Of a stretch of DNA of 64,000 nucleotides, positions 1 through 64,000 are shown piece by piece. The stretch's first letter is position 1, and each line of letters begins with the position of its first letter. The stretch spans positions 23,111,001-23,175,000 of the forward strand of contig NC_060211.1 in the NCBI RefSeq assembly GCF_021130785.1. The letters are read 5' to 3'. The position numbers and the translations under genes are program-made. The notes under the pieces are model-generated. The model made no database searches, was not told the origin of the DNA, and saw nothing but the letters and a program-made list of their open reading frames with translations. This stretch comes from Homalodisca vitripennis. Lineage: Eukaryota; Arthropoda; Insecta; Hemiptera; Cicadellidae.

Positions 1-127
1 TTGATTAAATATTTCTTTTTGTAATATAAATAATCAATTAAAACAATTTGGTTGGCTCTAACCATTTACGTTCAAATAGTTGATTGGAAATGTGTAAGAC
101 AGATAGTTGCACTTTTTTGTATTTTAA

Positions 128-343
128 AGAGATATTGATATTCCTCAATAGAGGGATATTGATTTTCCTCAATAAAGAGATATTGATATTCCTCAATAAA
201 GAGATAGTTTTATTCCTCAATAGAGGGATACTGATATTCCTCAATACAGGGATATTGATTTTCCTCAATAAAGAGATATTTATATTCTTCAATAGAGAGA
301 TATTGATATTACTCTATAGAGGGATATTTATACTCCACTGTAG
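128..343. repeat. 24-bp minisatellite, 9 copies
   Basis: Nine 24-bp units of the form AGAGATATTGATATTCCTCA plus ATAA or ATAG. Because 24 is divisible by three, both strands stay open across it and give artificial repeats (ILIFLNKE on plus, ISLLRNIN on minus). No coding evidence. Confidence 0.9.
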
Positions 344-959
344 AGAGGAAAATACAAGTATATAAATACAATACTGAACCAGGAGTTTGCTGTCATTTGC
401 TGAGTACTTTATGGAACATTTCACTTGTATCTATTCAACCCTTCCGGCCAACTAATCAAAACGTGCATGGAATTACGAGTAGTTTCATTCTAAGTACTTT
501 AGATGAAATTGGATGTAGTAAATGCATGAAATTAGAACTATCACGAAATATTTTACTGCGTGTCATAATAATAGCAAATATATATTGTGTATACGCTAAA
601 CTATCGTTGTTGACACATTGAAGATACCACAAGTAAACTCGGTTACCTAAGCCCACATAACTTGCAATTCATAGGTTAGCGTTCATACTGAACCTAAATA
701 AACCCAAAACGTGAAACCCATGGAATTCTCTTGTGGTATCGCTGTTATTTATTATCACAGATTATAAGGTGCCTTCCCAAAGCCTTTCCCAAAGGTGGAA
801 TGAAAGACTTTCTCTTTTTCTATGTAAAGTTTTATCTCACATATCTAGTATCACACAGTATACCTTTCGACCAGTGGAATCAGAAATCAGAAATTCTTCA
901 TTGATAATCTTTAAGATTACAAGTAGCGTCAATTAACAAAAAGTCTACATAGTTATAAA
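344..959. other. AT-rich stretch, nothing recognised
   Basis: No exon with paired splice sites, repeat or RNA gene seen. The 66-74-codon open frames at 397-656 overlap on opposite strands and show no family features. Confidence 0.5.
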
Positions 960-1920
960 ATATAAAAGTTCATGTTTGTCTCTGTTAAGTTGTCAGTCTC
1001 CATAAGTAAAATTCCTCCACTGTGTAGATGGTTCTTTGCAAGAGCCAGTTCTTTATTGCAGTCTTCATGTTAATGTGATTGTTTCCATTTTTCTTAATTT
1101 CTTCTGGCAGAGCAATAAAAAGTTTTTTCCCGGCATAGGTTGGTTTTTCTCAAATACAGCTGTTCTGTGAAGAGTTAGTGGAAAGTCTTGACCATGCCTT
1201 GTGTTATGTTCATGAAGATTACTATTTCGAGGAAAGTCTTATGATAAGCAGTACAATATCGTTTCCAGAATATACAGAGAAGTCACTGTCAGTATATTCA
1301 ATTCTTTAAAAGTAGCTCTGCAGCTTTCTCTAGGTCCTAGCTTCCACATTAACCGGATTGCTTTCTTCTGAATTTTGAGGACTTTTAGTAGGTTAAATTG
1401 AGTTGTGCCCCCCATGCTGCTATCCCATACCTGAGATGACTTTCAAATAGGGCATAGTACGCTATTTTGGTAGATTCAAGAGTGCTTGTTGCATGGGTCC
1501 TTCGCAAAGCATAGAGTGATGAATTTAGCTTCAGGCATAAGTTGCAATGTGATTTGTCTACGTCAATGTATTATTTAGTGTTATTCCTAAATAATTCATG
1601 TCCTCTGTTTCTTGAATACTAGGGATTTCGGACACATAGTTTTTATTAGTTCCTAGAGTGAGTTGTTTAGTTTTCAAGCTGTTTAAGACCAGATCATTGT
1701 ATTTGCAATATTGTTGGGCCATATTGAATGAGATGTAGGAGTTTATTTCTAGCTGTTCAACATCCTTCTGGGCTGAGAGTAGTACGGTATCGTCTGCGTA
1801 CATGATGGAATTTGTGTAGTTTTCCAAGAATATTGGCAGGTCATTGGTGAATAAAATATATAACACTGGTCCTAAGACGGAGCCTTGGGAAATATCAGTA
1901 GTAGTAATAATGAATTTATA
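960..1920 (-). mobile_element. Non-LTR retrotransposon fragment (reverse transcriptase, 3' part)
   Basis: Reading from 1915 leftward the minus strand gives QGSVLGPVLYILFTNDLP, then YADDTVLL, the catalytic reverse-transcriptase box, followed by a jockey/CR1-like C-terminal region broken by stops down to about 960. The 5' part is missing, as is usual for LINE copies. A degenerate insertion downstream of E34. Confidence 0.85.
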
Positions 1921-2292
1921 GCTTGGTTCAATCATCTGGTGAAATATAATCCTAATACAAAAATCATACAATAAGAAATTGAATTCTTTTATTTTTATTT
2001 TATGACGCTTTTTATAATAACCAAAATGGTTATTTTCCTTAAAGACTTTAAAAAGTTGCTTCGTAGGAAAAATGTATGATTCGATACAAAATTGTAAGGC
2101 AGTTTGTCTAAATACGATGTGTTGCATTATAATAGAAACCGTGTGAAAGTTAAAAATGCTATTTATTTTTCAGTATAGTAGTTCTAAACCCACTATAAAC
2201 TTCAGATATATCACGTAAAACGCTATATTATTTTACAGAAGTCTGTTATTTTACAGTTGAAGGCAAATCAAGTTTTTATAAGAAAATCTTAC
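1921..2292. other. AT-rich stretch after E34
   Basis: No feature recognised. The 189-codon minus-strand frame that covers the LINE runs into this region, but its first 70 residues have no reverse-transcriptase features. Confidence 0.5.
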
Positions 2293-2355
2293 CTGGCCAC
2301 CACGAGTTCCTGGCCTCAGTGGGCCTCTGATGGTTTCTTCAATAGCTAAATGTAC
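2293..2355 (-). CDS. Exon E34: VHLAIEETIRG exon, leftmost
   Basis: 21 codons beginning VHLAIEETIR and ending GPLRPGTRGGQ. Acceptor TTTTTTATTTAG, donor GTAAGATTTT. Only phase 0 is open. With a good donor and no stop, the transcript must continue off the left edge. Not repetitive; a mixed helical/basic composition. Confidence 0.75.
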
Positions 2356-2559
2356 CTAAATAAAAAAATCCATTAGTCAATGAACTATTAATGGACCATA
2401 TACATGGCGTTTCTGAGCTAGTTTTTGAACATTAATGATGATTTTTTGGTTTCTCGCAAACTTAAAAAGCACACAATAAATAATGTATCATGCATTTAGT
2501 TTCTTATCTATTTAAAAAATGATAATTCCAAACCGCTATCATTAATTCAGTACGTAATG

Positions 2560-4455
2560 GTTACTACTCTGGTCAGTTTAATGACGCTGTAATATGTGAA
2601 CTAAGAAACAGAATGCGCTAGTGGTCCCTGTAACCACTACTTGGTGGTTTCTACGTTTAACAGTTAACTGATGCTATGATATGTGAACCAGGAAACAGAA
2701 TGCGCTAACGGTCTACTGTAACCAATACTTGGTGGTTTCTACGTTTAACAGTTAACTGATGCTATGATATGTGAACCAGGAAACAGAATGCGCTAACGGT
2801 CTACTGTAACCAATACTTGGTGGTTTCTACGTTTAACAGTTAACTGATGCTATGATATGTGAACCAGGAAACAGAATGCGCTAACGGTCTACTGTAACCA
2901 CTACTTGGTGGTTTCTACGTTTAACAGTTAACTGATGCTATGATACGTGAACCAGGAAACAGAATGCGCTAACGGTCTACTGTAACCACTACTTGGTGGT
3001 TTCTACGTTTAACAGTTAACTGATGCTATGATATGTGAACCAGGAAACAGAATGCGCTAACGGTCTACTGTAACCAATACTTGGTGGTTTCTACGTTTAA
3101 CAGTTAACTGATGCTATGATATGTGAACCAGGAAACAGAATGCGCTAACGGTCTACTGTAACCAATACTTGGTGGTTTCTACGTTTAACAGTTAACTGAT
3201 GCTATGATATGTGAACCAGGAAACAGAATGCGCTAACGGTCTACTGTAACCACTACTTGGTGGTTTCTACGTTTAACAGTTAACTGATGCTATGATATGT
3301 GAACCAGGAAACAGAATGCGCTAACGGTCTACTGTAACCACTACTTGGTGGTTTCTACGTTTAACAGTTAACTGATGCTATGATATGTGAACCAGGAAAC
3401 AGAATGCGCTAACGGTCTACTGTAACCAATACTTGGTGGTTTCTACGTTTAACAGTTAACTGATGCTATGATATGTGAACCAGGAAACAGAATGCGCTAA
3501 CGGTCTACTGTAACCAATACTTGGTGGTTTCTACGTTTAACAGTTAACTGATGCTATGATATGTGAACCAGGAAACAGAATGCGCTAACGGTCTACTGTA
3601 ACCACTACTTGGTGGTTTCTACGTTTAACAGTTAACTGATGCTATGATATGTGAACCAGGAAACAGAATGCGCTAACGGTCTACTGTAACCACTACTTGG
3701 TGGTTTCTACGTTTAACAGTTAACTGATGCTATGATATGTGAACCAGGAAACAGAATGCGCTAACGGTCTACTGTAACCACTACTTGGTGGTTTCTACGT
3801 TTAACAGTTAACTGATGCTATGATATGTGAACCAGGAAACAGAATGCGCTAACGGTCTACTGTAACCACTACTTGGTGGTTTCTACGTTTAACAGTTAAC
3901 TGATGCTATGATATGTGAACCAGGAAACATAATGCGCTAACGGTCTACTGTAACCACTACTTGGTGGTTTCTACGTTTAACAGTTAACTGATGCTATGAG
4001 ATGTGAACCAGGAAACAGAATGCGCTAACGGTCTACTGTAACCACTACTTGGTGGTTTCTACGTTTAACAGTTAACTGATGCTATGATATGTGAACCAGG
4101 AAACAGAATGCGCTAACGGTCTACTGTAACCACTACTTGGTGGTTTCTACGTTTAACAGTTAACTGATGCTATGATATGTGAACCAGGAAACAGAATGCG
4201 CTAACGGTCTACTGTAACCACTACTTGGTGGTTTCTACGTTTAACAGTTAACTGATGCTATGAGATGTGAACCAGGAAACAGAATGCGCTAACGGTCTAC
4301 TGTAACCAATACTTGGTGGTTTTAAGTTTGGCAATATAATGACGCTGTGAGCTGTGTACCAGTAAACAAATTGCGCTATTAGTCCACTGTAACCAAATAC
4401 ATGGATGTTTCTCGGTTTCACAGTATAATGACTCTGTGAATTGTGTACCAGTAGG
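2560..4455. repeat. 88-bp satellite array, about 21 copies, higher-order structure
   Basis: The unit is 88 bp (for example from ACGTTTAACAGTTAACTGAT at 2653 to the same string at 2741). Middle copies are almost identical; the first copy and the last two are diverged. One diagnostic base (ACCAATAC versus ACCACTAC) runs AACC three times, then six C and one A, so part of the array expanded as a 352-bp four-unit block. It lies in the intron between E33 and E34. Confidence 0.95.
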
Positions 4456-6253
4456 AGTATCTTTTTTTGGGTACGTACTTTTACAATATTGTCCATTATA
4501 AACACCAAAGGGCAATAACACTAAAAGGGTGTATTTCTGAAAAGCATATTTAGAACAATAGCTTTATATATGCAATCTGATAGTGAAGAGAGATATCACT
4601 AGTGCTTATGCAAATTCTCTTTTATTAAATGTTACCTTACTCGTGTGTGCCATATTCATTTCCTTTCTCAGTCCACGTGGAGGCTCGCACAGGGAAATGT
4701 GATGTGCTGCAAATTGTATTAATCTTGCTGCTTAAGTGAGCATGTAGCTCTGTAATAATATGCTCGAATATTGTGTATCTCATTTGTAAAAAATTCCATA
4801 GATCCCTTAAGATTGTTAGTTGTAATTTCAATTGTACCGCAATGTGAATTTATATTACATCGTAATGGCAATTACTACAACGTACGAATAAGTTCCACTC
4901 AAAGATGCAAATCAATAACTCATTTGATTTTCTACATGTCGTGCGGGAATATATACAGACATACAATAGTAAAAGGAAATAAATTGGCACAAAAGATAAG
5001 GTCGGCTAAATACCATAGTTGCACATGCACCTCAAAAGAACACATTCTTGTCTATGTATAAATGAGGTTTCATCCAAAATTAAAAAAAAAAACTACGCTG
5101 AAATCTTTCTCGAAGTATCTTTCCACATGGTATACATGTTTTGTTCATTAAGTTATGTTACATAGCAGGTTTCAAATAATAAAAGTTTCAGCGAGTTAGT
5201 GACAATACTACAACGCAGGAGTGCGCTATAACCAAATTTATTCACCTAATTTCAACATTCCTAACTTTCCATTCCATTACTTTTCGTTTTGCTCTGTGAA
5301 TTAAACTAAACTTTCATATCTTCAAAACTCATATGATTGTACTCAGTTTTGTTTACGGGTTTATTTATACTTCTATCTAATCGTTTGTATAATTTGTAAC
5401 CCATAACACCAGTTTAAAAATATTCACCAACGCTCAGCCAAAATCCATAGCATGCACAAACATTGAACCTAGTTTTCCTTATATATAAATAAAAGTTCGT
5501 AAAAAATTTCAAGCTCTGTAGGCCATTTTGTTTTGAGATATTGTGCGTACAAACAGACAGATACACAGACAGTCATACGGTAATGGAATTGATCCAGTCT
5601 CTCGAACGTCAGCCATAACTGTTTATTTATAGAAATTAAATGAAAAATAAAAATCATTACCAACATTTCTAGCAAAATAAAAATACATTTTATTGCAAGT
5701 TTTTGCTGCTGTTTAAACTATGTATTGCTGTCGGTAGCCGCTATTGCTTATACTGTATACTGTATACATTTTTAATATGTTTAGGGTAAGAGTACAAAAA
5801 TTCATACATATTAGCAACAATATGCAGTATGGTTATCTAGTGGCAGACCAAAAATGTGAGCAACTACGTGCGGCACTTCACATTGTTAAAATAAAATTTA
5901 AAGAAACATGTTCAAAAAGTATTATTATTTTTAAGCTTTTATTGATCCCTCACAGTATGTCTAACACACTGCAAAGGTTTGAAACGTAGAAAAATATCGT
6001 GTTATAAAAGATAGTTTAGAAAAACATATCACAGAGAAATAACAATAATTACTGACTCAAACAACTTTTTCTTCTAGAATAGAGTATTGCTGCTGATTAC
6101 TTTTAGAAATATCATCTCCTATAGTTATAGCACATTTTGTCATTATATATAAATAGATCGGTTATGTATGTGCAGTAGGTGCTATTAAAATGACACGTAA
6201 GGCGCCATAATTACACAATAAATAATAACAGAACATTTGTACAGTTCACTCAC
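4456..6253. other. Intron E33-E34, no feature beyond satellite
   Basis: AT-rich. A minus-strand frame at 4637-4831 ends in ASTWTEKGNEYGTHE, but no acceptor gives phase 0 and no paralogue is present, so it is left uncalled. Confidence 0.45.
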
Positions 6254-6286
6254 CCTCTGATTAGGTCCGGAAGGCGGAGACCCAAA
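6254..6286 (-). CDS. Exon E33: FGSPPSGPNQR exon
   Basis: Eleven codons, FGSPPSGPNQR, between ATTTCAG and GTGAGTGAAC. Short and proline-rich, consistent with the family, but without a diagnostic motif. Confidence 0.65.
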
Positions 6287-7256
6287 CTGAAATGCATAAC
6301 TAAATTAATGGTGACATTTATTTCATCGTGAATAGTAAATTGACAAAAAAACCCTCATTATACGTTTCCTTTTTACTACAAAAGTAGGATTATGCCCCAC
6401 CAAATTTTACGTTACAAATTTAGCTGTTATTGCATTCAAAATTTCAAATTTACTCTGCTCATATCAGTCTCAGTTTGCGTATAAATTTGTGTTGCAATTG
6501 TCTTGCTGCTATCATGGTTATCATTAGACAAAAAAGTCGTTAGATCTTAGTAAATCCCATAGAGTGACGAGAATGTCATACAATTTGATGTTAACCTTAC
6601 AGAAATGAAGCTGCGTGCAAAATTTCTAGTCTCTAGGTCAGTAAGTTCTAGAGATTACGTGCGGAGAGACAGACAAAAATAATTTTTTTGCTTTTCTATT
6701 AATAGGTTTCGCTAACGCTCAACTAACTAGGTAGATGCGCATGCAAGTTAATACCATTTAAGTTAAACTAAATCATCTGGTCCGTACTTTGAAGGTTTAC
6801 TTAAATTCCGGAATATACCAGGCGAATCGGATAAAAGTGCGCATTTTCTCAGGGTTTATAGAAGGTGTAAATACAAAAATTTTTTGACCAATTCACATGG
6901 GTTCGCAAAGGTTTCGATTGCGAGAAAATTGAGAATTTTTGAAACGCCTCTTAGGCAACGCCTGTAGTATTCCCTTACAGATTCGACCAAAACAGCGCAA
7001 TCGCAATTTTAGTATTAAACAAAAGAATCGTCACTGTTTTATTACTGACTTACGGTGAGAATATATACAATTTTTCATTACAGCACTACCTAACTTACTC
7101 AGGTTTTATCCATTACTCAAATCCATATTTGTGGTAGGTAATCAGTTGAATTTAGCCATTTAGAATTTAGTATAAAAAGGCATAAAGTCTTTAAAATGTC
7201 TTACTGTAATAGGATAACAAGAACAATAATAGAATGTTACCTAATTTTAGTTATAC

Positions 7257-7307
7257 CTGTTGTTGTTGGCGGCGATATGTTGGTGCTGGTATCCGAGAAG
7301 GTGCATG
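7257..7307 (-). CDS. Exon E32: glutamine-tailed exon
   Basis: Seventeen codons, HAPSRIPAPTYRRQQQQ, between TATTTTTTCAG and GTATAACTA. A proline/arginine body and glutamine tail like E10 and E28. The donor is GTATAA, weaker than usual. It lies downstream of the E30 stop and so would belong to a longer isoform. Confidence 0.68.
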
Positions 7308-7349
7308 CTGAAAAAATATTAAATTAATTATAATATGGTTAATATGTAA

Positions 7350-7351
<2 letters not shown>

Positions 7352-7418
<67 letters not shown>
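7352..7418. repeat. (AT)n microsatellite
   Basis: About 67 bp of pure AT dinucleotide just upstream of E32, directly followed by the left arm of a TIR element. Confidence 0.95.
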
Positions 7419-7420
<2 letters not shown>

Positions 7421-7435
7421 TATTTTATAATAAAT

Positions 7436-8246
7436 TATGTCGCAGACTTCCGTAGGAGATAGTATTCATCATTTCAAACAAATAATTTCCTGTAAATATA
7501 TATCAAGAAATGTTTCTTTTAGCCGCTAGCCGCCATTTTGTATTTTTATAAAAAAATTTATATTTCTAGACCTGGCTAAGGAATCCAAATTTGGCACATA
7601 GATTTGTAAAGATAAGAGAAAAAATTTTAAATAATTGTGTTATTTTATTTAATGTTAACAATACGGTGTCTGCTGAACACATTTAAAGTTGAATAACAAA
7701 CAATCCGTATGGTTGTAAAAAGTTACCATATAACAACAATTTTATCAATGGCATTAAAATTCCAACGATATTGATTCAACGAAATCCGTCAGTGCATAAA
7801 CGTACACGACCACTAATTTAAAGTTACTTTTGCACCAGCCGGGAGCAACAAACATTTCGTCTTTTCATACGTATCAGCTGTTTTATATAGGTTAGAGAAA
7901 TTGTAAAAGATATAACTATTTTTAAATTTTTACAACAATTCCAAAGGTACTCATTTCAAATAAATCCGTCAACGTACAAGTGAGCATAACTTTAAAGATA
8001 CGCTTATACAAGCTAGAAGTCCTAAACATGTCACAGTTGAGAGTTATCAGTTGTTTGTTTCTCCTGGCTTGTGAAAGCGTATCTTTATATTATTAGTTTG
8101 ATATATTAATTTTGTTATGAAAAATACAAAATGGCGGCTAGTTTCAAAACGACAAATTTTTCGACCTATATTTACAGAACATGTTTTCCTTGAAATGATT
8201 AATACCATCACCCACAGAAGTTTGTGACAACCTTTTGTGAACACCC
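7436..8246. mobile_element. 0.8-kb TIR element (MITE-like), left tip lost
   Basis: Long imperfect inverted repeats: the left arm 7440-7560 and the complement of 8100-8230 share the order CGCAGACTTCCGTAGG-like start, ATCATTTCAA, CTGTAAATATA and TAGCCGCCATTTTGTATTTT. The right end reads on to CACCCTGTA; the corresponding left tip is missing where the AT microsatellite begins. No transposase visible. Confidence 0.75.
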
Positions 8247-8250
8247 TGTA

Positions 8251-10067
8251 TATATTATATTTTTATCAAATGAAAAATTAAATTAATAAGCTTTCATTTC
8301 AAGTTCATACTGGCCCTTCTCCTTTCTGCTAAATCGTAATAAATTTAAAGCGTTAGTATTGTTTTATTATAATTCTGTGGGAGCATAAAAAACACAATTA
8401 AGTCATTTATGACATACATAATAACTTAAACACTCAATTTCATGCACACAATTTATAGTGTTAATTATATTGTTACGTGTGTAACTATGGTATCACTTAA
8501 ATGCACATCTTATAATAAAATAATTTCCAGAAGTGTTTTATTGTATAGTGATAAAAACAGTAAAACTACTTTTCAGTTATTCAGTTATAAACGAGTTCAA
8601 ACGAAATAAAAGAATCACTCCTAATAAATGTGCGGTAAACCTACTTGCACAAACGACAAAAGACACGAAATATGTTCGTTTTCATGAGAACTATTGCCAT
8701 AACTTGGTAAAACTGTGTAGAGCAAGATTAGAACTTCTATACCTATTAGATATATTTTTGTGGTAAGCATCAGGCATATATTTTCATTAAAAGTTAGAAT
8801 ATAGAAAATATAATAGCCATGTTTTACTAGTAATATTAGATATATTTCAGGCTTCTAAACCAACACTGTATTCACTTGGCCAAACAACAGTGCGTAAAAC
8901 ATAGAATTATATAACACATATTACTATGCAATGTAAGGATATGATAAAGACCTATACGCTGAATCGTACATTGTTCTGTAGCTAAGCTAGTACCACATTT
9001 ATTTATTACTAAAAATGTTTCATCATAACATCTATCAGAGTTCAGAGGAATACCTGACGTTTTATTAGCCTTGCTAAACTACCGTACCTTACAAAATTGT
9101 GAAATGATGATTGTACGCATTTCATACTGATTGCATTGTTGCATTTATAACATTGTTTGATGAGCTCTTAATAAATATATTTTATTAGATCAAGATTGTT
9201 TACTGTTAAAAAGGCCATTCCACTCTTTAGTCTTACTCTACTTCTTCTTATCTACAGGGTATTTAAGAACTCTCCGGCGATATTTTGTAGACATGTTCTT
9301 CGAGTCAAGGCAAACAGGAAATTTAATATAAAACATGGTTTTGAAACATTTAATTTTATCTCTTTGATTGTGTGTTTTAAATTTTATGTTTTTATTCTTT
9401 CTACAGTAAATATAAAAATCAAAACGTAAGGCTTGATTTGAAATGTTTGCGGCTTTAAATCAAGAGAAAAGTTAGTTACTACTGCGTGTTCAGAATAGCT
9501 CTGCCCCAGCCAATTCTCCTCTTATCCATATAATAAATAAACTACAAGTGGATGATGCAAATAACGTATGAATTGCTCTAAATTCCGCTATTTTATTTGT
9601 GCCTTGTTCTCTCAATAACACGAGAAGAGAGTTTTCACTCCATTTTACATTATTTAATCATCATTTTATTTACATAATTTCTTTCTCACTAACCGCCCTT
9701 TGCTATCAAACCCTATTACGAAATCCGTGAATATAATTTCTCTTCTACATCTCTAATATAAACCATAATCTTATATTCGTGATATTTAGTTAAAATAGAA
9801 CTTTGCCTAAGCATTAATATATTTAGAAAAGATTTATTTAGAAAACTAGCATTTTATAATTGTTGATTTTAGTATAAATAATAAATTTCTGAGGTTGTAA
9901 AAAATGTTTGAAGATTATTCACAAGAATGTAAATAATTTCATCTGCGTAAATTTTAATTTTACATTATTAAGGAGTAATCACTAAGTGATTAAAATAAAA
10001 ACACTTAACATCTCTAATAATACATATCACAAGAGTACACAGATTGTATTATTATGGCAAGACTTAC
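8251..10067. other. Intron E31-E32, nothing recognised
   Basis: AT-rich. The 77-codon frames at 8533 and 9196 have no splice context or family features. CTACAGGGTATTTAAG at 9254 resembles a CAGGGT-type element end, without a partner. Confidence 0.45.
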
Positions 10068-10127
10068 CGCACGAGGGCAAGGGTCTCTTCTGTTCATTTT
10101 GGGTGTTCTGTGATGAAGAGTATGCCC
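10068..10127 (-). CDS. Exon E31 (tentative): GHTLHHRTPK exon
   Basis: Twenty codons, GHTLHHRTPKMNRRDPCPRA, if the acceptor is CCAGTAG; donor GTAAGTCTT is strong. Starting at the stronger upstream TTCTTTAG would put a stop in phase 0, but the same DNA then reads open in another frame as PVGAYSSSQNTQNEQKRPLP. So either the acceptor is the weak TAG or this exon belongs to a different phase. Tentative. Confidence 0.45.
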
Positions 10128-10364
10128 CTACTGGAACTAAAGAATAACAAACAAATATAACATACTACGATAAATGTTAATTATTGGGTGACCAATGTAA
10201 AAATTAATATATCTTAGTAAAAAAACTAAAAATATTTTCAATTAACACTATAATCACAATATTCTGAACAGAATATAATAAAACAGTATAATCTAACCCA
10301 TCTATGTAATAAAGGCAGTTTCACTTTGCAGAGGAATAGTGTAAACTTTATTTTCACATACTAA

Positions 10365-10840
10365 CTAGGCTTGATCCCATGAGGAGGGATACCAAGCAAA
10401 CTAATCTCAGTATGAAAACCAAGGAAGAAGGATAAGCCACTCTGGTTACATCCTCTCCTTTCAAGCCGGCAGAATACAGCACGCCCTCATGTCCAAGGAG
10501 TGCTCTCCCCTACACTGAGGAAGCTTCAACCACACCAACAGTCATCCTCCGTACTATACTAGACCTGTCGATTCACCCTTTACTCCAAAATCTCGACGTT
10601 TGTGATTAGTGATGTTTCGCTCCTGGACATCCTGAATTTTATAAATTTAAGTGACACATTGGTTATTGCTGTACCCAGTGTGGATTCTACTGGAAAGTAT
10701 ATACCATGGAGAAGTGAACAGCCTATTGGTTCCGGTGAGCCTATATGTTGCGTTTGTAACACTGGTTTGCTGAAACTTACGCAGACACTACATTTGAACT
10801 GCCTGACCATGAAAGCTTCTAGAATGGAAATATACTAAGC
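10365..10840 (+). repeat. Dispersed repeat family, copy a
   Basis: Shares ordered blocks with 22315-22700 and 54110-54530: CCATGAGGA, AATCTCAGT, AACAGTCATC, ACTAGACCT, TCTCGACGTTT/ATTT, CTCCTGGACATCC and CCCAGTGTGG. Same orientation in all. Probably a transposable element or its untranslated leader; no protein feature. Confidence 0.75.
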
Positions 10841-11240
10841 TCCCGGCCTTGAGATTACCCTGGTTACTGGTCATGTCCAAACTCTGGCGCCTTCATCTGT
10901 CTTTGGATTCTCCCAGACCATAAGAGCATAAGTTTCAGGGAGTCTCTGGAAACATTTGTAACATAGGAGATCCCATGTCTTGGGAACTTCCTGTTTCTGG
11001 CAACTCTCCACCTCTGGTAGTTTTCTGCTTCTGGAATACTCCGGATTTGGACTTTGGGAGCTCCCGATCCCGAGGTCTTGGATCTTGCAGCCTCTTGAAG
11101 ATTCTGACAGCTTACGGCATCTGAGAGCCTCCGGTATCTGGATAGCTATCCTCTGGGAATTCCCTGCCTCAGAAATAACTGGGGAGACGCTTCCCCCTAG
11201 TCTTGAAAGAAATCAGAGACTATTCGAAGTGGCTGTGTAA
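10841..11240 (+). repeat. Degenerate CT/GG-rich subrepeats
   Basis: Many irregular copies of a TTCTGGxAACTCC-like string make this much more GC-rich than the surroundings. It is open for 86 codons from 10980 but the composition follows the subrepeat. Continues copy a and may be its leader region. Confidence 0.5.
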
Positions 11241-11874
11241 TTATTTTTATTTATAGACTCGTATTCCAACGTCTTTGCCCGTTCAATTTTATGTTTATAA
11301 TACATTTTATGTACTCAAGAGTGTCCTAAGACAAACTGAAATTCAAAGGTAACTGGATACAAGGAGTTCATGTTTTTCATAACCTCAGTAAGAGATTTCC
11401 ATAAACCAATTCAATCAAAATTTTCGATTTCTCGTATTAGTAATTGGTGAAGGAGACAAGCCTTTCCAAGAGCAGAAACCATCTAAACAAAACAAAACAA
11501 TTTTCTGTTAAATTTAAGTGTGCAATTCCACTGTTTGGAGTATGACACCATGTTCAATCCAAAATAATATTATTCGCCCGACACGACAAATTCCCTTATT
11601 GAATTGGAGAAATTGTTTTGCTCACTAAAAACGAACGGTCAAACAGAGGAAAAGGTCGGTTCTATCTGAATAGACGAGAGCTGAGAAGACTACGTTTATA
11701 CGAGTATATGCCAGGTAAAAGAAAACACAATATTCCAGTTGTAGTGGTTCTATGTTATTTACGGAATAAAGTTTTAAATATCTAAGAAACGAAAGATAAC
11801 CACCAAAATAATGGTTCGTTAAAGCGTTATAATGTTCAATTTTAACAAAAAGAAGAAGACACTCTTTGTGCTAA

Positions 11875-12115
11875 TAAGGTTCGGGATGGGCCCCCTCTTG
11901 TCGCGATCCTCTAAGGAAGGATAACCAACTCGATCTCAGTCTTGTTATCTTGGAAGTACTTAGGATAGCTAGCTTCCAGCCTCCTCCAGTCATGCATGGG
12001 AGACAATATTCACTGTCCCTCGTGTTCATGCTTGAAACTGCCCTTAACATTAAGGGAGCCCCACACAACCAATATTCACCCTGCGCATGAAACTAGACCT
12101 TTCGACCGGCCTTTT
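11875..12115 (+). repeat. Dispersed repeat family, copy b (short, diverged)
   Basis: Has GGGATGGGCCCC, GATCCTCTAAGGAAGGATA, CTCGATCTCAGT, CTTCCAGCCTCCTCCAGTCA and GAAACTAGACCTTTCGA in the same order as the other copies. The later part (CTCGACATTT, CCTGGACATCC) is missing. Confidence 0.6.
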
Positions 12116-14150
12116 TTATAATAGAATAGAATAGAATATATTTATTTTTCGAAAGTAATTACAATCCATCACAACTAAAATAATCTGGTACAAAATTATC
12201 AAAAAAGATGGTAATAATATTAATTCACATTTAGTCTTAAATTAATTACTGCAATTAAACTATACAATACCACAAAGTATCATAATTAAAAGAATAAAAA
12301 TACTATATACAAGTTTAAATGCAACACACACATTCTAGTATATATCCAATATATATTTACTTTCAAAAAACATAGGGCCTCTCAGGCAAAGCCTGTGAAG
12401 AGGTTCCTTCTCTAATATTAAACATTTTGCGCTACAAAGATTTTGATGTTTTATTTAACCACATAAAGTCCCACTACATAAATGCAATTGTGGCAATATA
12501 ACTTCAGCAAACCTAGCCGCTTAGAATAATGTTTGTTTCTTTAAGATATAGATTCAACACAAATTAAACTTGTATATTAATAAGGTGATCGATATTATCT
12601 TTTTTTTAAAGCCAAAACTTCAATTTTTTTTCAAACAACTTAGCATTTGTACAATTTGCAATACTTTTCGGAATAGTATTAAAAATTATTTTTTACTTCA
12701 ATTGCGCTTATAGATGTGCTTATTAAATAAATATAATATAAATATAAATAAACTGCATGTTTTAAATAACACATCGGTTTTCACTGTACACAGTACATGT
12801 TGTACTGACAGGTATACATCAGCCATTAAGATCCCTTCTGGGATAGGCTTCGTAGTAATTATTTTATATAAATAAAGATTTTATAAATATTAAAATCAAA
12901 GGAACTTTAAGGTAAAGGATTTAAAATAGAATAGAATATAAAAGAGCAAACACAACATACAAATTTTGCATAAGTGCGGGTGAAGCATTGGAATAAAAAA
13001 AACCGATAGCCTAAACATTTAGATTGTATAAAACTCTGAATCGGATCTGTTTGAACTTGGATATTTTCCTGGTTATTTTTCGCGTCTCCACGCAATCTCT
13101 ATTATGATATATTTCATTAGGATAATATAACGATATAAATAGGGTTAATATAAGACATTCAACAAGTCACGGTTAGTATAATAATGTATTAAAACAATAA
13201 ATCTGCGATAACACTTCGTATTAGGGCTTCTCTGGCGATTTTGAATCGAGATATTAACCCAATGTTCAAGACTATCTCAGAAAATATCACTATATAATTT
13301 AAATAGACTCATTAATATAAAAATTTCCTATTTTTATTCATGTGTCCATGAAATTCATTGGTTATATATTAATTTCTTCATAGTAAAAAAATACTGTAAC
13401 ACTAATACTATAAAGTTATATGCTAGTTACATTTATTTGTTTTTTAAATACTTACTTTTATGTATACAAAATTAAAACTAAGTGTTCACTATGTCATAAC
13501 AAAAACTAAGAATTTTGAATCATATTTTGAAAATCGGATCTACTTGAAACCAATTAGGTTCATGTTTGTTTATGAAAACAAATTTTCAGTCAGCTGTCAG
13601 ATAAACTGCTATTATTGTTTTTTTAATTCAGGATTTCTTTGAAGTATGGACTGACATAGTTTTATGAAGTTTTGAGATGTAAATTAAAGTGTTCTGTATG
13701 TAAAAACATATATAACCAAAAACCATATTTAACAAAGTGGTATGTGGGTTTAAAAGGTAGAGTAAAAGCTTGGCAATGATAAGCCTTTCAGTTTTAGTGG
13801 AAACTATGCTCAAGCAAAGTAAGTCAGTAAACATATACGTTGATTGGATTTTATATTGAAGTATAATCTATCGTGAGCAATACTATAATGAGAACCGTCT
13901 TGTTGCTATAATGCAGTTACTTGTTACTTTAATTTTTACTAACAATCTCTGACCAAGAGCAAATGTGTTAGTACACATTACAATTTTATTTCTTATTTAA
14001 TAGAAGGGATTACTACATATTTAAGTGAATTAAACTACTATTAAATGCAACTTCTAGTATGATATTTGCAAAATTTGTTGCAGTTGCAACTCTACGTTTG
14101 ACCGATGAAGTGATCTTTAGCAAGTTTCATCTTCTTATATTCTAATTCGA
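12116..14150. other. AT-rich region with TAGAA tail-like repeat
   Basis: Starts with ATAGAATAGAATAGAATATA at 12121, which resembles the simple-repeat tail of a LINE inserted on the minus strand (compare TAGAATAGAATA at 12926). No reverse-transcriptase frame seen next to it. The rest holds nothing recognised. Confidence 0.35.
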
Positions 14151-14154
14151 ATTA

Positions 14155-14960
14155 GCCTAAGGGCCAAGTAATAAAACATCCGTATTAATCCTAATAATAT
14201 TATAAATACTAAAGTGCCTTTGTTTTCACGCGTAAACTACTCTGCCGGTTGTACTGAATCTGTACATGGACATTCTTACAGTTCCTGGGATGAATATAGA
14301 CATATTCTTATTTGTAAAATCCCCCGAGCTACGCCCCACTGGTCTTTAAAGTACCAAAAAATTCCATCTTGGTCTCTTAAGTTGATTAATATTAATTGAA
14401 TAAGCCTGTGCATGTAATTAACTGCTCTCTGTAAACATTGTTTATAATTTTCAATTTTTTTACATTTATAGTGAGTAAATTGTCTAAAGAGTAACCACAA
14501 TTATTAACGCTGTTTTAGATTTCAGAGATTAGGTTACTACTATTCTACCTTAGAACATGTCCTAAAACATAAGGTCAGAATTTGACTCCGAAAACTACCT
14601 TTGAAGCATTCGACAAGAACTATTCTAGATTAAATTTCGCTAGACTCTTCTTCTGAACTAATGTACCAATTCCAGTTCTAAATGTTATAAAATATTTTTA
14701 ACAAAATTTTGAATATATCATTAAATGTTGATATAAAATCCAACTTAATTCTCTTAGTTACAGAAGTGGCTTCTCTGAAGTGATAATTTTTTTTAAATCG
14801 GGAAACATAACAAAACATAATAAGAACAAAGTTAGTTATGACCGTAAATATAAACCTTTTGGCGTATTCTTTTAATTGTGGCAATAAGGCAAACTCAACA
14901 TTCGCATCGGAAATATAATTCATTCAAACAAGCAGTGGTCAAACGTACAATGCCTACGAA
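14155..14960. mobile_element. Helitron-like relic, no clear 3' end
   Basis: Collinear with the element at 23781: CCCCACTGGTCTTTAAAGTAC, AAGCCTGTGCA, AACTGCTCTCTGTAAACAT, and later the block read on the minus strand as NYISDANVEFALLP (also at 59050: NYISNADVEFALLP). The terminal CTAG is not preserved. Confidence 0.6.
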
Positions 14961-15015
14961 ATTGCGTGGAAAGGTGCAAAACTGCCAATGTTTCTAATAA
15001 TTTATATTATGAAAC

Positions 15016-15309
15016 TCAGCTGTCCAACAGCTCTAAGAACAGCAGGATCTGTGTACCTCTAGAATAGCTAACGCTGAATTGTGTTTTTATATATGATGGA
15101 AGAACATTTCTTATGTAAAATACGTGATTCGTTAAAGCGATCTCTCTTGGGGTGCATTTATACATCTGCCTAAAACTGCTATAGTCAGGGATTTGGTTTA
15201 TGAGCAAATCGTCTTCTTTGAACATTTTCCCCTTTATAAGAAGCAACTGAGATATCATTTCTTGAGATACTACTACTAAATTCAAAACATAAATAAATGG
15301 AACATGCAA
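15016..15309 (-). pseudogene. Open frame of unknown origin, possibly LINE-derived
   Basis: A 97-codon minus frame with the stretch PREIALTNHVFYIRNVLPSY, which has a flavour of LINE C-terminal tails but no decisive motif. No splice sites linking it to the micro-exon gene. Confidence 0.25.
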
Positions 15310-15654
15310 TGTTGTTATTGAGACTTTATTGTAAGGAATATGTAAATATTAGTAAATAAAAATGTATGACTAAACAATAGATCGCAGTAGGAATTGAAGT
15401 TTCGTGATACAAACAGAAAAAAAGATCCGCCGTAATTAGACACGTCCGCTTAGACACCGCTGCTAAACAACCAGGAAAAAATACACAGTATTATAAGAAT
15501 TCACATCAAACTTGCTGATGGCAAAAAACATTGATACTCACCAATCAGGTGGACATAGCGTTCGACTACATGTAACACCTCCTTCTCCTCATCAAACTAA
15601 AGAAGGATGGGTTTTCCGATGGTTGTGTCAACTGGATCTAGTCTTACCTCACTG

Positions 15655-16190
15655 GACGTCAACAACGAGTGAAGAAAGGGAATACAATGTTTGACCGGAA
15701 AATTATTACGACGGGTGTTCCACAAGGCTCCGTTCTTGGGCCCCTTTTATTCTCACTTTACATAAACGATATCATTTCTATCATAAGGTATTCAAATATA
15801 AATATTTACTCCAAAAACATACGTTCACTGTTCAATTAAAGAACTAGACACTTTTGTGCCACTACTCAACTTAGATATCGTAGCGATTAACTTTTGGCCT
15901 AAACTACATGGAATGAAAACAAGACCCAAGCAGTGATTATAGGTAACTCGAAATTGATTGATGTTAACCGTATTAACCTTGTTACCACACCGAAAGTGAA
16001 ACGTAACAGTCGTGAAATAAATTAACCAAATTAAATTGAAGAGGTCTCAGGCTTACTATGAATACAGACGTGAAATGGGCTGCCCATGTTACAATGATAA
16101 ATAACAAATTCTTTGCTGGCATCCATGGTTTTAAAGAAGTTTGTTTTACATTTGCCATTCTATATTAAGGTGATTAAGACACTTATATAT
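15655..16190 (+). mobile_element. LINE reverse-transcriptase fragment, degenerate
   Basis: The plus strand reads ITTGVPQGSVLGPLLFSLYI followed by NDIIS, the usual jockey/CR1/RTE reverse-transcriptase segment, then a broken region with QAVIIGNSKLIDVNRINLVT and KWAAHVTMINNKFFAGI. Stops and frame changes show it is dead. The YADD box is lost. Confidence 0.82.
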
Positions 16191-16469
16191 TGCTCTTTTA
16201 TATTGTTACTTTTTTACTTTATCTTTCATGAAGAATTATATTATTAACTTCATAAGTTATTTTATGTGAATTAAGCAATTTTATTGTACAGTATAAGTAT
16301 GTACAGTATGCTTACAGTTTACATGTTTCTGTATTAAATTATTGTAGTTTTACTGTACATCATATGATATTGCGTGATAGAGAGGGTCTTCAGCCCTATC
16401 TCCGCCTATTTATTGTAGTATATCTAAATGGGTCTATATGTAAACACTTCGAGCACTCCCCCACCCCCC

Positions 16470-17005
16470 CCAATTTCAAATTTTGGGGAATGGGCAAAGT
16501 TGTAACAGTGACTAAATATTTCACATCTATTTCATAGAAAGCTGTCACTAGAATTTAGTTTTTGATGGATAAAGATGGAGGGATTGAACTCGGGGCTTCT
16601 TATCAACGGGAAAATGTTCACAGATGACGAGTTACTCATAATCCGAGAACCCTGACTATGAACGTTTTCGGCAGGTGTGTAAATGCACCCCTCGGGAGAT
16701 CTTTTTAACGAAACACGTATTTTACATCATAAATGTTCTTTTATCATATTCTAAAACACGATGGGGAGTTCGAAGTGTTTAAATGTGTACCCATTAAGAG
16801 ATACCTCATTTTAAAGGTCTTTATTAAAGAAGAAGAACAGTGTAAACTTAAGCTTTCTATATTAACTCAAAACTTTTTAGCCGACTCCCCAAAAATCCCA
16901 TTTTGGGGAAATGTGCAAAGTTGTAACAGAGACTAAAAAGTTTACTTCTATTTCTTAGAGAGGTATCCTGAATTCCACTCCTCCATCTTTATCCATCAAA
17001 ATCTG
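16470..17005. repeat. Duplicated block with partly inverted tail
   Basis: ATTTTGGGGAA, GCAAAGTTGTAACAG and GACTAAA with a following TTCTATTTC occur near 16480 and again near 16888 in the same direction. Each is followed by TTGATGGATAAAGATGGAGG (16562) or its complement (16980). Origin unknown, likely a fold-back or nested element. Confidence 0.6.
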
Positions 17006-17584
17006 AACAGAGTGTATCCTTACTTTCAACTCGCACTATATAGTACATAGCTAATTGAGACAAGTTAAATTGTGTTTTCAAAAACCAAGTTAAGCAAAAG
17101 TTATACGACAAAAGGATTGAGTTAACGCGTCATGTAAACCATGTATAATATACGTTTATATATGTATAATATTTTTTACTACATCCTTTGAAACACCATC
17201 TTGCTATTTATTCTTGGAATCAATAATGAATTAATTGAGTTGGAATTTATCTTTAACTGGTTTAGTGAGTATTCTTTTCAGGATAAAAATCATTAATAAT
17301 TATAATAATAATGATCATGGTACATTGAATCATATAACGTAAAAGAATAGGTATATAATCGAGTTTAATTATTTGATGAGTATAATAAATTTATAATTGA
17401 TTGTATATTTACTTTTATGAACTTATATAAAGAAAAACTATTTTTTATCATTACACTCTATTAGTCTGTAGTGCTCCACCCCTATGAAAATAGTTGTGTC
17501 GTCATGAAGCTATTTGTAGCTTCAGTATTTGTACTGCAACTAAATCTTAAGGGTTAAAATGAAAAGCTCTGTAACGTATATAAT

Positions 17585-17590
17585 TTTATT
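17585..17590 (-). terminator. Polyadenylation signal AATAAA for E30 isoform
   Basis: The minus strand reads ACAAAATAAAATTA here, giving AATAAA about 77 nt after the E30 stop codon, a normal distance for a short 3' UTR. The hexamer is common by chance in AT-rich DNA; the support is its position. Confidence 0.55.
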
Positions 17591-17666
17591 TTGTATACAT
17601 AACACTCTATGCTAAATTGTTGACCCTATTATAATATGATGTTGGCCTTACTATAATATATTGTTT

Positions 17667-17738
17667 CTAGAAAAATCGAGAGTGGTCCAGGGCGCTTCTC
17701 TGGTTTCTTCGAATTGCCTGGTTTACTTCATTCCTCGT
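17667..17738 (-). CDS. Exon E30: alternative terminal coding exon with stop
   Basis: 23 codons plus TAG. It begins TRNEVNQAIRRNQRS and ends ALDHSRFF-stop. The acceptor is strong (TTTTTTAATTGCAG). The stop codon is at 17667-17669 and an AATAAA signal lies about 77 nt further down the transcript. With E29 it gives a basic, non-proline C-terminus. E31 to E34 lie downstream, so either this is an alternative end of the gene or those exons belong to longer isoforms. Confidence 0.82.
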   Translation of the reverse strand, partial: TRNEVNQAIRRNQRSALDHSRFF

Positions 17739-18215
17739 CTGCAATTAAAAAATATACACAAAAGGTTAAACACAGCCATAGATTCTAGCGATGGCTATTG
17801 AGGGCAAATTGTTTCTATTAATATTATGCAATTTTACAAAACTAAATTGGGAAAATTTACAGAATAGGCACATTTAAGAAAATATATACAACACTATTCA
17901 TTACTATTATTATTCATCGCAGTATTATTCTGTGAAGCGAAGCATTAATGCTACCCTCATTATTTTTGCTCCACAGTGGACAACTTTTGAAATAATTTCA
18001 ATTGTTGAATTGGGCTGCTACTTTGGATTGACATTGAGTGGTCTAATTGAATATCATTACTCTCGACCGTTCTCATAGTCTAAGACACTTAGTTGACTTT
18101 CATACTTTTACATAAAATTCCCGTATACTGAGAATAGACTTGCCAGAATACTATGACAGCTAACTGTGTACATTAGATGCTTGATTTCTACTTTGAGTCT
18201 TTGTGTATTGAGCAA
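17739..18215. other. Intron E29-E30, proximal part
   Basis: AT-rich with no recognised feature. Confidence 0.5.
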
Positions 18216-18219
18216 TGTT

Positions 18220-18450
18220 ATGAGAATCTCTTCTTCAGGTAAATAAGTAACCTAGTTACTAGGTTTGTAATCTAGTTTGTAGTTATGTATTAGGTTAGTT
18301 ATTTACCTGAAGAAGAGATCAGATTGCAAATCTCGAAACGTAATTTTACTGATTCTTTGTTTCACTGAACGATGGCAAATGCCCGGAAAAATCCTGTTTC
18401 CTTCAAAATCCTTCCATCGTCAAAAACACTTCAAACAAAGGAATAAATAT
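18220..18450. repeat. Dispersed repeat with fold-back arms, copy 1
   Basis: Arms ATCTCTTCTTCAGGTAAATA and its complement enclose about 40 nt (18226-18319), followed by CAGATTGCAAATCTCGAAAC and CACTGAACGATGGCAAATGC. The same series occurs at 62965-63190. Probably the end of a retroelement. Confidence 0.75.
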
Positions 18451-19146
18451 TATTAAATTTTGGATCCCAGCTGAGTCATCTGTTAAGTAAATTAATTATG
18501 TTTCTTGTTCGTACTACAGTGGTGGTGAAATAGTTCGCTTAGTTTAATTGTCAATTTTTGTTATTTTGCAAGATTTTTCAATCAGAAGATAGAGTGTTTG
18601 AATGCCTAAGATGTTAATCTAAATTCAGCTTAATTAGCACACACTCGTAATCTTTATATACAAACCACCTGATAAACTACCGCTCAATACCAAGTGATAT
18701 TAATGATAAGTGTTTACTCACAATCACCACAGATTCTGTGTGTCGTCTTGTAATAAAGGTTTGCTCTAATTCTTTCTGCCACTCCTCCTAATTCGTAATA
18801 TTACACTAGTCAAAACCTATGTTAGTGGTTCGATTCACTCAAGTTCACGGGTTACTTTTCAAGATTAACACTCGATGAGAAATAATGCAAACTTAATAAT
18901 TAGACACTCGTGAAAATTTCAGCACGTTCTGATTTAAAACTTTCTTTAAAAAGAATCAAACAGTTTTATAATTGATTTTTAGTCCATCTTTGGCCGTTGT
19001 ATAAAGTATTTAGATGACACTATGGTAAGTTATTTAATCAAAATTCTAACTAAATTAGTTACTATGATGGAATTTCAACTATTGCTGTCAATAAAAGTTA
19101 TCTAATACAAAATGATTAATCCATTTTTAATGTGATTCAAACTTAC

Positions 19147-19182
19147 CTCTCGAACGACCTGTCTCATTTCTGCAGCCATGCC
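19147..19182 (-). CDS. Exon E29: GMAAEMRQVVRE exon
   Basis: Twelve codons, GMAAEMRQVVRE, between ACTCTTTCAG and GTAAGTTTG. Unlike the others it has no proline and looks helical. It directly precedes the terminal exon E30, and together they would form a charged C-terminal segment. Confidence 0.78.
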
Positions 19183-20142
19183 CTGAAAGAGTGTATTTTT
19201 TACTAACCATTCCTGACTAAATGTTTTATTAGGCATTTAATAATTTATTGCTATTAGGAGTGTTTTCTAGCTGACTTCTCCTTACATTCTACATGTTTGC
19301 AAAACTTTATCTGAACTTATGCGTTTGTATTTTATAATTATCTTTTCTTAATTGGGTGTTACATGATACTAAATTGTATTCTGTTACTTTCTCTATAGTT
19401 TCAGAAATAGATAGAAAATATAAAAATATAAGGTATGCTATGTTAATACCTCTTTAAGATTTCAAATCCAAAAATAATTATTTACAACTAGTGCTTTTTA
19501 ATTTAACTAAGATTTCACTAGTACCTGAATTTTTATATGTAACAATGTCCACTTACAACACATTATTGAAAAAATAGAAAAGCTAGAATGAATAAGACTC
19601 CAAAAAAGTATCATATTTATTTTGTGTAAAACGCAAATTTAACATAATAGATTAAAACGACTTCTCGACTTGTGTTGTAAAAGACAGTGTAAATAAGGTT
19701 TGGTACAATGTAAAAAGAGCGATTATTTGTACATTTCATTATTTCATTCACATTTTTCATTAATAAATAATAGTATGTTGTATATAATACATAAATATTA
19801 GTTTGTAAAAATAAACATGGTTTTGATTACAACTGAAAGACATTTCATTTCTTTATTTCATACGGTACTAATACTAAATATTCATTACCATTTCATACCA
19901 TTAGCTTATAATATTTTAATTATTCTTTATATCTCATTCTTAATTCATATATTTTATAATTTAACATATTCAATGAATTTTGTTGAATATTCATTGAACC
20001 TACGGCTTATAATGATTTTGTTCTCTTAGTAACAACGTATATTAATGGTTTTAAATGCTGTGATTAAACAGCTAAAACTATTACTAGCAAAGGTTATATG
20101 ATAACCTCCCGAATTGTGGTGTGCACTTATTATACTACTTAC
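19183..20142. other. Intron E28-E29, nothing recognised
   Basis: Very AT-rich; the 70-codon plus frame at 19817 is hydrophobic low-complexity sequence without support. Confidence 0.5.
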
Positions 20143-20196
20143 CCCAGGCTGCTGCTGTTGTGCAGGGGCGGCACCATGACGAGGTCTCGATACAGG
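20143..20196 (-). CDS. Exon E28: glutamine-tailed exon
   Basis: Eighteen codons, PVSRPRHGAAPAQQQQPG, between ATGTCCAG and GTAAGTAGTA. Proline/alanine/glutamine-rich; related in style to E10 and E32. Confidence 0.78.
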
Positions 20197-21519
20197 CTGG
20201 ACATGCAGTAATGGACTTGATTAGTTATAGTAGCGAATAATTTTTAAATAAAATATAAATAATAAAATAATAAGTAGCCAAAATTAAATAAAATCCACAC
20301 AAATTTGTACGAGTGGTTCAATGTTTATTTTAAAGTGCAAGTAACACACGATACTGTGAAAATACATGTTGTTTTCTTATTATTTATTTCGAGTCATTTT
20401 TTCAACACAAGGATTTTTACAGCAATCCTATTTCTAAATGGATGAACTGTATTGGATCTCTGCTATAATATTTTTGATTAAACTAGTCCTACTTGAGCAC
20501 ATTTTCCCGTTGAATATTCAATACTCGTGAAACAACTCGTCTGTATTGTGAATGGTTTAGAACTCTTCGCCTCCATTCAAAGTAACTTTTTCAACTGTAC
20601 CTTTCATGTAGTATAAGAAGCTAAGGAGAAATAATAAAGACAATATTCAACACAATAAGTTGCACACATCTTTGCTATAAAAAAACCACTCTCAAGCAAC
20701 GTATCGTTTTTATTGCAGTAATTATGTATTCTTAGAATTAATTATTCATCAAGTGTCATCAATCAACTTGTGTTCCATCAGATAGTTTTGAACCTTATGT
20801 TCTTACAGCCTAATTCGTGATGAGCCTCTGTAGTATCAAAAGTCAGGACAATTGTGTCATGTATGAAATAATTAAGAGGAAAATTAATGATTGGATAGGT
20901 GGTGATTTTCAAAATATTAACCTCCTGTGTATTCATAAAATTCTCATATGTGAGAAAAGTAACCTGGCTTCCTCATCTTATCCTAATTGACGTTTCAATG
21001 GTTGCTCGGGGTATTTACCAACCAACGACTAAATCTTCTCTCAAAGAAGACCAAATCCCTCACCAAGTGCTCGTTTACTACAAGAAGACAATACTTCTGA
21101 CCGCAATACTTTATATATGAGATATAACCAGTGATAAAAATCTCAAAACTGAGCCAGCCATCTTTGCATCAAATCGAGGTCATAGTAAGAGGAAGTAGTA
21201 TAAGTCAGAACCTCCTCACAGATCGCCGCATCCTACATACTATACTTCCGAGTAAAGATAACATATTTTGTGGTAGATCGTACCGTTTTGGATGGTACAT
21301 TTACTCTACACGAGGAAAATTTGTAGTAGGTATTCATCCAACTAATACGTAGGTACTGTAGATTTGACAAATTGAAAATTTGTTATCTACAAAATATCCT
21401 GATCTTTTTAACACTTTAGTGACAGACAGTAGGTTTTTCACTTAACTTACTGAATTAATAAAAATCATATAAGATTTAGTTTCAAGAAGAGTCGCAATAA
21501 AAGCACTATATGAACCTAC
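20197..21519. other. Intron E27-E28, nothing recognised
   Basis: Two plus-strand frames of 73 codons (20899, 21131) lie end to end in slightly less AT-rich DNA and could be an element remnant, but no family feature is seen. Confidence 0.4.
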
Positions 21520-21600
21520 CTCATCACAACCTCCAAATGCGATGCTGGACTGCATCATAGCCTGTCTTCCACGGGCTACTTGGCTCGGAGGTGGTTGCTC
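21520..21600 (-). CDS. Exon E27: RGRQ-type module
   Basis: 27 codons beginning EQPPPSQVA, with core RGRQAMMQSSI and ending AFGGCDE. Acceptor AATTTCCAG, donor GTAGGTTCA. Paralogue of E18 (shared RGRQAMMQSSI) and more distantly of E1, E5, E9 and E12. The conserved R-G-R-x-x-M-x-x-S across six exons is the strongest sign that this is real protein. Confidence 0.9.
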
Positions 21601-22314
21601 CTGGAAATTATCATTCACTTGATTACCTAGTTTATTGATTACCTAAAGTTTTTAACTGCATTAATTATTGTATTAATAAATAAATATTGACTTTATCTAA
21701 AGAAATTTTTCGGGAACGTAGTTATTTGAACCGTGTTCTTAACAAATGATTAGACTAAGAAAATTATTAATGCCAACGTCAGTTATTTTAAAATAAGGAT
21801 TATAACAAAATGCTAGGTTATTTAGCAAATTTTATTCTGTACACGTGTGTTTTAAATATTTTAACAGTCATTCAGTACCGACTCCTAAAGTAACAATAAC
21901 ATTTTCCCAGCTAGATTGTAAATCCCCCTGCCGTGTCCCAAGTATGTTAGAACACACACCTAATCAGAGTCTACAGGGAACACAACGACTATTGCTCTTA
22001 AACCTTAAAAATTAAAAAGAGTCTTGTGGTGTATACAAAACAGACCTCCCGTTGATTAGTAACCCATAAGGAGGTCCCATACTTGTTTTGGAACGATTTT
22101 AAAAGCATCTGGACCTATGCGACAAATTTCAGAGCTGCCAGATGTTAAAATAAGACGTATATTTTTTAAAGTGCTTTATGAAAATACAGTAATTAAATAA
22201 TAATTAAATGACCGTAAGTCCTAGAGATTTTTTTCTCTGAGGTCACGAAGTTTAGAAAAATTCACCAAGTCCTATAAGGACCTTTACGCTGCTTCCTGAA
22301 TGACAGGATGTTCT

Positions 22315-22700
22315 GAACGAATAAGGTTGGGGGTAGGGGTCACCTTCTGTCTAGATCCATGAGGAAGAATTTAGTGCACTAATCTCAGTTCATGTGCCTT
22401 CGGAAGAATGGGAAAGCCTTTGGACCAGCCTCTCCAGTCAAAGCAGGGCAGGGGGTGGCACACCCTTATGTCTAGGCTAGCGAACCTTTGATTGTTAGAG
22501 AACGAACGCCGCCAACTCCAACAGTCATCTCCCGCAGTAGACTAGACCTATCGAATTACCCTTGCGCCCGAGAATCTCGACATTTACGGTTAGTGATGTC
22601 CCACTCCTGGACATCCATAGGGTTTCCCAAGATTTAAGTGATATTTGCTGCACCCAGTGTGGGTTTAACTGGAAGGTCTAAATCAGCCAGAAGTGAATCC
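22315..22700 (+). repeat. Dispersed repeat family, copy c
   Basis: Contains CCATGAGGAAGAA, CACTAATCTCAGTTCATG, CCAGCCTCTCCAGTCAAAGC, AACAGTCATCTCCCG, CTAGACCTATCGAAT, TCTCGACATTTACGGTTAGT, CTCCTGGACATCCATAGGGT and CACCCAGTGTGG, in the order seen in copies a and d. Confidence 0.78.
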
Positions 22701-22981
22701 TATATATGAATATGAACGTGTAGGTTAGGCTTTCCATAAATGAGGGGAAATGTTTTCGATGTCACAATCTTCGTTTCAAAATAAAACGAATTGAAATGTC
22801 GCACAGTCTTCGTTTTCTATAACTTAAACTATTACCACATTTCTTACTCCTTTATAACTTCAACCGCATGGTACAGATTGAAAGTAGGAAAATGCGTTGA
22901 CTGATATCAGATACTTGTGAAAACTCATAACTGACTGATTCTAATAACTAATCATACTATTATTTACCATTATGTACTTAC

Positions 22982-23017
22982 CGGAGGACAAACCGGTGCT
23001 GATACCGTTGCCGCTGG
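22982..23017 (-). CDS. Exon E26: PAATVSAPVCPP exon
   Basis: Twelve codons, PAATVSAPVCPP, between CATTTTCAG and GTAAGTACAT. Same length and ending as E16 and E17, and shares A-A-T-V with E14. It precedes the RGRQ exon E27, as E17 precedes E18. Confidence 0.86.
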
Positions 23018-23260
23018 CTGAAAATGCGAGAAAAAACAAAATAAGTAATTTTATATGAATAGTATATTCAAGTATATAAAACTAAACTATTAAATATTTA
23101 AAATGTGCATTATGCAAAACACATTTCTAAAAATCACACATATTTTTGAAACAAAACAATTTGTATTACAAAAAATCGAAATAAAGAGTTTATTAACACT
23201 TTAAAGTTTACAGACTATAGAAAAAAGATTTATTTTTATTACATGTTTTATTGTACTTAC

Positions 23261-23284
23261 CCTAGGTGGCGATCTGGGTGGAGA
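23261..23284 (-). CDS. Exon E25: 24-nt SPPRSPPR micro-exon
   Basis: Eight codons, SPPRSPPR, between ATACTTTCAG and GTAAGTACAA. A perfect doublet of SPPR. The repeat SPPR is also the core of E13 and close to the tail of E22. Confidence 0.86.
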
Positions 23285-23700
23285 CTGAAAGTATATGAAA
23301 CAATAATATTAAAAAACGTTTATTTAGTACACAAAACAAGTATTAAGAAATAAAACACAACCAGAAATACTAACCCTGATGATCAAATGTGTTTCTTTAA
23401 CAGGCGAATATTTTACTTCGCCAAATCGAATTTCACAGAACAAGAAAATTACATAAGTAATATATCTATATTCAAAATAATGTACTAAAATAATATTTAA
23501 GTAGTAAAAAGATGAATTTCTATAGTCCTATTACTTTTAGTGCAACTTTTTAACAAACACAGATATAATTTAAATTTATCAGTGCATACTACACAAAAAT
23601 ATGAAATTAAATTATTGTGTGCTTAAATAAGTATAAAAAATTATCTGGAATATAAACATACGTATAATGGAGTTTTTTTTAATTTTTTCATTGTACTTAC

Positions 23701-23724
23701 CTGTGCTGGTGGACAGACTGGAGG
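23701..23724 (-). CDS. Exon E24: 24-nt PPVCPPAQ micro-exon
   Basis: Eight codons, PPVCPPAQ, between AATTTTCAG and GTAAGTACAA. Together with E25, 416 nt away, it forms two micro-exons with the same donor string GTAAGTACAA, so E24 and E25 may share ancestry. Confidence 0.85.
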
Positions 23725-23780
23725 CTGAAAATTATACACAATCATATTATTAGACATAATTCTAGTATATAAACAAGTTA

Positions 23781-25082
23781 TCTATATATATAAAAGAAAG
23801 TCGTGTTAGTTACACTATTTATAAGTCAAGAACGGCTGATCCGATTTGGCTGAAAATTGGTAGGGAGGTAGCTAAGAACTGGGAGAAACACATAGGATAC
23901 TTTTTATCCCGTTCCCGATTCAGGATTCCGCCCCACTGGTCTCTAAAAGTTACGAAAATACCCGTAAGAAATGCATTGCAGCAAACATATGTTATTAAGT
24001 GAAAGAGCCTGTTCAAATTTAATCAGCTGTTCTTTGTAAACATATATAATGCGACAAAAGAAATATATGTTTATATCATTTAATTACGATTTTAAATTTC
24101 TTTACACTTATAGTTTGAAAGCATAAAGTAAGCTTAAGAGAAAGCAAATTTTGTTTCAACTGTTTCTGCAATCACTGTTAAACATAGACTTTACTATCCA
24201 GATAATACAATTCAAATTTGACGTAAAAGTTCACCTTTAACTGCAATATTTATCTAATATAAACCATGCTCGTGCTTGAACAGAAGAGCAATGCAGATAT
24301 CAAAATTACTATCTTACGTTGGCTACAAATATAAAGAATGTTATAAAACCAACCTTAGTTGTTTTTTTTTTTTTTTTTGACAGAAGTATGGTTCTCAAAA
24401 CTCCGTGTGTACATATTCTCTCAATCGAGACAACAAAGCAAGCTCAATCATGGCATCGGAGATATAACTAATTTGATCCAGAAGTGATAAACGCGCAAAG
24501 CCTAAAATAAAAACCATACGCAATTTCGCTTAACATCTGAAGCTCATAATCATTAAACTGTAATAATATGTACCTAAAATATGCCTATTTTCGTTTCAAA
24601 ATTACATTGAGCACCATCATTTATTACATTGTATGTGCGCTAATGAATTCTGACTTTTTGACTCCTGTCCACGATGGTCTAATATAGTTCAATTGTATAC
24701 AAAAATCTCCATGATATTGGAGAAAAATTCCAGTTATTTCACAGGTGCATATTGAGACTGTTTAAAAATTTAAATCTTAAATAGATCATGAGCTTGGAGT
24801 ATCTTTCAGTGACTATCATTTATCTCAGAAGGGTAATAACGACGTTCAAAAGAAATATGCCTCCTATGTCCCAATTTTTCTGTTGGAAATCGTGTGCGAA
24901 GCCGTGGGTATTTGGTTGTAATTGGTATTTTATTGAAAATGAAGAGTTTTCGTTATAAAATACTACGAATTTATTGACAAACTAGCTGTTACCCGCAGCC
25001 AATCGCGCATAATTGCTTTTACTAAGTAATATAAGGACTTCGGTTCTTAAGATTTGCGTGCGAAGCCGTGGGTAACAGCTAG
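23781..25082 (+). mobile_element. Helitron-like element, 1.3 kb, TC...CTAG ends
   Basis: Starts TCTATATATATAAAAG after an A and ends AACAGCTAG before a T, preceded by the GCGAAGCCGTGGG hairpin-like string. TC and CTAG ends with A/T flanks fit non-autonomous Helitrons. Near the 3' end, 24893 has another GCGAAGCCGTGGG and 24982 has the inverse (CTAGCTGTTACCCGCAGCC), so the tail is rearranged. A poly-T run sits at 24361-24378. Confidence 0.72.
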
Positions 25083-26522
25083 TATTAAATAAAACACAAC
25101 TTACAATACTAATTATCATCACACGTGTGTATTTAACACACATCGAATATTTTTATTGCATATATTTAACTTTACATTGTATTTTTTTTTATATTTACCC
25201 GTCTTTAAACCACAGCACTACACTAAAATTGAGAGAGAATAACAGATTCGTCTATTAAGCCTTTAGCATTTTTTGAGTAAGCATTGAAGTTATCATTCAT
25301 CATTATTAACCAAATATTTTTCAATATAGGATAGACTTTTGTAATTTCAATGAATATTACATTCTAATTAAACAGATAATACAAATGGTGTATTTGTTTT
25401 TGACCCGCCCGACGCAATGAAATATACCGTTGACTTTTAAAAGGCGGTATTGTTGCGATAGAATTCCAGAAATTCATAGATTCTTCCAGTTTACGAAATT
25501 ATATTTTGGGTCACACGCAAGACTGGCATATATTTTCCCATGTTCCGAATGATGTATTTGACCCCTTGAAACAATGAATTTTATAAGAACTGCCTGCTTA
25601 GTTTAAGGTATTAAATATTGTACAAATTTTTTAGGTGTTATATAATATTAACTTAAGAGGTCTTGACATAATATTGTTTACAATTATTGTGTCTGTTTTC
25701 TACAACGAATAAAAAAATATACTCCACAAATAATATATTTTTAATGTAAAACTACTACATCAGAAATTTAAACACAAGCAAATATTCTGGAATAGCCGTT
25801 TGTGATTTTATTTTCCAGACCTCTTTGTAAAACACCTTTTTGGATTGAAAGTCAGATTAACTGTTAATTTCGAACCATTTTACTATACCGTGTGTACTAA
25901 TAATGTTTTTCAGCAATATGAGTCAACATAGACCTCGCAGAAATGAAATGTACATTGGAAAATTGTATAATAATTTACTAGTGATAATAAATCAACGTTT
26001 ATCCAATTCTCCAACAATCTTCACAAAAATTGTGTTTAAAGTTTTACGTGGTTACTATCTTTTGACTTACCGAACTTCTCAGGCAGACTGAAGGAGCGAT
26101 AATCAGTATTGCATGATAATCAGCGATATTAACAATCAGTATTCTTTTCCAGTTAAAACCAATAATAAATTTTACTACTAGTTTAATTAGTACTGGTAAG
26201 TTCATGGTTCATTACTACATGGTTCCAGATGGTTTTAACACTTATAAATAGGTTTTCATTAAGGCTTCGACGAAAAAGTGTCATAGGACATATCGTAATA
26301 TCACACAATCTACTATTTTTTAAGACTTTTTCGTTTGTAAGGGAAAATTTGAACAAATCCTTCAAGATTTACCGGGAAACTTAATTAATTCGACAGTTAC
26401 TAATTTTAAAACCCTATAGTTCAAGATTGCTTACGGATATGTTTTGAAAAAATTTATGTTTTTAGACCATATTTCCTAAAACCAATAACATTAATAATTA
26501 AAATGGTTATTTTAACACTTAC
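25083..26522. other. Intron E23-E24, distal part, nothing recognised
   Basis: AT-rich without repeats or exons that I can support. Confidence 0.5.
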
Positions 26523-26567
26523 TTCTGGTGGACACGGAGAAGGCGGCCTTGCTTGTACAGGAGATGC
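26523..26567 (-). CDS. Exon E23: RPPSPCPPE exon
   Basis: Fifteen codons, ASPVQARPPSPCPPE, between TTTCAG and GTAAGTGTT. Combines the RPPSP and CPP elements seen in E22. Symmetrical phase 0. Confidence 0.85.
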
Positions 26568-27081
26568 CTGAAACAAAAATAGATTTACGTAATGTTTTAT
26601 TGTAAATGTTCAGAAGTATTTACAATTGGTTTTGTTTGTGTGCGTGTTTGGGTGTTATTGGTTATTGGTTAAGTGTGATTAAAATAGATATCAATGTACT
26701 AAGTACTGATTCATGGTCAAAAGTTATTTAAAATAAAATATTATTTCGAAACACTAATACCCAAGAGTTTGAAAAATCTTAAACCTAAGTTAAGGATTGA
26801 AGTTTGAGAAGTTAAGTTTAAGAGTTTGAAAAAATCATAAATTTTTTTGATTTATCTTGTTTGGACAATGAATAGCTTGGAGTGAGATCGGTTATGACAG
26901 AAACTAATGTTACACGCCTGTTGTAGAAACTGCTCAAGCTGGGAATCTAGGCCCTTGGTTACTCAGTTCTAATTCAAATTCCACTGTGTTTCCGAGAATT
27001 TAGTCAATCATTCCTGAAGGTCTCCAGTTTCTGTGTATGTGCAAAACACATTGCTATATTCGAACACTGTAAAGAACCCAC

Positions 27082-27225
27082 CCGACGTGGAGATGGCGGA
27101 CGCTGAGGTGATGGTGGGCGTTGAGTTGGTGGACATGGTGGTGCCTGCGCTTGTGGTGATGGCGGTCGTTGAGTTGGTGGACATGGTGGAGCCTGCGCTT
27201 GTGCTTGGGGAAGCTCATCATCAGG
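27082..27225 (-). CDS. Exon E22: longest exon, duplicated QAQAPPCPP unit
   Basis: 48 codons beginning PDDELPQAQ. It holds two copies of the 16-residue unit QAQAPPCPPTQRPPSP, then a partial third (QRPPSP) and RR. Acceptor TGTCCACAG, donor GTGGGTTCT. The unit is 48 nt, so expansion keeps the frame. The junction after CPP (TQRPPSP) is like an SPPR exon, suggesting that CPP and SPPR exons were fused here or that this is the ancestral combined form. Confidence 0.88.
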
Positions 27226-28885
27226 CTGTGGACAGATAGTACATTGGGTTTTAGTACACAGTCAGGGGTATAACAACAATAAGATCGTGTACAAAGACGT
27301 ATAGAAACCTTAGCATGTGGTAGAGGCTAACGCATCTCCAAAGCAGGTTAATATTTGACTACATTATTACTTAAAACGTGGTTAATTACCAGTAGTGAAA
27401 TTAAAAATTGCTTTTACTATAACAGTTTTTCAAAATTAATTAACTCATTTGACTTGAAAATGTAAGCTATAATAAGTTTCGTTACAGGAATAAAACGTAG
27501 TGTATGTAAGATAATAATTATCTTTAATCCAATACGATGTGAAAAACAACTCAAAGACTAGTATTATAAGCATCATTTTCTCTTTCCAGATTCAGATTTT
27601 CAAAATATGAATATTTGTTGCCTATTGCACTTTTAGGTTTGGTAGAGTGTTGGCTATTTTCAATTTGGTACCTTACTAGAGCGTATAACAAACAAATCTA
27701 TTCCAAAAAGTAACTAGACCGAGGTACCGAAGAGATTGCACATTACGGGAATGGCTGGGCCAATTCTGCTAAATCTATTTTTAAATATTTTTTGAAATCC
27801 CAGGAAGTTTTATATTAAAAGAAAGATTAGAAAATTTACCTGGAATATTTTGGAATCCTGGGCAAAATTGGTAGTTATGTTTTGTAACCCAAATTTAATT
27901 GGCACTGTTAACACATTCATCTGAACAGCAAATTATGTGAACATTTTGTTCATAATTAATGGTACACATACAGCACAGTTCGGTAGTGTAATGGAGATAG
28001 CAAATACAAAGTTAAATCTAACTTTTACTCCGGATTGCACCAATTTAAAATACTAACGCATTGTAAATATTATTTAAACACTATCACAAAACCAAAATTA
28101 ATTAACAAAGCTGTGAATGTTTTCACATACGGTACTCCAAACTGGTAGGCTCCTTAACATTTTTATACAGCAAAGTAACAGTGGCTTAAGGAAAAGCAGA
28201 GAAATTAACACTAACAAGCATCAAAGATCCGTTCTTTCCCAGACTACAGTCCGAAAAACAACAGGATCTCTGAACAACATGCAAAACCTTATACACAATT
28301 ATTTTGGAATGTTGCATGAACGTTGCATGAATGTTGCATGAAGGATTTCCTCCTTACACCAGAAGTAAATACGAAGTAGGTAGGCATTCGATAATCAATT
28401 TAATATAATATACAAGTACTTCATACAAGATTTTAATCGCTTTCACTTGTATTTATTTATTTTGAGCTGTAAAATGAGGTGTCTCAATGCACAGGTTTTT
28501 AGATTAGAATATTCGGTCATATGTTTGACAAAACCCACTGTTACAACTTTTTATCTTTAGATTACCTAAAATCATTATACAGTAAAGTAGTAAGTGATTC
28601 AAATTAATTGTTTTTACCAAACACGTGGTTTCGAATATTCTTAAAAAACCAGCTTCCTTATGGTGATAACGATTTAAAAATTTTGGAATAGTGAAGTTAT
28701 GGATTTTGCGTAAAGGTTTTGCATTTATATACGTTTATTTCATTTCCGAAGATGATCATAGAGACTCCCAGCGAAGGAAGCATGGTTAAGTGTGTCAATG
28801 TTTTTTTTTATAAAAACTACAATTTATAACTTTTCAAATCAAACTAATGTAATAATGAAAACTGTGATGGAATTTTCCAACTCAC
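27226..28885. other. Intron E21-E22, nothing recognised
   Basis: No exon or repeat. A short triple of ATGTTGCATGAA-like strings occurs at 28309-28340. Confidence 0.5.
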
Positions 28886-28960
28886 TATTGAATAAGTGTT
28901 GAAATCATCACGGATTGGTCTACGGCGTTGAGGTCTGTTTTTCATCTTCTCTTGGTCTTT
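28886..28960 (-). CDS. Exon E21: RDDFN-type exon
   Basis: 25 codons beginning KDQEKMKNRPQRRRPI and ending RDDFNTYSI. Acceptor TTGTTTCAG, donor GTGAGTTGG. Paralogue of E20 with a strongly basic first half. Open only in this phase among neighbouring stops. Confidence 0.85.
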
Positions 28961-30110
28961 CTGAAACAACAAAATATAGCATGTCTGTAATAAGAATTTA
29001 TAGTTTGGAAATAATTTAGTTTTATTCATTTTTGAACAATTCCCGAATACGCTGGTTGCTTATTAAACCTCAACTATTACAGTCCGTTTGCTTCCTTAGT
29101 TGCATTTTTGCATCATTTGCTAAACAAGGTGAGAGTAGCTCATTTTATTAGGTAGGCTACATGTTTGGCTACTTTTTGTTAAAACACGTAAAGATTTTCG
29201 CTTTAATTTATCCATTCTGAAACTCTCATCTTGCCATCATGGTTAATCTTAATACCATTGTAAAAATGTTTCTAACGCTCAGCCAAATCCCATTAAGTAT
29301 CACGCACCAACATTTAACTGCTTATCTGGAAATCTATCTTCATGCACTACTTTAAGTCTATCTAGGTTAAATCCTTCTTGAGATACCGTGTGAACGGTCA
29401 GACAGGCAGAAACGTTTTACCAGCCCCTTAAATCATAAGCTTCGCTAACGCTCAGCCAATAATAACTTGAATACCTATTGAACCATTAGTGGCAGTTTAA
29501 CTAATAAACTTTGCTCTTCCGGCAAGTTCTCGCAATGTTGAGCAGTTTTATATAACTTCCGTCATCCTAGTTTCCGAAATCGTGTTCTTTTGGAAGATGA
29601 GACGATAAAATTTAAAAGATAGCAGCACACTAAATTAGTAATTATTTTTTATTAACACATACTTGTGCATTACATAATGTACAAAAATAATATTTTTCAC
29701 TTTGAAGTCACAACATGTTTCCTAAATGTTCTACAACTTTGGCAGCCATAATCTTTCTAGGTAAATTAGTTTATTATTGTAATCATTTTAAACTAATCTT
29801 TAAAGAAATTTAAAATTTTAAGACTTTTTTTATCTTATTAGGTTTCCAGTTTCCTATCATATGTTACAAATGTACCAAAGTAAATTGTTTTCTCAAAGTA
29901 AATTGCTAGTTTTTAGCCTACTACGTAGGATAAAAATTTTAGAATAAAGATTTACTGTTTCTGTACTTAGTACAAAAAACCTAGGCTAAGCACGTCGGCA
30001 GGGTATAATTTACTTCGTTTTTATTCAAACAACTTTAATTCCACCTTCAATTTTGTTCAAAAAAAGGCTCATTATAATTTTCCCTTACTAATTGTTCCTG
30101 TTTAGCTTAC
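28961..30110. other. Intron E20-E21
   Basis: AT-rich. TCGCTAACGCTCAGCCAAT-like strings at 29273 and 29443 (also near 6709 and 5428) suggest a dispersed repeat, too short to define. Confidence 0.4.
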
Positions 30111-30188
30111 AAGGGCTTGGAACTGGTTAAAGTCATCACGAGCAGCAGGTTTGCGGCGACCTCCTGTACCGATTGGATCCACTTCACG
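30111..30188 (-). CDS. Exon E20: RDDFN-type exon
   Basis: 26 codons beginning REVDPIGTGGRRKPAA and ending RDDFNQFQAL. Acceptor ATTTTCAG, donor GTAAGCTAA. Shares the R-R-x-P-x-x-R-D-D-F-N core with E21, so these neighbouring exons are duplicates. More complex in sequence than the proline exons; possibly a helical or binding segment. Confidence 0.86.
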
Positions 30189-30529
30189 CTGAAAATCACA
30201 AATACACATAAAATTAACAACATAACTGCTCATATTAGTTCATTCATGACTAACATTACGTAGTAAGAGGTATATTTATAATAAAAGAAAACATTGCTTG
30301 TCAATTCGCAAAATGAACGGCTCCAATCAATTCGTTTATAGTAGTATGAAATTTAAAGATGTTCTCAAAATATTGCTCAAGCATGCCAGGTTATATAACC
30401 CTGTTTTCAACAAAACATATTCTTAAATCAATAATAAAACAGATGAATTTGTTTAATTATCCATTTTAGTTCTGTGTATGAAATATTAATTCAAAAATCT
30501 TAACCCAAAAGTATTGATTTCATCAATTT

Positions 30530-30885
30530 TACACTAGAAGGATTAGTTTGATCAATCTTACCTCGAAAGGACGAAAGGATTAGTATCATCAATCTAACTG
30601 AAAGCATAAGGTTCATCAATCTTACCTCGAAAGGATTGGTTTAATCAATCTGACCTCGAAATTATTGTTTTATCAACTAACCTCGAAAGGATTGGTTTCA
30701 TCAATCTGACCTCAAAATGATTGTTTTCACTAAATCTTACCTCGAAAGAATTGGTTTCATCAAGCTTACCTCGAATGGATTGGTTTCATCAATTTCACCT
30801 CGAAAGGATTGGTTTCATCAATCTGACCTCAAAAGGATTGGTTTCATTAACCTTACCTTGAAATGATTGTTTTCATCAATCTTAC
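30530..30885 (-). repeat. 29-bp minisatellite made from the E19 splice donor
   Basis: About twelve units read on the minus strand as AATCCTTTCGAGGTAAGATT plus GATGAAACC. The first 12 nt equal the last four codons of E19 (NPFE) and the rest is the donor and first intron bases. Several units keep GAGGTAAG; others read GAGGTCAG, GAGGTTAG or AAGGTAAG. The array starts exactly at the E19 donor. Confidence 0.93.
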
Positions 30886-30960
30886 CTCGAAAGGATTGGA
30901 GTCAACTTGGCGTCTAGCTTGATCTCTCCGTCGGGCTCCAAGCTGCAAATCTGGACCTAG
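30886..30960 (-). CDS. Exon E19: basic exon ending in SNPFE
   Basis: 25 codons beginning LGPDLQLGARRRDQ and ending ARRQVDSNPFE. Acceptor ACCAAACAG, donor GAG|GTAAGATTG. A second in-frame acceptor (ATTTGCAG) would start the exon at LGARRRDQ (end 30942, 57 nt). Its last 12 nt plus the donor form the repeat unit of the minisatellite that follows at 30530-30885, which offers many alternative donor-like sites. Confidence 0.82.
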
Positions 30961-31445
30961 CTGTTTGGTAAAACAACGGAATACTTGTGTCAGTAATATG
31001 CAACGAAAATCTCTAAGGCGAAACAATATTAAGTTACGTAAATATTTGTTATTTAAATAACGCGTTATCTCAAATTTTTCTTCATTAAAATAACTAATTT
31101 CAAATGTCTAAATAGTTTTAATTTCATATTTATACCACAAAAGGATTGTGGTACTGACTAATATATATTTTTATAAGACTTGTGTAGCATTTATTGTAAT
31201 TAAAATTAAGTATACAAGTATTAAGTATAAAATACTGTTTTATCTATTTAATGAGCCTGAAGTATTACATTTTAATATCACTTATCTTCTTCATTAGGAT
31301 TACCGTAGGTTTAATTTTTTATGGATATTATATACTTTGCATATTGGTACAAAACAACACGTACACAAACAACATCATTAAAAGTTGTTGTAAAAGTAAC
31401 TTAACAGGTGGATTCCAGTGAATTACGAGTTCACAGAGTACGTAC

Positions 31446-31514
31446 ATCTGGACCACCTCCCAAGGAGATGCTGGACTGCATCATCGCCTGTCTCCCACGG
31501 GACACCTGACTCAC
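31446..31514 (-). CDS. Exon E18: RGRQ-type module
   Basis: 23 codons beginning VSQVS, with core RGRQAMMQSSI and ending SLGGGPD. Acceptor TTGTTATAG, donor GTACGTACT. Closely related to E27. The exon starts GTGAGT, so the junction AG|GTGAGT looks like a recursive (ratchet) splice point: joining to it would rebuild a donor and allow the exon to be skipped in a second step. Confidence 0.88.
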
Positions 31515-34023
31515 CTATAACAATTTATATTTTGTTAAGCGACACTCTGCAAATATTGGTAAATCCTTGTATATAAAATAACTATAACAACTTAATCGTT
31601 TAAAAAAACTGTCAATAACTCATACAGTCACAATACCACTATGAACTATATTGTCAATCTATGTACACACAAGTTTTATTTAAACTGACACAGTAAAAAT
31701 TATTAACACGATTCCAACCATTACGATCTTTACCATTAAAATTACGATCTTTACCATAAAAGTATTACCATTGATTCCGTCACTTAACAGTTACACTTCT
31801 GAGGCTCGACTCACTCGCTGTGACGCAACAACTTCTTATATGGTTATTGACGCTTCGAGATAATTCAAATTCGGAAACTTACTAAACAGTGGTGAAGGGT
31901 CACAGTGCCCACCCACCGCTCGTGTAGGAAGAGAGGGGACAAGATTAAAGAAACTGACCCAACCTACTGAGCGCTCTCTCCAATAGCGCTATTAATCAAG
32001 CATATTCAATCACATTCTCTTGTATCGGAGGTTGACCTGTTCATCTGGAACATTCTTGTAACAATACAAAAGCCATCGCATGATGTTACTGATCGACTTT
32101 TAAAGCTGTCATCGTGCAATATCGTGTATTTTTAGTTACATTTCAATTTGGTATTTATTAATCTTCAAAATATCATTAGGAATTCGCTGCTAAGAAAGAT
32201 ATTGCATATACAGATTAAATAATTATAGTAATATAATTAATTAGTAATAAATTAATAAGGAATAACTGTAATGTCATACGTTGGAGATTTTTTATTCTAA
32301 AAATAACGAATTCTGACTAACATGAAGTATAGTACAATTTTTAAATATTTTTACTAAACTTAAATAAAAACTTAGGTATAAAATTCAAAGTAATAAGTTG
32401 AACATGTTCAATAGTCCTTGGTTTATAAACTAAGTGCAAACCTAACATTTACATAGTGAAACCCTTCTTTAACTATGCATAAAGTTAATTCTGTAAATAT
32501 TTCATAAAAATTATCAAAAGAACCCCAATTTACAATTTCACATCAAACTATTGACCAATACGAGTCGTATGGTTGTATTATTTTGCTCTCCAAGCTATAG
32601 AATCGGCCAACGGAATATGTACATGACACAAATTTCTGCTAGGGAGAAGACTATTCTTTCCTGTGACAATTATATATGTAAAATGTCTTTTGCTCAAACG
32701 TATGCATCTCCCTTTTGAGGTGCCTCTGTACCAGACAAACTTCAGGAGGCATCTGCACCCATCGGGAAAACAGTTTAAAGTTTAAAAGAATTGTTGCAAA
32801 GTGAGAAGGTTCACAAAATTACGAATATTGCTAGAGACATAAGAAATTATTTTAAAAAGATAACAGTCACATACAGCAATGTAAAGTATTGATTTTTGCA
32901 GTGCTATGTCTCTTGATAAAAAGACAACAAAGGAAACATCTATAAACAGTAAATAAAAACTAAGAATACAACAACATAAAGGAATGTGTTACACATCAAT
33001 AATTTAAAGTTAAGAAAATTATTTTTTTAAGAAATCATCGTCGCTAACTGGGATGACGCGCACTCTACGACAAATATTACTTAATTAATTCTTTTTTAAC
33101 TATTTTAAACCGAAAGAAATCAGAGAATGCAGAAAAATTATTGTTCTAGGGAGCAATGAGTATAATCCTAACTTAATTATTATGCATGTATTAATTTTGA
33201 TTGTAACAATAAAAATAAAAATTTATGTTTCCAAAAACAATAAAAGGGAGAGGTAAAGAGTAATTCAAAAACGTAACCTTCAATGAATCGAAGTTGTCTG
33301 ACAAAATATTCCGTTGTCAGTATAATTGATTTTTTTATTAACACGTGTACTACAGCAGACACCATAGTGCTCTATTGTATAGATCGCACAATATAGAGAT
33401 ACAATGATTCTATAAATAAATCAAAACTATAAAAAGTGATTAAAATCTATTCCATCAAAATTTTTCCATTTCCATATTCTACTTTGCACGTGACCGAAAC
33501 AGATGTATATTTAAACAAGAAACCCATGTAACTGAAACAAAGTTAATCATTTAAGGTTGTTACTCAGATCACTTACCGAACTTGGTATATAGCAATATAT
33601 CGTCGGCTAGAACGTGAGAGGTCTAAAACTCAAAATCTTCCTCAGATACAACTAATAAGTACCAAATTAATGCTTCGCCGGACAAAAATAATGAAAAATT
33701 TAAAAACCTCTATAAACAATAAATAACCTTTGACGTACTACCTTTGAAATGTCGAATGTAGTGAAATTTAAGTTTAATGAGAAGGCGTATCTTTTACGCG
33801 GCACAATTTGTAGTTAGACATTGTTTTTTCATCGGCTTCCAGAACTTCATGCTGATTGAGAGTAGCGATACAAAATACTATTTAGCATAGCTATAGGCGT
33901 TTTAGAGACTCTATTTAGTTTATACTCATGTATTGTTAAAACAGAACAGTAATTGCTACTGGTCACTAACAAGAGAACTCATTTTAATGTGGTAATTATA
34001 GAGCTGAGAAGGTTTCTACTCAC
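31515..34023. other. Intron E17-E18
   Basis: Mostly AT-rich. A GC-richer patch at 31798-31990 contains CAGTGGTGAAGGG (31885), which resembles an hAT-type end; no partner found. Nothing else recognised. Confidence 0.4.
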
Positions 34024-34059
34024 CGGAGGACAAACCTGTGGTGGCGACCGCGCTGTTTT
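34024..34059 (-). CDS. Exon E17: RSPPQVCPP exon
   Basis: Twelve codons, KTARSPPQVCPP, between TTTTACAG and GTGAGTAGA. Same length and layout as E16 and E26. It directly precedes E18 in transcript order, just as E26 precedes E27, so the CPP + RGRQ pair looks like a two-exon duplicated unit. Confidence 0.86.
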
Positions 34060-35308
34060 CTGTAAAACATAAAAAATTATTCCAATAATTTTTAAGCACG
34101 TAGGAATTTTACTACTTTATTTATTGCAATGCACCCTCTAAAGTTCCTTTCACTAAGAAGATGTACTATACGGAAATATTAAACTTGATAAAATATTACC
34201 TAGAGTAACAAATATAAAGATTAGTTATTTGTTTCCTTCACATAGTTTTCTTCCCACTGTTTCCCTAAACTCAATTTTTCTGTTGTGGGCAGCATATTTT
34301 CTGCAGTACGCATAAAATGTACATCTATAAACAATATGGGTTGCTAGCGCAAGTATTGGAGCGGTTCCCCAATGGGTTCCGCTTCTCGCGTTTTTGCCAC
34401 CACTGAACGACCACGCCCTGCCTGGTGTACTATTAAACTTTCTTTCTGATTCACGCTGTCTCTGGCGCAAATTTGTTTGTCGGAGGTTAAATGAAATGTT
34501 ATTCACAATGGGAAGCAAGCGAAGTTCATTGCTTATGTAAGGTTGTGAAATGACTTAAAAGTCGATGAACATGCAACATTAGCTAGTCAAGCTTTAGTAA
34601 ATCAAATAACGTCACTAAGATTGAACTATAAATGTGCTATTTGTCTCCTTATTTTGACAAAATAGCGTTTGAATTTCTCTGAATTTATATAAATTTATAT
34701 TACCGAATTGTGTGAATCAGGCATTTATGTACATAATGTTACTTCGGATGGTGCCTCTAAGAATATAACTGCAGTTAAAAATCTGTTGTAAACCCAATAT
34801 TTAATTTTTTAATTTGAGGGTAAACAGTTTAAATTTAAACGTCTGTGTCATTCTCGATGCTTGTCATATATATTTTACATCAGATAAATGACAACATATT
34901 GAATAACTAAATACGATACAGATAAAAAGGGTTAATGTTTGCTAGCAAACTTAGTGACAAACATATTTCTTATCACAATACCAAAATCAATGTGTAGCTT
35001 GCTGCACATAAGTGCCAGTGTCGCTGATGCAATTGAGTTTCCAATATCCACTCAGAACCCTAAATGTTTTGAAGCAAACCCCAATATCGGATTTATTAGA
35101 ATCATAGATATATTTTTCGACTTCTTTAATGGCAGAAACTCGTATGAGAATACCTAAAATAACGTTATAAGGAAATAGAATGAAACCCATAATAATGAAA
35201 GATTCTGCTACACCCCATATTTGTCATCTGTTTGTAAGATTCAATAATAATTAGGTAATAATACTAAAGCAAATAGTAGTAATGTTAAATTAGAAACACA
35301 TTGCTTAC
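34060..35308. other. Intron E16-E17
   Basis: A 97-codon minus frame at 34225-34518 lies in GC-richer DNA; TGCCACCACTG at 34394 could be the complement of an hAT-like end. No domain recognised, probably an element fragment. Confidence 0.35.
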
Positions 35309-35344
35309 CGGCGGACATACTGGTGGAGGCGACCGTGAAACTGC
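35309..35344 (-). CDS. Exon E16: SPPPVCPP exon
   Basis: Twelve codons, AVSRSPPPVCPP, between TTTTTCAG and GTAAGCAAT. Tandem paralogue of E17 (KTARSPPQVCPP) 1.25 kb away and related to E26, all 36 nt and all ending in VCPP. Confidence 0.86.
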
Positions 35345-36119
35345 CTGAAAAACGTTTAAAGCAATTACGGACTATGTTAGTTGCACAAACATATTAAATG
35401 GATACGGACAATGAAAAGATCTTGTACACAAAAACATTGTATGTAAATATGTAAGATTGGAGAATTTTAAGCAAAAAATATGAGTGGTTAAGTCCGTATA
35501 ACATTAGAATAATATTTTTCTAATTCCTAAAATACTATTAGACCCAATTTATTTTACATCTTCTACAAATTAACCCATTCTATACTGTAAAAAAGTAATG
35601 AATGCTTTGATGTGTGCATCTATATGTTTAAAATGTTTGAGATATAACAAAATTATACTTAAGAATTCATAAAATAAGTGATTCGCTTAGCTTCGACAAT
35701 AAGTATTTATTACTGCAGTATTACATTTTTTACTTCTTTTACGCTGTAATAGACTATTAATGTACACTTAGATAATGATTTCAACTACCGCTTGACGAAA
35801 TAAATTAGGCAATACGCCTAAGAACGCCGTAGAAGGTTTAAAATTGTCTTGAAATGTTTCAGGCACAATACCTTAATCTCTACCAGACAAGGTGGACACA
35901 GCTATTGCTAACAACTTAATGAATGAATGAAACTTAATGAACAACTAAACTACTGCCTTCATGAATGCTCAACTAAACTCCATTAATGTAACCATTAGCC
36001 ACACAATACGTCAAACTGTACACTGCTTTATCATCGTTGTACATTTACCATCCTATGACTAGTTAATATAGCTGTTGGTACCTATCATACGTTATTGACT
36101 CATTAAAGTACGAGTTAAA

Positions 36120-36730
36120 GTAGAGTTCAGCGTTTTCCACTCTTACAGATTTGTCTGCGGGAAAACTGTCGACCGGCTATGTCCACGGTATTTCCTTTTG
36201 TGTCTGGCGATGTGTGCTGCCAATCTGGCGCCTGTCAACCAACAGTCGGGCGACAAGCCTCTGTCTTTCTAGACACAAAACAGACTGATTTCTGTCTTCT
36301 AATCGCATTGGAAACACGGGGACAAGTATTTTATTTTAAGTCTGCATTGGAAACACGGGGACAAGTATTTTATTTCAAGTATGCATTGGAAACATGGGGA
36401 CAAGTATTTTATTTTAAGTCTGCATTGGAAACATGGGGACAAGTATTTTATTTTAAGTCTGCATTGGAAACACGGGGACAAGTATTTTATTTTAAGTCTG
36501 CATTGGAAACACGGGGACAAGTATTTTATTTTAAGTCTGCATTGGAAAAACGGGGACAAGTATTTTTTTTTTAAGTCTGCATTGGAAACATGGGGACAAG
36601 TATTTTATTTCAAGTATGCATGTGTGTACGTGTCTGTTGAGTCGAAAACTTGAATCGAAAATTGTGTTCGCAGACAATCTGCAGACAGATCTGCACAACA
36701 GTCTTCAAGTGTGGACGAGGCTTGAGTAAG
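36120..36730. mobile_element. Possible element containing the 39-bp array
   Basis: The array is framed by TCTTACAGATTTGTCTGCGG (36142) and CAGACAATCTGCAGACAGAT (36673), which are partly inverse to each other. GC content is higher than outside. The class cannot be decided. Confidence 0.35.
36305..36620. repeat. 39-bp minisatellite, 8 copies
   Basis: Unit GCATTGGAAACACGGGGACA plus AGTATTTTATTTTAAGTCT, starting at 36305, 36344 and so on. 39 is divisible by three, so it reads open as ALETRGQVFYFKS repeats on plus and also open on minus. The seventh unit has a T-run expansion that breaks the plus frame. Confidence 0.93.
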
Positions 36731-37098
36731 ACAATTTAACAAGTCAGAGGAGTTATTAATAAGCTTCTATTAACACATTTTGCGGTTATTTTTTAAAGCA
36801 AATAATATTCTTTCGCCTATAATACGTCAATAAATATCCATAAATATACTTATTTGAAACAAGCTAATTTAATATATCACGTACTTGAAATAAAACTAGT
36901 TCTTTTTTGTGTTTTTTTTTTGTTTTTTTTTTTTTGGTTAACTTTATCAGTCATTGCTTCTTACGTAGCAACAGTAGCAACGTTAAACCCGAAGGATTAA
37001 AGCTATGTAATTAAACTCTCTCTAGCATATTTTCCAACAGAGTACTTTTCATTGTTAAAATAATTATAAGTTATATTCATTACTTATATACTTATACA

Positions 37099-37324
37099 CA
37101 GGGTGGGCCATAAGTCAGTTGTCAAAACATTCCACCATGTTTGCAAAACAAACACACGCTGTTCTGTTGTTAATTTCCTATTCATACTTTCTCAGATATC
37201 GACAATAAACAAACATAACCTCAAACTGCTAGTGTTTGACTTAGTCAAGTTCACAACTTACTACTACGCTAGGAAAAACAAAGTCTAAGGATTGCTAGTG
37301 ACAACTGACTTATGGCCCACCCTG
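37099..37324. mobile_element. 226-bp MITE with 26-bp perfect TIRs
   Basis: The left end CAGGGTGGGCCATAAGTCAG plus TTGTCA is matched perfectly by the complement of the right end. The flanks are TACA on both sides (37095-37098 and 37325-37328), compatible with a target duplication. No coding capacity; the 61-codon frame inside is chance. Confidence 0.88.
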
Positions 37325-37360
37325 TACATTACTTATAACAAATTTATACTAAAAGCTTAC

Positions 37361-37408
37361 TTGTCGTCCTGGTGAGAGCGCCCTTGCTTCTGACACGTTG
37401 GGCGACGG
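37361..37408 (-). CDS. Exon E15: serine/proline exon
   Basis: Sixteen codons, PSPNVSEARALSPGRQ, between TATTCCAG and GTAAGCTTT. It lacks the cysteine motif and is less repetitive than its neighbours. A 226-bp TIR element ends 36 nt downstream of the donor. Confidence 0.8.
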
Positions 37409-38345
37409 CTGGAATAAAAAAATATGAAAGTTAAAAAATAACATTTAGTAAATAACTACGCTGTTCTATTAGCTTTATTAGTTATCAGTTTCCACTTTGT
37501 GAAAATAAAACACTCCCTAAAGGCCTACTGAAATTAAAATATGGGACGTTATTTTATGAAACACACTGAATTCGTTAGCGTTATTGTAAATAGTACGTAT
37601 TTTGAGATCTATACATAATTGAATTTTGGATTTGTTAATAAATAAGATGTAAGACTCTAAGATTCAGAGCGATGTCAAATAGTAAAACAACATTCCCATA
37701 AAAGTAGGATGTTTGATTTCAATAATTTACGGCTGTTATGGTGACTGAGTAAGGTCAATGATGTATAAATCATTAAAATAATAATCGAAAACACTGAAGT
37801 ACTTCGTATATTTCAATATGCCAGTACTTTAATAATTATTTTGCCTCTAAATCAATGTAAAAAAATCCAAATAATGTGTTTGAGTTCTTTGTCGAAGCCA
37901 ATGTCTTCCTAATTAATTGAAGTGTTAGCTGCACAGTCAAAAGAATTTATATTCTCAGCAAAATTAGGCAAGTTTAGGCATAGCCAATTGCTACCTATGA
38001 AGAGTTTTTTGGAAAGCCTGAGATATCCACTTAATTGTCCCTGATTGTATTTCAATTCAGTCAACTACAACTAAGCACATCTTTTCCACCAACCAAAGTT
38101 CATATATTTTCTCCAAAAACTAACCTTAAATTTCCTCCATATATGATTTATTATTTGGCAATGAAATATGCAATACGCTAGTTGCAAAGTCAAGTCTGTG
38201 TTTGACCTCCACAAAATACATCTACTGTCTTTTTTCTTAAAAGGTCTTTGGAAAACGCTAGGCGTCTATAAAGTACGTAGGTTTTTAATAGAAAGTACAT
38301 AAAATTTGTAGTATTTTCTTCTAAAGAATGTCCTATTATACTTAC

Positions 38346-38375
38346 TTCAGGTGGTGGACAAACCGTTGCTGCTTC
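38346..38375 (-). CDS. Exon E14: EAATVCPPPE micro-exon
   Basis: Ten codons, EAATVCPPPE, between GATTTCAG and GTAAGTATA. Shares A-A-T-V with E26 and V-C-P-P with the whole CPP group. Phase 0 on both sides. Confidence 0.83.
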
Positions 38376-38451
38376 CTGAAATCACAAACGTTACATAGTC
38401 AGAATTAATCCATAATGTAAGATCCCATTCTGTTGAACGATACATCTATTA

Positions 38452-38453
<2 letters not shown>

Positions 38454-38524
<71 letters not shown>
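38454..38524. repeat. (AT)n microsatellite after ATCT
   Basis: About 71 bp of AT dinucleotide. The edges read TATCTATATA and ATATATGAAAGTC, like the first bases of the Helitron-like element at 23781 (TCTATATATATAAAAGAAAGTC), so it may have grown inside such an end. The 83-codon frame with YIYIYI is an artefact. Confidence 0.9.
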
Positions 38525-38528
<4 letters not shown>

Positions 38529-38718
38529 GTCTTTCTTTTTTTAAATACCCCTTTTTGCTGTAATCTATTTAGAATTAATATTTTGCGTTTATATTTTGAT
38601 ATTTTATTTAAAAAATTAAGTTTGCTAGTTCGTATTTTAATAAAGCTATGTAAAAATACTCCACTCTTCAGTAAATTTCAATAAATCAGTTTCTGGAATT
38701 CGTTTTTAGAAATTTGGG

Positions 38719-39320
38719 GTAGGGTACGATAAGCGGACCCGGTTTTTTATATCGAAGAATGTAGTCGAATAATACCTAATATTCGCATCTCAAATCCTAG
38801 AATATAAATCGATATAAAAGTATCTATAGTCCTCAATAACAATCATATGCTTTAAATTTAAATATGAATTTAATATTTATAGTGATCAAACAAATTATTA
38901 TAACAAAAATTATGAAAACTGAAGAGGACCATATTTGCTCCTCTCACAGTTACAGTTGTTTCTTTCCCACAAATTTCACATGATGGGTTTTTCGGTACGA
39001 TTCCAACATGTTGAAGCCAAAGAAATAATATATTTTATTTACGTCTTATCATCTTTCAAAGCAATGACTTGTAGATTTCTATTATTTAATAATTCAGTCA
39101 TTTAGTCATTTTTAATAATTAAAATTACTTATGTAAAATTAAAATATTCCCCTACGTATATTATTTTAAAGTGTTTACAGCTGTTGATAATTATAGACTA
39201 TTTCAGTTAATAATTCAAAATAATTAATCAGTATTGATTGATTATATCGATAGTTATGATTAAGTAATATCGTTTGCCAATTTCGATATAAAAAAACCGG
39301 GTCCGTTTATCGTACCCTAC
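38719..39320. mobile_element. 602-bp DNA element with ~38-bp TIRs
   Basis: The left end GTAGGGTACGATAAGCGGAC plus CCGGTTTTTTATATCGA matches the complement of the right end with one substitution and one T-run indel. Inside, the minus strand has a short frame with PKNPSCEICGKETT (39010-38930), a lone CxxC pair. No transposase recognised. Flanking duplication is not clear. Confidence 0.85.
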
Positions 39321-40121
39321 ACAAAATGTGTCCAATGAGATGGGTATACTATTTATACTATATCAACTATTTATTATCTTAATTGGCATATTACCAAGTA
39401 ACAGTTAATTGTGTTCAGATATAGGCTGTTTCGTTTTTATATAATTGTTACATTTAGTATAATAGGCTCTGTTTTATCTAAGTCAAACAATATCGATACA
39501 GTGCGCTCTAAACAGTCAATGTAGTGAACATAACTGGCTATTCTTATACAAAGAAACCAAAAATGACAAACATTTTTTCTCTACTTAGTTCATTTTACAA
39601 TGTATTAATTTAATTACACAATTAATTCTATTTCTTTACCAAATTGTTTGGTTACTCAAGAAAAGTATGCATGAAAAACTATTTTTTTCACAAGACGTGT
39701 ATATTTCGCTAATTTTAACATTATTTAGTTAGAATTTACATTATTACATTAAACTGTTACAAATTTTGCAAGGTAAGTAAGCATAAAGGTGTAACACATG
39801 TTACAATCTCAAGGTCAAGCGAATCTAAGTCAACACATTACAGTGATTTTCTTTAGTTAGTATAAACTTCGAATTTTATTCAAATCAAAGTATTATCCTG
39901 GTCATACTAATGTTATTAATAAATCGTAATGATGTTGCATTTGTTTTATTTTGATAATTTTAATAGTTCGTTTAACTTAGGAATTCTGTCAGATTATCAT
40001 ACTTTCTAAACAATATTAAGCGAAATTATTCAATCTCGTTAAGCAAATAATCATGTTCATGTTAATGAAAAGCCATATTCTTATATTCAAACCTTATATA
40101 CTTAGCTTACTCTTTACTCAC
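39321..40121. other. Intron E13-E14, nothing further
   Basis: AT-rich, no exon or repeat seen. Confidence 0.5.
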
Positions 40122-40166
40122 CGATCGTGGTGGGGACCGTGGGGGACGTCTGGGCGGCGAAGGCGG
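40122..40166 (-). CDS. Exon E13: SPPR-repeat exon
   Basis: Fifteen codons, PPSPPRRPPRSPPRS, between TTATGTTAG and GTGAGTAAA. It is a low-complexity proline/arginine peptide, much more GC-rich than the surrounding intron. Related to E25 (SPPRSPPR) and to the tail of E22. Confidence 0.85.
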
Positions 40167-40917
40167 CTAACATAAAAGCATACCATAACAATCAGTTTTA
40201 TAACCTTCAAGACGTAAATTCAAAATCAGTCATTTACAAAAGAACTGATAATATAAATGTCGGTATGTAGAAAAATTCCACTTATATAGAAATTACGGGT
40301 TTTCAGTGGATCAAAGTTAGGAATAAAAAACGTTCTGTGATATTTGTCTCAAAATAAAACACTGGAATAATTGAAAGTAGAGATACAGATTTCAAAAATC
40401 AGTGTACTTTAAATTTCTCGAATTTTTTATTACATCTCGTTTTTTAGTCTCATGGGAAACAAGGGAGCACTTCTGCTTTACAAATCATGTCCGGTTTATG
40501 TACCAGTCTGTTCCTCATCGTTGATTTGTATTTCAATATGCCTCGTATAAAGTTGTTTATTTTCATTTTATGTAACCGTTTTATACACTTTTCAGTCTAT
40601 ATTTCTTGACTAGCACCAAACTTTTATTTGCTTTATACTTCTAGTAAGCAAACAATTATACTTACTCAGTGAGTGGATGCACACTGTTGCCTTATATTTT
40701 GTGTGGTAATTGCTACTTGTGTGTATGAATGATGGTGGGTTGAAGCTGTCATTACATGAGCAATCTAATCATACACGTAATCACATACAGCAATTAATTT
40801 GGACTTAGTCCGCGTTTAGACTGGTTAATAATTATTAAAACCAAATTTATACGTACAGGTGTTTAGTTCCTAAATTTACTGCGAATATGTTCTTCATTGT
40901 AGGACGAAACTATATAC

Positions 40918-42649
40918 GAATCGTGAATTGTAAAAAACCCCATAACTGACATTTTGGTCAAAATGGTTTTTTTTTACATATTTGGATAGAATGAATGCAG
41001 ATAGAAGTTTTAGTGTAAAAACAACACATCTGACATACCCACAACACATTGAAAAAATGGCCTTGAATTACCATGTGTTTGTTGGAAAACCCACACAAGT
41101 AAAAACTACTTATGTTGTTTTTACAACAAAGAAGCAGTTGGTGGTCCTGTAAAATCAGCTGTTTTAATTTATTGTTTTTATGTTTGTGAAGAAACACTGT
41201 TGGTGATGTGGTTGTTAACGTAACCTCTAGCTGTGTTCTATGAAGAAGAAGCAATATGAGTTATTTCGATAGATAGTGAAATTAACACTAATGAAGTGCT
41301 GAAAAGAAAACGAGGCATAAGAAATGATGATAAATATCAAAGAAATTTTATCATCATAATATATTATAATATTATATATATTATATATTAAATGTTAAAA
41401 TGTTATAAGACAGTTAACAGTAAATGTTTTTTGTGTGACCAACTTAAAAGACAACAGCTCTAAACTATATGTTTATCACGAAAGCACATGTCATAAAGGG
41501 CCAAATGAAAGTGAACTCCTTTCTTTCATGACTACACTCAAAATGAAATTAAGAGGAAAATACTAAAATTCTGTATCTCTTTTCTGACAATTGTGGAGGT
41601 CAGAATAAGAACCATACTTTGGTCAAGTATTTTAATGCTCTGGTTGAAATGGGGAAGTTTGAAAAAATTGAACAGTTTTATCCTTTTTGCCTTGTGACCG
41701 AGCACTCGGTACAATAAAAAGAGAGAGAAGAAAGAAAAGAGTTGATAGAATATACACAATAAGGGAACTAACCGAAATTATTGTAAACTTTTCCCCATTG
41801 TTTACAGTAAACTTGGTTGAAAAAGAAAAATGTACTCGATTTCAAAAATTGGTAGCAAGCTTACTACAAGCAATCATGTATGTCTGACCGCTCTTATGGA
41901 CGCAATGTGTCAAAACATGACAAAGGTTCATTTTAAGATCTCTAAGTTCAACCACTTTCTGCACACAAAAGAAAAGAAAGGGAAGGTACTGTGTAATGAA
42001 TTTATTGGGGGGAGTTATTCCTCATGAAGTTTTCACTATACGTCTACCCGTTAGATGTTCTTCTCAAGATATTATTATCCCATCCACAGCGGCCTACAAC
42101 GACCGATTGCCCATAAACAAAAAGAAGATGGAACGATCTACAAAAGATCTTCCAGTATATTTCCGATGAAAAGAAATGGTGGTATGAAGAAATGTATAAC
42201 ATGGCCAACTACAGACCTGAATAAAGAAGAAAGAGAGATGATAATGATGCAGAATGAAAACTTGAAAATATATTCTGTAAAAATATGATTTAAGTCTATA
42301 TCTAGTATCACTTATGTAACATAGTATTTAGTAAAATAAACTGTTTTCAACTTAAATTACAGTAAAATTTTGTTTAAACCCACCAATTCAGCATAAACAA
42401 TATGTTAAATAGTGATTTGTTGGAAAAACCCCGTAAGTGCAACATAGTTTAATTATACCATTACTACAGAGATGCTTTTGGTGTTAAATTTAAAAAAAAT
42501 TTGTGATACATATGGTCTTTTTACATGTACTAAACACACACAATAATTCAATTGTATTAAAAATGTAATAAACTATTTAAATAGTTTTTTGTAGTTTACC
42601 GAAAGTTTACTTTTTGTTACTTATGGGGTTTTTATACAATTCACGATTC
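40918..42649 (+). mobile_element. 1.73-kb DNA transposon with TIRs and 4-bp target duplication
   Basis: The ends are GAATCGTGAATTGTAAAAAA and, in complement, GAATCGTGAATTGTATAAAA, both followed by CCCCATAA. The flanks are ATAC at 40914-40917 and at 42650-42653. Inside, the plus strand encodes a broken transposase-like protein, described in the next entry. A 4-bp duplication fits Sola-type elements, but the superfamily is uncertain. Confidence 0.85.
41290..42290 (+). pseudogene. Broken transposase-like protein in the 1.73-kb element
   Basis: Across several frames the plus strand reads VLKRKRGIRNDDKYQRN, then LKDNSSKLYVYHESTCHKGP and a partner stretch SDNCGGQNKNHTLVKYF, then LPCDRALGTIKR and RRKKRVDRIYT. 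The order (RNxxxYxRN, N-L-K, SDNCGGQNKN, LPCDRxxGxIxR) is that of insect transposon proteins with a DDE/RNase-H-like domain annotated as DUF7869-like. Frameshifts and stops show it is inactive. Confidence 0.7.
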
Positions 42650-42653
42650 ATAC

Positions 42654-42896
42654 ATCAAACTATGTACAATGTTTTAAATACGAGTAACTCATTTTTTCAT
42701 TAAATCGCTATTAATTATACCAGGTACATAAAGCAATGAATTAGATTCGTATGGACAAAATTATTAATAGCAAAAGTATGTGAGTAATTATAAAAACATT
42801 ACTCGTGTCTCCAGAAAACAGTTCATTCTCTGCTGTATATACATTTTATAATATATATGCAATTTATTTACATTAAATTGTATAATGGATATTTCC

Positions 42897-42954
<58 letters not shown>

Positions 42955-43799
42955 TACAGCCACAGACTTTTTCTGCCAAACATCGTACCTCTTTTTATAA
43001 TAGCTACCTAAATGTTCACCACATTACATGCTGCTATTAACTATTCAGGTTTCACAGGGAATAAATAAATTGGCTAATTATACAAGTAGGTGGCTTCTAG
43101 ACGTCCAATAGGATGTTATGTAAGAATGTACATAATACATTAGGGGTTAAATTCAGCGGATACGACGTCTTCGGAAAATGGGACCAAATGTGAGCCGAGT
43201 AGCTTATCGCAGTCGATAAAATCAAGTTAAGAGTTTTACGGGCTCCTTATAAGTGCATTGTAAGCTCAATGACACCTGAGGAAGCTTGGTTTGAGGAGAC
43301 GATTCATGATTGGCAGAAAATACCCTATACCATAAAGAGCTGAAATTATAGTCCGGCGTAGAGTTGAAGCAGAACAGCCTTCCAGTCTTGACCCCATGCA
43401 AGTGTTCAGTGAGTGAAATTCCTTGAAAAGTCACAGCTGGTAGAGATAGAGTAGAGGTGTAGGGGATTACAATTAATAAGGTGCTGTTTTTGTTTATTCT
43501 TATTACAAATTTCATCCATTGCCTACATTAAATGCATATAATTTCACTTGGAATGGTGGAATGAAAATTATTATTTCTGTATTTAGGGAATTTATATTAA
43601 AAAAAAAAAACATAAATCCCAAAATTAAATTGCACGACCTCAATAGCTAAGGTTCCATTACACTTCTTTCCCGATAATAAACTAATAATAATACATTAAA
43701 TAGTTTTAAGAAATAACTATATAGATTGTATATTTACGAAAGTAAGTTTGTACATTTTTAGGTTTACTTCAGTATTTACAGTTATCTCTAAAACTTACA
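42654..43799. other. Intron E12-E13, proximal part
   Basis: Contains an (AT)n run at 42901-42956. A GC-richer patch at 43140-43520 is unidentified; its 97-codon minus frame has no recognised feature. Confidence 0.45.
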
Positions 43800-44605
43800 T
43801 TGATGTGCATGTGCATGATGATTAATATATGCAAATAAAGATAAGCTGTAAATAAATTAATTGCGTGCATGTATATGATGATTGATATATAATAGGAGAG
43901 ATCAACTATTAATGTACCAACTGTACACATGTGTATGCTGAGAGATATATAATGGGATAGATCAACTCTTCATTTGCCAACTCTACACGTGTGTATGATG
44001 ATTAATATCTAATAATAGAGATCATCTATTCATGTACCAACTGATGATTGTATGTGTATGATGACTGATATATAATAAGAAAGATCAACTAACCAGGTAC
44101 CAATTATATGCTTATGTATGGTGATTGATATATAATAGGAGAGATCAACTATTCATATACCAAATGTACAGGTACACATGTTTATGGTGATTGATATATA
44201 ATAGGAGAGATCAATTATTCATATACCAAATGTACACATGTTTATGGTGATTGATATATAATAGGAGAGATCAACTATTCATATACCAAATGTACACATG
44301 TTTATGGTGATTGATATATAATAGGAGAGATCAACTATTCATATACCAAATGTACACATGTTTATGGTGATTGATATATAATAGGAGAGATCAACTATTT
44401 ATAAACAACATGTACACATGTGTAAGATGAATGATATATAATAGGAGACATCAACTATTCATGCACCAACTGTATAGATGTGTATTATGATTTAATATAT
44501 AACAGTAGGGCCCTACTGTATATGTACTTACTGTATGCATGCTTATGATGAGTAATATAATACAGTAATAGAAATCAACTTTCAGTTACTAAGTGTATAT
44601 GTGTG
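43800..44605. repeat. 60-bp minisatellite abutting the E12 donor
   Basis: Unit TGTACACATGTTTATGGTGA plus TTGATATATAATAGGAGAGA and TCAACTATTCATATACCAAA, with three identical copies at 44231-44410 and about ten diverged ones outward. The last unit runs up to the GTACACAC donor of E12, so the splice site lies at the array edge. Confidence 0.92.
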
Positions 44606-44608
44606 TAC

Positions 44609-44686
44609 CTGCATCGATGTTGCCCAGTCCGAACTAGGCTGCATCAAATTTCTGCCCTTGGCCGCTCTTTGGGCTTGCTGCGGGGG
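44609..44686 (-). CDS. Exon E12: diverged RGRN-type module
   Basis: 26 codons beginning PPQQAQRAAK, with core GRNLMQPSSDW and ending ATSMQ. Acceptor TTTTCAG, donor GTACACACA. Clearly homologous to E1, E5 and E9 but with a lysine in place of the PR before GRN and a different tail, so an older duplicate. The donor lies at the edge of a 60-bp minisatellite whose units contain the same GTACA-type string. Confidence 0.88.
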
Positions 44687-45083
44687 CTGAAAACGTAATT
44701 CCTTGAGATTTAGCCACAAAATCATAATCAATGTCGAGCTAATTCCCGAGAAAAACTCTTCAGTGTATAATAAAATTGTGTTTCACATAGGACATCACTG
44801 AGGAATTCTCAAGTCTTCTATTTTAAATTTTAATTTATAACAATATTATAACATTATTGTTTTTTTTACATAAATTGTCTCATAATAAATGTGTATAATA
44901 TATAAAATTTTACTTCAATTTATTCACCATTGATGGATGGTTCACTAAGAAGTAATTTTATGAAAGAGTTTTCAATATAGTATTGAATTTCGTTAACAAA
45001 TAAGCCCTTACAGTACTTGTAAAATAGTAACGCATTTTCAAATGTGTGTAAATATTTTGTTTATATCCACAGTCTGCATTAGG

Positions 45084-45089
<6 letters not shown>

Positions 45090-45162
<73 letters not shown>
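45090..45162. repeat. Two (AT)n microsatellites
   Basis: AT runs at 45090-45119 and 45126-45162, separated by AAGCTT. The frame with YIYIYI across them is an artefact. Confidence 0.92.
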
Positions 45163-45165
<3 letters not shown>

Positions 45166-45834
45166 CACAAAACTCTTGTGAAAATAAAAATTGTTCAAAA
45201 TTGTTCATTCTGACAGTGAAAAAGGATAAGGTAACTGTATCATTGTAAATCTAAGATTGTTAACCGGGTGGCACCTGATCATCGCTACGTGTACATTTAT
45301 TTTTTGATATTATGAGTATTATTCTGGAAAGGGAAGAATGACAAACGGGCATTAATACAAAACACGGTTAATTCATCCATGAGAAAGGTGGATGGAAGTA
45401 ACTTGATATTTCATTCCATATTCTGAAATACAGATATTCAAGCTTAAGATATGTATTTCACATCTCTGTTCTGAAAATATGTCTGTCCTGATTCCTCGTT
45501 CTTTTTCTCTGCTGTGAAGTATTCACCACATTCACTTATCTCTCCCCCCCCCCCGTTATCATTGATTGTACTTTCATTCTGAACCAAAGCTACTTGTATG
45601 CTGACCCACACTGAAAGCATTACTTCCATATCAACCACTTATAGCATTTTATACAAGCTTTTCAACCTATCAAACGATAAATCTAAGATGGTGATAACCA
45701 AAGAAGAGCACTTGGAGACCATTTCATCCTTGGTATGATTCTTATACAGACTTCCATCACCCTACGTTTCACCCACAGAACAGACGTATATTGCTTTTAA
45801 CACCCTATTGTCTAGAGTGTAGAGTTCCACTTAC

Positions 45835-45867
45835 TTGAGCATTCGGTGGACAAACTCCTCCAGCCTG
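45835..45867 (-). CDS. Exon E11: VCPP exon with NAGNAG acceptor
   Basis: Eleven codons, QAGGVCPPNAQ, with donor GTAAGTGGA. The acceptor reads CCAGCAG, so splicing at the first AG gives QAGGVCPPNAQ and at the second gives AGGVCPPNAQ (exon end 45864). Both keep the frame. It contains one V-C-P-P unit. Confidence 0.8.
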
Positions 45868-47897
45868 CTGGTAAAATCAACACTTCAAATTAGTAAAACG
45901 TAAAAAATTACGTAAAACCTATGTTACTTTAGTAATTCCAAAAAAGTTACAATGTTGTGGACTGTTAAATCTAATTATGGATTTCATAGTATATCCAACT
46001 ATATTAATAGTACACAGAGCTCATATAAACAGGAAATATAATTTTGAGCAAAGCTATTTTGGCTTTATATATTAACTTTATTGTTACATTAGTAATTTTT
46101 TTGCTATTTTTCTATAAGTTATTTTATATATACTAATTACCATTTATAAAATATTATCGAATATATTACTCTGAAGGTGGTATAAGAGGTTCTTGGCAAT
46201 GGTCTTTTTTATTTAGAAGAAATATTTCTAAAATTGTTTTATCACTCTATGACGATCTATCTTAAACCTATAAAGTACAAATAGCTACAAAATACCTCTC
46301 TAGCACTGTATATAAATCATGTTACGGACATTACCCCATGTAAGAGCCAGTGAGACGAGTAAAATAAGTACATGATCAAAGGAGTTGTTAAGCTTATTAA
46401 TATTTTAGGTTAAGCTTTGGTCAGTCAATTTATTGCATTAGTTTTCCTTGTAAGTGGTAACACTGAGTTTAAAGTTACAAGGCTCAAGCCATGTGCTGTT
46501 GATGTTTGATTATAATATAACCATTATTTTCAAGCCACCTAACATATGGCTTAGATATATCTAGTTGCTACCAACCATATTATAACATTCAGCAAATATT
46601 TACACAGTTTTTTGGAAGTAAAAAATGTTAAGTGGATGTAATTAGTTAATAGGCTATTATGAAACTTTTCAATAAGGATAGTAAATTTGGAAATTATTAG
46701 CAAACATTTCATCTAGAGATTGTGTTCCATTAAAGAGTGACCATAGGTTTGAAATCAACGAATTGCAAAGCTTAGGGCAATGTGAAAAGCTATATTTAAT
46801 ACTTAAGTACTTGTAGTTTAATTTTTAAAACATCTTATTTTAACACCTAAAAAGAAGACTAAATTTTCTACTTCAAATTATTAAATTTACTGAATATTTA
46901 TAAAAATATGTAAGTCTGCTTGTTTTAAATTTAATACAAAACATGCGTAAATAGGAGTAAATTATAATTCTTTAATTTAACAGAAATTTAAATTATATTT
47001 TAGTTTTTTTTGGGGAAAAATTTTGGTAATAAATAAAACTATTCTAAAAGCTCAAACATGAAAAAACTATATTGCAGGTCTTATAGTGAATTAGCACTGA
47101 GATTAAAATAATATCTATAACAATAAAATTAATAATGTAATAATAATTAATTAACAATGTAACTATGTTAGTTATTTAATATCAAAAAGCAACTGTATAG
47201 TGGTTAAATAAACCTTTCAAAATAGTTTATCATTTCAATACAATTTTAACGCAGGTTTAATAAAAATTGCAACACTTTATCAAATATATATTTCGCTGCT
47301 CAACAGCTTAAGTTAAATGAACATTTTAATTCTCATTAAACTCCTATATTATATCAAGAAGCTATAAAAAAACCCAAAACTATACTACTTTGTGTAAACA
47401 TTTCCAGCCAAGTTATACAGTTACAAAATATAAATGTAATATTTTAATTGGGTTAATTTTAAAATATTCATTTTGATTTTCTTTGTAAAACCGTAGTAAA
47501 TTATACTTAAAACTAAATGTGTAAACATATTTCAATTTATATAAATAAACGAATTCAGCAACAAATAATTTACAAATGACAATCAAAACAAAGGTAATAT
47601 AATTACACTTATAGAAATAAATACGATGTAATTTATGGCTCATTAGAGTGTGCTCTATCGCATATCCAATTTGTAATATATTACGAAATTCATGTTCACG
47701 TTTATTTTAAAATAGTATTTTAGTCCTCCTTGCAGTTCTTAACTCTATCCAGAGTGCCTCCCTCACAATAAAGTGAAAGTTACTTTTTAACGTTGATTTT
47801 CCTGAGATCGCTACTGTAACCCTCATGTTAAAGAACTGCATTACATAAAGCCGTTAATAAATAACAGTGACACAAACATAACCTGTAATACACACAC
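45868..47897. other. Intron E10-E11, nothing recognised
   Basis: 2 kb of AT-rich DNA, no repeats or exons that I can support. A ten-C run lies just outside at 45545. Confidence 0.5.
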
Positions 47898-47957
47898 CTG
47901 TTGTTGTTGTTGTTGTCGTTGCGGACTGCGGGATCTGTCTCTGCGAGCAGGAGGAGT
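47898..47957 (-). CDS. Exon E10: basic, glutamine-tailed exon
   Basis: Twenty codons, TPPARRDRSRSPQRQQQQQQ, between GAACGCAG and GTGTGTGTAT. It combines an RS-like basic patch with a pure glutamine run (CAA/CAG triplets), so its length may vary between alleles. It resembles the Q-tailed exons E28 and E32. The donor is weaker than the GTAAG consensus. Confidence 0.78.
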
Positions 47958-48599
47958 CTGCGTTCACAACAGTTTCTAACGTTAATCCAATTTAAGTAAA
48001 TTTAAAATCTATGGAAAACTTAGTTATACATGTATATGGATAAAAATATCATGGATATGAAAATAATTATATGCTTTCTCAAAACAGTCGGTGGTTTTAT
48101 GAAATGTATTCCTTGCAGGTTTCAGCAACAAGTTGCGGAATAATAGGTGGAGATTCTAAGGAGGAATACTAAATACATATTGTAAAAGACTCTAACAACA
48201 TTAATATCACATATTATTCATCAAGCAATTATAAATTTAACATTATTTGTCGAAAACACCTAATTCATCTTACAAAATAAGTTGTTATACCTTTGTGAGT
48301 TGAGTTAATTCTTGGAACACCTTAAGTATGTATGTGAATTCTCTTTCAAATGATACGCTGTTCCTTGTACATTGGTTGCTTTATGTAACTACGCAAATTC
48401 AATTTTCAGAGTATTTTCAGAATATCTAAAATCTACTATATCTATCATAAATTTTCATAACTATTTTAGTCAAATATTAAGACACCTAAATATTCCAAGA
48501 ATTTATAAAATAATTTTTATGAATTTTTAACACAGTGAATGTATTAGGGACCCGACAAGCACTCGAAGTCCTGTCGTTGTACGTCCGTCAGTGTTTCCG

Positions 48600-50075
48600 T
48601 CTGTGCGATAACTGAATATCCCTATAGATTTAGAGGTGAAACTACCAAAGAACAGTCCGTCCGTCTGTCTATCCATCTACTCGTCTGTGGCAAAACTCTT
48701 GATAGAACGGTTCTATAAACTTGAAACAAGGTACATGAGTTCCCTTAGTCCAAGGAATATCCCTATTGATTAAGAAGTCAAATACCAAAGAGCAGTCCGT
48801 CCGTCTGTCTATCCATCTACTCGTCTGTAGCGAAAACTCCTGATAGAACGGTTCTATAAACTTGGAACATGGTACATGAGTTCCCTTAGTCCAAGGAATA
48901 TCCCTATTGATTAAGAAGTCAAATACCAAAGAGCAGTCCGTCCGTCTGTCTATCCATCTACTCGTCTATGCGAAATCTTGTGATAGAACGGTTCTATAAA
49001 CTTGAAACATGGTACATCAGTTCCCTTAGTCCAAGGAATATCCCTATTGATTAAGAAGTCAAAATACCAAAGAGCAGTTCGTCCGTCTGTCTATCCATCT
49101 ACTCGTCGTTGCGAAAACTCTTGATAGAACGGTTCTATAAACTTGAAACATGGTACATCAGTTCCCTTAGTCCAAGGAATATCCCTATTGATTAAGAAGT
49201 CAAATACCAAAGAGCAGTCCGTCCGTCTGTCTATCCATCTACTCGTCTGTAAGAAATCTCCTGATAGAACGGTTCTATAAACTTGGAACATGGTACATGA
49301 GTTCCCTTAGTCCAAGGAATATCGCTATTGATTAAGAAGTCAAAATACCAAAGAGCAGTCCGTCCGTCTGTCTATCCATCTACTCGTCGTTGCGAAAACT
49401 CCTGATAGAACGGTTCTATAAACTTGGAACATGGTACATCAGTTCCCTTAGTCCAAGGAATATCGCTATTGATTAAGAAGTCAAAATACCAAAGAGCAGT
49501 CCGTCCGTCTGTCTATCCATCTACTCGTCGTTGCGAAAACTCTTGATAGAACGGTTCTATAAACTTGAAACATGGTACATCAGTTCCTCTTAGTCCAAGG
49601 AATATCGCTATTGATTAAGAAGTCAAAATACCAAAGAGTAGTTCGTCAGTCTGTCTATACATCTACTCGTCTGTGCGAAAACTCTTGATAGAACGGTTCT
49701 ATAAACTTTGAACATGGTACATGAGTTCCTGTAGTACAAGGAATATCGCATTTGATTAAGAAGTCAAAATACCAAAGAGTAGTTCGTCAGTCTGTCTATA
49801 CATCTGCTCGTTTGTGTGAAAACTCTTGATAGAACAGTTCTATAAACTTGGGACATGGTACATCAGTTCCTAATAGTCCAATAAATATCCCTATATATTT
49901 AGAGGTGAAAAGACCAAAGAGCAGTTCGTCAGTCTGTCTATCCATCTACTCGTCGTTGCGGAAACTCCTTATAGAACAGTTCTATGCACTTGGAACATTG
50001 CATATGAGTCAAACATTGATTAAGAAGTCAAAATACCAAAGAGCAGTCCGTCTGTCTATCTGTACGTTCGCCTGT
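48600..50075. repeat. 140-bp tandem array, about 10 copies
   Basis: Unit marked by CCGTCTGTCTATCCATCTAC at 48661, 48801, 48942 and 49083, with GATAGAACGGTTCTATAAAC (an inverted repeat, AGAACGGTTCT) in each. Copies vary by 1-2 bp, so frames shift. Minus-strand frames such as DFLINRDIPWTKGT are repeat artefacts. Copies at the right end are more diverged. Confidence 0.93.
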
Positions 50076-50318
50076 CTGCGCGCTGTCTTTTTCGTTACCT
50101 TCAATTGGATCCTGCATTACCCTTTTGTATCGGTTTAATTAAGGTGAACAGGTATATTTAGTCTATTTATATCCATTATAAGTTTCGCAATACGTACAAC
50201 CAATCCAGTCAAATTTACACATTCCTCCCACCAATATACTTTTCAACATCAATCACTTGCATGTTTCAGTGAACATGCTGAATGATATTTTTACATATAT
50301 ATACTGTATAAATCTCAC

Positions 50319-50396
50319 CGCAGGAGCTCCAAATCCCCACTCAGCGCTGGGCTGCATCAGGTTTCTACCGCGGGGCGCTCTCTCGGCCACAGGTAC
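50319..50396 (-). CDS. Exon E9: RGRN-type module, first tandem copy
   Basis: 26 codons beginning VPVAERAP, with core RGRNLMQPS and ending AEWGFGAPA. Acceptor CTAATCAG, donor GTGAGATTT. It is closely related to E1 and E5 but lacks the leading QQ and has a different tail. A perfect 20-bp hairpin lies 108 nt upstream of its acceptor (50505-50549). Confidence 0.9.
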
Positions 50397-50504
50397 CTGA
50401 TTAGAAATCATAAAATTAAAGATTTCTTAAACCATAACAGTGTCCTTACAATCTAAAATCTGGTAAATGTGTAGCTCTTTAATTACAAGCAAATTACTAA
50501 ATAT

Positions 50505-50549
50505 ATTCCTACTTTTTAATGATACATGCTATCATTAAAAAGTAGGAAT
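50505..50549. repeat. Perfect 20-bp hairpin
   Basis: ATTCCTACTTTTTAATGATA, a 5-nt loop CATGC, then the exact complement. Lies 108 nt upstream of the E9 acceptor in transcript order. It could influence exon inclusion or be a tiny fold-back insertion. Confidence 0.9.
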
Positions 50550-51239
50550 TATACGAATCTTTTATTTATGTTAACTTCTACAAGTTACTATTTACATCAT
50601 ACACCATTTCATAGTTTTTTAACACAAGAACACTATTATAAATACGGGTTACTTTCCCACATTATAAAATAGTGGAACTTGTACTACAAGAAATTTAACT
50701 ACATTCTTTTCAAGAGATCTCTTCGTTTAATATGTGCTGTAGTAATTTGAGACTGACCAGCATTAGGGTATTACAATAATGAGTTTTAACTGTCTTCTTT
50801 CTATTTCTCTTAGCTTCTTGGCTTAAAACCGTTAATGTTAAGACATAATATTTCGGCTGCATTACACTTATTACACTTATGTTTAATTTACTTGCTCTTA
50901 GGTGCATCATGCGCTCTTAGCATCGACTGCTTAACTGTCTAAGAATATCATTGATGTCGTATCTCATTGAAAATACTGGCCTTCTTTATTTTCTCACAAA
51001 GCTTTTTTTAAAAACGCTACTCAATTTCAAATCGGCCTCTATGTGCTAAATATGGGTCAGGTTAATTTGTAATTTTACGTAGATAACATTTTTTTTTTAA
51101 GTTTCCTACTTTTACCAACATTTGGTCCAGTAACAGGAAAATGAACTAATTTTTGTCCATACTTTACTCTAAAGCCCTCTTACATTCTGAATTCCACCTT
51201 TTTACGTCACAGATAAATAAACAGTTATAGAAAAAAAGT

Positions 51240-51480
51240 AAAAAAGTAAAGAATGTCTTAGGCGAAGTTAGGGCTAAGAAGCCCTCTCTAACACTTAACC
51301 TGGGGACCAACGGCTTAAAGGTGACTTCCGAACCACCACCAATGGCCGGGCAGGCGGGCCGCTTGCAAGGACAGGATCGCTCAGCGGTCACCTGTCCAAG
51401 CAGCAGCCACGCTCGGCGTTGCTTGATCTGGTTATCTTGCGATAACCGCCGTACCCACTACACTGCGCCATTGGCAATGA
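51240..51480 (-). mobile_element. SINE with 5S rRNA-like head
   Basis: The minus strand contains AGATCAAGCAACGCCGAGCG, then TGGCTGCTGCTTGGACAGGT and GACCGCTGAG. This follows the 5S rRNA internal promoter order (box A, intermediate element, box C; compare AAGCAGCG, GGTTAGTACTTGGATGGG and GACCGC in insect 5S). It is much more GC-rich than the surroundings. The tail runs to TTCTTTACTTTTTT near 51240. Confidence 0.7.
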
Positions 51481-52012
51481 ATACACTGCTTATGTCAGTG
51501 TTACGTGAAAAGCATATGACCCCGTGTGTACGGTAGATAGCCTTTTGTTTTTTACACAAATTTCAGAAATTATATGTCCTTTTACCTATTAGCCAATTAT
51601 CTTTGACTTCTTTCTATTGTATATTCTATTTTTTGTATTTATTATTGCTTAATATTTTAAATTGTATTACTTATTATTTTGAGCCACAGTCTACGTCTAT
51701 CTTAAGAAATGTACATTTTTTTCTGTGTTTCTATCACGTTAGGGACAACTTCTTAGCACCTTTTGGCTTCCGGGAAAGCGCCCACACTCAGCCTGTGTTG
51801 CTTTTATATTACTTTTTACTTTGTTGGGTGTTTGGTGTTATATAATAGTTAAGGTACAAAATGCATATTGAGTGTATTTTTTTCAATACTTAACTACATA
51901 TCCCAACCCTAATTTGTGCTTTCAAGTACTCCTCTTTCAATCGCATACTACTTTATAAAGAAATATGTTATTTATTTATTGTTAATTTCATCAGTTATTA
52001 TTTTTTACTTAC

Positions 52013-52042
52013 TGCAGGTTTTTTACATTCTGGCGGTGGTTC
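52013..52042 (-). CDS. Exon E8: EPPPECKKPA micro-exon
   Basis: Ten codons, EPPPECKKPA, between GGTTTTCAG and GTAAGTAAA. Paralogue of E4, but the two prolines after the cysteine are two lysines encoded by a six-A run. This is the only member of the CPP group where the motif is broken, so it may be decaying or charge-tuned. Splice sites remain intact. Confidence 0.82.
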
Positions 52043-52954
52043 CTGAAAACCACACAGAAATATAAGTATGAGTGTACAAAAATCAAACTAACAACTAACG
52101 CTTTAATTCCAATTAATGACATACTTATTTTACCTATTTTTTTATATAGTGATATAATAGAACGTTACCGTATTATTATAGGTAAAACATTTCTAATACT
52201 AACATTATGAATCAAAGTAATCGCTTAAAGTGAAAACTATCGCTCCATTTAGTTCTAACTCTGAACTTAAACATAATATTTTCTTAGTTGATTAAGTATT
52301 AGTTAAATTTGTATTTTATTTTAGTATTTTATATAACAGATTAAGAATGTTCTATGGTTTATTCACTATGACTATACTTTGAAACTTATATCTAAAACAT
52401 TTAAAAAAAAAACAGTAAGGCGAATGGTGTTCAACTATTAAGGTGTCTGTCTTTGGGGACAACATATATGGCCATATTTATTCTGAAAACTTTCTTAAAA
52501 ACAAAACCAATAAAACTTGGAACATACGGAGAGAAACATAAAAACACAAAACATTTATTCATCATATTTTTTTATAGAAGTTGAAAGTCATCCCTAGCAA
52601 TTATGGACATATTGTTCTAAAATAATCTTTCTTATATAGCTTAATTTACATTATTTACGGTTTTCACGAGTTTTACAATAAAAATCACAGATTTTATTAA
52701 ACGAAAACAATAAAAAATTTAAACGGTTCAATAGAGTATCTGTATAAAAAGTTATATTTTATATTTTAAACACTTTGCAGTCATGTTCACAGCATTTTTA
52801 TGAGTACAATAAGTTGGCAGTATAATCCAAATCAATAAATATTGCTTTCTATAATTGAAATAATTAAAAATATTTCAATCATTCATTTTATACAAAGATA
52901 ATACTATAATGCCATAAAACATAGTATATTTGTATAATATATTTATGTCATGTA

Positions 52955-53120
52955 CAGGGTGTTTCGTGAGAGGTTGGCACAACTTCAGGATGTGATAGTA
53001 GACACGAAAACAAGCAAAAAGATTATATGAACTTATGTCCTATTTCGCTTCTTTTAGTGTCTGTCTGTCCATATGTGTTTCTTATTTAAAAATAGTATAT
53101 CAGAATCTGTGGGAGCAAAT
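52955..53120. mobile_element. CAGGGTGTTTCG element end, fragment
   Basis: TACAGGGTGTTTCGTGAGAG resembles the tips of the TIR elements at 8246, 37099 and 60308, but no opposite end is visible. Probably a truncated copy. Confidence 0.35.
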
Positions 53121-53371
53121 AACAAGAAACTTGGTAGTTATATTAGGCTAATTAAAGGACAAATTTTTAAACATAAATACGTATTATCACTTTCCATTTC
53201 AAAATAATGGTATTTAAAAGTTTTAAAACTTTTTAAAATGTTATACAAAGGTGTTATAAAATGCTATGATGGCATAAAACTTATTAGTTTGTATAATATA
53301 TATTGGTGTCATATATGGAGTATATATTTGTAATATGTATTTCTTACTAGCTTATTTTATTAACTACTTAC

Positions 53372-53398
53372 AGCTGGTGGACACACAGGTGATTTTTT
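53372..53398 (-). CDS. Exon E7: KKSPVCPPA micro-exon
   Basis: Nine codons, KKSPVCPPA, between TTTCAG and GTAAGTAGTT. Paralogue of E3; the upstream intron is shared (AAATCACAGGATTAATCA on the plus strand). The A-run at its 5' end explains the one-codon length difference between the copies, by slippage next to the acceptor. Confidence 0.85.
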
Positions 53399-53534
53399 CT
53401 GAAAGTAAATAAATCACAGGATTAATCAATGTTACATAAACTATAGAAATAAAAGTTAATACAAATTTTAATTAAAATTTATTAAAAAACAAATACTTTT
53501 AGGGTAACATTTTATTTTTTTAAGTTGTTTGTTT

Positions 53535-53614
53535 TCAGTGAAAACATTTTCAGACCCATATAACTGAAACCCACTTTCATTTCAGTTATGTGGGTCTGAC
53601 GATGTTTTCACTGA
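53535..53614. repeat. 34-bp hairpin with 3 mismatches
   Basis: Left arm TCAGTGAAAACATTTTCAGA plus CCCATATAACTGAA, loop of about 11 nt, right arm complementary except for three positions. Lies upstream of E7 in unit A; I do not see the counterpart in unit B. Confidence 0.88.
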
Positions 53615-54109
53615 TAACGAAAGCCTCACAGAAATAAAATTTAATTATTATTGGATGTTGAGCTGCTTCTTACTGAACCTGAGTTACTTGACTTCGTTGC
53701 CTTTTAATAACAACCAAGGAAAATCTAAACTCACTCACTGAAATTAATTTAGAACTAGTCATCAGAATTCGTTAGTTAATCTAGGAATTCGTAAACGCAG
53801 TTCCTAGGTCTGACCATCGGATGGCACTGCAACTGTTCTTTCAATGAGCTTAAGTGTTTAACATTCTCTGTAATAGTAACGGTCTTATAGTCGATATATC
53901 CCACCAGGAGTCTCTCTGGTCATAAATTGAGTCCATAAGTTCAACATTTCTCATTGAACTTAAAAAGTGACGAATGGAAAAAATATCACAAAATCATTGT
54001 TTTGGACAGCAAGAAAACTAAATATACTTTTTTATTACCTGACAACAAGAAACTGAGAAACATTTCATAGTCTTACAGCAACCTTCGCGCTACTTTAGAT
54101 ATAGCAGGA

Positions 54110-54530
54110 TATTTGGGTGGGATAAGTTAAGAATGGGGGCATCGGCATCACCATGAGAAAGGATAGCGACACATATATTATTTTGGAAGATTGTGAGTTC
54201 CAGCCTTTTCCAGTCAAAGTGGGCAAGGGACAGAACTCCCACACGTGTAGGCTAGCAACAATCTTTAACACGAAGGGGGTTTAAACCAGCCCAAAATACA
54301 GGCTCTAGACCTATCTTGAAACCCTTTATCCCAATATCTCGATATTTGCGGTGTAAAATATACCGCTCCTGGACATCCATGGGTTTCCTCAGGTGTAGGT
54401 TATTCAACGGTACTGCTGTGCCCAGTCTAGGATTCAATAGAAGGAATAAACCAGCTAGAAGTAATCTCTCCTGCACTCTCTGGAGTGCAACTTCCTTAGT
54501 GATCACCCTTTAAGTGCCGAGTTTTAAACG
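54110..54530 (+). repeat. Dispersed repeat family, copy d
   Basis: Contains CACCATGAGAAAGGATA, CCAGCCTTTTCCAGTCAAAG, CTCTAGACCTATC, ATCTCGATATTTGCGGT, CTCCTGGACATCCATGGGTT and GTGCCCAGTCTAGG in the order of copies a and c. Specific to unit A, so inserted after or lost from unit B. Confidence 0.75.
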
Positions 54531-55648
54531 GAGCTGTGATCCGGGTTAATTTGCCACGCAGAGAATTTCTTACATAGCAGCACACGTGTAGCTTGTTTCT
54601 CTTCCAACATGATCAACTTCAGCAACCTCTTCATTTACTAAACTTCTGCAAGAATATCGTGATTCGCCAAGTCAGATCGTGGTTGAGTACACCTCCCGAG
54701 TACCGTCATTCTCAGACAAGTTACACTCTCATATGAAATTGATAAACATCTTTATCATCGTTACAAATAGTTCCTGTCATGAGGACTGATAAACGATTAA
54801 AATTAAAAATAATACAATAGCAACTACAAAAACGCAATTTAAAACAATAACGTTCTGGTTCTATCTTACAGGTAAAACTTAACCAACTGCTTTCGTAATA
54901 GTTCCTCAGTTCACCGTCAGAGTGTAGTAACAAGGAGGAAAGTGGAAGTTAAGGAGTTCTATAGTTTTTCTCAGAGCCCATACGAACTGTGAATTAGCTT
55001 GAAGCTTTCATTCATGCACCATTTGCTCATCAATGGTTTCTAACGTTAGAATCTTTTTTCCAGAGTCGTTTTAATGATATAGATTAATATACTCACCATT
55101 AGTTTATAGAACAATACTAAAACTATGCTCTATACAAAGACTTACTAAAATATATATAGCTGTGGAATTTTATGGCTTATTTAAATTGCTGACTTTTGTC
55201 TGTCAATATATTTGGATGTGATTAGCGATCCCCAAACTTACATCGTGAGGGGTTCACCTGCTCACGACTGGAGACCAGGATATCATTCTCGCTTTCCTAT
55301 CACAAGTTAAAGTTGTTCCGGTTTGATTAGCGAAATCCAGACAACTGGAAACACATTATAAATCCAAAACCCTCAGGTTCGTATTCCACTTACAAAACCA
55401 TTATATAGTATTGCATATAAATGGGAATATAAAGAGTTATTGATTTGATTAAATGACAAGGTGTATGGACAGACGACTAGATTAAAATGTTTGTACTTTA
55501 GAGTAAATATTGTAGATAAATTTGCATTAATGCTGTCCTGGAACCGTGCTATGCAGAGTACTTGCTTTTGGAGTGTTCTACTACTGATGTATCTGTGAAG
55601 TCACTGAAAATACATCGTATTTACTTAAATATTTTATCAATTACTTAC

Positions 55649-55669
55649 AGGTGGTGGACAAGCAGGTTC
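55649..55669 (-). CDS. Exon E6: 21-nt CPPP micro-exon
   Basis: Seven codons, EPACPPP, between TTTTCAG and GTAAGTAATTG. It is the smallest exon found. It is the positional counterpart of E2 in the neighbouring duplicated block and shares its first residue and CPP. The donor context is identical in both copies (GTAAGTAATTGAT). Phase 0 on both sides. Confidence 0.78.
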
Positions 55670-56433
55670 CTGAAAACAGAGAAATATCAACATTAAAAAT
55701 TAATTCGTAATTAAATAGATAAAATTAATTTCTCCATTCCAATATAAATGTATCAAAATTTGAGCACAATATTTTAGACCATTTTTAATTTTAGATTTAC
55801 ACGCATCTCCTCTACCTGCGTGGCTAGCCAGCACGGTCACCCTTACAGAGCACTCACTTGCGCAATTGTCGTGTCGGGTACAATATGGTCATGGCAGTAG
55901 TAGTTGAGGCTTACATTTATGGTGTCATGGCAGTAGTTGTTGAGGCTTACCATTATCCTTGTTGGCTTCAATTACAGTTGAACTAAGTTTCCTGACATGT
56001 CTAGCATACCAAGGGCTCTAAACTTAAATAGAAAATCTTCCTTACTTTGCTATTAACAGAAAGAGACTTTACAATTAATGTTGAAGTGCCATAATAAAAT
56101 TGTTGCTACAGAGGTTGTAATGTTCAGCAGCGGACTATACAAGAGAGGAAAGGGGTTTTAAGAATGGAACTGATACACCATTTATTCGCTTAACAGGTTG
56201 CAGTCGAGTCCATTGCATGCAGCATTATCCAATTGGAAGCATCATTTATCAAATAATTCAAAATGCTGGACTGATAGATTGATTATTGACCCTGCAGCAA
56301 ATCTTCAGCGTATCTACTAGTACTGGTGTTGTCTTACATGCCTGGAAGGACCTTAGTGACAATTTCCATAAGCAGCCGATATGTGAAAACCTAACTTATC
56401 ACAGATTCACTGGAAACTCCTTTAGAACGACCT

Positions 56434-56728
56434 AATTGTATGTGTTTTGTTATCTTGCATAGTCCCAGTTGTATGTGTTTGGTGTCTTGCATAGTCCAGT
56501 TGTATGTGTTTGGTGTCTTGCATAGTCCCAGTTGTATGTGTTTGGTGTCTTGCATAGTCCCAATTGTATGTGTTTGGTGTCTTGCATAGTCCCAATTGTA
56601 TGTGTTTGGTGTCTTGCATAGTCCAGTTGTATGTGTTTGGTGTCTTGCATAGTCCCAATTGTATGTGTTTGGTGTCTTGCATAGTCCCAGTTGTATGTGT
56701 TTGGTGTCTTGCATAGTTCCAATTGTAT
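56434..56728. repeat. 31/32-bp minisatellite, about 9 copies
   Basis: Unit TTGTATGTGTTTGGTGTCTT plus GCATAGTCCCA, with a one-base variant (GTCCAG/GTCCCAG) that changes the frame. Produces three overlapping artefactual minus-strand frames with QDTKHIQLGLCKTPNTYNW. Non-coding. Confidence 0.92.
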
Positions 56729-57124
56729 GAGACAGGACAGACTCTATGAGAAGGAGAATCTGCAGGACGTCTCTTGGGAAGGCCTCGAAATGCGACTTGT
56801 ATTGAAAAGAGTAGATAAAACCATCTACAATAAGAGCTCTTATGTTTAGGTTCATCGACAGTGTAAGAAGTCTACTCAAGACTATCATGTAACTTAATCC
56901 ACAGATTCATTATTGATATCCTTAAGTCCTCCTACTTGTTACACTTTCTCTGGATAATATCACAAACATAATCCTACTAATCCCTAACTCAAGTACGGTC
57001 TATGTGTGTTCCAATTGTGATGTCATTATAATTTATATTATTTATTTAGCACTCAGTACTCCAATAAGTTATAAAATCCCTTTTTACAAACGTATTTCTT
57101 TACTTATACTGTAATCTATCTTAC

Positions 57125-57205
57125 CTCCGCTCCAAACCACCCAGCGCTGGGCTGCATCAGGTTTCTGCCGCGGGGAGCTCTCTCGGCCACAGGTGGCTGC
57201 TGCAC
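57125..57205 (-). CDS. Exon E5: RGRN-type module, second tandem copy
   Basis: 27 codons beginning VQQPPVAERAP, with core RGRNLMQPS and ending AGWFGAE. Acceptor ATTCCAG, donor GTAAGATAG. It differs from E1 at only a few codons near the start, so it is a recent duplicate. An 11-bp inverted repeat lies about 40 nt upstream of its acceptor (57243-57278), in the position matching a longer hairpin near E9. Confidence 0.9.
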
Positions 57206-57242
57206 CTGGAATGTATTACCAATATTTGTAAAATTACTAAGT

Positions 57243-57278
57243 ATTTTATAGATACATGCACTAAAAAATCTATAAAAT
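57243..57278. repeat. 11-bp inverted repeat upstream of E5
   Basis: ATTTTATAGAT, a 14-nt loop, ATCTATAAAAT. The loop start ACATGCA corresponds to the loop region GATACATGC of the hairpin at 50505, so both copies of the intron fold at the same place. Confidence 0.7.
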
Positions 57279-57839
57279 CATGTATAGATAAGAGTACTTC
57301 ATAGATAACTTTAAAAATCACAACCTAGAAAACAATAAAAGCAGTACAGAACAGCATATTTTATTTTTGACTGCAAAGTAAGATTGTAAACTTAAACTTT
57401 ATTGGAAAGTACTAAAATTAATAAATGACCAAAAACAATTGTTCAAAATAAAATTATTATATTTTTGAGAACAACTAATAATTTCACTGCCTTATACAGT
57501 ATATTTTACGTCATTTAAAAGCGTGATTTTTTTATTTATTAATGAGTCTATGTATGTATCTACACAATAGATTTACATATTTACACTTATTTTTCATTTA
57601 TTGTTAGTGTATTTTATATTTTATAAAACAAAATGGTGATGTTTTCTGAAAGATGCCCAGTACCACTTATAATAGCTTTGTGCAATAACTTACCAATAGT
57701 ATTAAAAATTAGACTATTATTTTTATTAGTACTATTTAATACATTTTACGTACTGCAGGTGATGTAAATACTGCTTTTTCAATCGCATAATACTTTATTA
57801 AAAATTTTATTATTTCATCAGTTATTATTTTTTACTTAC

Positions 57840-57869
57840 CGCAGGTGGTGGGCATTCTGGTGGTGGTTC
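57840..57869 (-). CDS. Exon E4: EPPPECPPPA micro-exon
   Basis: Ten codons, EPPPECPPPA, between GGTTTTCAG and GTAAGTAAA. It is the paralogue of E8 (EPPPECKKPA), in matching flanks (TGAAAACCAC on the plus strand in both). The codon pair after the cysteine is CCA CCA here and AAA AAA in E8. Strongly proline-rich and presumably extended in structure. Confidence 0.85.
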
Positions 57870-58587
57870 CTGAAAACCACAAAGAAATATAAATACGATT
57901 GTACAAAAATCAATTTATTAAGTAACGAAGAACCAATTCATGACATACTTATTTTACTTATTTTTCATATATAACGTATCATAGAACATTTACTTACTTA
58001 TTCTATGTCAAAAATACTAAAGTTATAAATGAAAAAAACCGCTTAAAATAAAAACTATAAATAAAAACTCCAGTTACTTCTAACTCTGAACTTAATGATA
58101 ATATTTTCTTAGTTGATTGAATATGAGCTACATATTTTTAATTTATGTAAGAGATTACGATTGTTCTTATGTTTATTCACTATGATTATATTTTGAAAAT
58201 TTTTGTCTAAAAACATTAACCAAAAAAACAGTATCACGTATTGTAGTCTAAAAATTAAGGTCTTAAGGTATATCATATATGGCCATATTTTTTCTGAAAA
58301 CTTTCTAATAAAAAAAAAAACCAATAAAATATCAAATAACATTTTAAACTTACCGAGAGAAAAATATAAATACAAAATATTTTGATTCATCATATTGAAT
58401 ATAGAACTTAGGATAAAGTCGTCCTTAGCATTTAAGGCAAATTCTTCTAAAATAACTTTTTTATATAGCTTAATATTGATTATTTTCTGTTTTCCTAAGT
58501 TTTACCATAAAGTTCACATATTTGATTAAACATAAACAAACATATTAAAGTTTAACAGGTCACTAGAGTATCAGTGTAATTTGTTAC

Positions 58588-58588
<1 letters not shown>

Positions 58589-58649
<61 letters not shown>

Positions 58650-59133
58650 ATGAATGTTTGTGTGTTTGTCCTTTATGGAATTGTAATCTATTTGACCGAT
58701 CATTACGAAAATTTGTATGTATAATATGTATTTTTCCACGAAGAAGGTTCCTATGTTATGTCTATTGATGTAACTCGCCTCCAGGTGGCGTTGCCAAAGA
58801 TAATAGTTTTCAAAGCACCTGTACATTATAAACTGCAATTACGAGACAGTCACGAATATTTAATAGCCAAACACTATTTGAAGGCGCTAAGTTATGATGT
58901 ATATTTTTGTCTTGAAGATAAATTTCTGGTTGAACTTAAAGCGTGAGTGTTAGAATACTTTATAATAAAAACACATGTACGTGTACAATGGCTATAAATA
59001 TATACAGATTTTTTTGATCGTGGCAACAAAGCAAACTCTACATCGGCGTTGGAAATATAATTTACTTGAGCCAGAAGTGCACATACATGGGTAACGCTTA
59101 CGAAAAGCGTGCGAAGCCGCGGGAAACAGCTAG
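58589..59133 (+). mobile_element. Helitron-like element, copy in unit B, with expanded TA end
   Basis: From the (TA)n run at 58589-58647 through AATGAATGTTTGTGTG, CCGATCATTACGAAAATTTG, TAACTCGCCTCCAGGTGGCG to GCGAAGCCGCGGGAAACAGC and TAG before T (59133). Closely related to the copy at 60849-61336. The conserved TATATA start has become a microsatellite. Confidence 0.75.
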
Positions 59134-59405
59134 TTTCTATACAAAAATTGTTATATTGATAACAAAGTAATTTCCATAGCATTTTATGACTAAAGTAAGT
59201 TGGCAGTGAAACCTAAATCAATAGAAATTGATTTTTATTATTTAAATAATTGGAAATATTCTATTTATTCTTGTCATATAAATGTAATACTATAATCCAT
59301 AATTACTAAAAAAATTTTATTTTTTACAGTATATATATTTGTGTCATATATCATTTAGAATATGTAGTTCTATTTTCAATATTATATATTTTATTAAATA
59401 CTTAC

Positions 59406-59435
59406 AGCTGGGGGACACACAGGTGATTTTTTCTT
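59406..59435 (-). CDS. Exon E3: KKKSPVCPPA micro-exon
   Basis: Ten codons, KKKSPVCPPA, with TTTCAG before and GTAAGTATT after. It is the paralogue of E7 (KKSPVCPPA), with one extra lysine codon at the acceptor. The flanking intron AAATCACAGGATTAATCA is shared with the E7 copy, which shows duplication of exon plus intron. It carries the single cysteine in a P-V-C-P-P context. Confidence 0.85.
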
Positions 59436-60002
59436 CTGAAAGAAAATTAAATCACAGGATTAATCATTATTGCATAGCTATAAAAATAAAATATGTTTTG
59501 TTTGAACGACTAAACAATAAACCAAAGATTTTGAAACAACTCACAGTTAATAAGCTCTCTGAAGCCGTCATTAATGCAATATTTGCTCATAAAAGTTTTC
59601 TACCGTCACTAAGCTAGAAGAATTATTTTCCTCGCCCATATACTGCATGTTGCAGTTGATCCGGATTGGTTAACAAAACTCTGACAGCTGGAAACAAATT
59701 ATAAAACCCACTTCCTCGGGTTTCTATTCCATTTAAAAAACCATGATCTTATATCTCTTATCATCAAAAATTACAGATTAGATCGAGTGAATGTGGTTTA
59801 ATGAAGATTTCATGATTGAATGAATTTATATTAATGGACTAATTCGTTTAAAAGTTTTATATATAGATATAAGTAAATAGTATATGTAATTTTTCAGAAA
59901 TCCAGTGTTACGACTTCAAAGAGCACTTGCTTTTAAGTGTTTTATGACTGTTCTATCTGTTATAATAGGTGTTTCTACTTTATTGTATTATCAATTACTT
60001 AC

Positions 60003-60026
60003 TGGTGGACAAACAGTTTCCGCTTC
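60003..60026 (-). CDS. Exon E2: 24-nt VCPP micro-exon
   Basis: Eight codons, EAETVCPP, between CTTTTTTCAG and GTAAGTAATTG. It ends in the recurring V-C-P-P. It sits in the same place in its duplicated block as E6 (EPACPPP) does in the other. The length is a multiple of three with phase 0 on both sides, so inclusion or skipping would not change the downstream frame. Its small size makes it easy to miss, but splice sites and motif agree. Confidence 0.78.
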
Positions 60027-60307
60027 CTGAAAAAAGAAGTATCATCATTAAGAATTACTTCATATTTAAATAAATAAAATTTATTTCTCTATACAAATGT
60101 ATCGAAACCAAAGACTTTTGCTCCTAAAAATTTAACTCCATTTTGATTTAAAAGGGATTGTTATAAGAATTTACATTTTTACATTGTGAACTATATCTAG
60201 AATAGTGTCCACAAATAACGCGTCCACTAATAATGGTCTCAAGACCACATTGTGGGTTGTGTACCAACCGTATACTACAAAAGACCAATAGATGGGCTAT
60301 GCCTATA

Positions 60308-60835
60308 CAGGGTGATTCACAAATATATGCAGACCTCATTCTACATATAAAAATAATTCAAATAAAGTATACATATACATTGATCCAGAAATTCTCCGTT
60401 AGCAAGTTACGTCTAGCGAAAGATTTTGCTCGGATATCAGCTCACCATCTAAAACAAGGTTTTCTTGATATCGTGGCAAGGTAGAGGGAATTCTATTGTT
60501 TCTTATGGATTTAACTAGAAAAATTGAATCAAACAGGCCCCGGAAATGCACGTTTAGTGGTTTCTGAGAAAACCACTGTCAAATTAAAAACATGGAGTGA
60601 AAAACACAATTTTTCGTCTTTGGGAAACAATAATACTGTTATTGCCCCAAGAAACAGATCAGATTTTAAATCAAACTTGTTGAAAACTGTATTTTAAAAA
60701 TATAACTGTCCGAATAAAGTATACAGAGAGCGAATAGATGTTTGATTACATGAATTTTTATTCATATACAAGTGGAACATACGGACTGAACCTTTCGCTA
60801 GCCGTAATTTGCTAAAAAATCATTTCCGGACTCAT
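60308..60835. mobile_element. CAGGGTGATTCAC element, partial TIRs
   Basis: Starts TACAGGGTGATTCACAAATA. Inner inverted pair: CCGTTAGCAAGTTACGTCTA with GCGAAAG (60398) and CTTTCGCTAGCCGTAATTTG (60792). The right tip seems cut by the Helitron-like insertion that starts at 60849. A non-autonomous DNA element. Confidence 0.6.
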
Positions 60836-60848
60836 GTTTATACACATA

Positions 60849-61336
60849 TCTATCTATATAAAAATGAATGTTTGTATGTATGTCCTTTATAGAATTAGAA
60901 ACTATGTGACCGATCATTATCAAAATTTGTATGTATATGTATTTTTCCACGGAGAAGGTTTATATGCTATGCCCATTGGTGTAACTCGCCACCAGGCGGC
61001 GCTGCAAAATATAAAAGTTATCAAAGCACCTGCACATTACAAACTGCAATTACAAGAGAGGTACGTATATTAAATAGCCAAACATTATTTGAAGGCGCTA
61101 AGTTTTTATATTTGTCTGTAAAATAAATTTCTGGTTGAACTTTAAGCTTGAGTGTTAGACCACTTTAATGTACGTGTACAATGGCTATAAACATACACTT
61201 TTGACAGACTTTCTTGACTTCCTTGGCAACAAGGTAAACTCTACATCAGCGTTTGAAATATAATTCACTTGAACCATAAGTGCTCATATACGGACAAAAC
61301 TTACGAAAAGCGTGCGAAGCCGCGGGAAACAGCTAG
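60849..61336 (+). mobile_element. Helitron-like element, 488 bp, TC...CTAG ends
   Basis: Starts TCTATCTATATAAAAATG after A and ends GGGAAACAGCTAG before T, with the GCGAAGCCGCGGG terminal string. Same family as 58589-59133 and related to 23781-25082. No coding capacity; non-autonomous. Confidence 0.8.
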
Positions 61337-62298
61337 TTTTATATAAAACACCTAAACAACTAAAAATTGTTTACATTTACAAAGATTTTTTATAGCATTT
61401 AAGGTTTTAATCCGTATGAACTCGGTAGTAACGTAGCACTCTCTGTAAAGCAGCCACTTCTTAACCCCTTTCCAGTTTTATATTTAACCTGTGCCAATCA
61501 CTCTGCATAGCACTCACTTGCGCCCTTGCCCCGTTCATGACACCTTTGTGGTTGTAGTTGATACTCACCATTAGTCTTGAATGTTACTACTCGCTATATA
61601 CGTGTAGACGAGGCTAAGGATCTGCCTTTAATTTGTTTTAGAGAGATCCAGAGTACCACTCCATGATGCTGAGGTCGTATATGTTCAGCAGCTAATATGC
61701 ATGGAATGCTATGAATGGTACACACATTATCTATCCTATGCTGGATTATCCAATTCGTTGCAGCATCTACCTATTCACTCATTATGCTAGATTGGATATA
61801 ACTACGGACCCTAAAAGTTTTCAGAATAACTATTGGTCTCCTGTTTAACTAGAAAATTCACTAGAAGATTCCTCTAAGAACCCTATAGTAGTTTCCTTCG
61901 GAGTGAGCCTAATCTAAAAAGGTTACTTAAAATTCCTTCAAAATGACCCAGTTGCATACCAAGACTAAACATTGAAATTGTTAAACAACTGTTCAATGAC
62001 ACACAGTTAGTGCTGATACCTTGTGTAGCTCCAGAGGCTCGAGACAAGACATCCTCTGTGAAGAAAAATTTGCTTAGGGTCTCCTGAAATAGCTTCAAGA
62101 GTTTATCTTTACTGACCAGAGGGATAGGAAAAACCAACCAAGAAGATATGTTATGTGATGAATACCCATTGGTCTATATCGTATGTGTTCTTAAACATAT
62201 ATTAGTACGTTGTATTTACTCTACCACTTTACAATCCAATAAGTTATAAAATCCCTTTTAAAAACTGATTACTTCACTTATACCGTAATCTATCTTAC

Positions 62299-62379
62299 CT
62301 CCGCTCCAAACCACCCAGCGCTGGGCTGCATCAGGTTTCTGCCGCGGGGCGCTCTCTCGGCCACAGGTGCCTGCTGCGC
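62299..62379 (-). CDS. Exon E1: RGRN-type module, third tandem copy
   Basis: This 81-nt exon (27 codons) begins AQQAPVAERAP, has the core RGRNLMQPS and ends AGWFGAE. Upstream is AACAG and downstream GTAAGATAG. It is almost identical to E5, and about 100 nt of downstream intron is also alike (shared CCAATAAGTTATAAAATCCC), so the pair arose by recent segmental duplication. It is the most 5' exon seen; the start codon lies beyond the window. Role unknown. The block is more polar and aromatic (W, F) than the CPP exons, so it may be the folded or binding part of the repeat. Confidence 0.88.
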
Positions 62380-62734
62380 CTGTTAAATGGCACTTACCAT
62401 AGTTTTCAAAATTGGCAAGTACTTTATGGAACCCATATAACTGTTCACTTTAACAATACTTTATGTGCAATGATTTACATATATATCGAAATATATTATA
62501 ATAAAAATTATTACAATTAAGTCTGTAAAATACTATTTCTTGTTTAATTAAAATCTTATCCACGTTTACTGTATTTTGTATGACACTACTTTGAGCTACT
62601 GTTATTTCTCGTATCCTGCATTGCATAACGACAATAATTCATTCATAACTTTTATATTGATTACAATATTATGTTTTTAGCGAAGGAAACATGATTTCCC
62701 TGACACATTATTATAAAAGGAGAAGCCGATTTGT

Positions 62735-62905
62735 CCTTTCAAGCCTTATTCTGCCCGTCCTCGTGGGCCACTGGCCTGTGCAAGGATCTTATCAAACAGA
62801 ATAAAGGGGAGAGTTGATACAATACAAGGGCAATGGTACTGATAAAAAGTGCAAGGGTCACAGATAGGATTCGAACCTTAGACCGTTCGGCCATCGGCAC
62901 TCCCA
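62735..62905 (-). mobile_element. tRNA-like SINE with deleted anticodon region
   Basis: The minus strand starts GGGAGTGCCGATGGCCGAAC with GGTCTAAGG, a tRNA 5' half with box A, and runs straight into TTCGAATCCTATCTGTGACC, a box B region. The anticodon and variable arms are missing. The body continues to about 62735. Not a functional tRNA. Confidence 0.65.
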
Positions 62906-62964
62906 ATTTACTATCCTTAGTGATACAAAAAATCAGTAATACTACGTTTTGAGATTTGCAAACT

Positions 62965-63190
62965 GAAATCTCTTCTTCAAGTAAATAAGTAACCCAACAC
63001 ATAATTTCAAACTAGGGTTTTTGTGTATGTTTTGTTTATGTGTTAGGTTAGTTATGTACCTTAAGAAAAGATCAGATTGCAGATCTCGAAACGTAGTCTT
63101 ACTGATTATTTTGTATCACTGAACGATGGAAAATGTCCAGAAAAATCATGTTCCCTTCACAATTCTTCCATCTTCAAAAACCAACTTCAA
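62965..63190. repeat. Dispersed repeat with fold-back arms, copy 2
   Basis: Same series as 18220-18450: AATCTCTTCTTCAAGTAAAT, TTAGGTTAGTTATGTACC, CAGATTGCAGATCTCGAAAC, CACTGAACGATGGAAAATG. The fold-back arms are more diverged here. Confidence 0.75.
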
Positions 63191-64000
63191 ACAAATAACA
63201 TTTTTTTATTTTTAACAATAGCATTTTAAAAATAAACGCCTTTTTTATTGCTCTGTTCATACAACCACAATGCAACACTCACAGAACTCTGATGAGTGAA
63301 TTTGTACAATATTTTCATATTTATACATGTATTCATTTGTGAACAACAATGAACAACATTTCATGCACTGTTTAAATATTAAAAATTTCATACAGTTGTT
63401 ATTCAAACATTTTTACTGTCTAATAACCTACCTTATTTACAAGTACGATTATTCTGTTGTGTTATTCAACATATGTTTGTTTTTAATAAGGACATAACAG
63501 TATTATAATATTTGAATCGCATATTAGTGTTACACTATAACTAAGCAGCGTATACGAATATGTCAAGTACAGATGTATTTAATATCATTCTGATTCCAGT
63601 CCGATTACAAAAAATTGTATATGTATTAAAATGGCAAAATTTGGAGCAGAGAAGTATGTGTTTACTCTTTTATTCTCGTTTAGTTTTTCTAACGTAAAAT
63701 GGACCTTAAAACACGAGAAGAATATATATTTTCCCAATGATTATTAACTGTTTAAATTACAATTATTCTCGATTCTTTAGTTCATTAGTTATTTTCGCTA
63801 CATTAGTATTGTTAGTTATTATTATAGATCCCAATGACTATTATGATCATTCTCGATTTTGGATTGTAATTTTTCCCTGATTCAAACTATTCCCCCATAT
63901 TCAAGCAATGAAACACAGCCCCTCACTACAAGTATTTAAGTCTGTTAAAACGCACTTTTGAAAACACAATGAAGATAAGTAATAGACATAAATTAAAAAA
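63191..64000. other. Right edge, nothing recognised
   Basis: AT-rich; no exon with paired splice sites before the window ends. The next upstream exon of the gene must lie beyond 64000. Confidence 0.5.

Follow-up and report, generated by a model that had tools for sequence, protein, structure and literature searches.

A probable 93-kb gene of phase-0 micro-exons in the leafhopper Homalodisca vitripennis

The minus strand of the window (the 64,000 nucleotides of Homalodisca vitripennis DNA analyzed here) carries, between positions 17667 and 62379, 30 exons of 21 to 144 nt in the curated gene model, all in phase 0 and each a multiple of three in length. This chain of open phase-0 exons exceeds chance by far. 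With moderate confidence, we propose that it forms the 3' half of a gene of 57 exons and 93 kb encoding a multi-motif and probably disordered protein of about 1,080 residues. The model agrees with the first-pass annotation in ends, exon count and size range; its statement that any subset of exons would keep the frame holds, each modelled exon being symmetrical, and so does the assignment to one gene. Its extent required revision: the 30 exons stand, as the 3' part (exons 28–57) of a larger gene.

The exon array and the gene model

The exon finder left length and phase free, and sites competed across the whole window, with a few sites lying outside the region of the array. Using gene-like weights and a score of at least 12, 30 of 34 minus-strand candidates were in phase 0 with a length divisible by three, compared with 4 of 5 plus-strand candidates. 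As part of the training of these weights used exons selected by eye, generic amino-acid weights, in whose training the exons of the array played no part, represent the fair control. They gave 24 of 28 such candidates on the minus strand versus 2 of 8 on the plus strand and, at a score of at least 16, 15 of 17 on the minus strand versus no candidate at all on the plus strand.

The gene model covers 92,994 bp, at C5:23128667-23221660, and 57 exons from ATG to stop, with a product of 1,084 amino acids. It extends 46.7 kb past the right end of the window, to C5:23221660, through 27 further phase-0 exons. In the curated model all 57 exon lengths are multiples of three (median 54 nt), the 55 internal exons are all in phase 0, and 12 exons are of 30 nt or less. 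These counts followed the curation of a 58-exon chain, from which a 12-nt exon, a 273-nt minisatellite exon and two 24-nt copies of YLHPDAPP were removed by hand. One exon pair outside phase 0 was swapped for phase-0 alternatives, and the resulting junction occurs in P0001, an NCBI record named 'basic proline-rich protein-like' [Homalodisca vitripennis] that is a model of this gene. Exon 48, shown by an intronless copy, and two exons taken from P0001 were added, and exon 32 was extended by hand. A single linked pair was off phase 0 in the uncurated free chain.

All features below lie on the minus strand and are given in window positions. Exon 28 (AQQAPVAERAPRGRNLMQPSAGWFGAE, 62299..62379), where the first-pass annotation began, contains an A-box, and its junctions with exons 27 and 30 are found in P0001. 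It is followed in the curated model by exon 29 (EAETVCPP, 60003..60026), missing from P0001, by exons 30 (KKKSPVCPPA, 59406..59435) and 31 (EPPPECPPPA, 57840..57869), both present in P0001, and by the A-box exon 32 (VQQPPVAERAPRGRNLMQPSAGWFGAE, 57125..57205), of which P0001 has the first 11 residues before a change of frame. Exons 33 (EPACPPP, 55649..55669), 34 (KKSPVCPPA, 53372..53398), 35 (EPPPECKKPA, 52013..52042) and 36 (VPVAERAPRGRNLMQPSAEWGFGAPA, 50319..50396, A-box), also curated, are the respective paralogues of exons 29 to 32. Further curated exons are exon 39 (PPQQAQRAAKGRNLMQPSSDWATSMQ, 44609..44686), with an A-box and belonging to repeat family D11, exon 45 (VSQVSRGRQAMMQSSISLGGGPD, 31446..31514), with an A-box and weak splice sites, and exon 54 (EQPPPSQVARGRQAMMQSSIAFGGCDE, 21520..21600), an A-box exon resembling exon 45 by eye. 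The RDDF box is carried by exons 47 (REVDPIGTGGRRKPAARDDFNQFQAL, 30111..30188; curated) and 48 (KDQEKMKNRPQRRRPIRDDFNTYSI, 28886..28960), which precede the 144-nt curated exon 49 (27082..27225) with its internal repeat QAQAPPCPPTQRPPSP. The curated terminal exon 57 (17667..17738) encodes TRNEVNQAIRRNQRSALDHSRFF and then a stop, with a candidate poly(A) signal, AATAAA, about 80 nt beyond (17585..17590). Splice sites and an open frame only define exons 37 (TPPARRDRSRSPQRQQQQQQ, 47898..47957), 38 (QAGGVCPPNAQ, 45835..45867), 40 (PPSPPRRPPRSPPRS, 40122..40166), 41 (EAATVCPPPE, 38346..38375), 42 (PSPNVSEARALSPGRQ, 37361..37408), 43 (AVSRSPPPVCPP, 35309..35344), 44 (KTARSPPQVCPP, 34024..34059), 46 (LGPDLQLGARRRDQARRQVDSNPFE, 30886..30960), 50 (ASPVQARPPSPCPPE, 26523..26567), 51 (PPVCPPAQ, 23701..23724), 52 (SPPRSPPR, 23261..23284), 53 (PAATVSAPVCPP, 22982..23017), 55 (PVSRPRHGAAPAQQQQPG, 20143..20196) and 56 (GMAAEMRQVVRE, 19147..19182).

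Evidence for splicing and for growth by duplication

An intronless fragment on another chromosome, C4, joins window exons 47, 48 and 49 exactly, which shows splicing for two junctions. It is identical at 219 of 225 aligned positions, with two 1-nt gaps, and the joins of exon 47 to 48 and of 48 to 49 are both gap-free. The copy scores 408 against the spliced exons and 228 against the unspliced region, and none of its three exons is skipped.

Alignment of P0001 with the gene model gave 454 identical residues out of 456, free of gaps, over exons 8–32 minus 20 and 29. It spans 22 junctions, mostly outside the window, and may itself be a model computed from the same assembly. Four of these junctions touch exons 9 and 12, which were derived from P0001, and one more depends on the manually placed start of exon 32, which leaves 17 as independent predictions. 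Exons 8 and 32 are covered in part, the frame shifting within the latter; exons 1–7 and 34–57 are absent, and in all 33 of the 57 modelled exons are missing. For residues 491–723 of P0001, a search of 323 kb gave no match of at least 7 residues at 85% identity. Among exons 33–57, transcript-like support is confined to exons 47–49, and the peptide of exon 33 also occurs in P0001.

The gene expanded partly through tandem duplication of intron-bounded blocks of exons. Within 50300..62430, exons 36–33 repeat exons 32–29 as tandem multi-exon blocks, together with exon 28, and the duplicated blocks are mostly collinear pieces of 66–92% identity, introns included. Exons were more conserved than their flanks in four of five duplicated pairs (0.96/0.75, 0.93/0.73, 0.96/0.80 and 0.89/0.80), pair 31/35 showing the opposite trend (0.77/0.86).

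Another gene with this architecture apparently begins downstream, at about position 10097. Its probable first exon (10068..10107, ATG at 10097) reads MNRRDPCPRA followed by gtaagt, and candidate phase-0 exons lie at 7257..7307, 6254..6286 and 2293..2355. The motif shared with this neighbour, with rows picked by eye, scored 24.0 versus 16.8 (sd 1.6), and none of 500 shuffles scored as high. No excess of exon over flank conservation was detected in the second gene, the exon being higher in 7 of 13 pairs.

The predicted protein and alternative explanations

The modelled protein is rich in P, A, R and Q and has a disorder-like composition devoid of hydrophobic or domain segments, so that it is probably disordered. 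With box patterns chosen by eye, C-P-P boxes were found in 20 exons and the M-x-x-S-x-x-W/F box in 9. The excess of exons with a single cysteine is weak (24 exons versus a shuffled mean of 16.9, with 379 of 20,000 shuffles as high), the exons being non-independent owing to duplication. The function we favour is a disordered multi-motif scaffold. The protein would carry many short linear motifs in a row, chiefly the two boxes, and act multivalently. Gain or loss of most box-bearing exons would change the motif number by one, a change that uniform phase 0 would keep in frame both over evolution and, on occasion at least, during splicing.

The same frame neutrality of each modelled exon, together with the 12 very short exons and the omission from P0001 of exon 29, a micro-exon backed by a paralogue, would also suit a regulated splice-cassette gene, in which tissue-chosen exon subsets set length, charge or cysteine number. 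We regard this as possible but doubtful: the single credible skip comes from a model rather than from reads, and the intronless copy retained all three exons. An upstream TGC is a signal for micro-exon splicing in animals; here it was not enriched, occurring at 5 of 18 exons of up to 36 nt and 13 of 38 longer ones (background 0.27). Exon selection might adjust length or charge, as the first-pass annotation suggested. Between exons 8 and 32, P0001, the only protein record, joins the modelled exons in order except for exon 29 (60003-60026) and the 18-nt exon 20, which may not be real.

It is unlikely that the protein is secreted into plants as a salivary effector of the bicycle/megacycle type. 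Genes of this type occur in aphids, phylloxerids and scale insects, and their internal exons are almost all in phase 2, according to PMC9168663. The leafhopper gene resembles them in its sap-feeding hemipteran host, numerous micro-exons sharing one phase, internal repeats, fast divergence and a length near 100 kb, which recalls the megacycle gene of Melanaphis sacchari with its 118 exons, but it differs in being phase 0 and in the lack of a detectable signal peptide or CYC pattern. The published classifier, run with its printed coefficients, returned a logit of -252.8, and still -3.7 with all internal exons set to phase 2. The N-terminus is not hydrophobic: among starts in the first 27 residues of the modelled protein the best 9-residue Kyte-Doolittle mean was -0.9, a value that applies to the modelled start, as a further upstream coding exon is possible. 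A coarse pattern of our own (C.{2,20}Y.{2,20}C) matched once in the 1,084 residues, and PMC9168663 is reported to have found none of these genes in its three basal outgroups.

We consider a titin-like elastic muscle spring very improbable. Short, repetitive, proline-rich exons expanded by duplication do recall the mammalian titin PEVK array, with its dozens of such exons (PMC6469411), but the leafhopper gene stands alone, outside any Ig/Fn3 frame, and no Pfam family reached its cut-off. Its PEVK content is 33.9% (45.1% with alanine) versus about 70% in titin according to the same paper, and a PEVK cut-off of 0.54 is reached by 11 of 57 exons, or 18 counting alanine. Large parts of the spring of fly Sallimus are encoded by exon 31 and by exon 32, which measures about 4 kb or more (PMC12063666). 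The proposed likeness to titin PEVK fails on both domains and composition. Least probable of all are chance open reading frames or a decayed locus, for which the weak splice sites of some exons (15 and 45) might speak, but which are opposed by the strand and phase controls, by the identity with P0001 over 22 junctions and by the exact joins of the intronless copy, which already contradict this for exons 47–49.

Database searches gave no homologue at E<=1 among 196 candidates, and P0001 alone among 1,563 candidates and again among the top 8,000 from a larger set. Within the limits of these searches the gene appears to have no homologue beyond H. vitripennis, which is weak evidence because shared 5-residue words and similar length were required. 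Under the same requirements, and hence with limited sensitivity, no schistosome MEG family was found among the scored proteins. Schistosome MEG products are secreted, and no secretion is predicted for the leafhopper gene. The MEGs, a helminth family for which our searches gave no sequence relation to the leafhopper gene, have mostly short exons whose lengths are multiples of three (PMC7263636), the structural feature that defines a micro-exon gene and that the leafhopper gene also shows. No Ig or Fn3 domain was detected by Pfam scans that covered exons 1–23 minus 20, P0001 and the part within the window. DUF4380 in the window peptide (E 0.0043, 16.5 bits, cut-off 29.4) and LRV_FeS in P0001 (E 0.2, 12.1 versus a cut-off of 27, within the unrelated tail) were rejected. 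The window peptide had no sequence match in the PDB and the window none in Rfam, and neither the gene nor its family was the subject of any paper among the open-access articles searched. The idea of an undescribed family is almost correct: no known family passed its cut-off, but a partial, misframed NCBI model lacking a function exists.

Implications for leafhopper micro-exon genes

By our own count, 33 of the 57 modelled exons have no counterpart in the deposited model, which exposes an annotation gap; annotation tools also miss exons of titin PEVK (PMC6469411). Many-exon genes with similar exon size and a single phase are described as rare in most genomes (PMC9168663). Tentatively, the locus may represent a leafhopper-lineage tandem cluster of giant phase-0 micro-exon genes, independent of the aphid bicycle genes, in which one-motif exons, through copy number and exon choice, would together define the valence of a disordered protein scaffold. 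Such a gene in a leafhopper pest is a possible test case for the growth and variation of micro-exon genes. If true, a second, phase-0 solution in leafhoppers could be used to test selection for splicing freedom against a residue of exon duplication.

The phase-0 exon array and its gene

Candidate exons in the window were listed with a finder that weighs AG/GT sites together with coding likelihood; it returned 28 phase-0 exons on the minus strand (window 19147-62379); exon 48 and a terminal exon bring the number of window exons to 30. The row of 30 exons of 21-144 nt, each a multiple of three, reported by the first-pass annotation was thus borne out, on the minus strand from 62379 to 17667. In the final model, the stop codon lies at window 17667 and is followed, ~80 nt beyond it on the same strand, by an AATAAA. 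When all lengths and phases were allowed to compete freely over the whole window, the phase-0, multiple-of-three class accounted for 30 of the 34 minus-strand candidates with a score of at least 12, and for 4 of 5 on the plus strand. Generic weights, used as an untrained control in the same competition, gave 24/28 on the minus and 2/8 on the plus strand, and a wider 224-kb stretch gave 70/94 and 7/29, respectively. Tandem repeats of ~39, 60, 141, 32 and 29 bp (window 36266-36656, 43748-44532, 48614-50012, 56446-56731 and 30496-30933, respectively) are mostly intronic, the last one running into exon 46 and ending there; long AT runs are also present.

H. vitripennis, a leafhopper feeding on xylem (PMC8496328), has a genome of 2.30 Gb, and chromosome C5, which carries the gene, comprises 186,394,357 bases; the window spans C5:23111001-23175000. 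The exon chain extends 46.7 kb beyond the window end on the upstream side, to a first exon in which an in-frame stop precedes the ATG (MDRRNRPRPRPHMRQEDCPPVQQPPPA, followed by gtaagt); an exon coding for a signal peptide may lie further upstream. A dynamic-programming chain, given the first and last exons and permitted every phase, chose phase 0 for every exon except one linked pair. This pair was swapped by hand for phase-0 alternatives, and the junction so made occurs in P0001, the NCBI record 'basic proline-rich protein-like [Homalodisca vitripennis]'. The final model comprises 57 exons over 92,994 bp (median size 54 nt, with 12 of them no longer than 30 nt), with introns of 107-6,496 nt, AG and GT at 56/56 sites each, and a CDS of 3,255 nt including the stop, encoding 1,084 amino acids. 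Neighbour genes were identified by eye at C5:23332-23384 kb: a pickpocket-like DEG/ENaC channel on the minus strand and a U2SURP/SR140-like gene on the plus strand.

Evidence for splicing

An intronless fragment on chromosome C4 (L009:4872-5098, a local sequence piece) matches exons 47, 48 and 49 joined exactly at the predicted borders, with 6 mismatches over 225 positions and two 1-nt gaps away from the joins; it scores 408 against the joined exons versus 228 against the unspliced genomic region. The fragment is cut off at both ends and its reading frame is broken. It is best read as a piece of reverse-transcribed mRNA, and splicing at the 47/48 and 48/49 junctions is shown on this reading.

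Support for 22 further junctions comes from P0001, the one record returned by the protein search. Joined exons 8-32 without exons 20 and 29 agree with it at 454/456 residues with no gap, and the alignment spans these 22 junctions, three of them wholly within the window. Exons 9 and 12 had themselves been taken from P0001, which affects four of the 22 junctions, and the beginning of exon 32 was placed by hand; 17 junctions had been predicted beforehand. A 23rd ten-residue junction match was attributed to the duplicated pair 34/35 and was not counted. From within exon 32, P0001 leaves the main-gene frame: its tail (residues 457-723) first runs in another frame and then finds no counterpart in the sequence searched, where residues 491-723 gave no match of at least 7 residues at 85% identity. 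The record may be chimeric and, since it may also be a computed model, its agreement counts as support and not as proof.

The first-pass annotation had proposed that protein length or charge is tuned by exon choice. In favour of such cassette use, exon 29, a convincing exon, is omitted in P0001, the sole such omission recorded; however, this may reflect an annotation choice. A uniform phase is not by itself proof of alternative splicing. Exons 32-29 and 36-33 belong to duplicated blocks that have kept their collinearity. Pieces of these blocks that contain intron sequence still align at 66-81%, and exon 28 is a repeat of exon 32. In 4/5 duplicated pairs, similarity is higher in the exon than in the 100 nt on either side, the pair 31/35 being reversed. 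Because an intron-bounded exon copy keeps frame only if it is symmetrical, later phase-0 uniformity is expected from a phase-0 start.

Protein character and known systems

The protein is rich in P (21%), A (12%), R (11%) and Q (10%; 1,046-aa version). Disorder-promoting residue classes make up 72% of the final version, in which the highest mean hydropathy over 19 residues is 0.48 and the pI is 8.9 (10.6 for the window part). A CPP box occurs in 20 exons and a [RK]xR[NQ]xMxxSxxW/F-like box in 9 by a loose pattern of our own (7 strict matches), together with RDDF in two exons, five SPPR and two RSRSP matches. Exactly one cysteine is found in 24 exons versus 16.9 expected (379/20,000 shuffles as high), an excess which is weak because exons are duplicated. 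The first-pass annotation did not recognise the family. The Pfam scan gave no family at its cut-off, the window peptide no PDB relative, and the protein searches, within their reach, no homologue in other species, but a deposited H. vitripennis record, P0001, does exist.

The first-pass annotation had pointed to titin PEVK exons and micro-exon genes. Titin PEVK exons (PMC6469411) share the look and not the domains or composition; micro-exon genes (PMC7263636) share the exon arithmetic and nothing else. In Drosophila Sallimus, exons 31 and 32 carry large parts of the spring (PMC12063666). Internal exons of aphid bicycle genes are nearly all phase 2, and the classifier printed with them (PMC9168663) gave -252.8 for the main gene, or -3.7 with all internal exons taken as phase 2.

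A likely cluster and a proposed scaffold

Phase-0 exon candidates on the minus strand (window 2293-10107) point to a second gene, which is probably built like the first. Downstream of the main gene, its chain starts at window 10097 with MNRRDPCPRA, followed by gtaagt, and its opening codons are similar to main-gene exon 1; in the 343 kb examined, a degenerate 14-base pattern from these codons had just two minus-strand matches, one at each of these starts. In the 30 kb below this start, 13/15 minus-strand candidates are of the phase-0, multiple-of-three class, with one plus-strand candidate altogether. They include 105-nt exons (GxxQMRTSxGWAxQLP-like) and 66-72-nt exons (CPSYRNEF-like). The M-x-x-S-x-G-W box scored 24.0 against main-gene boxes versus 16.8 (sd 1.6) when shuffled (0/500 as high), with rows that had been selected visually. 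In DNA comparisons of the repeated exons, the exon was better conserved than its flanks in just 7/13 pairs. A fragment of a reverse-transcriptase-like ORF, recognised by eye and probably derived from a LINE, lies at window 1558-2127 (minus).

More phase-0 candidates occur upstream (C5:23242-23312 kb) and, taken with the second phase-0 chain and the shared box, make a tandem cluster of at least two genes likely. Those at C5:23262-23312 kb are micro-exon candidates carrying CPP and FDPC motifs and may represent a third gene of the cluster. A pair of paralogous, CPP-rich exon candidates, each ~600 nt long, was also seen (C5:23242100-23242841 and 23278723-23279331); pieces of the two are 74-80% identical, and one keeps an open frame over its full length, the other being frame-broken close to its end.

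We infer that the main gene product is most likely a disordered multivalent scaffold, in which the repeated motifs would be functional and isoforms could be chosen. The number of its motifs may be altered to some degree by exon skipping, and would change through exon duplication.
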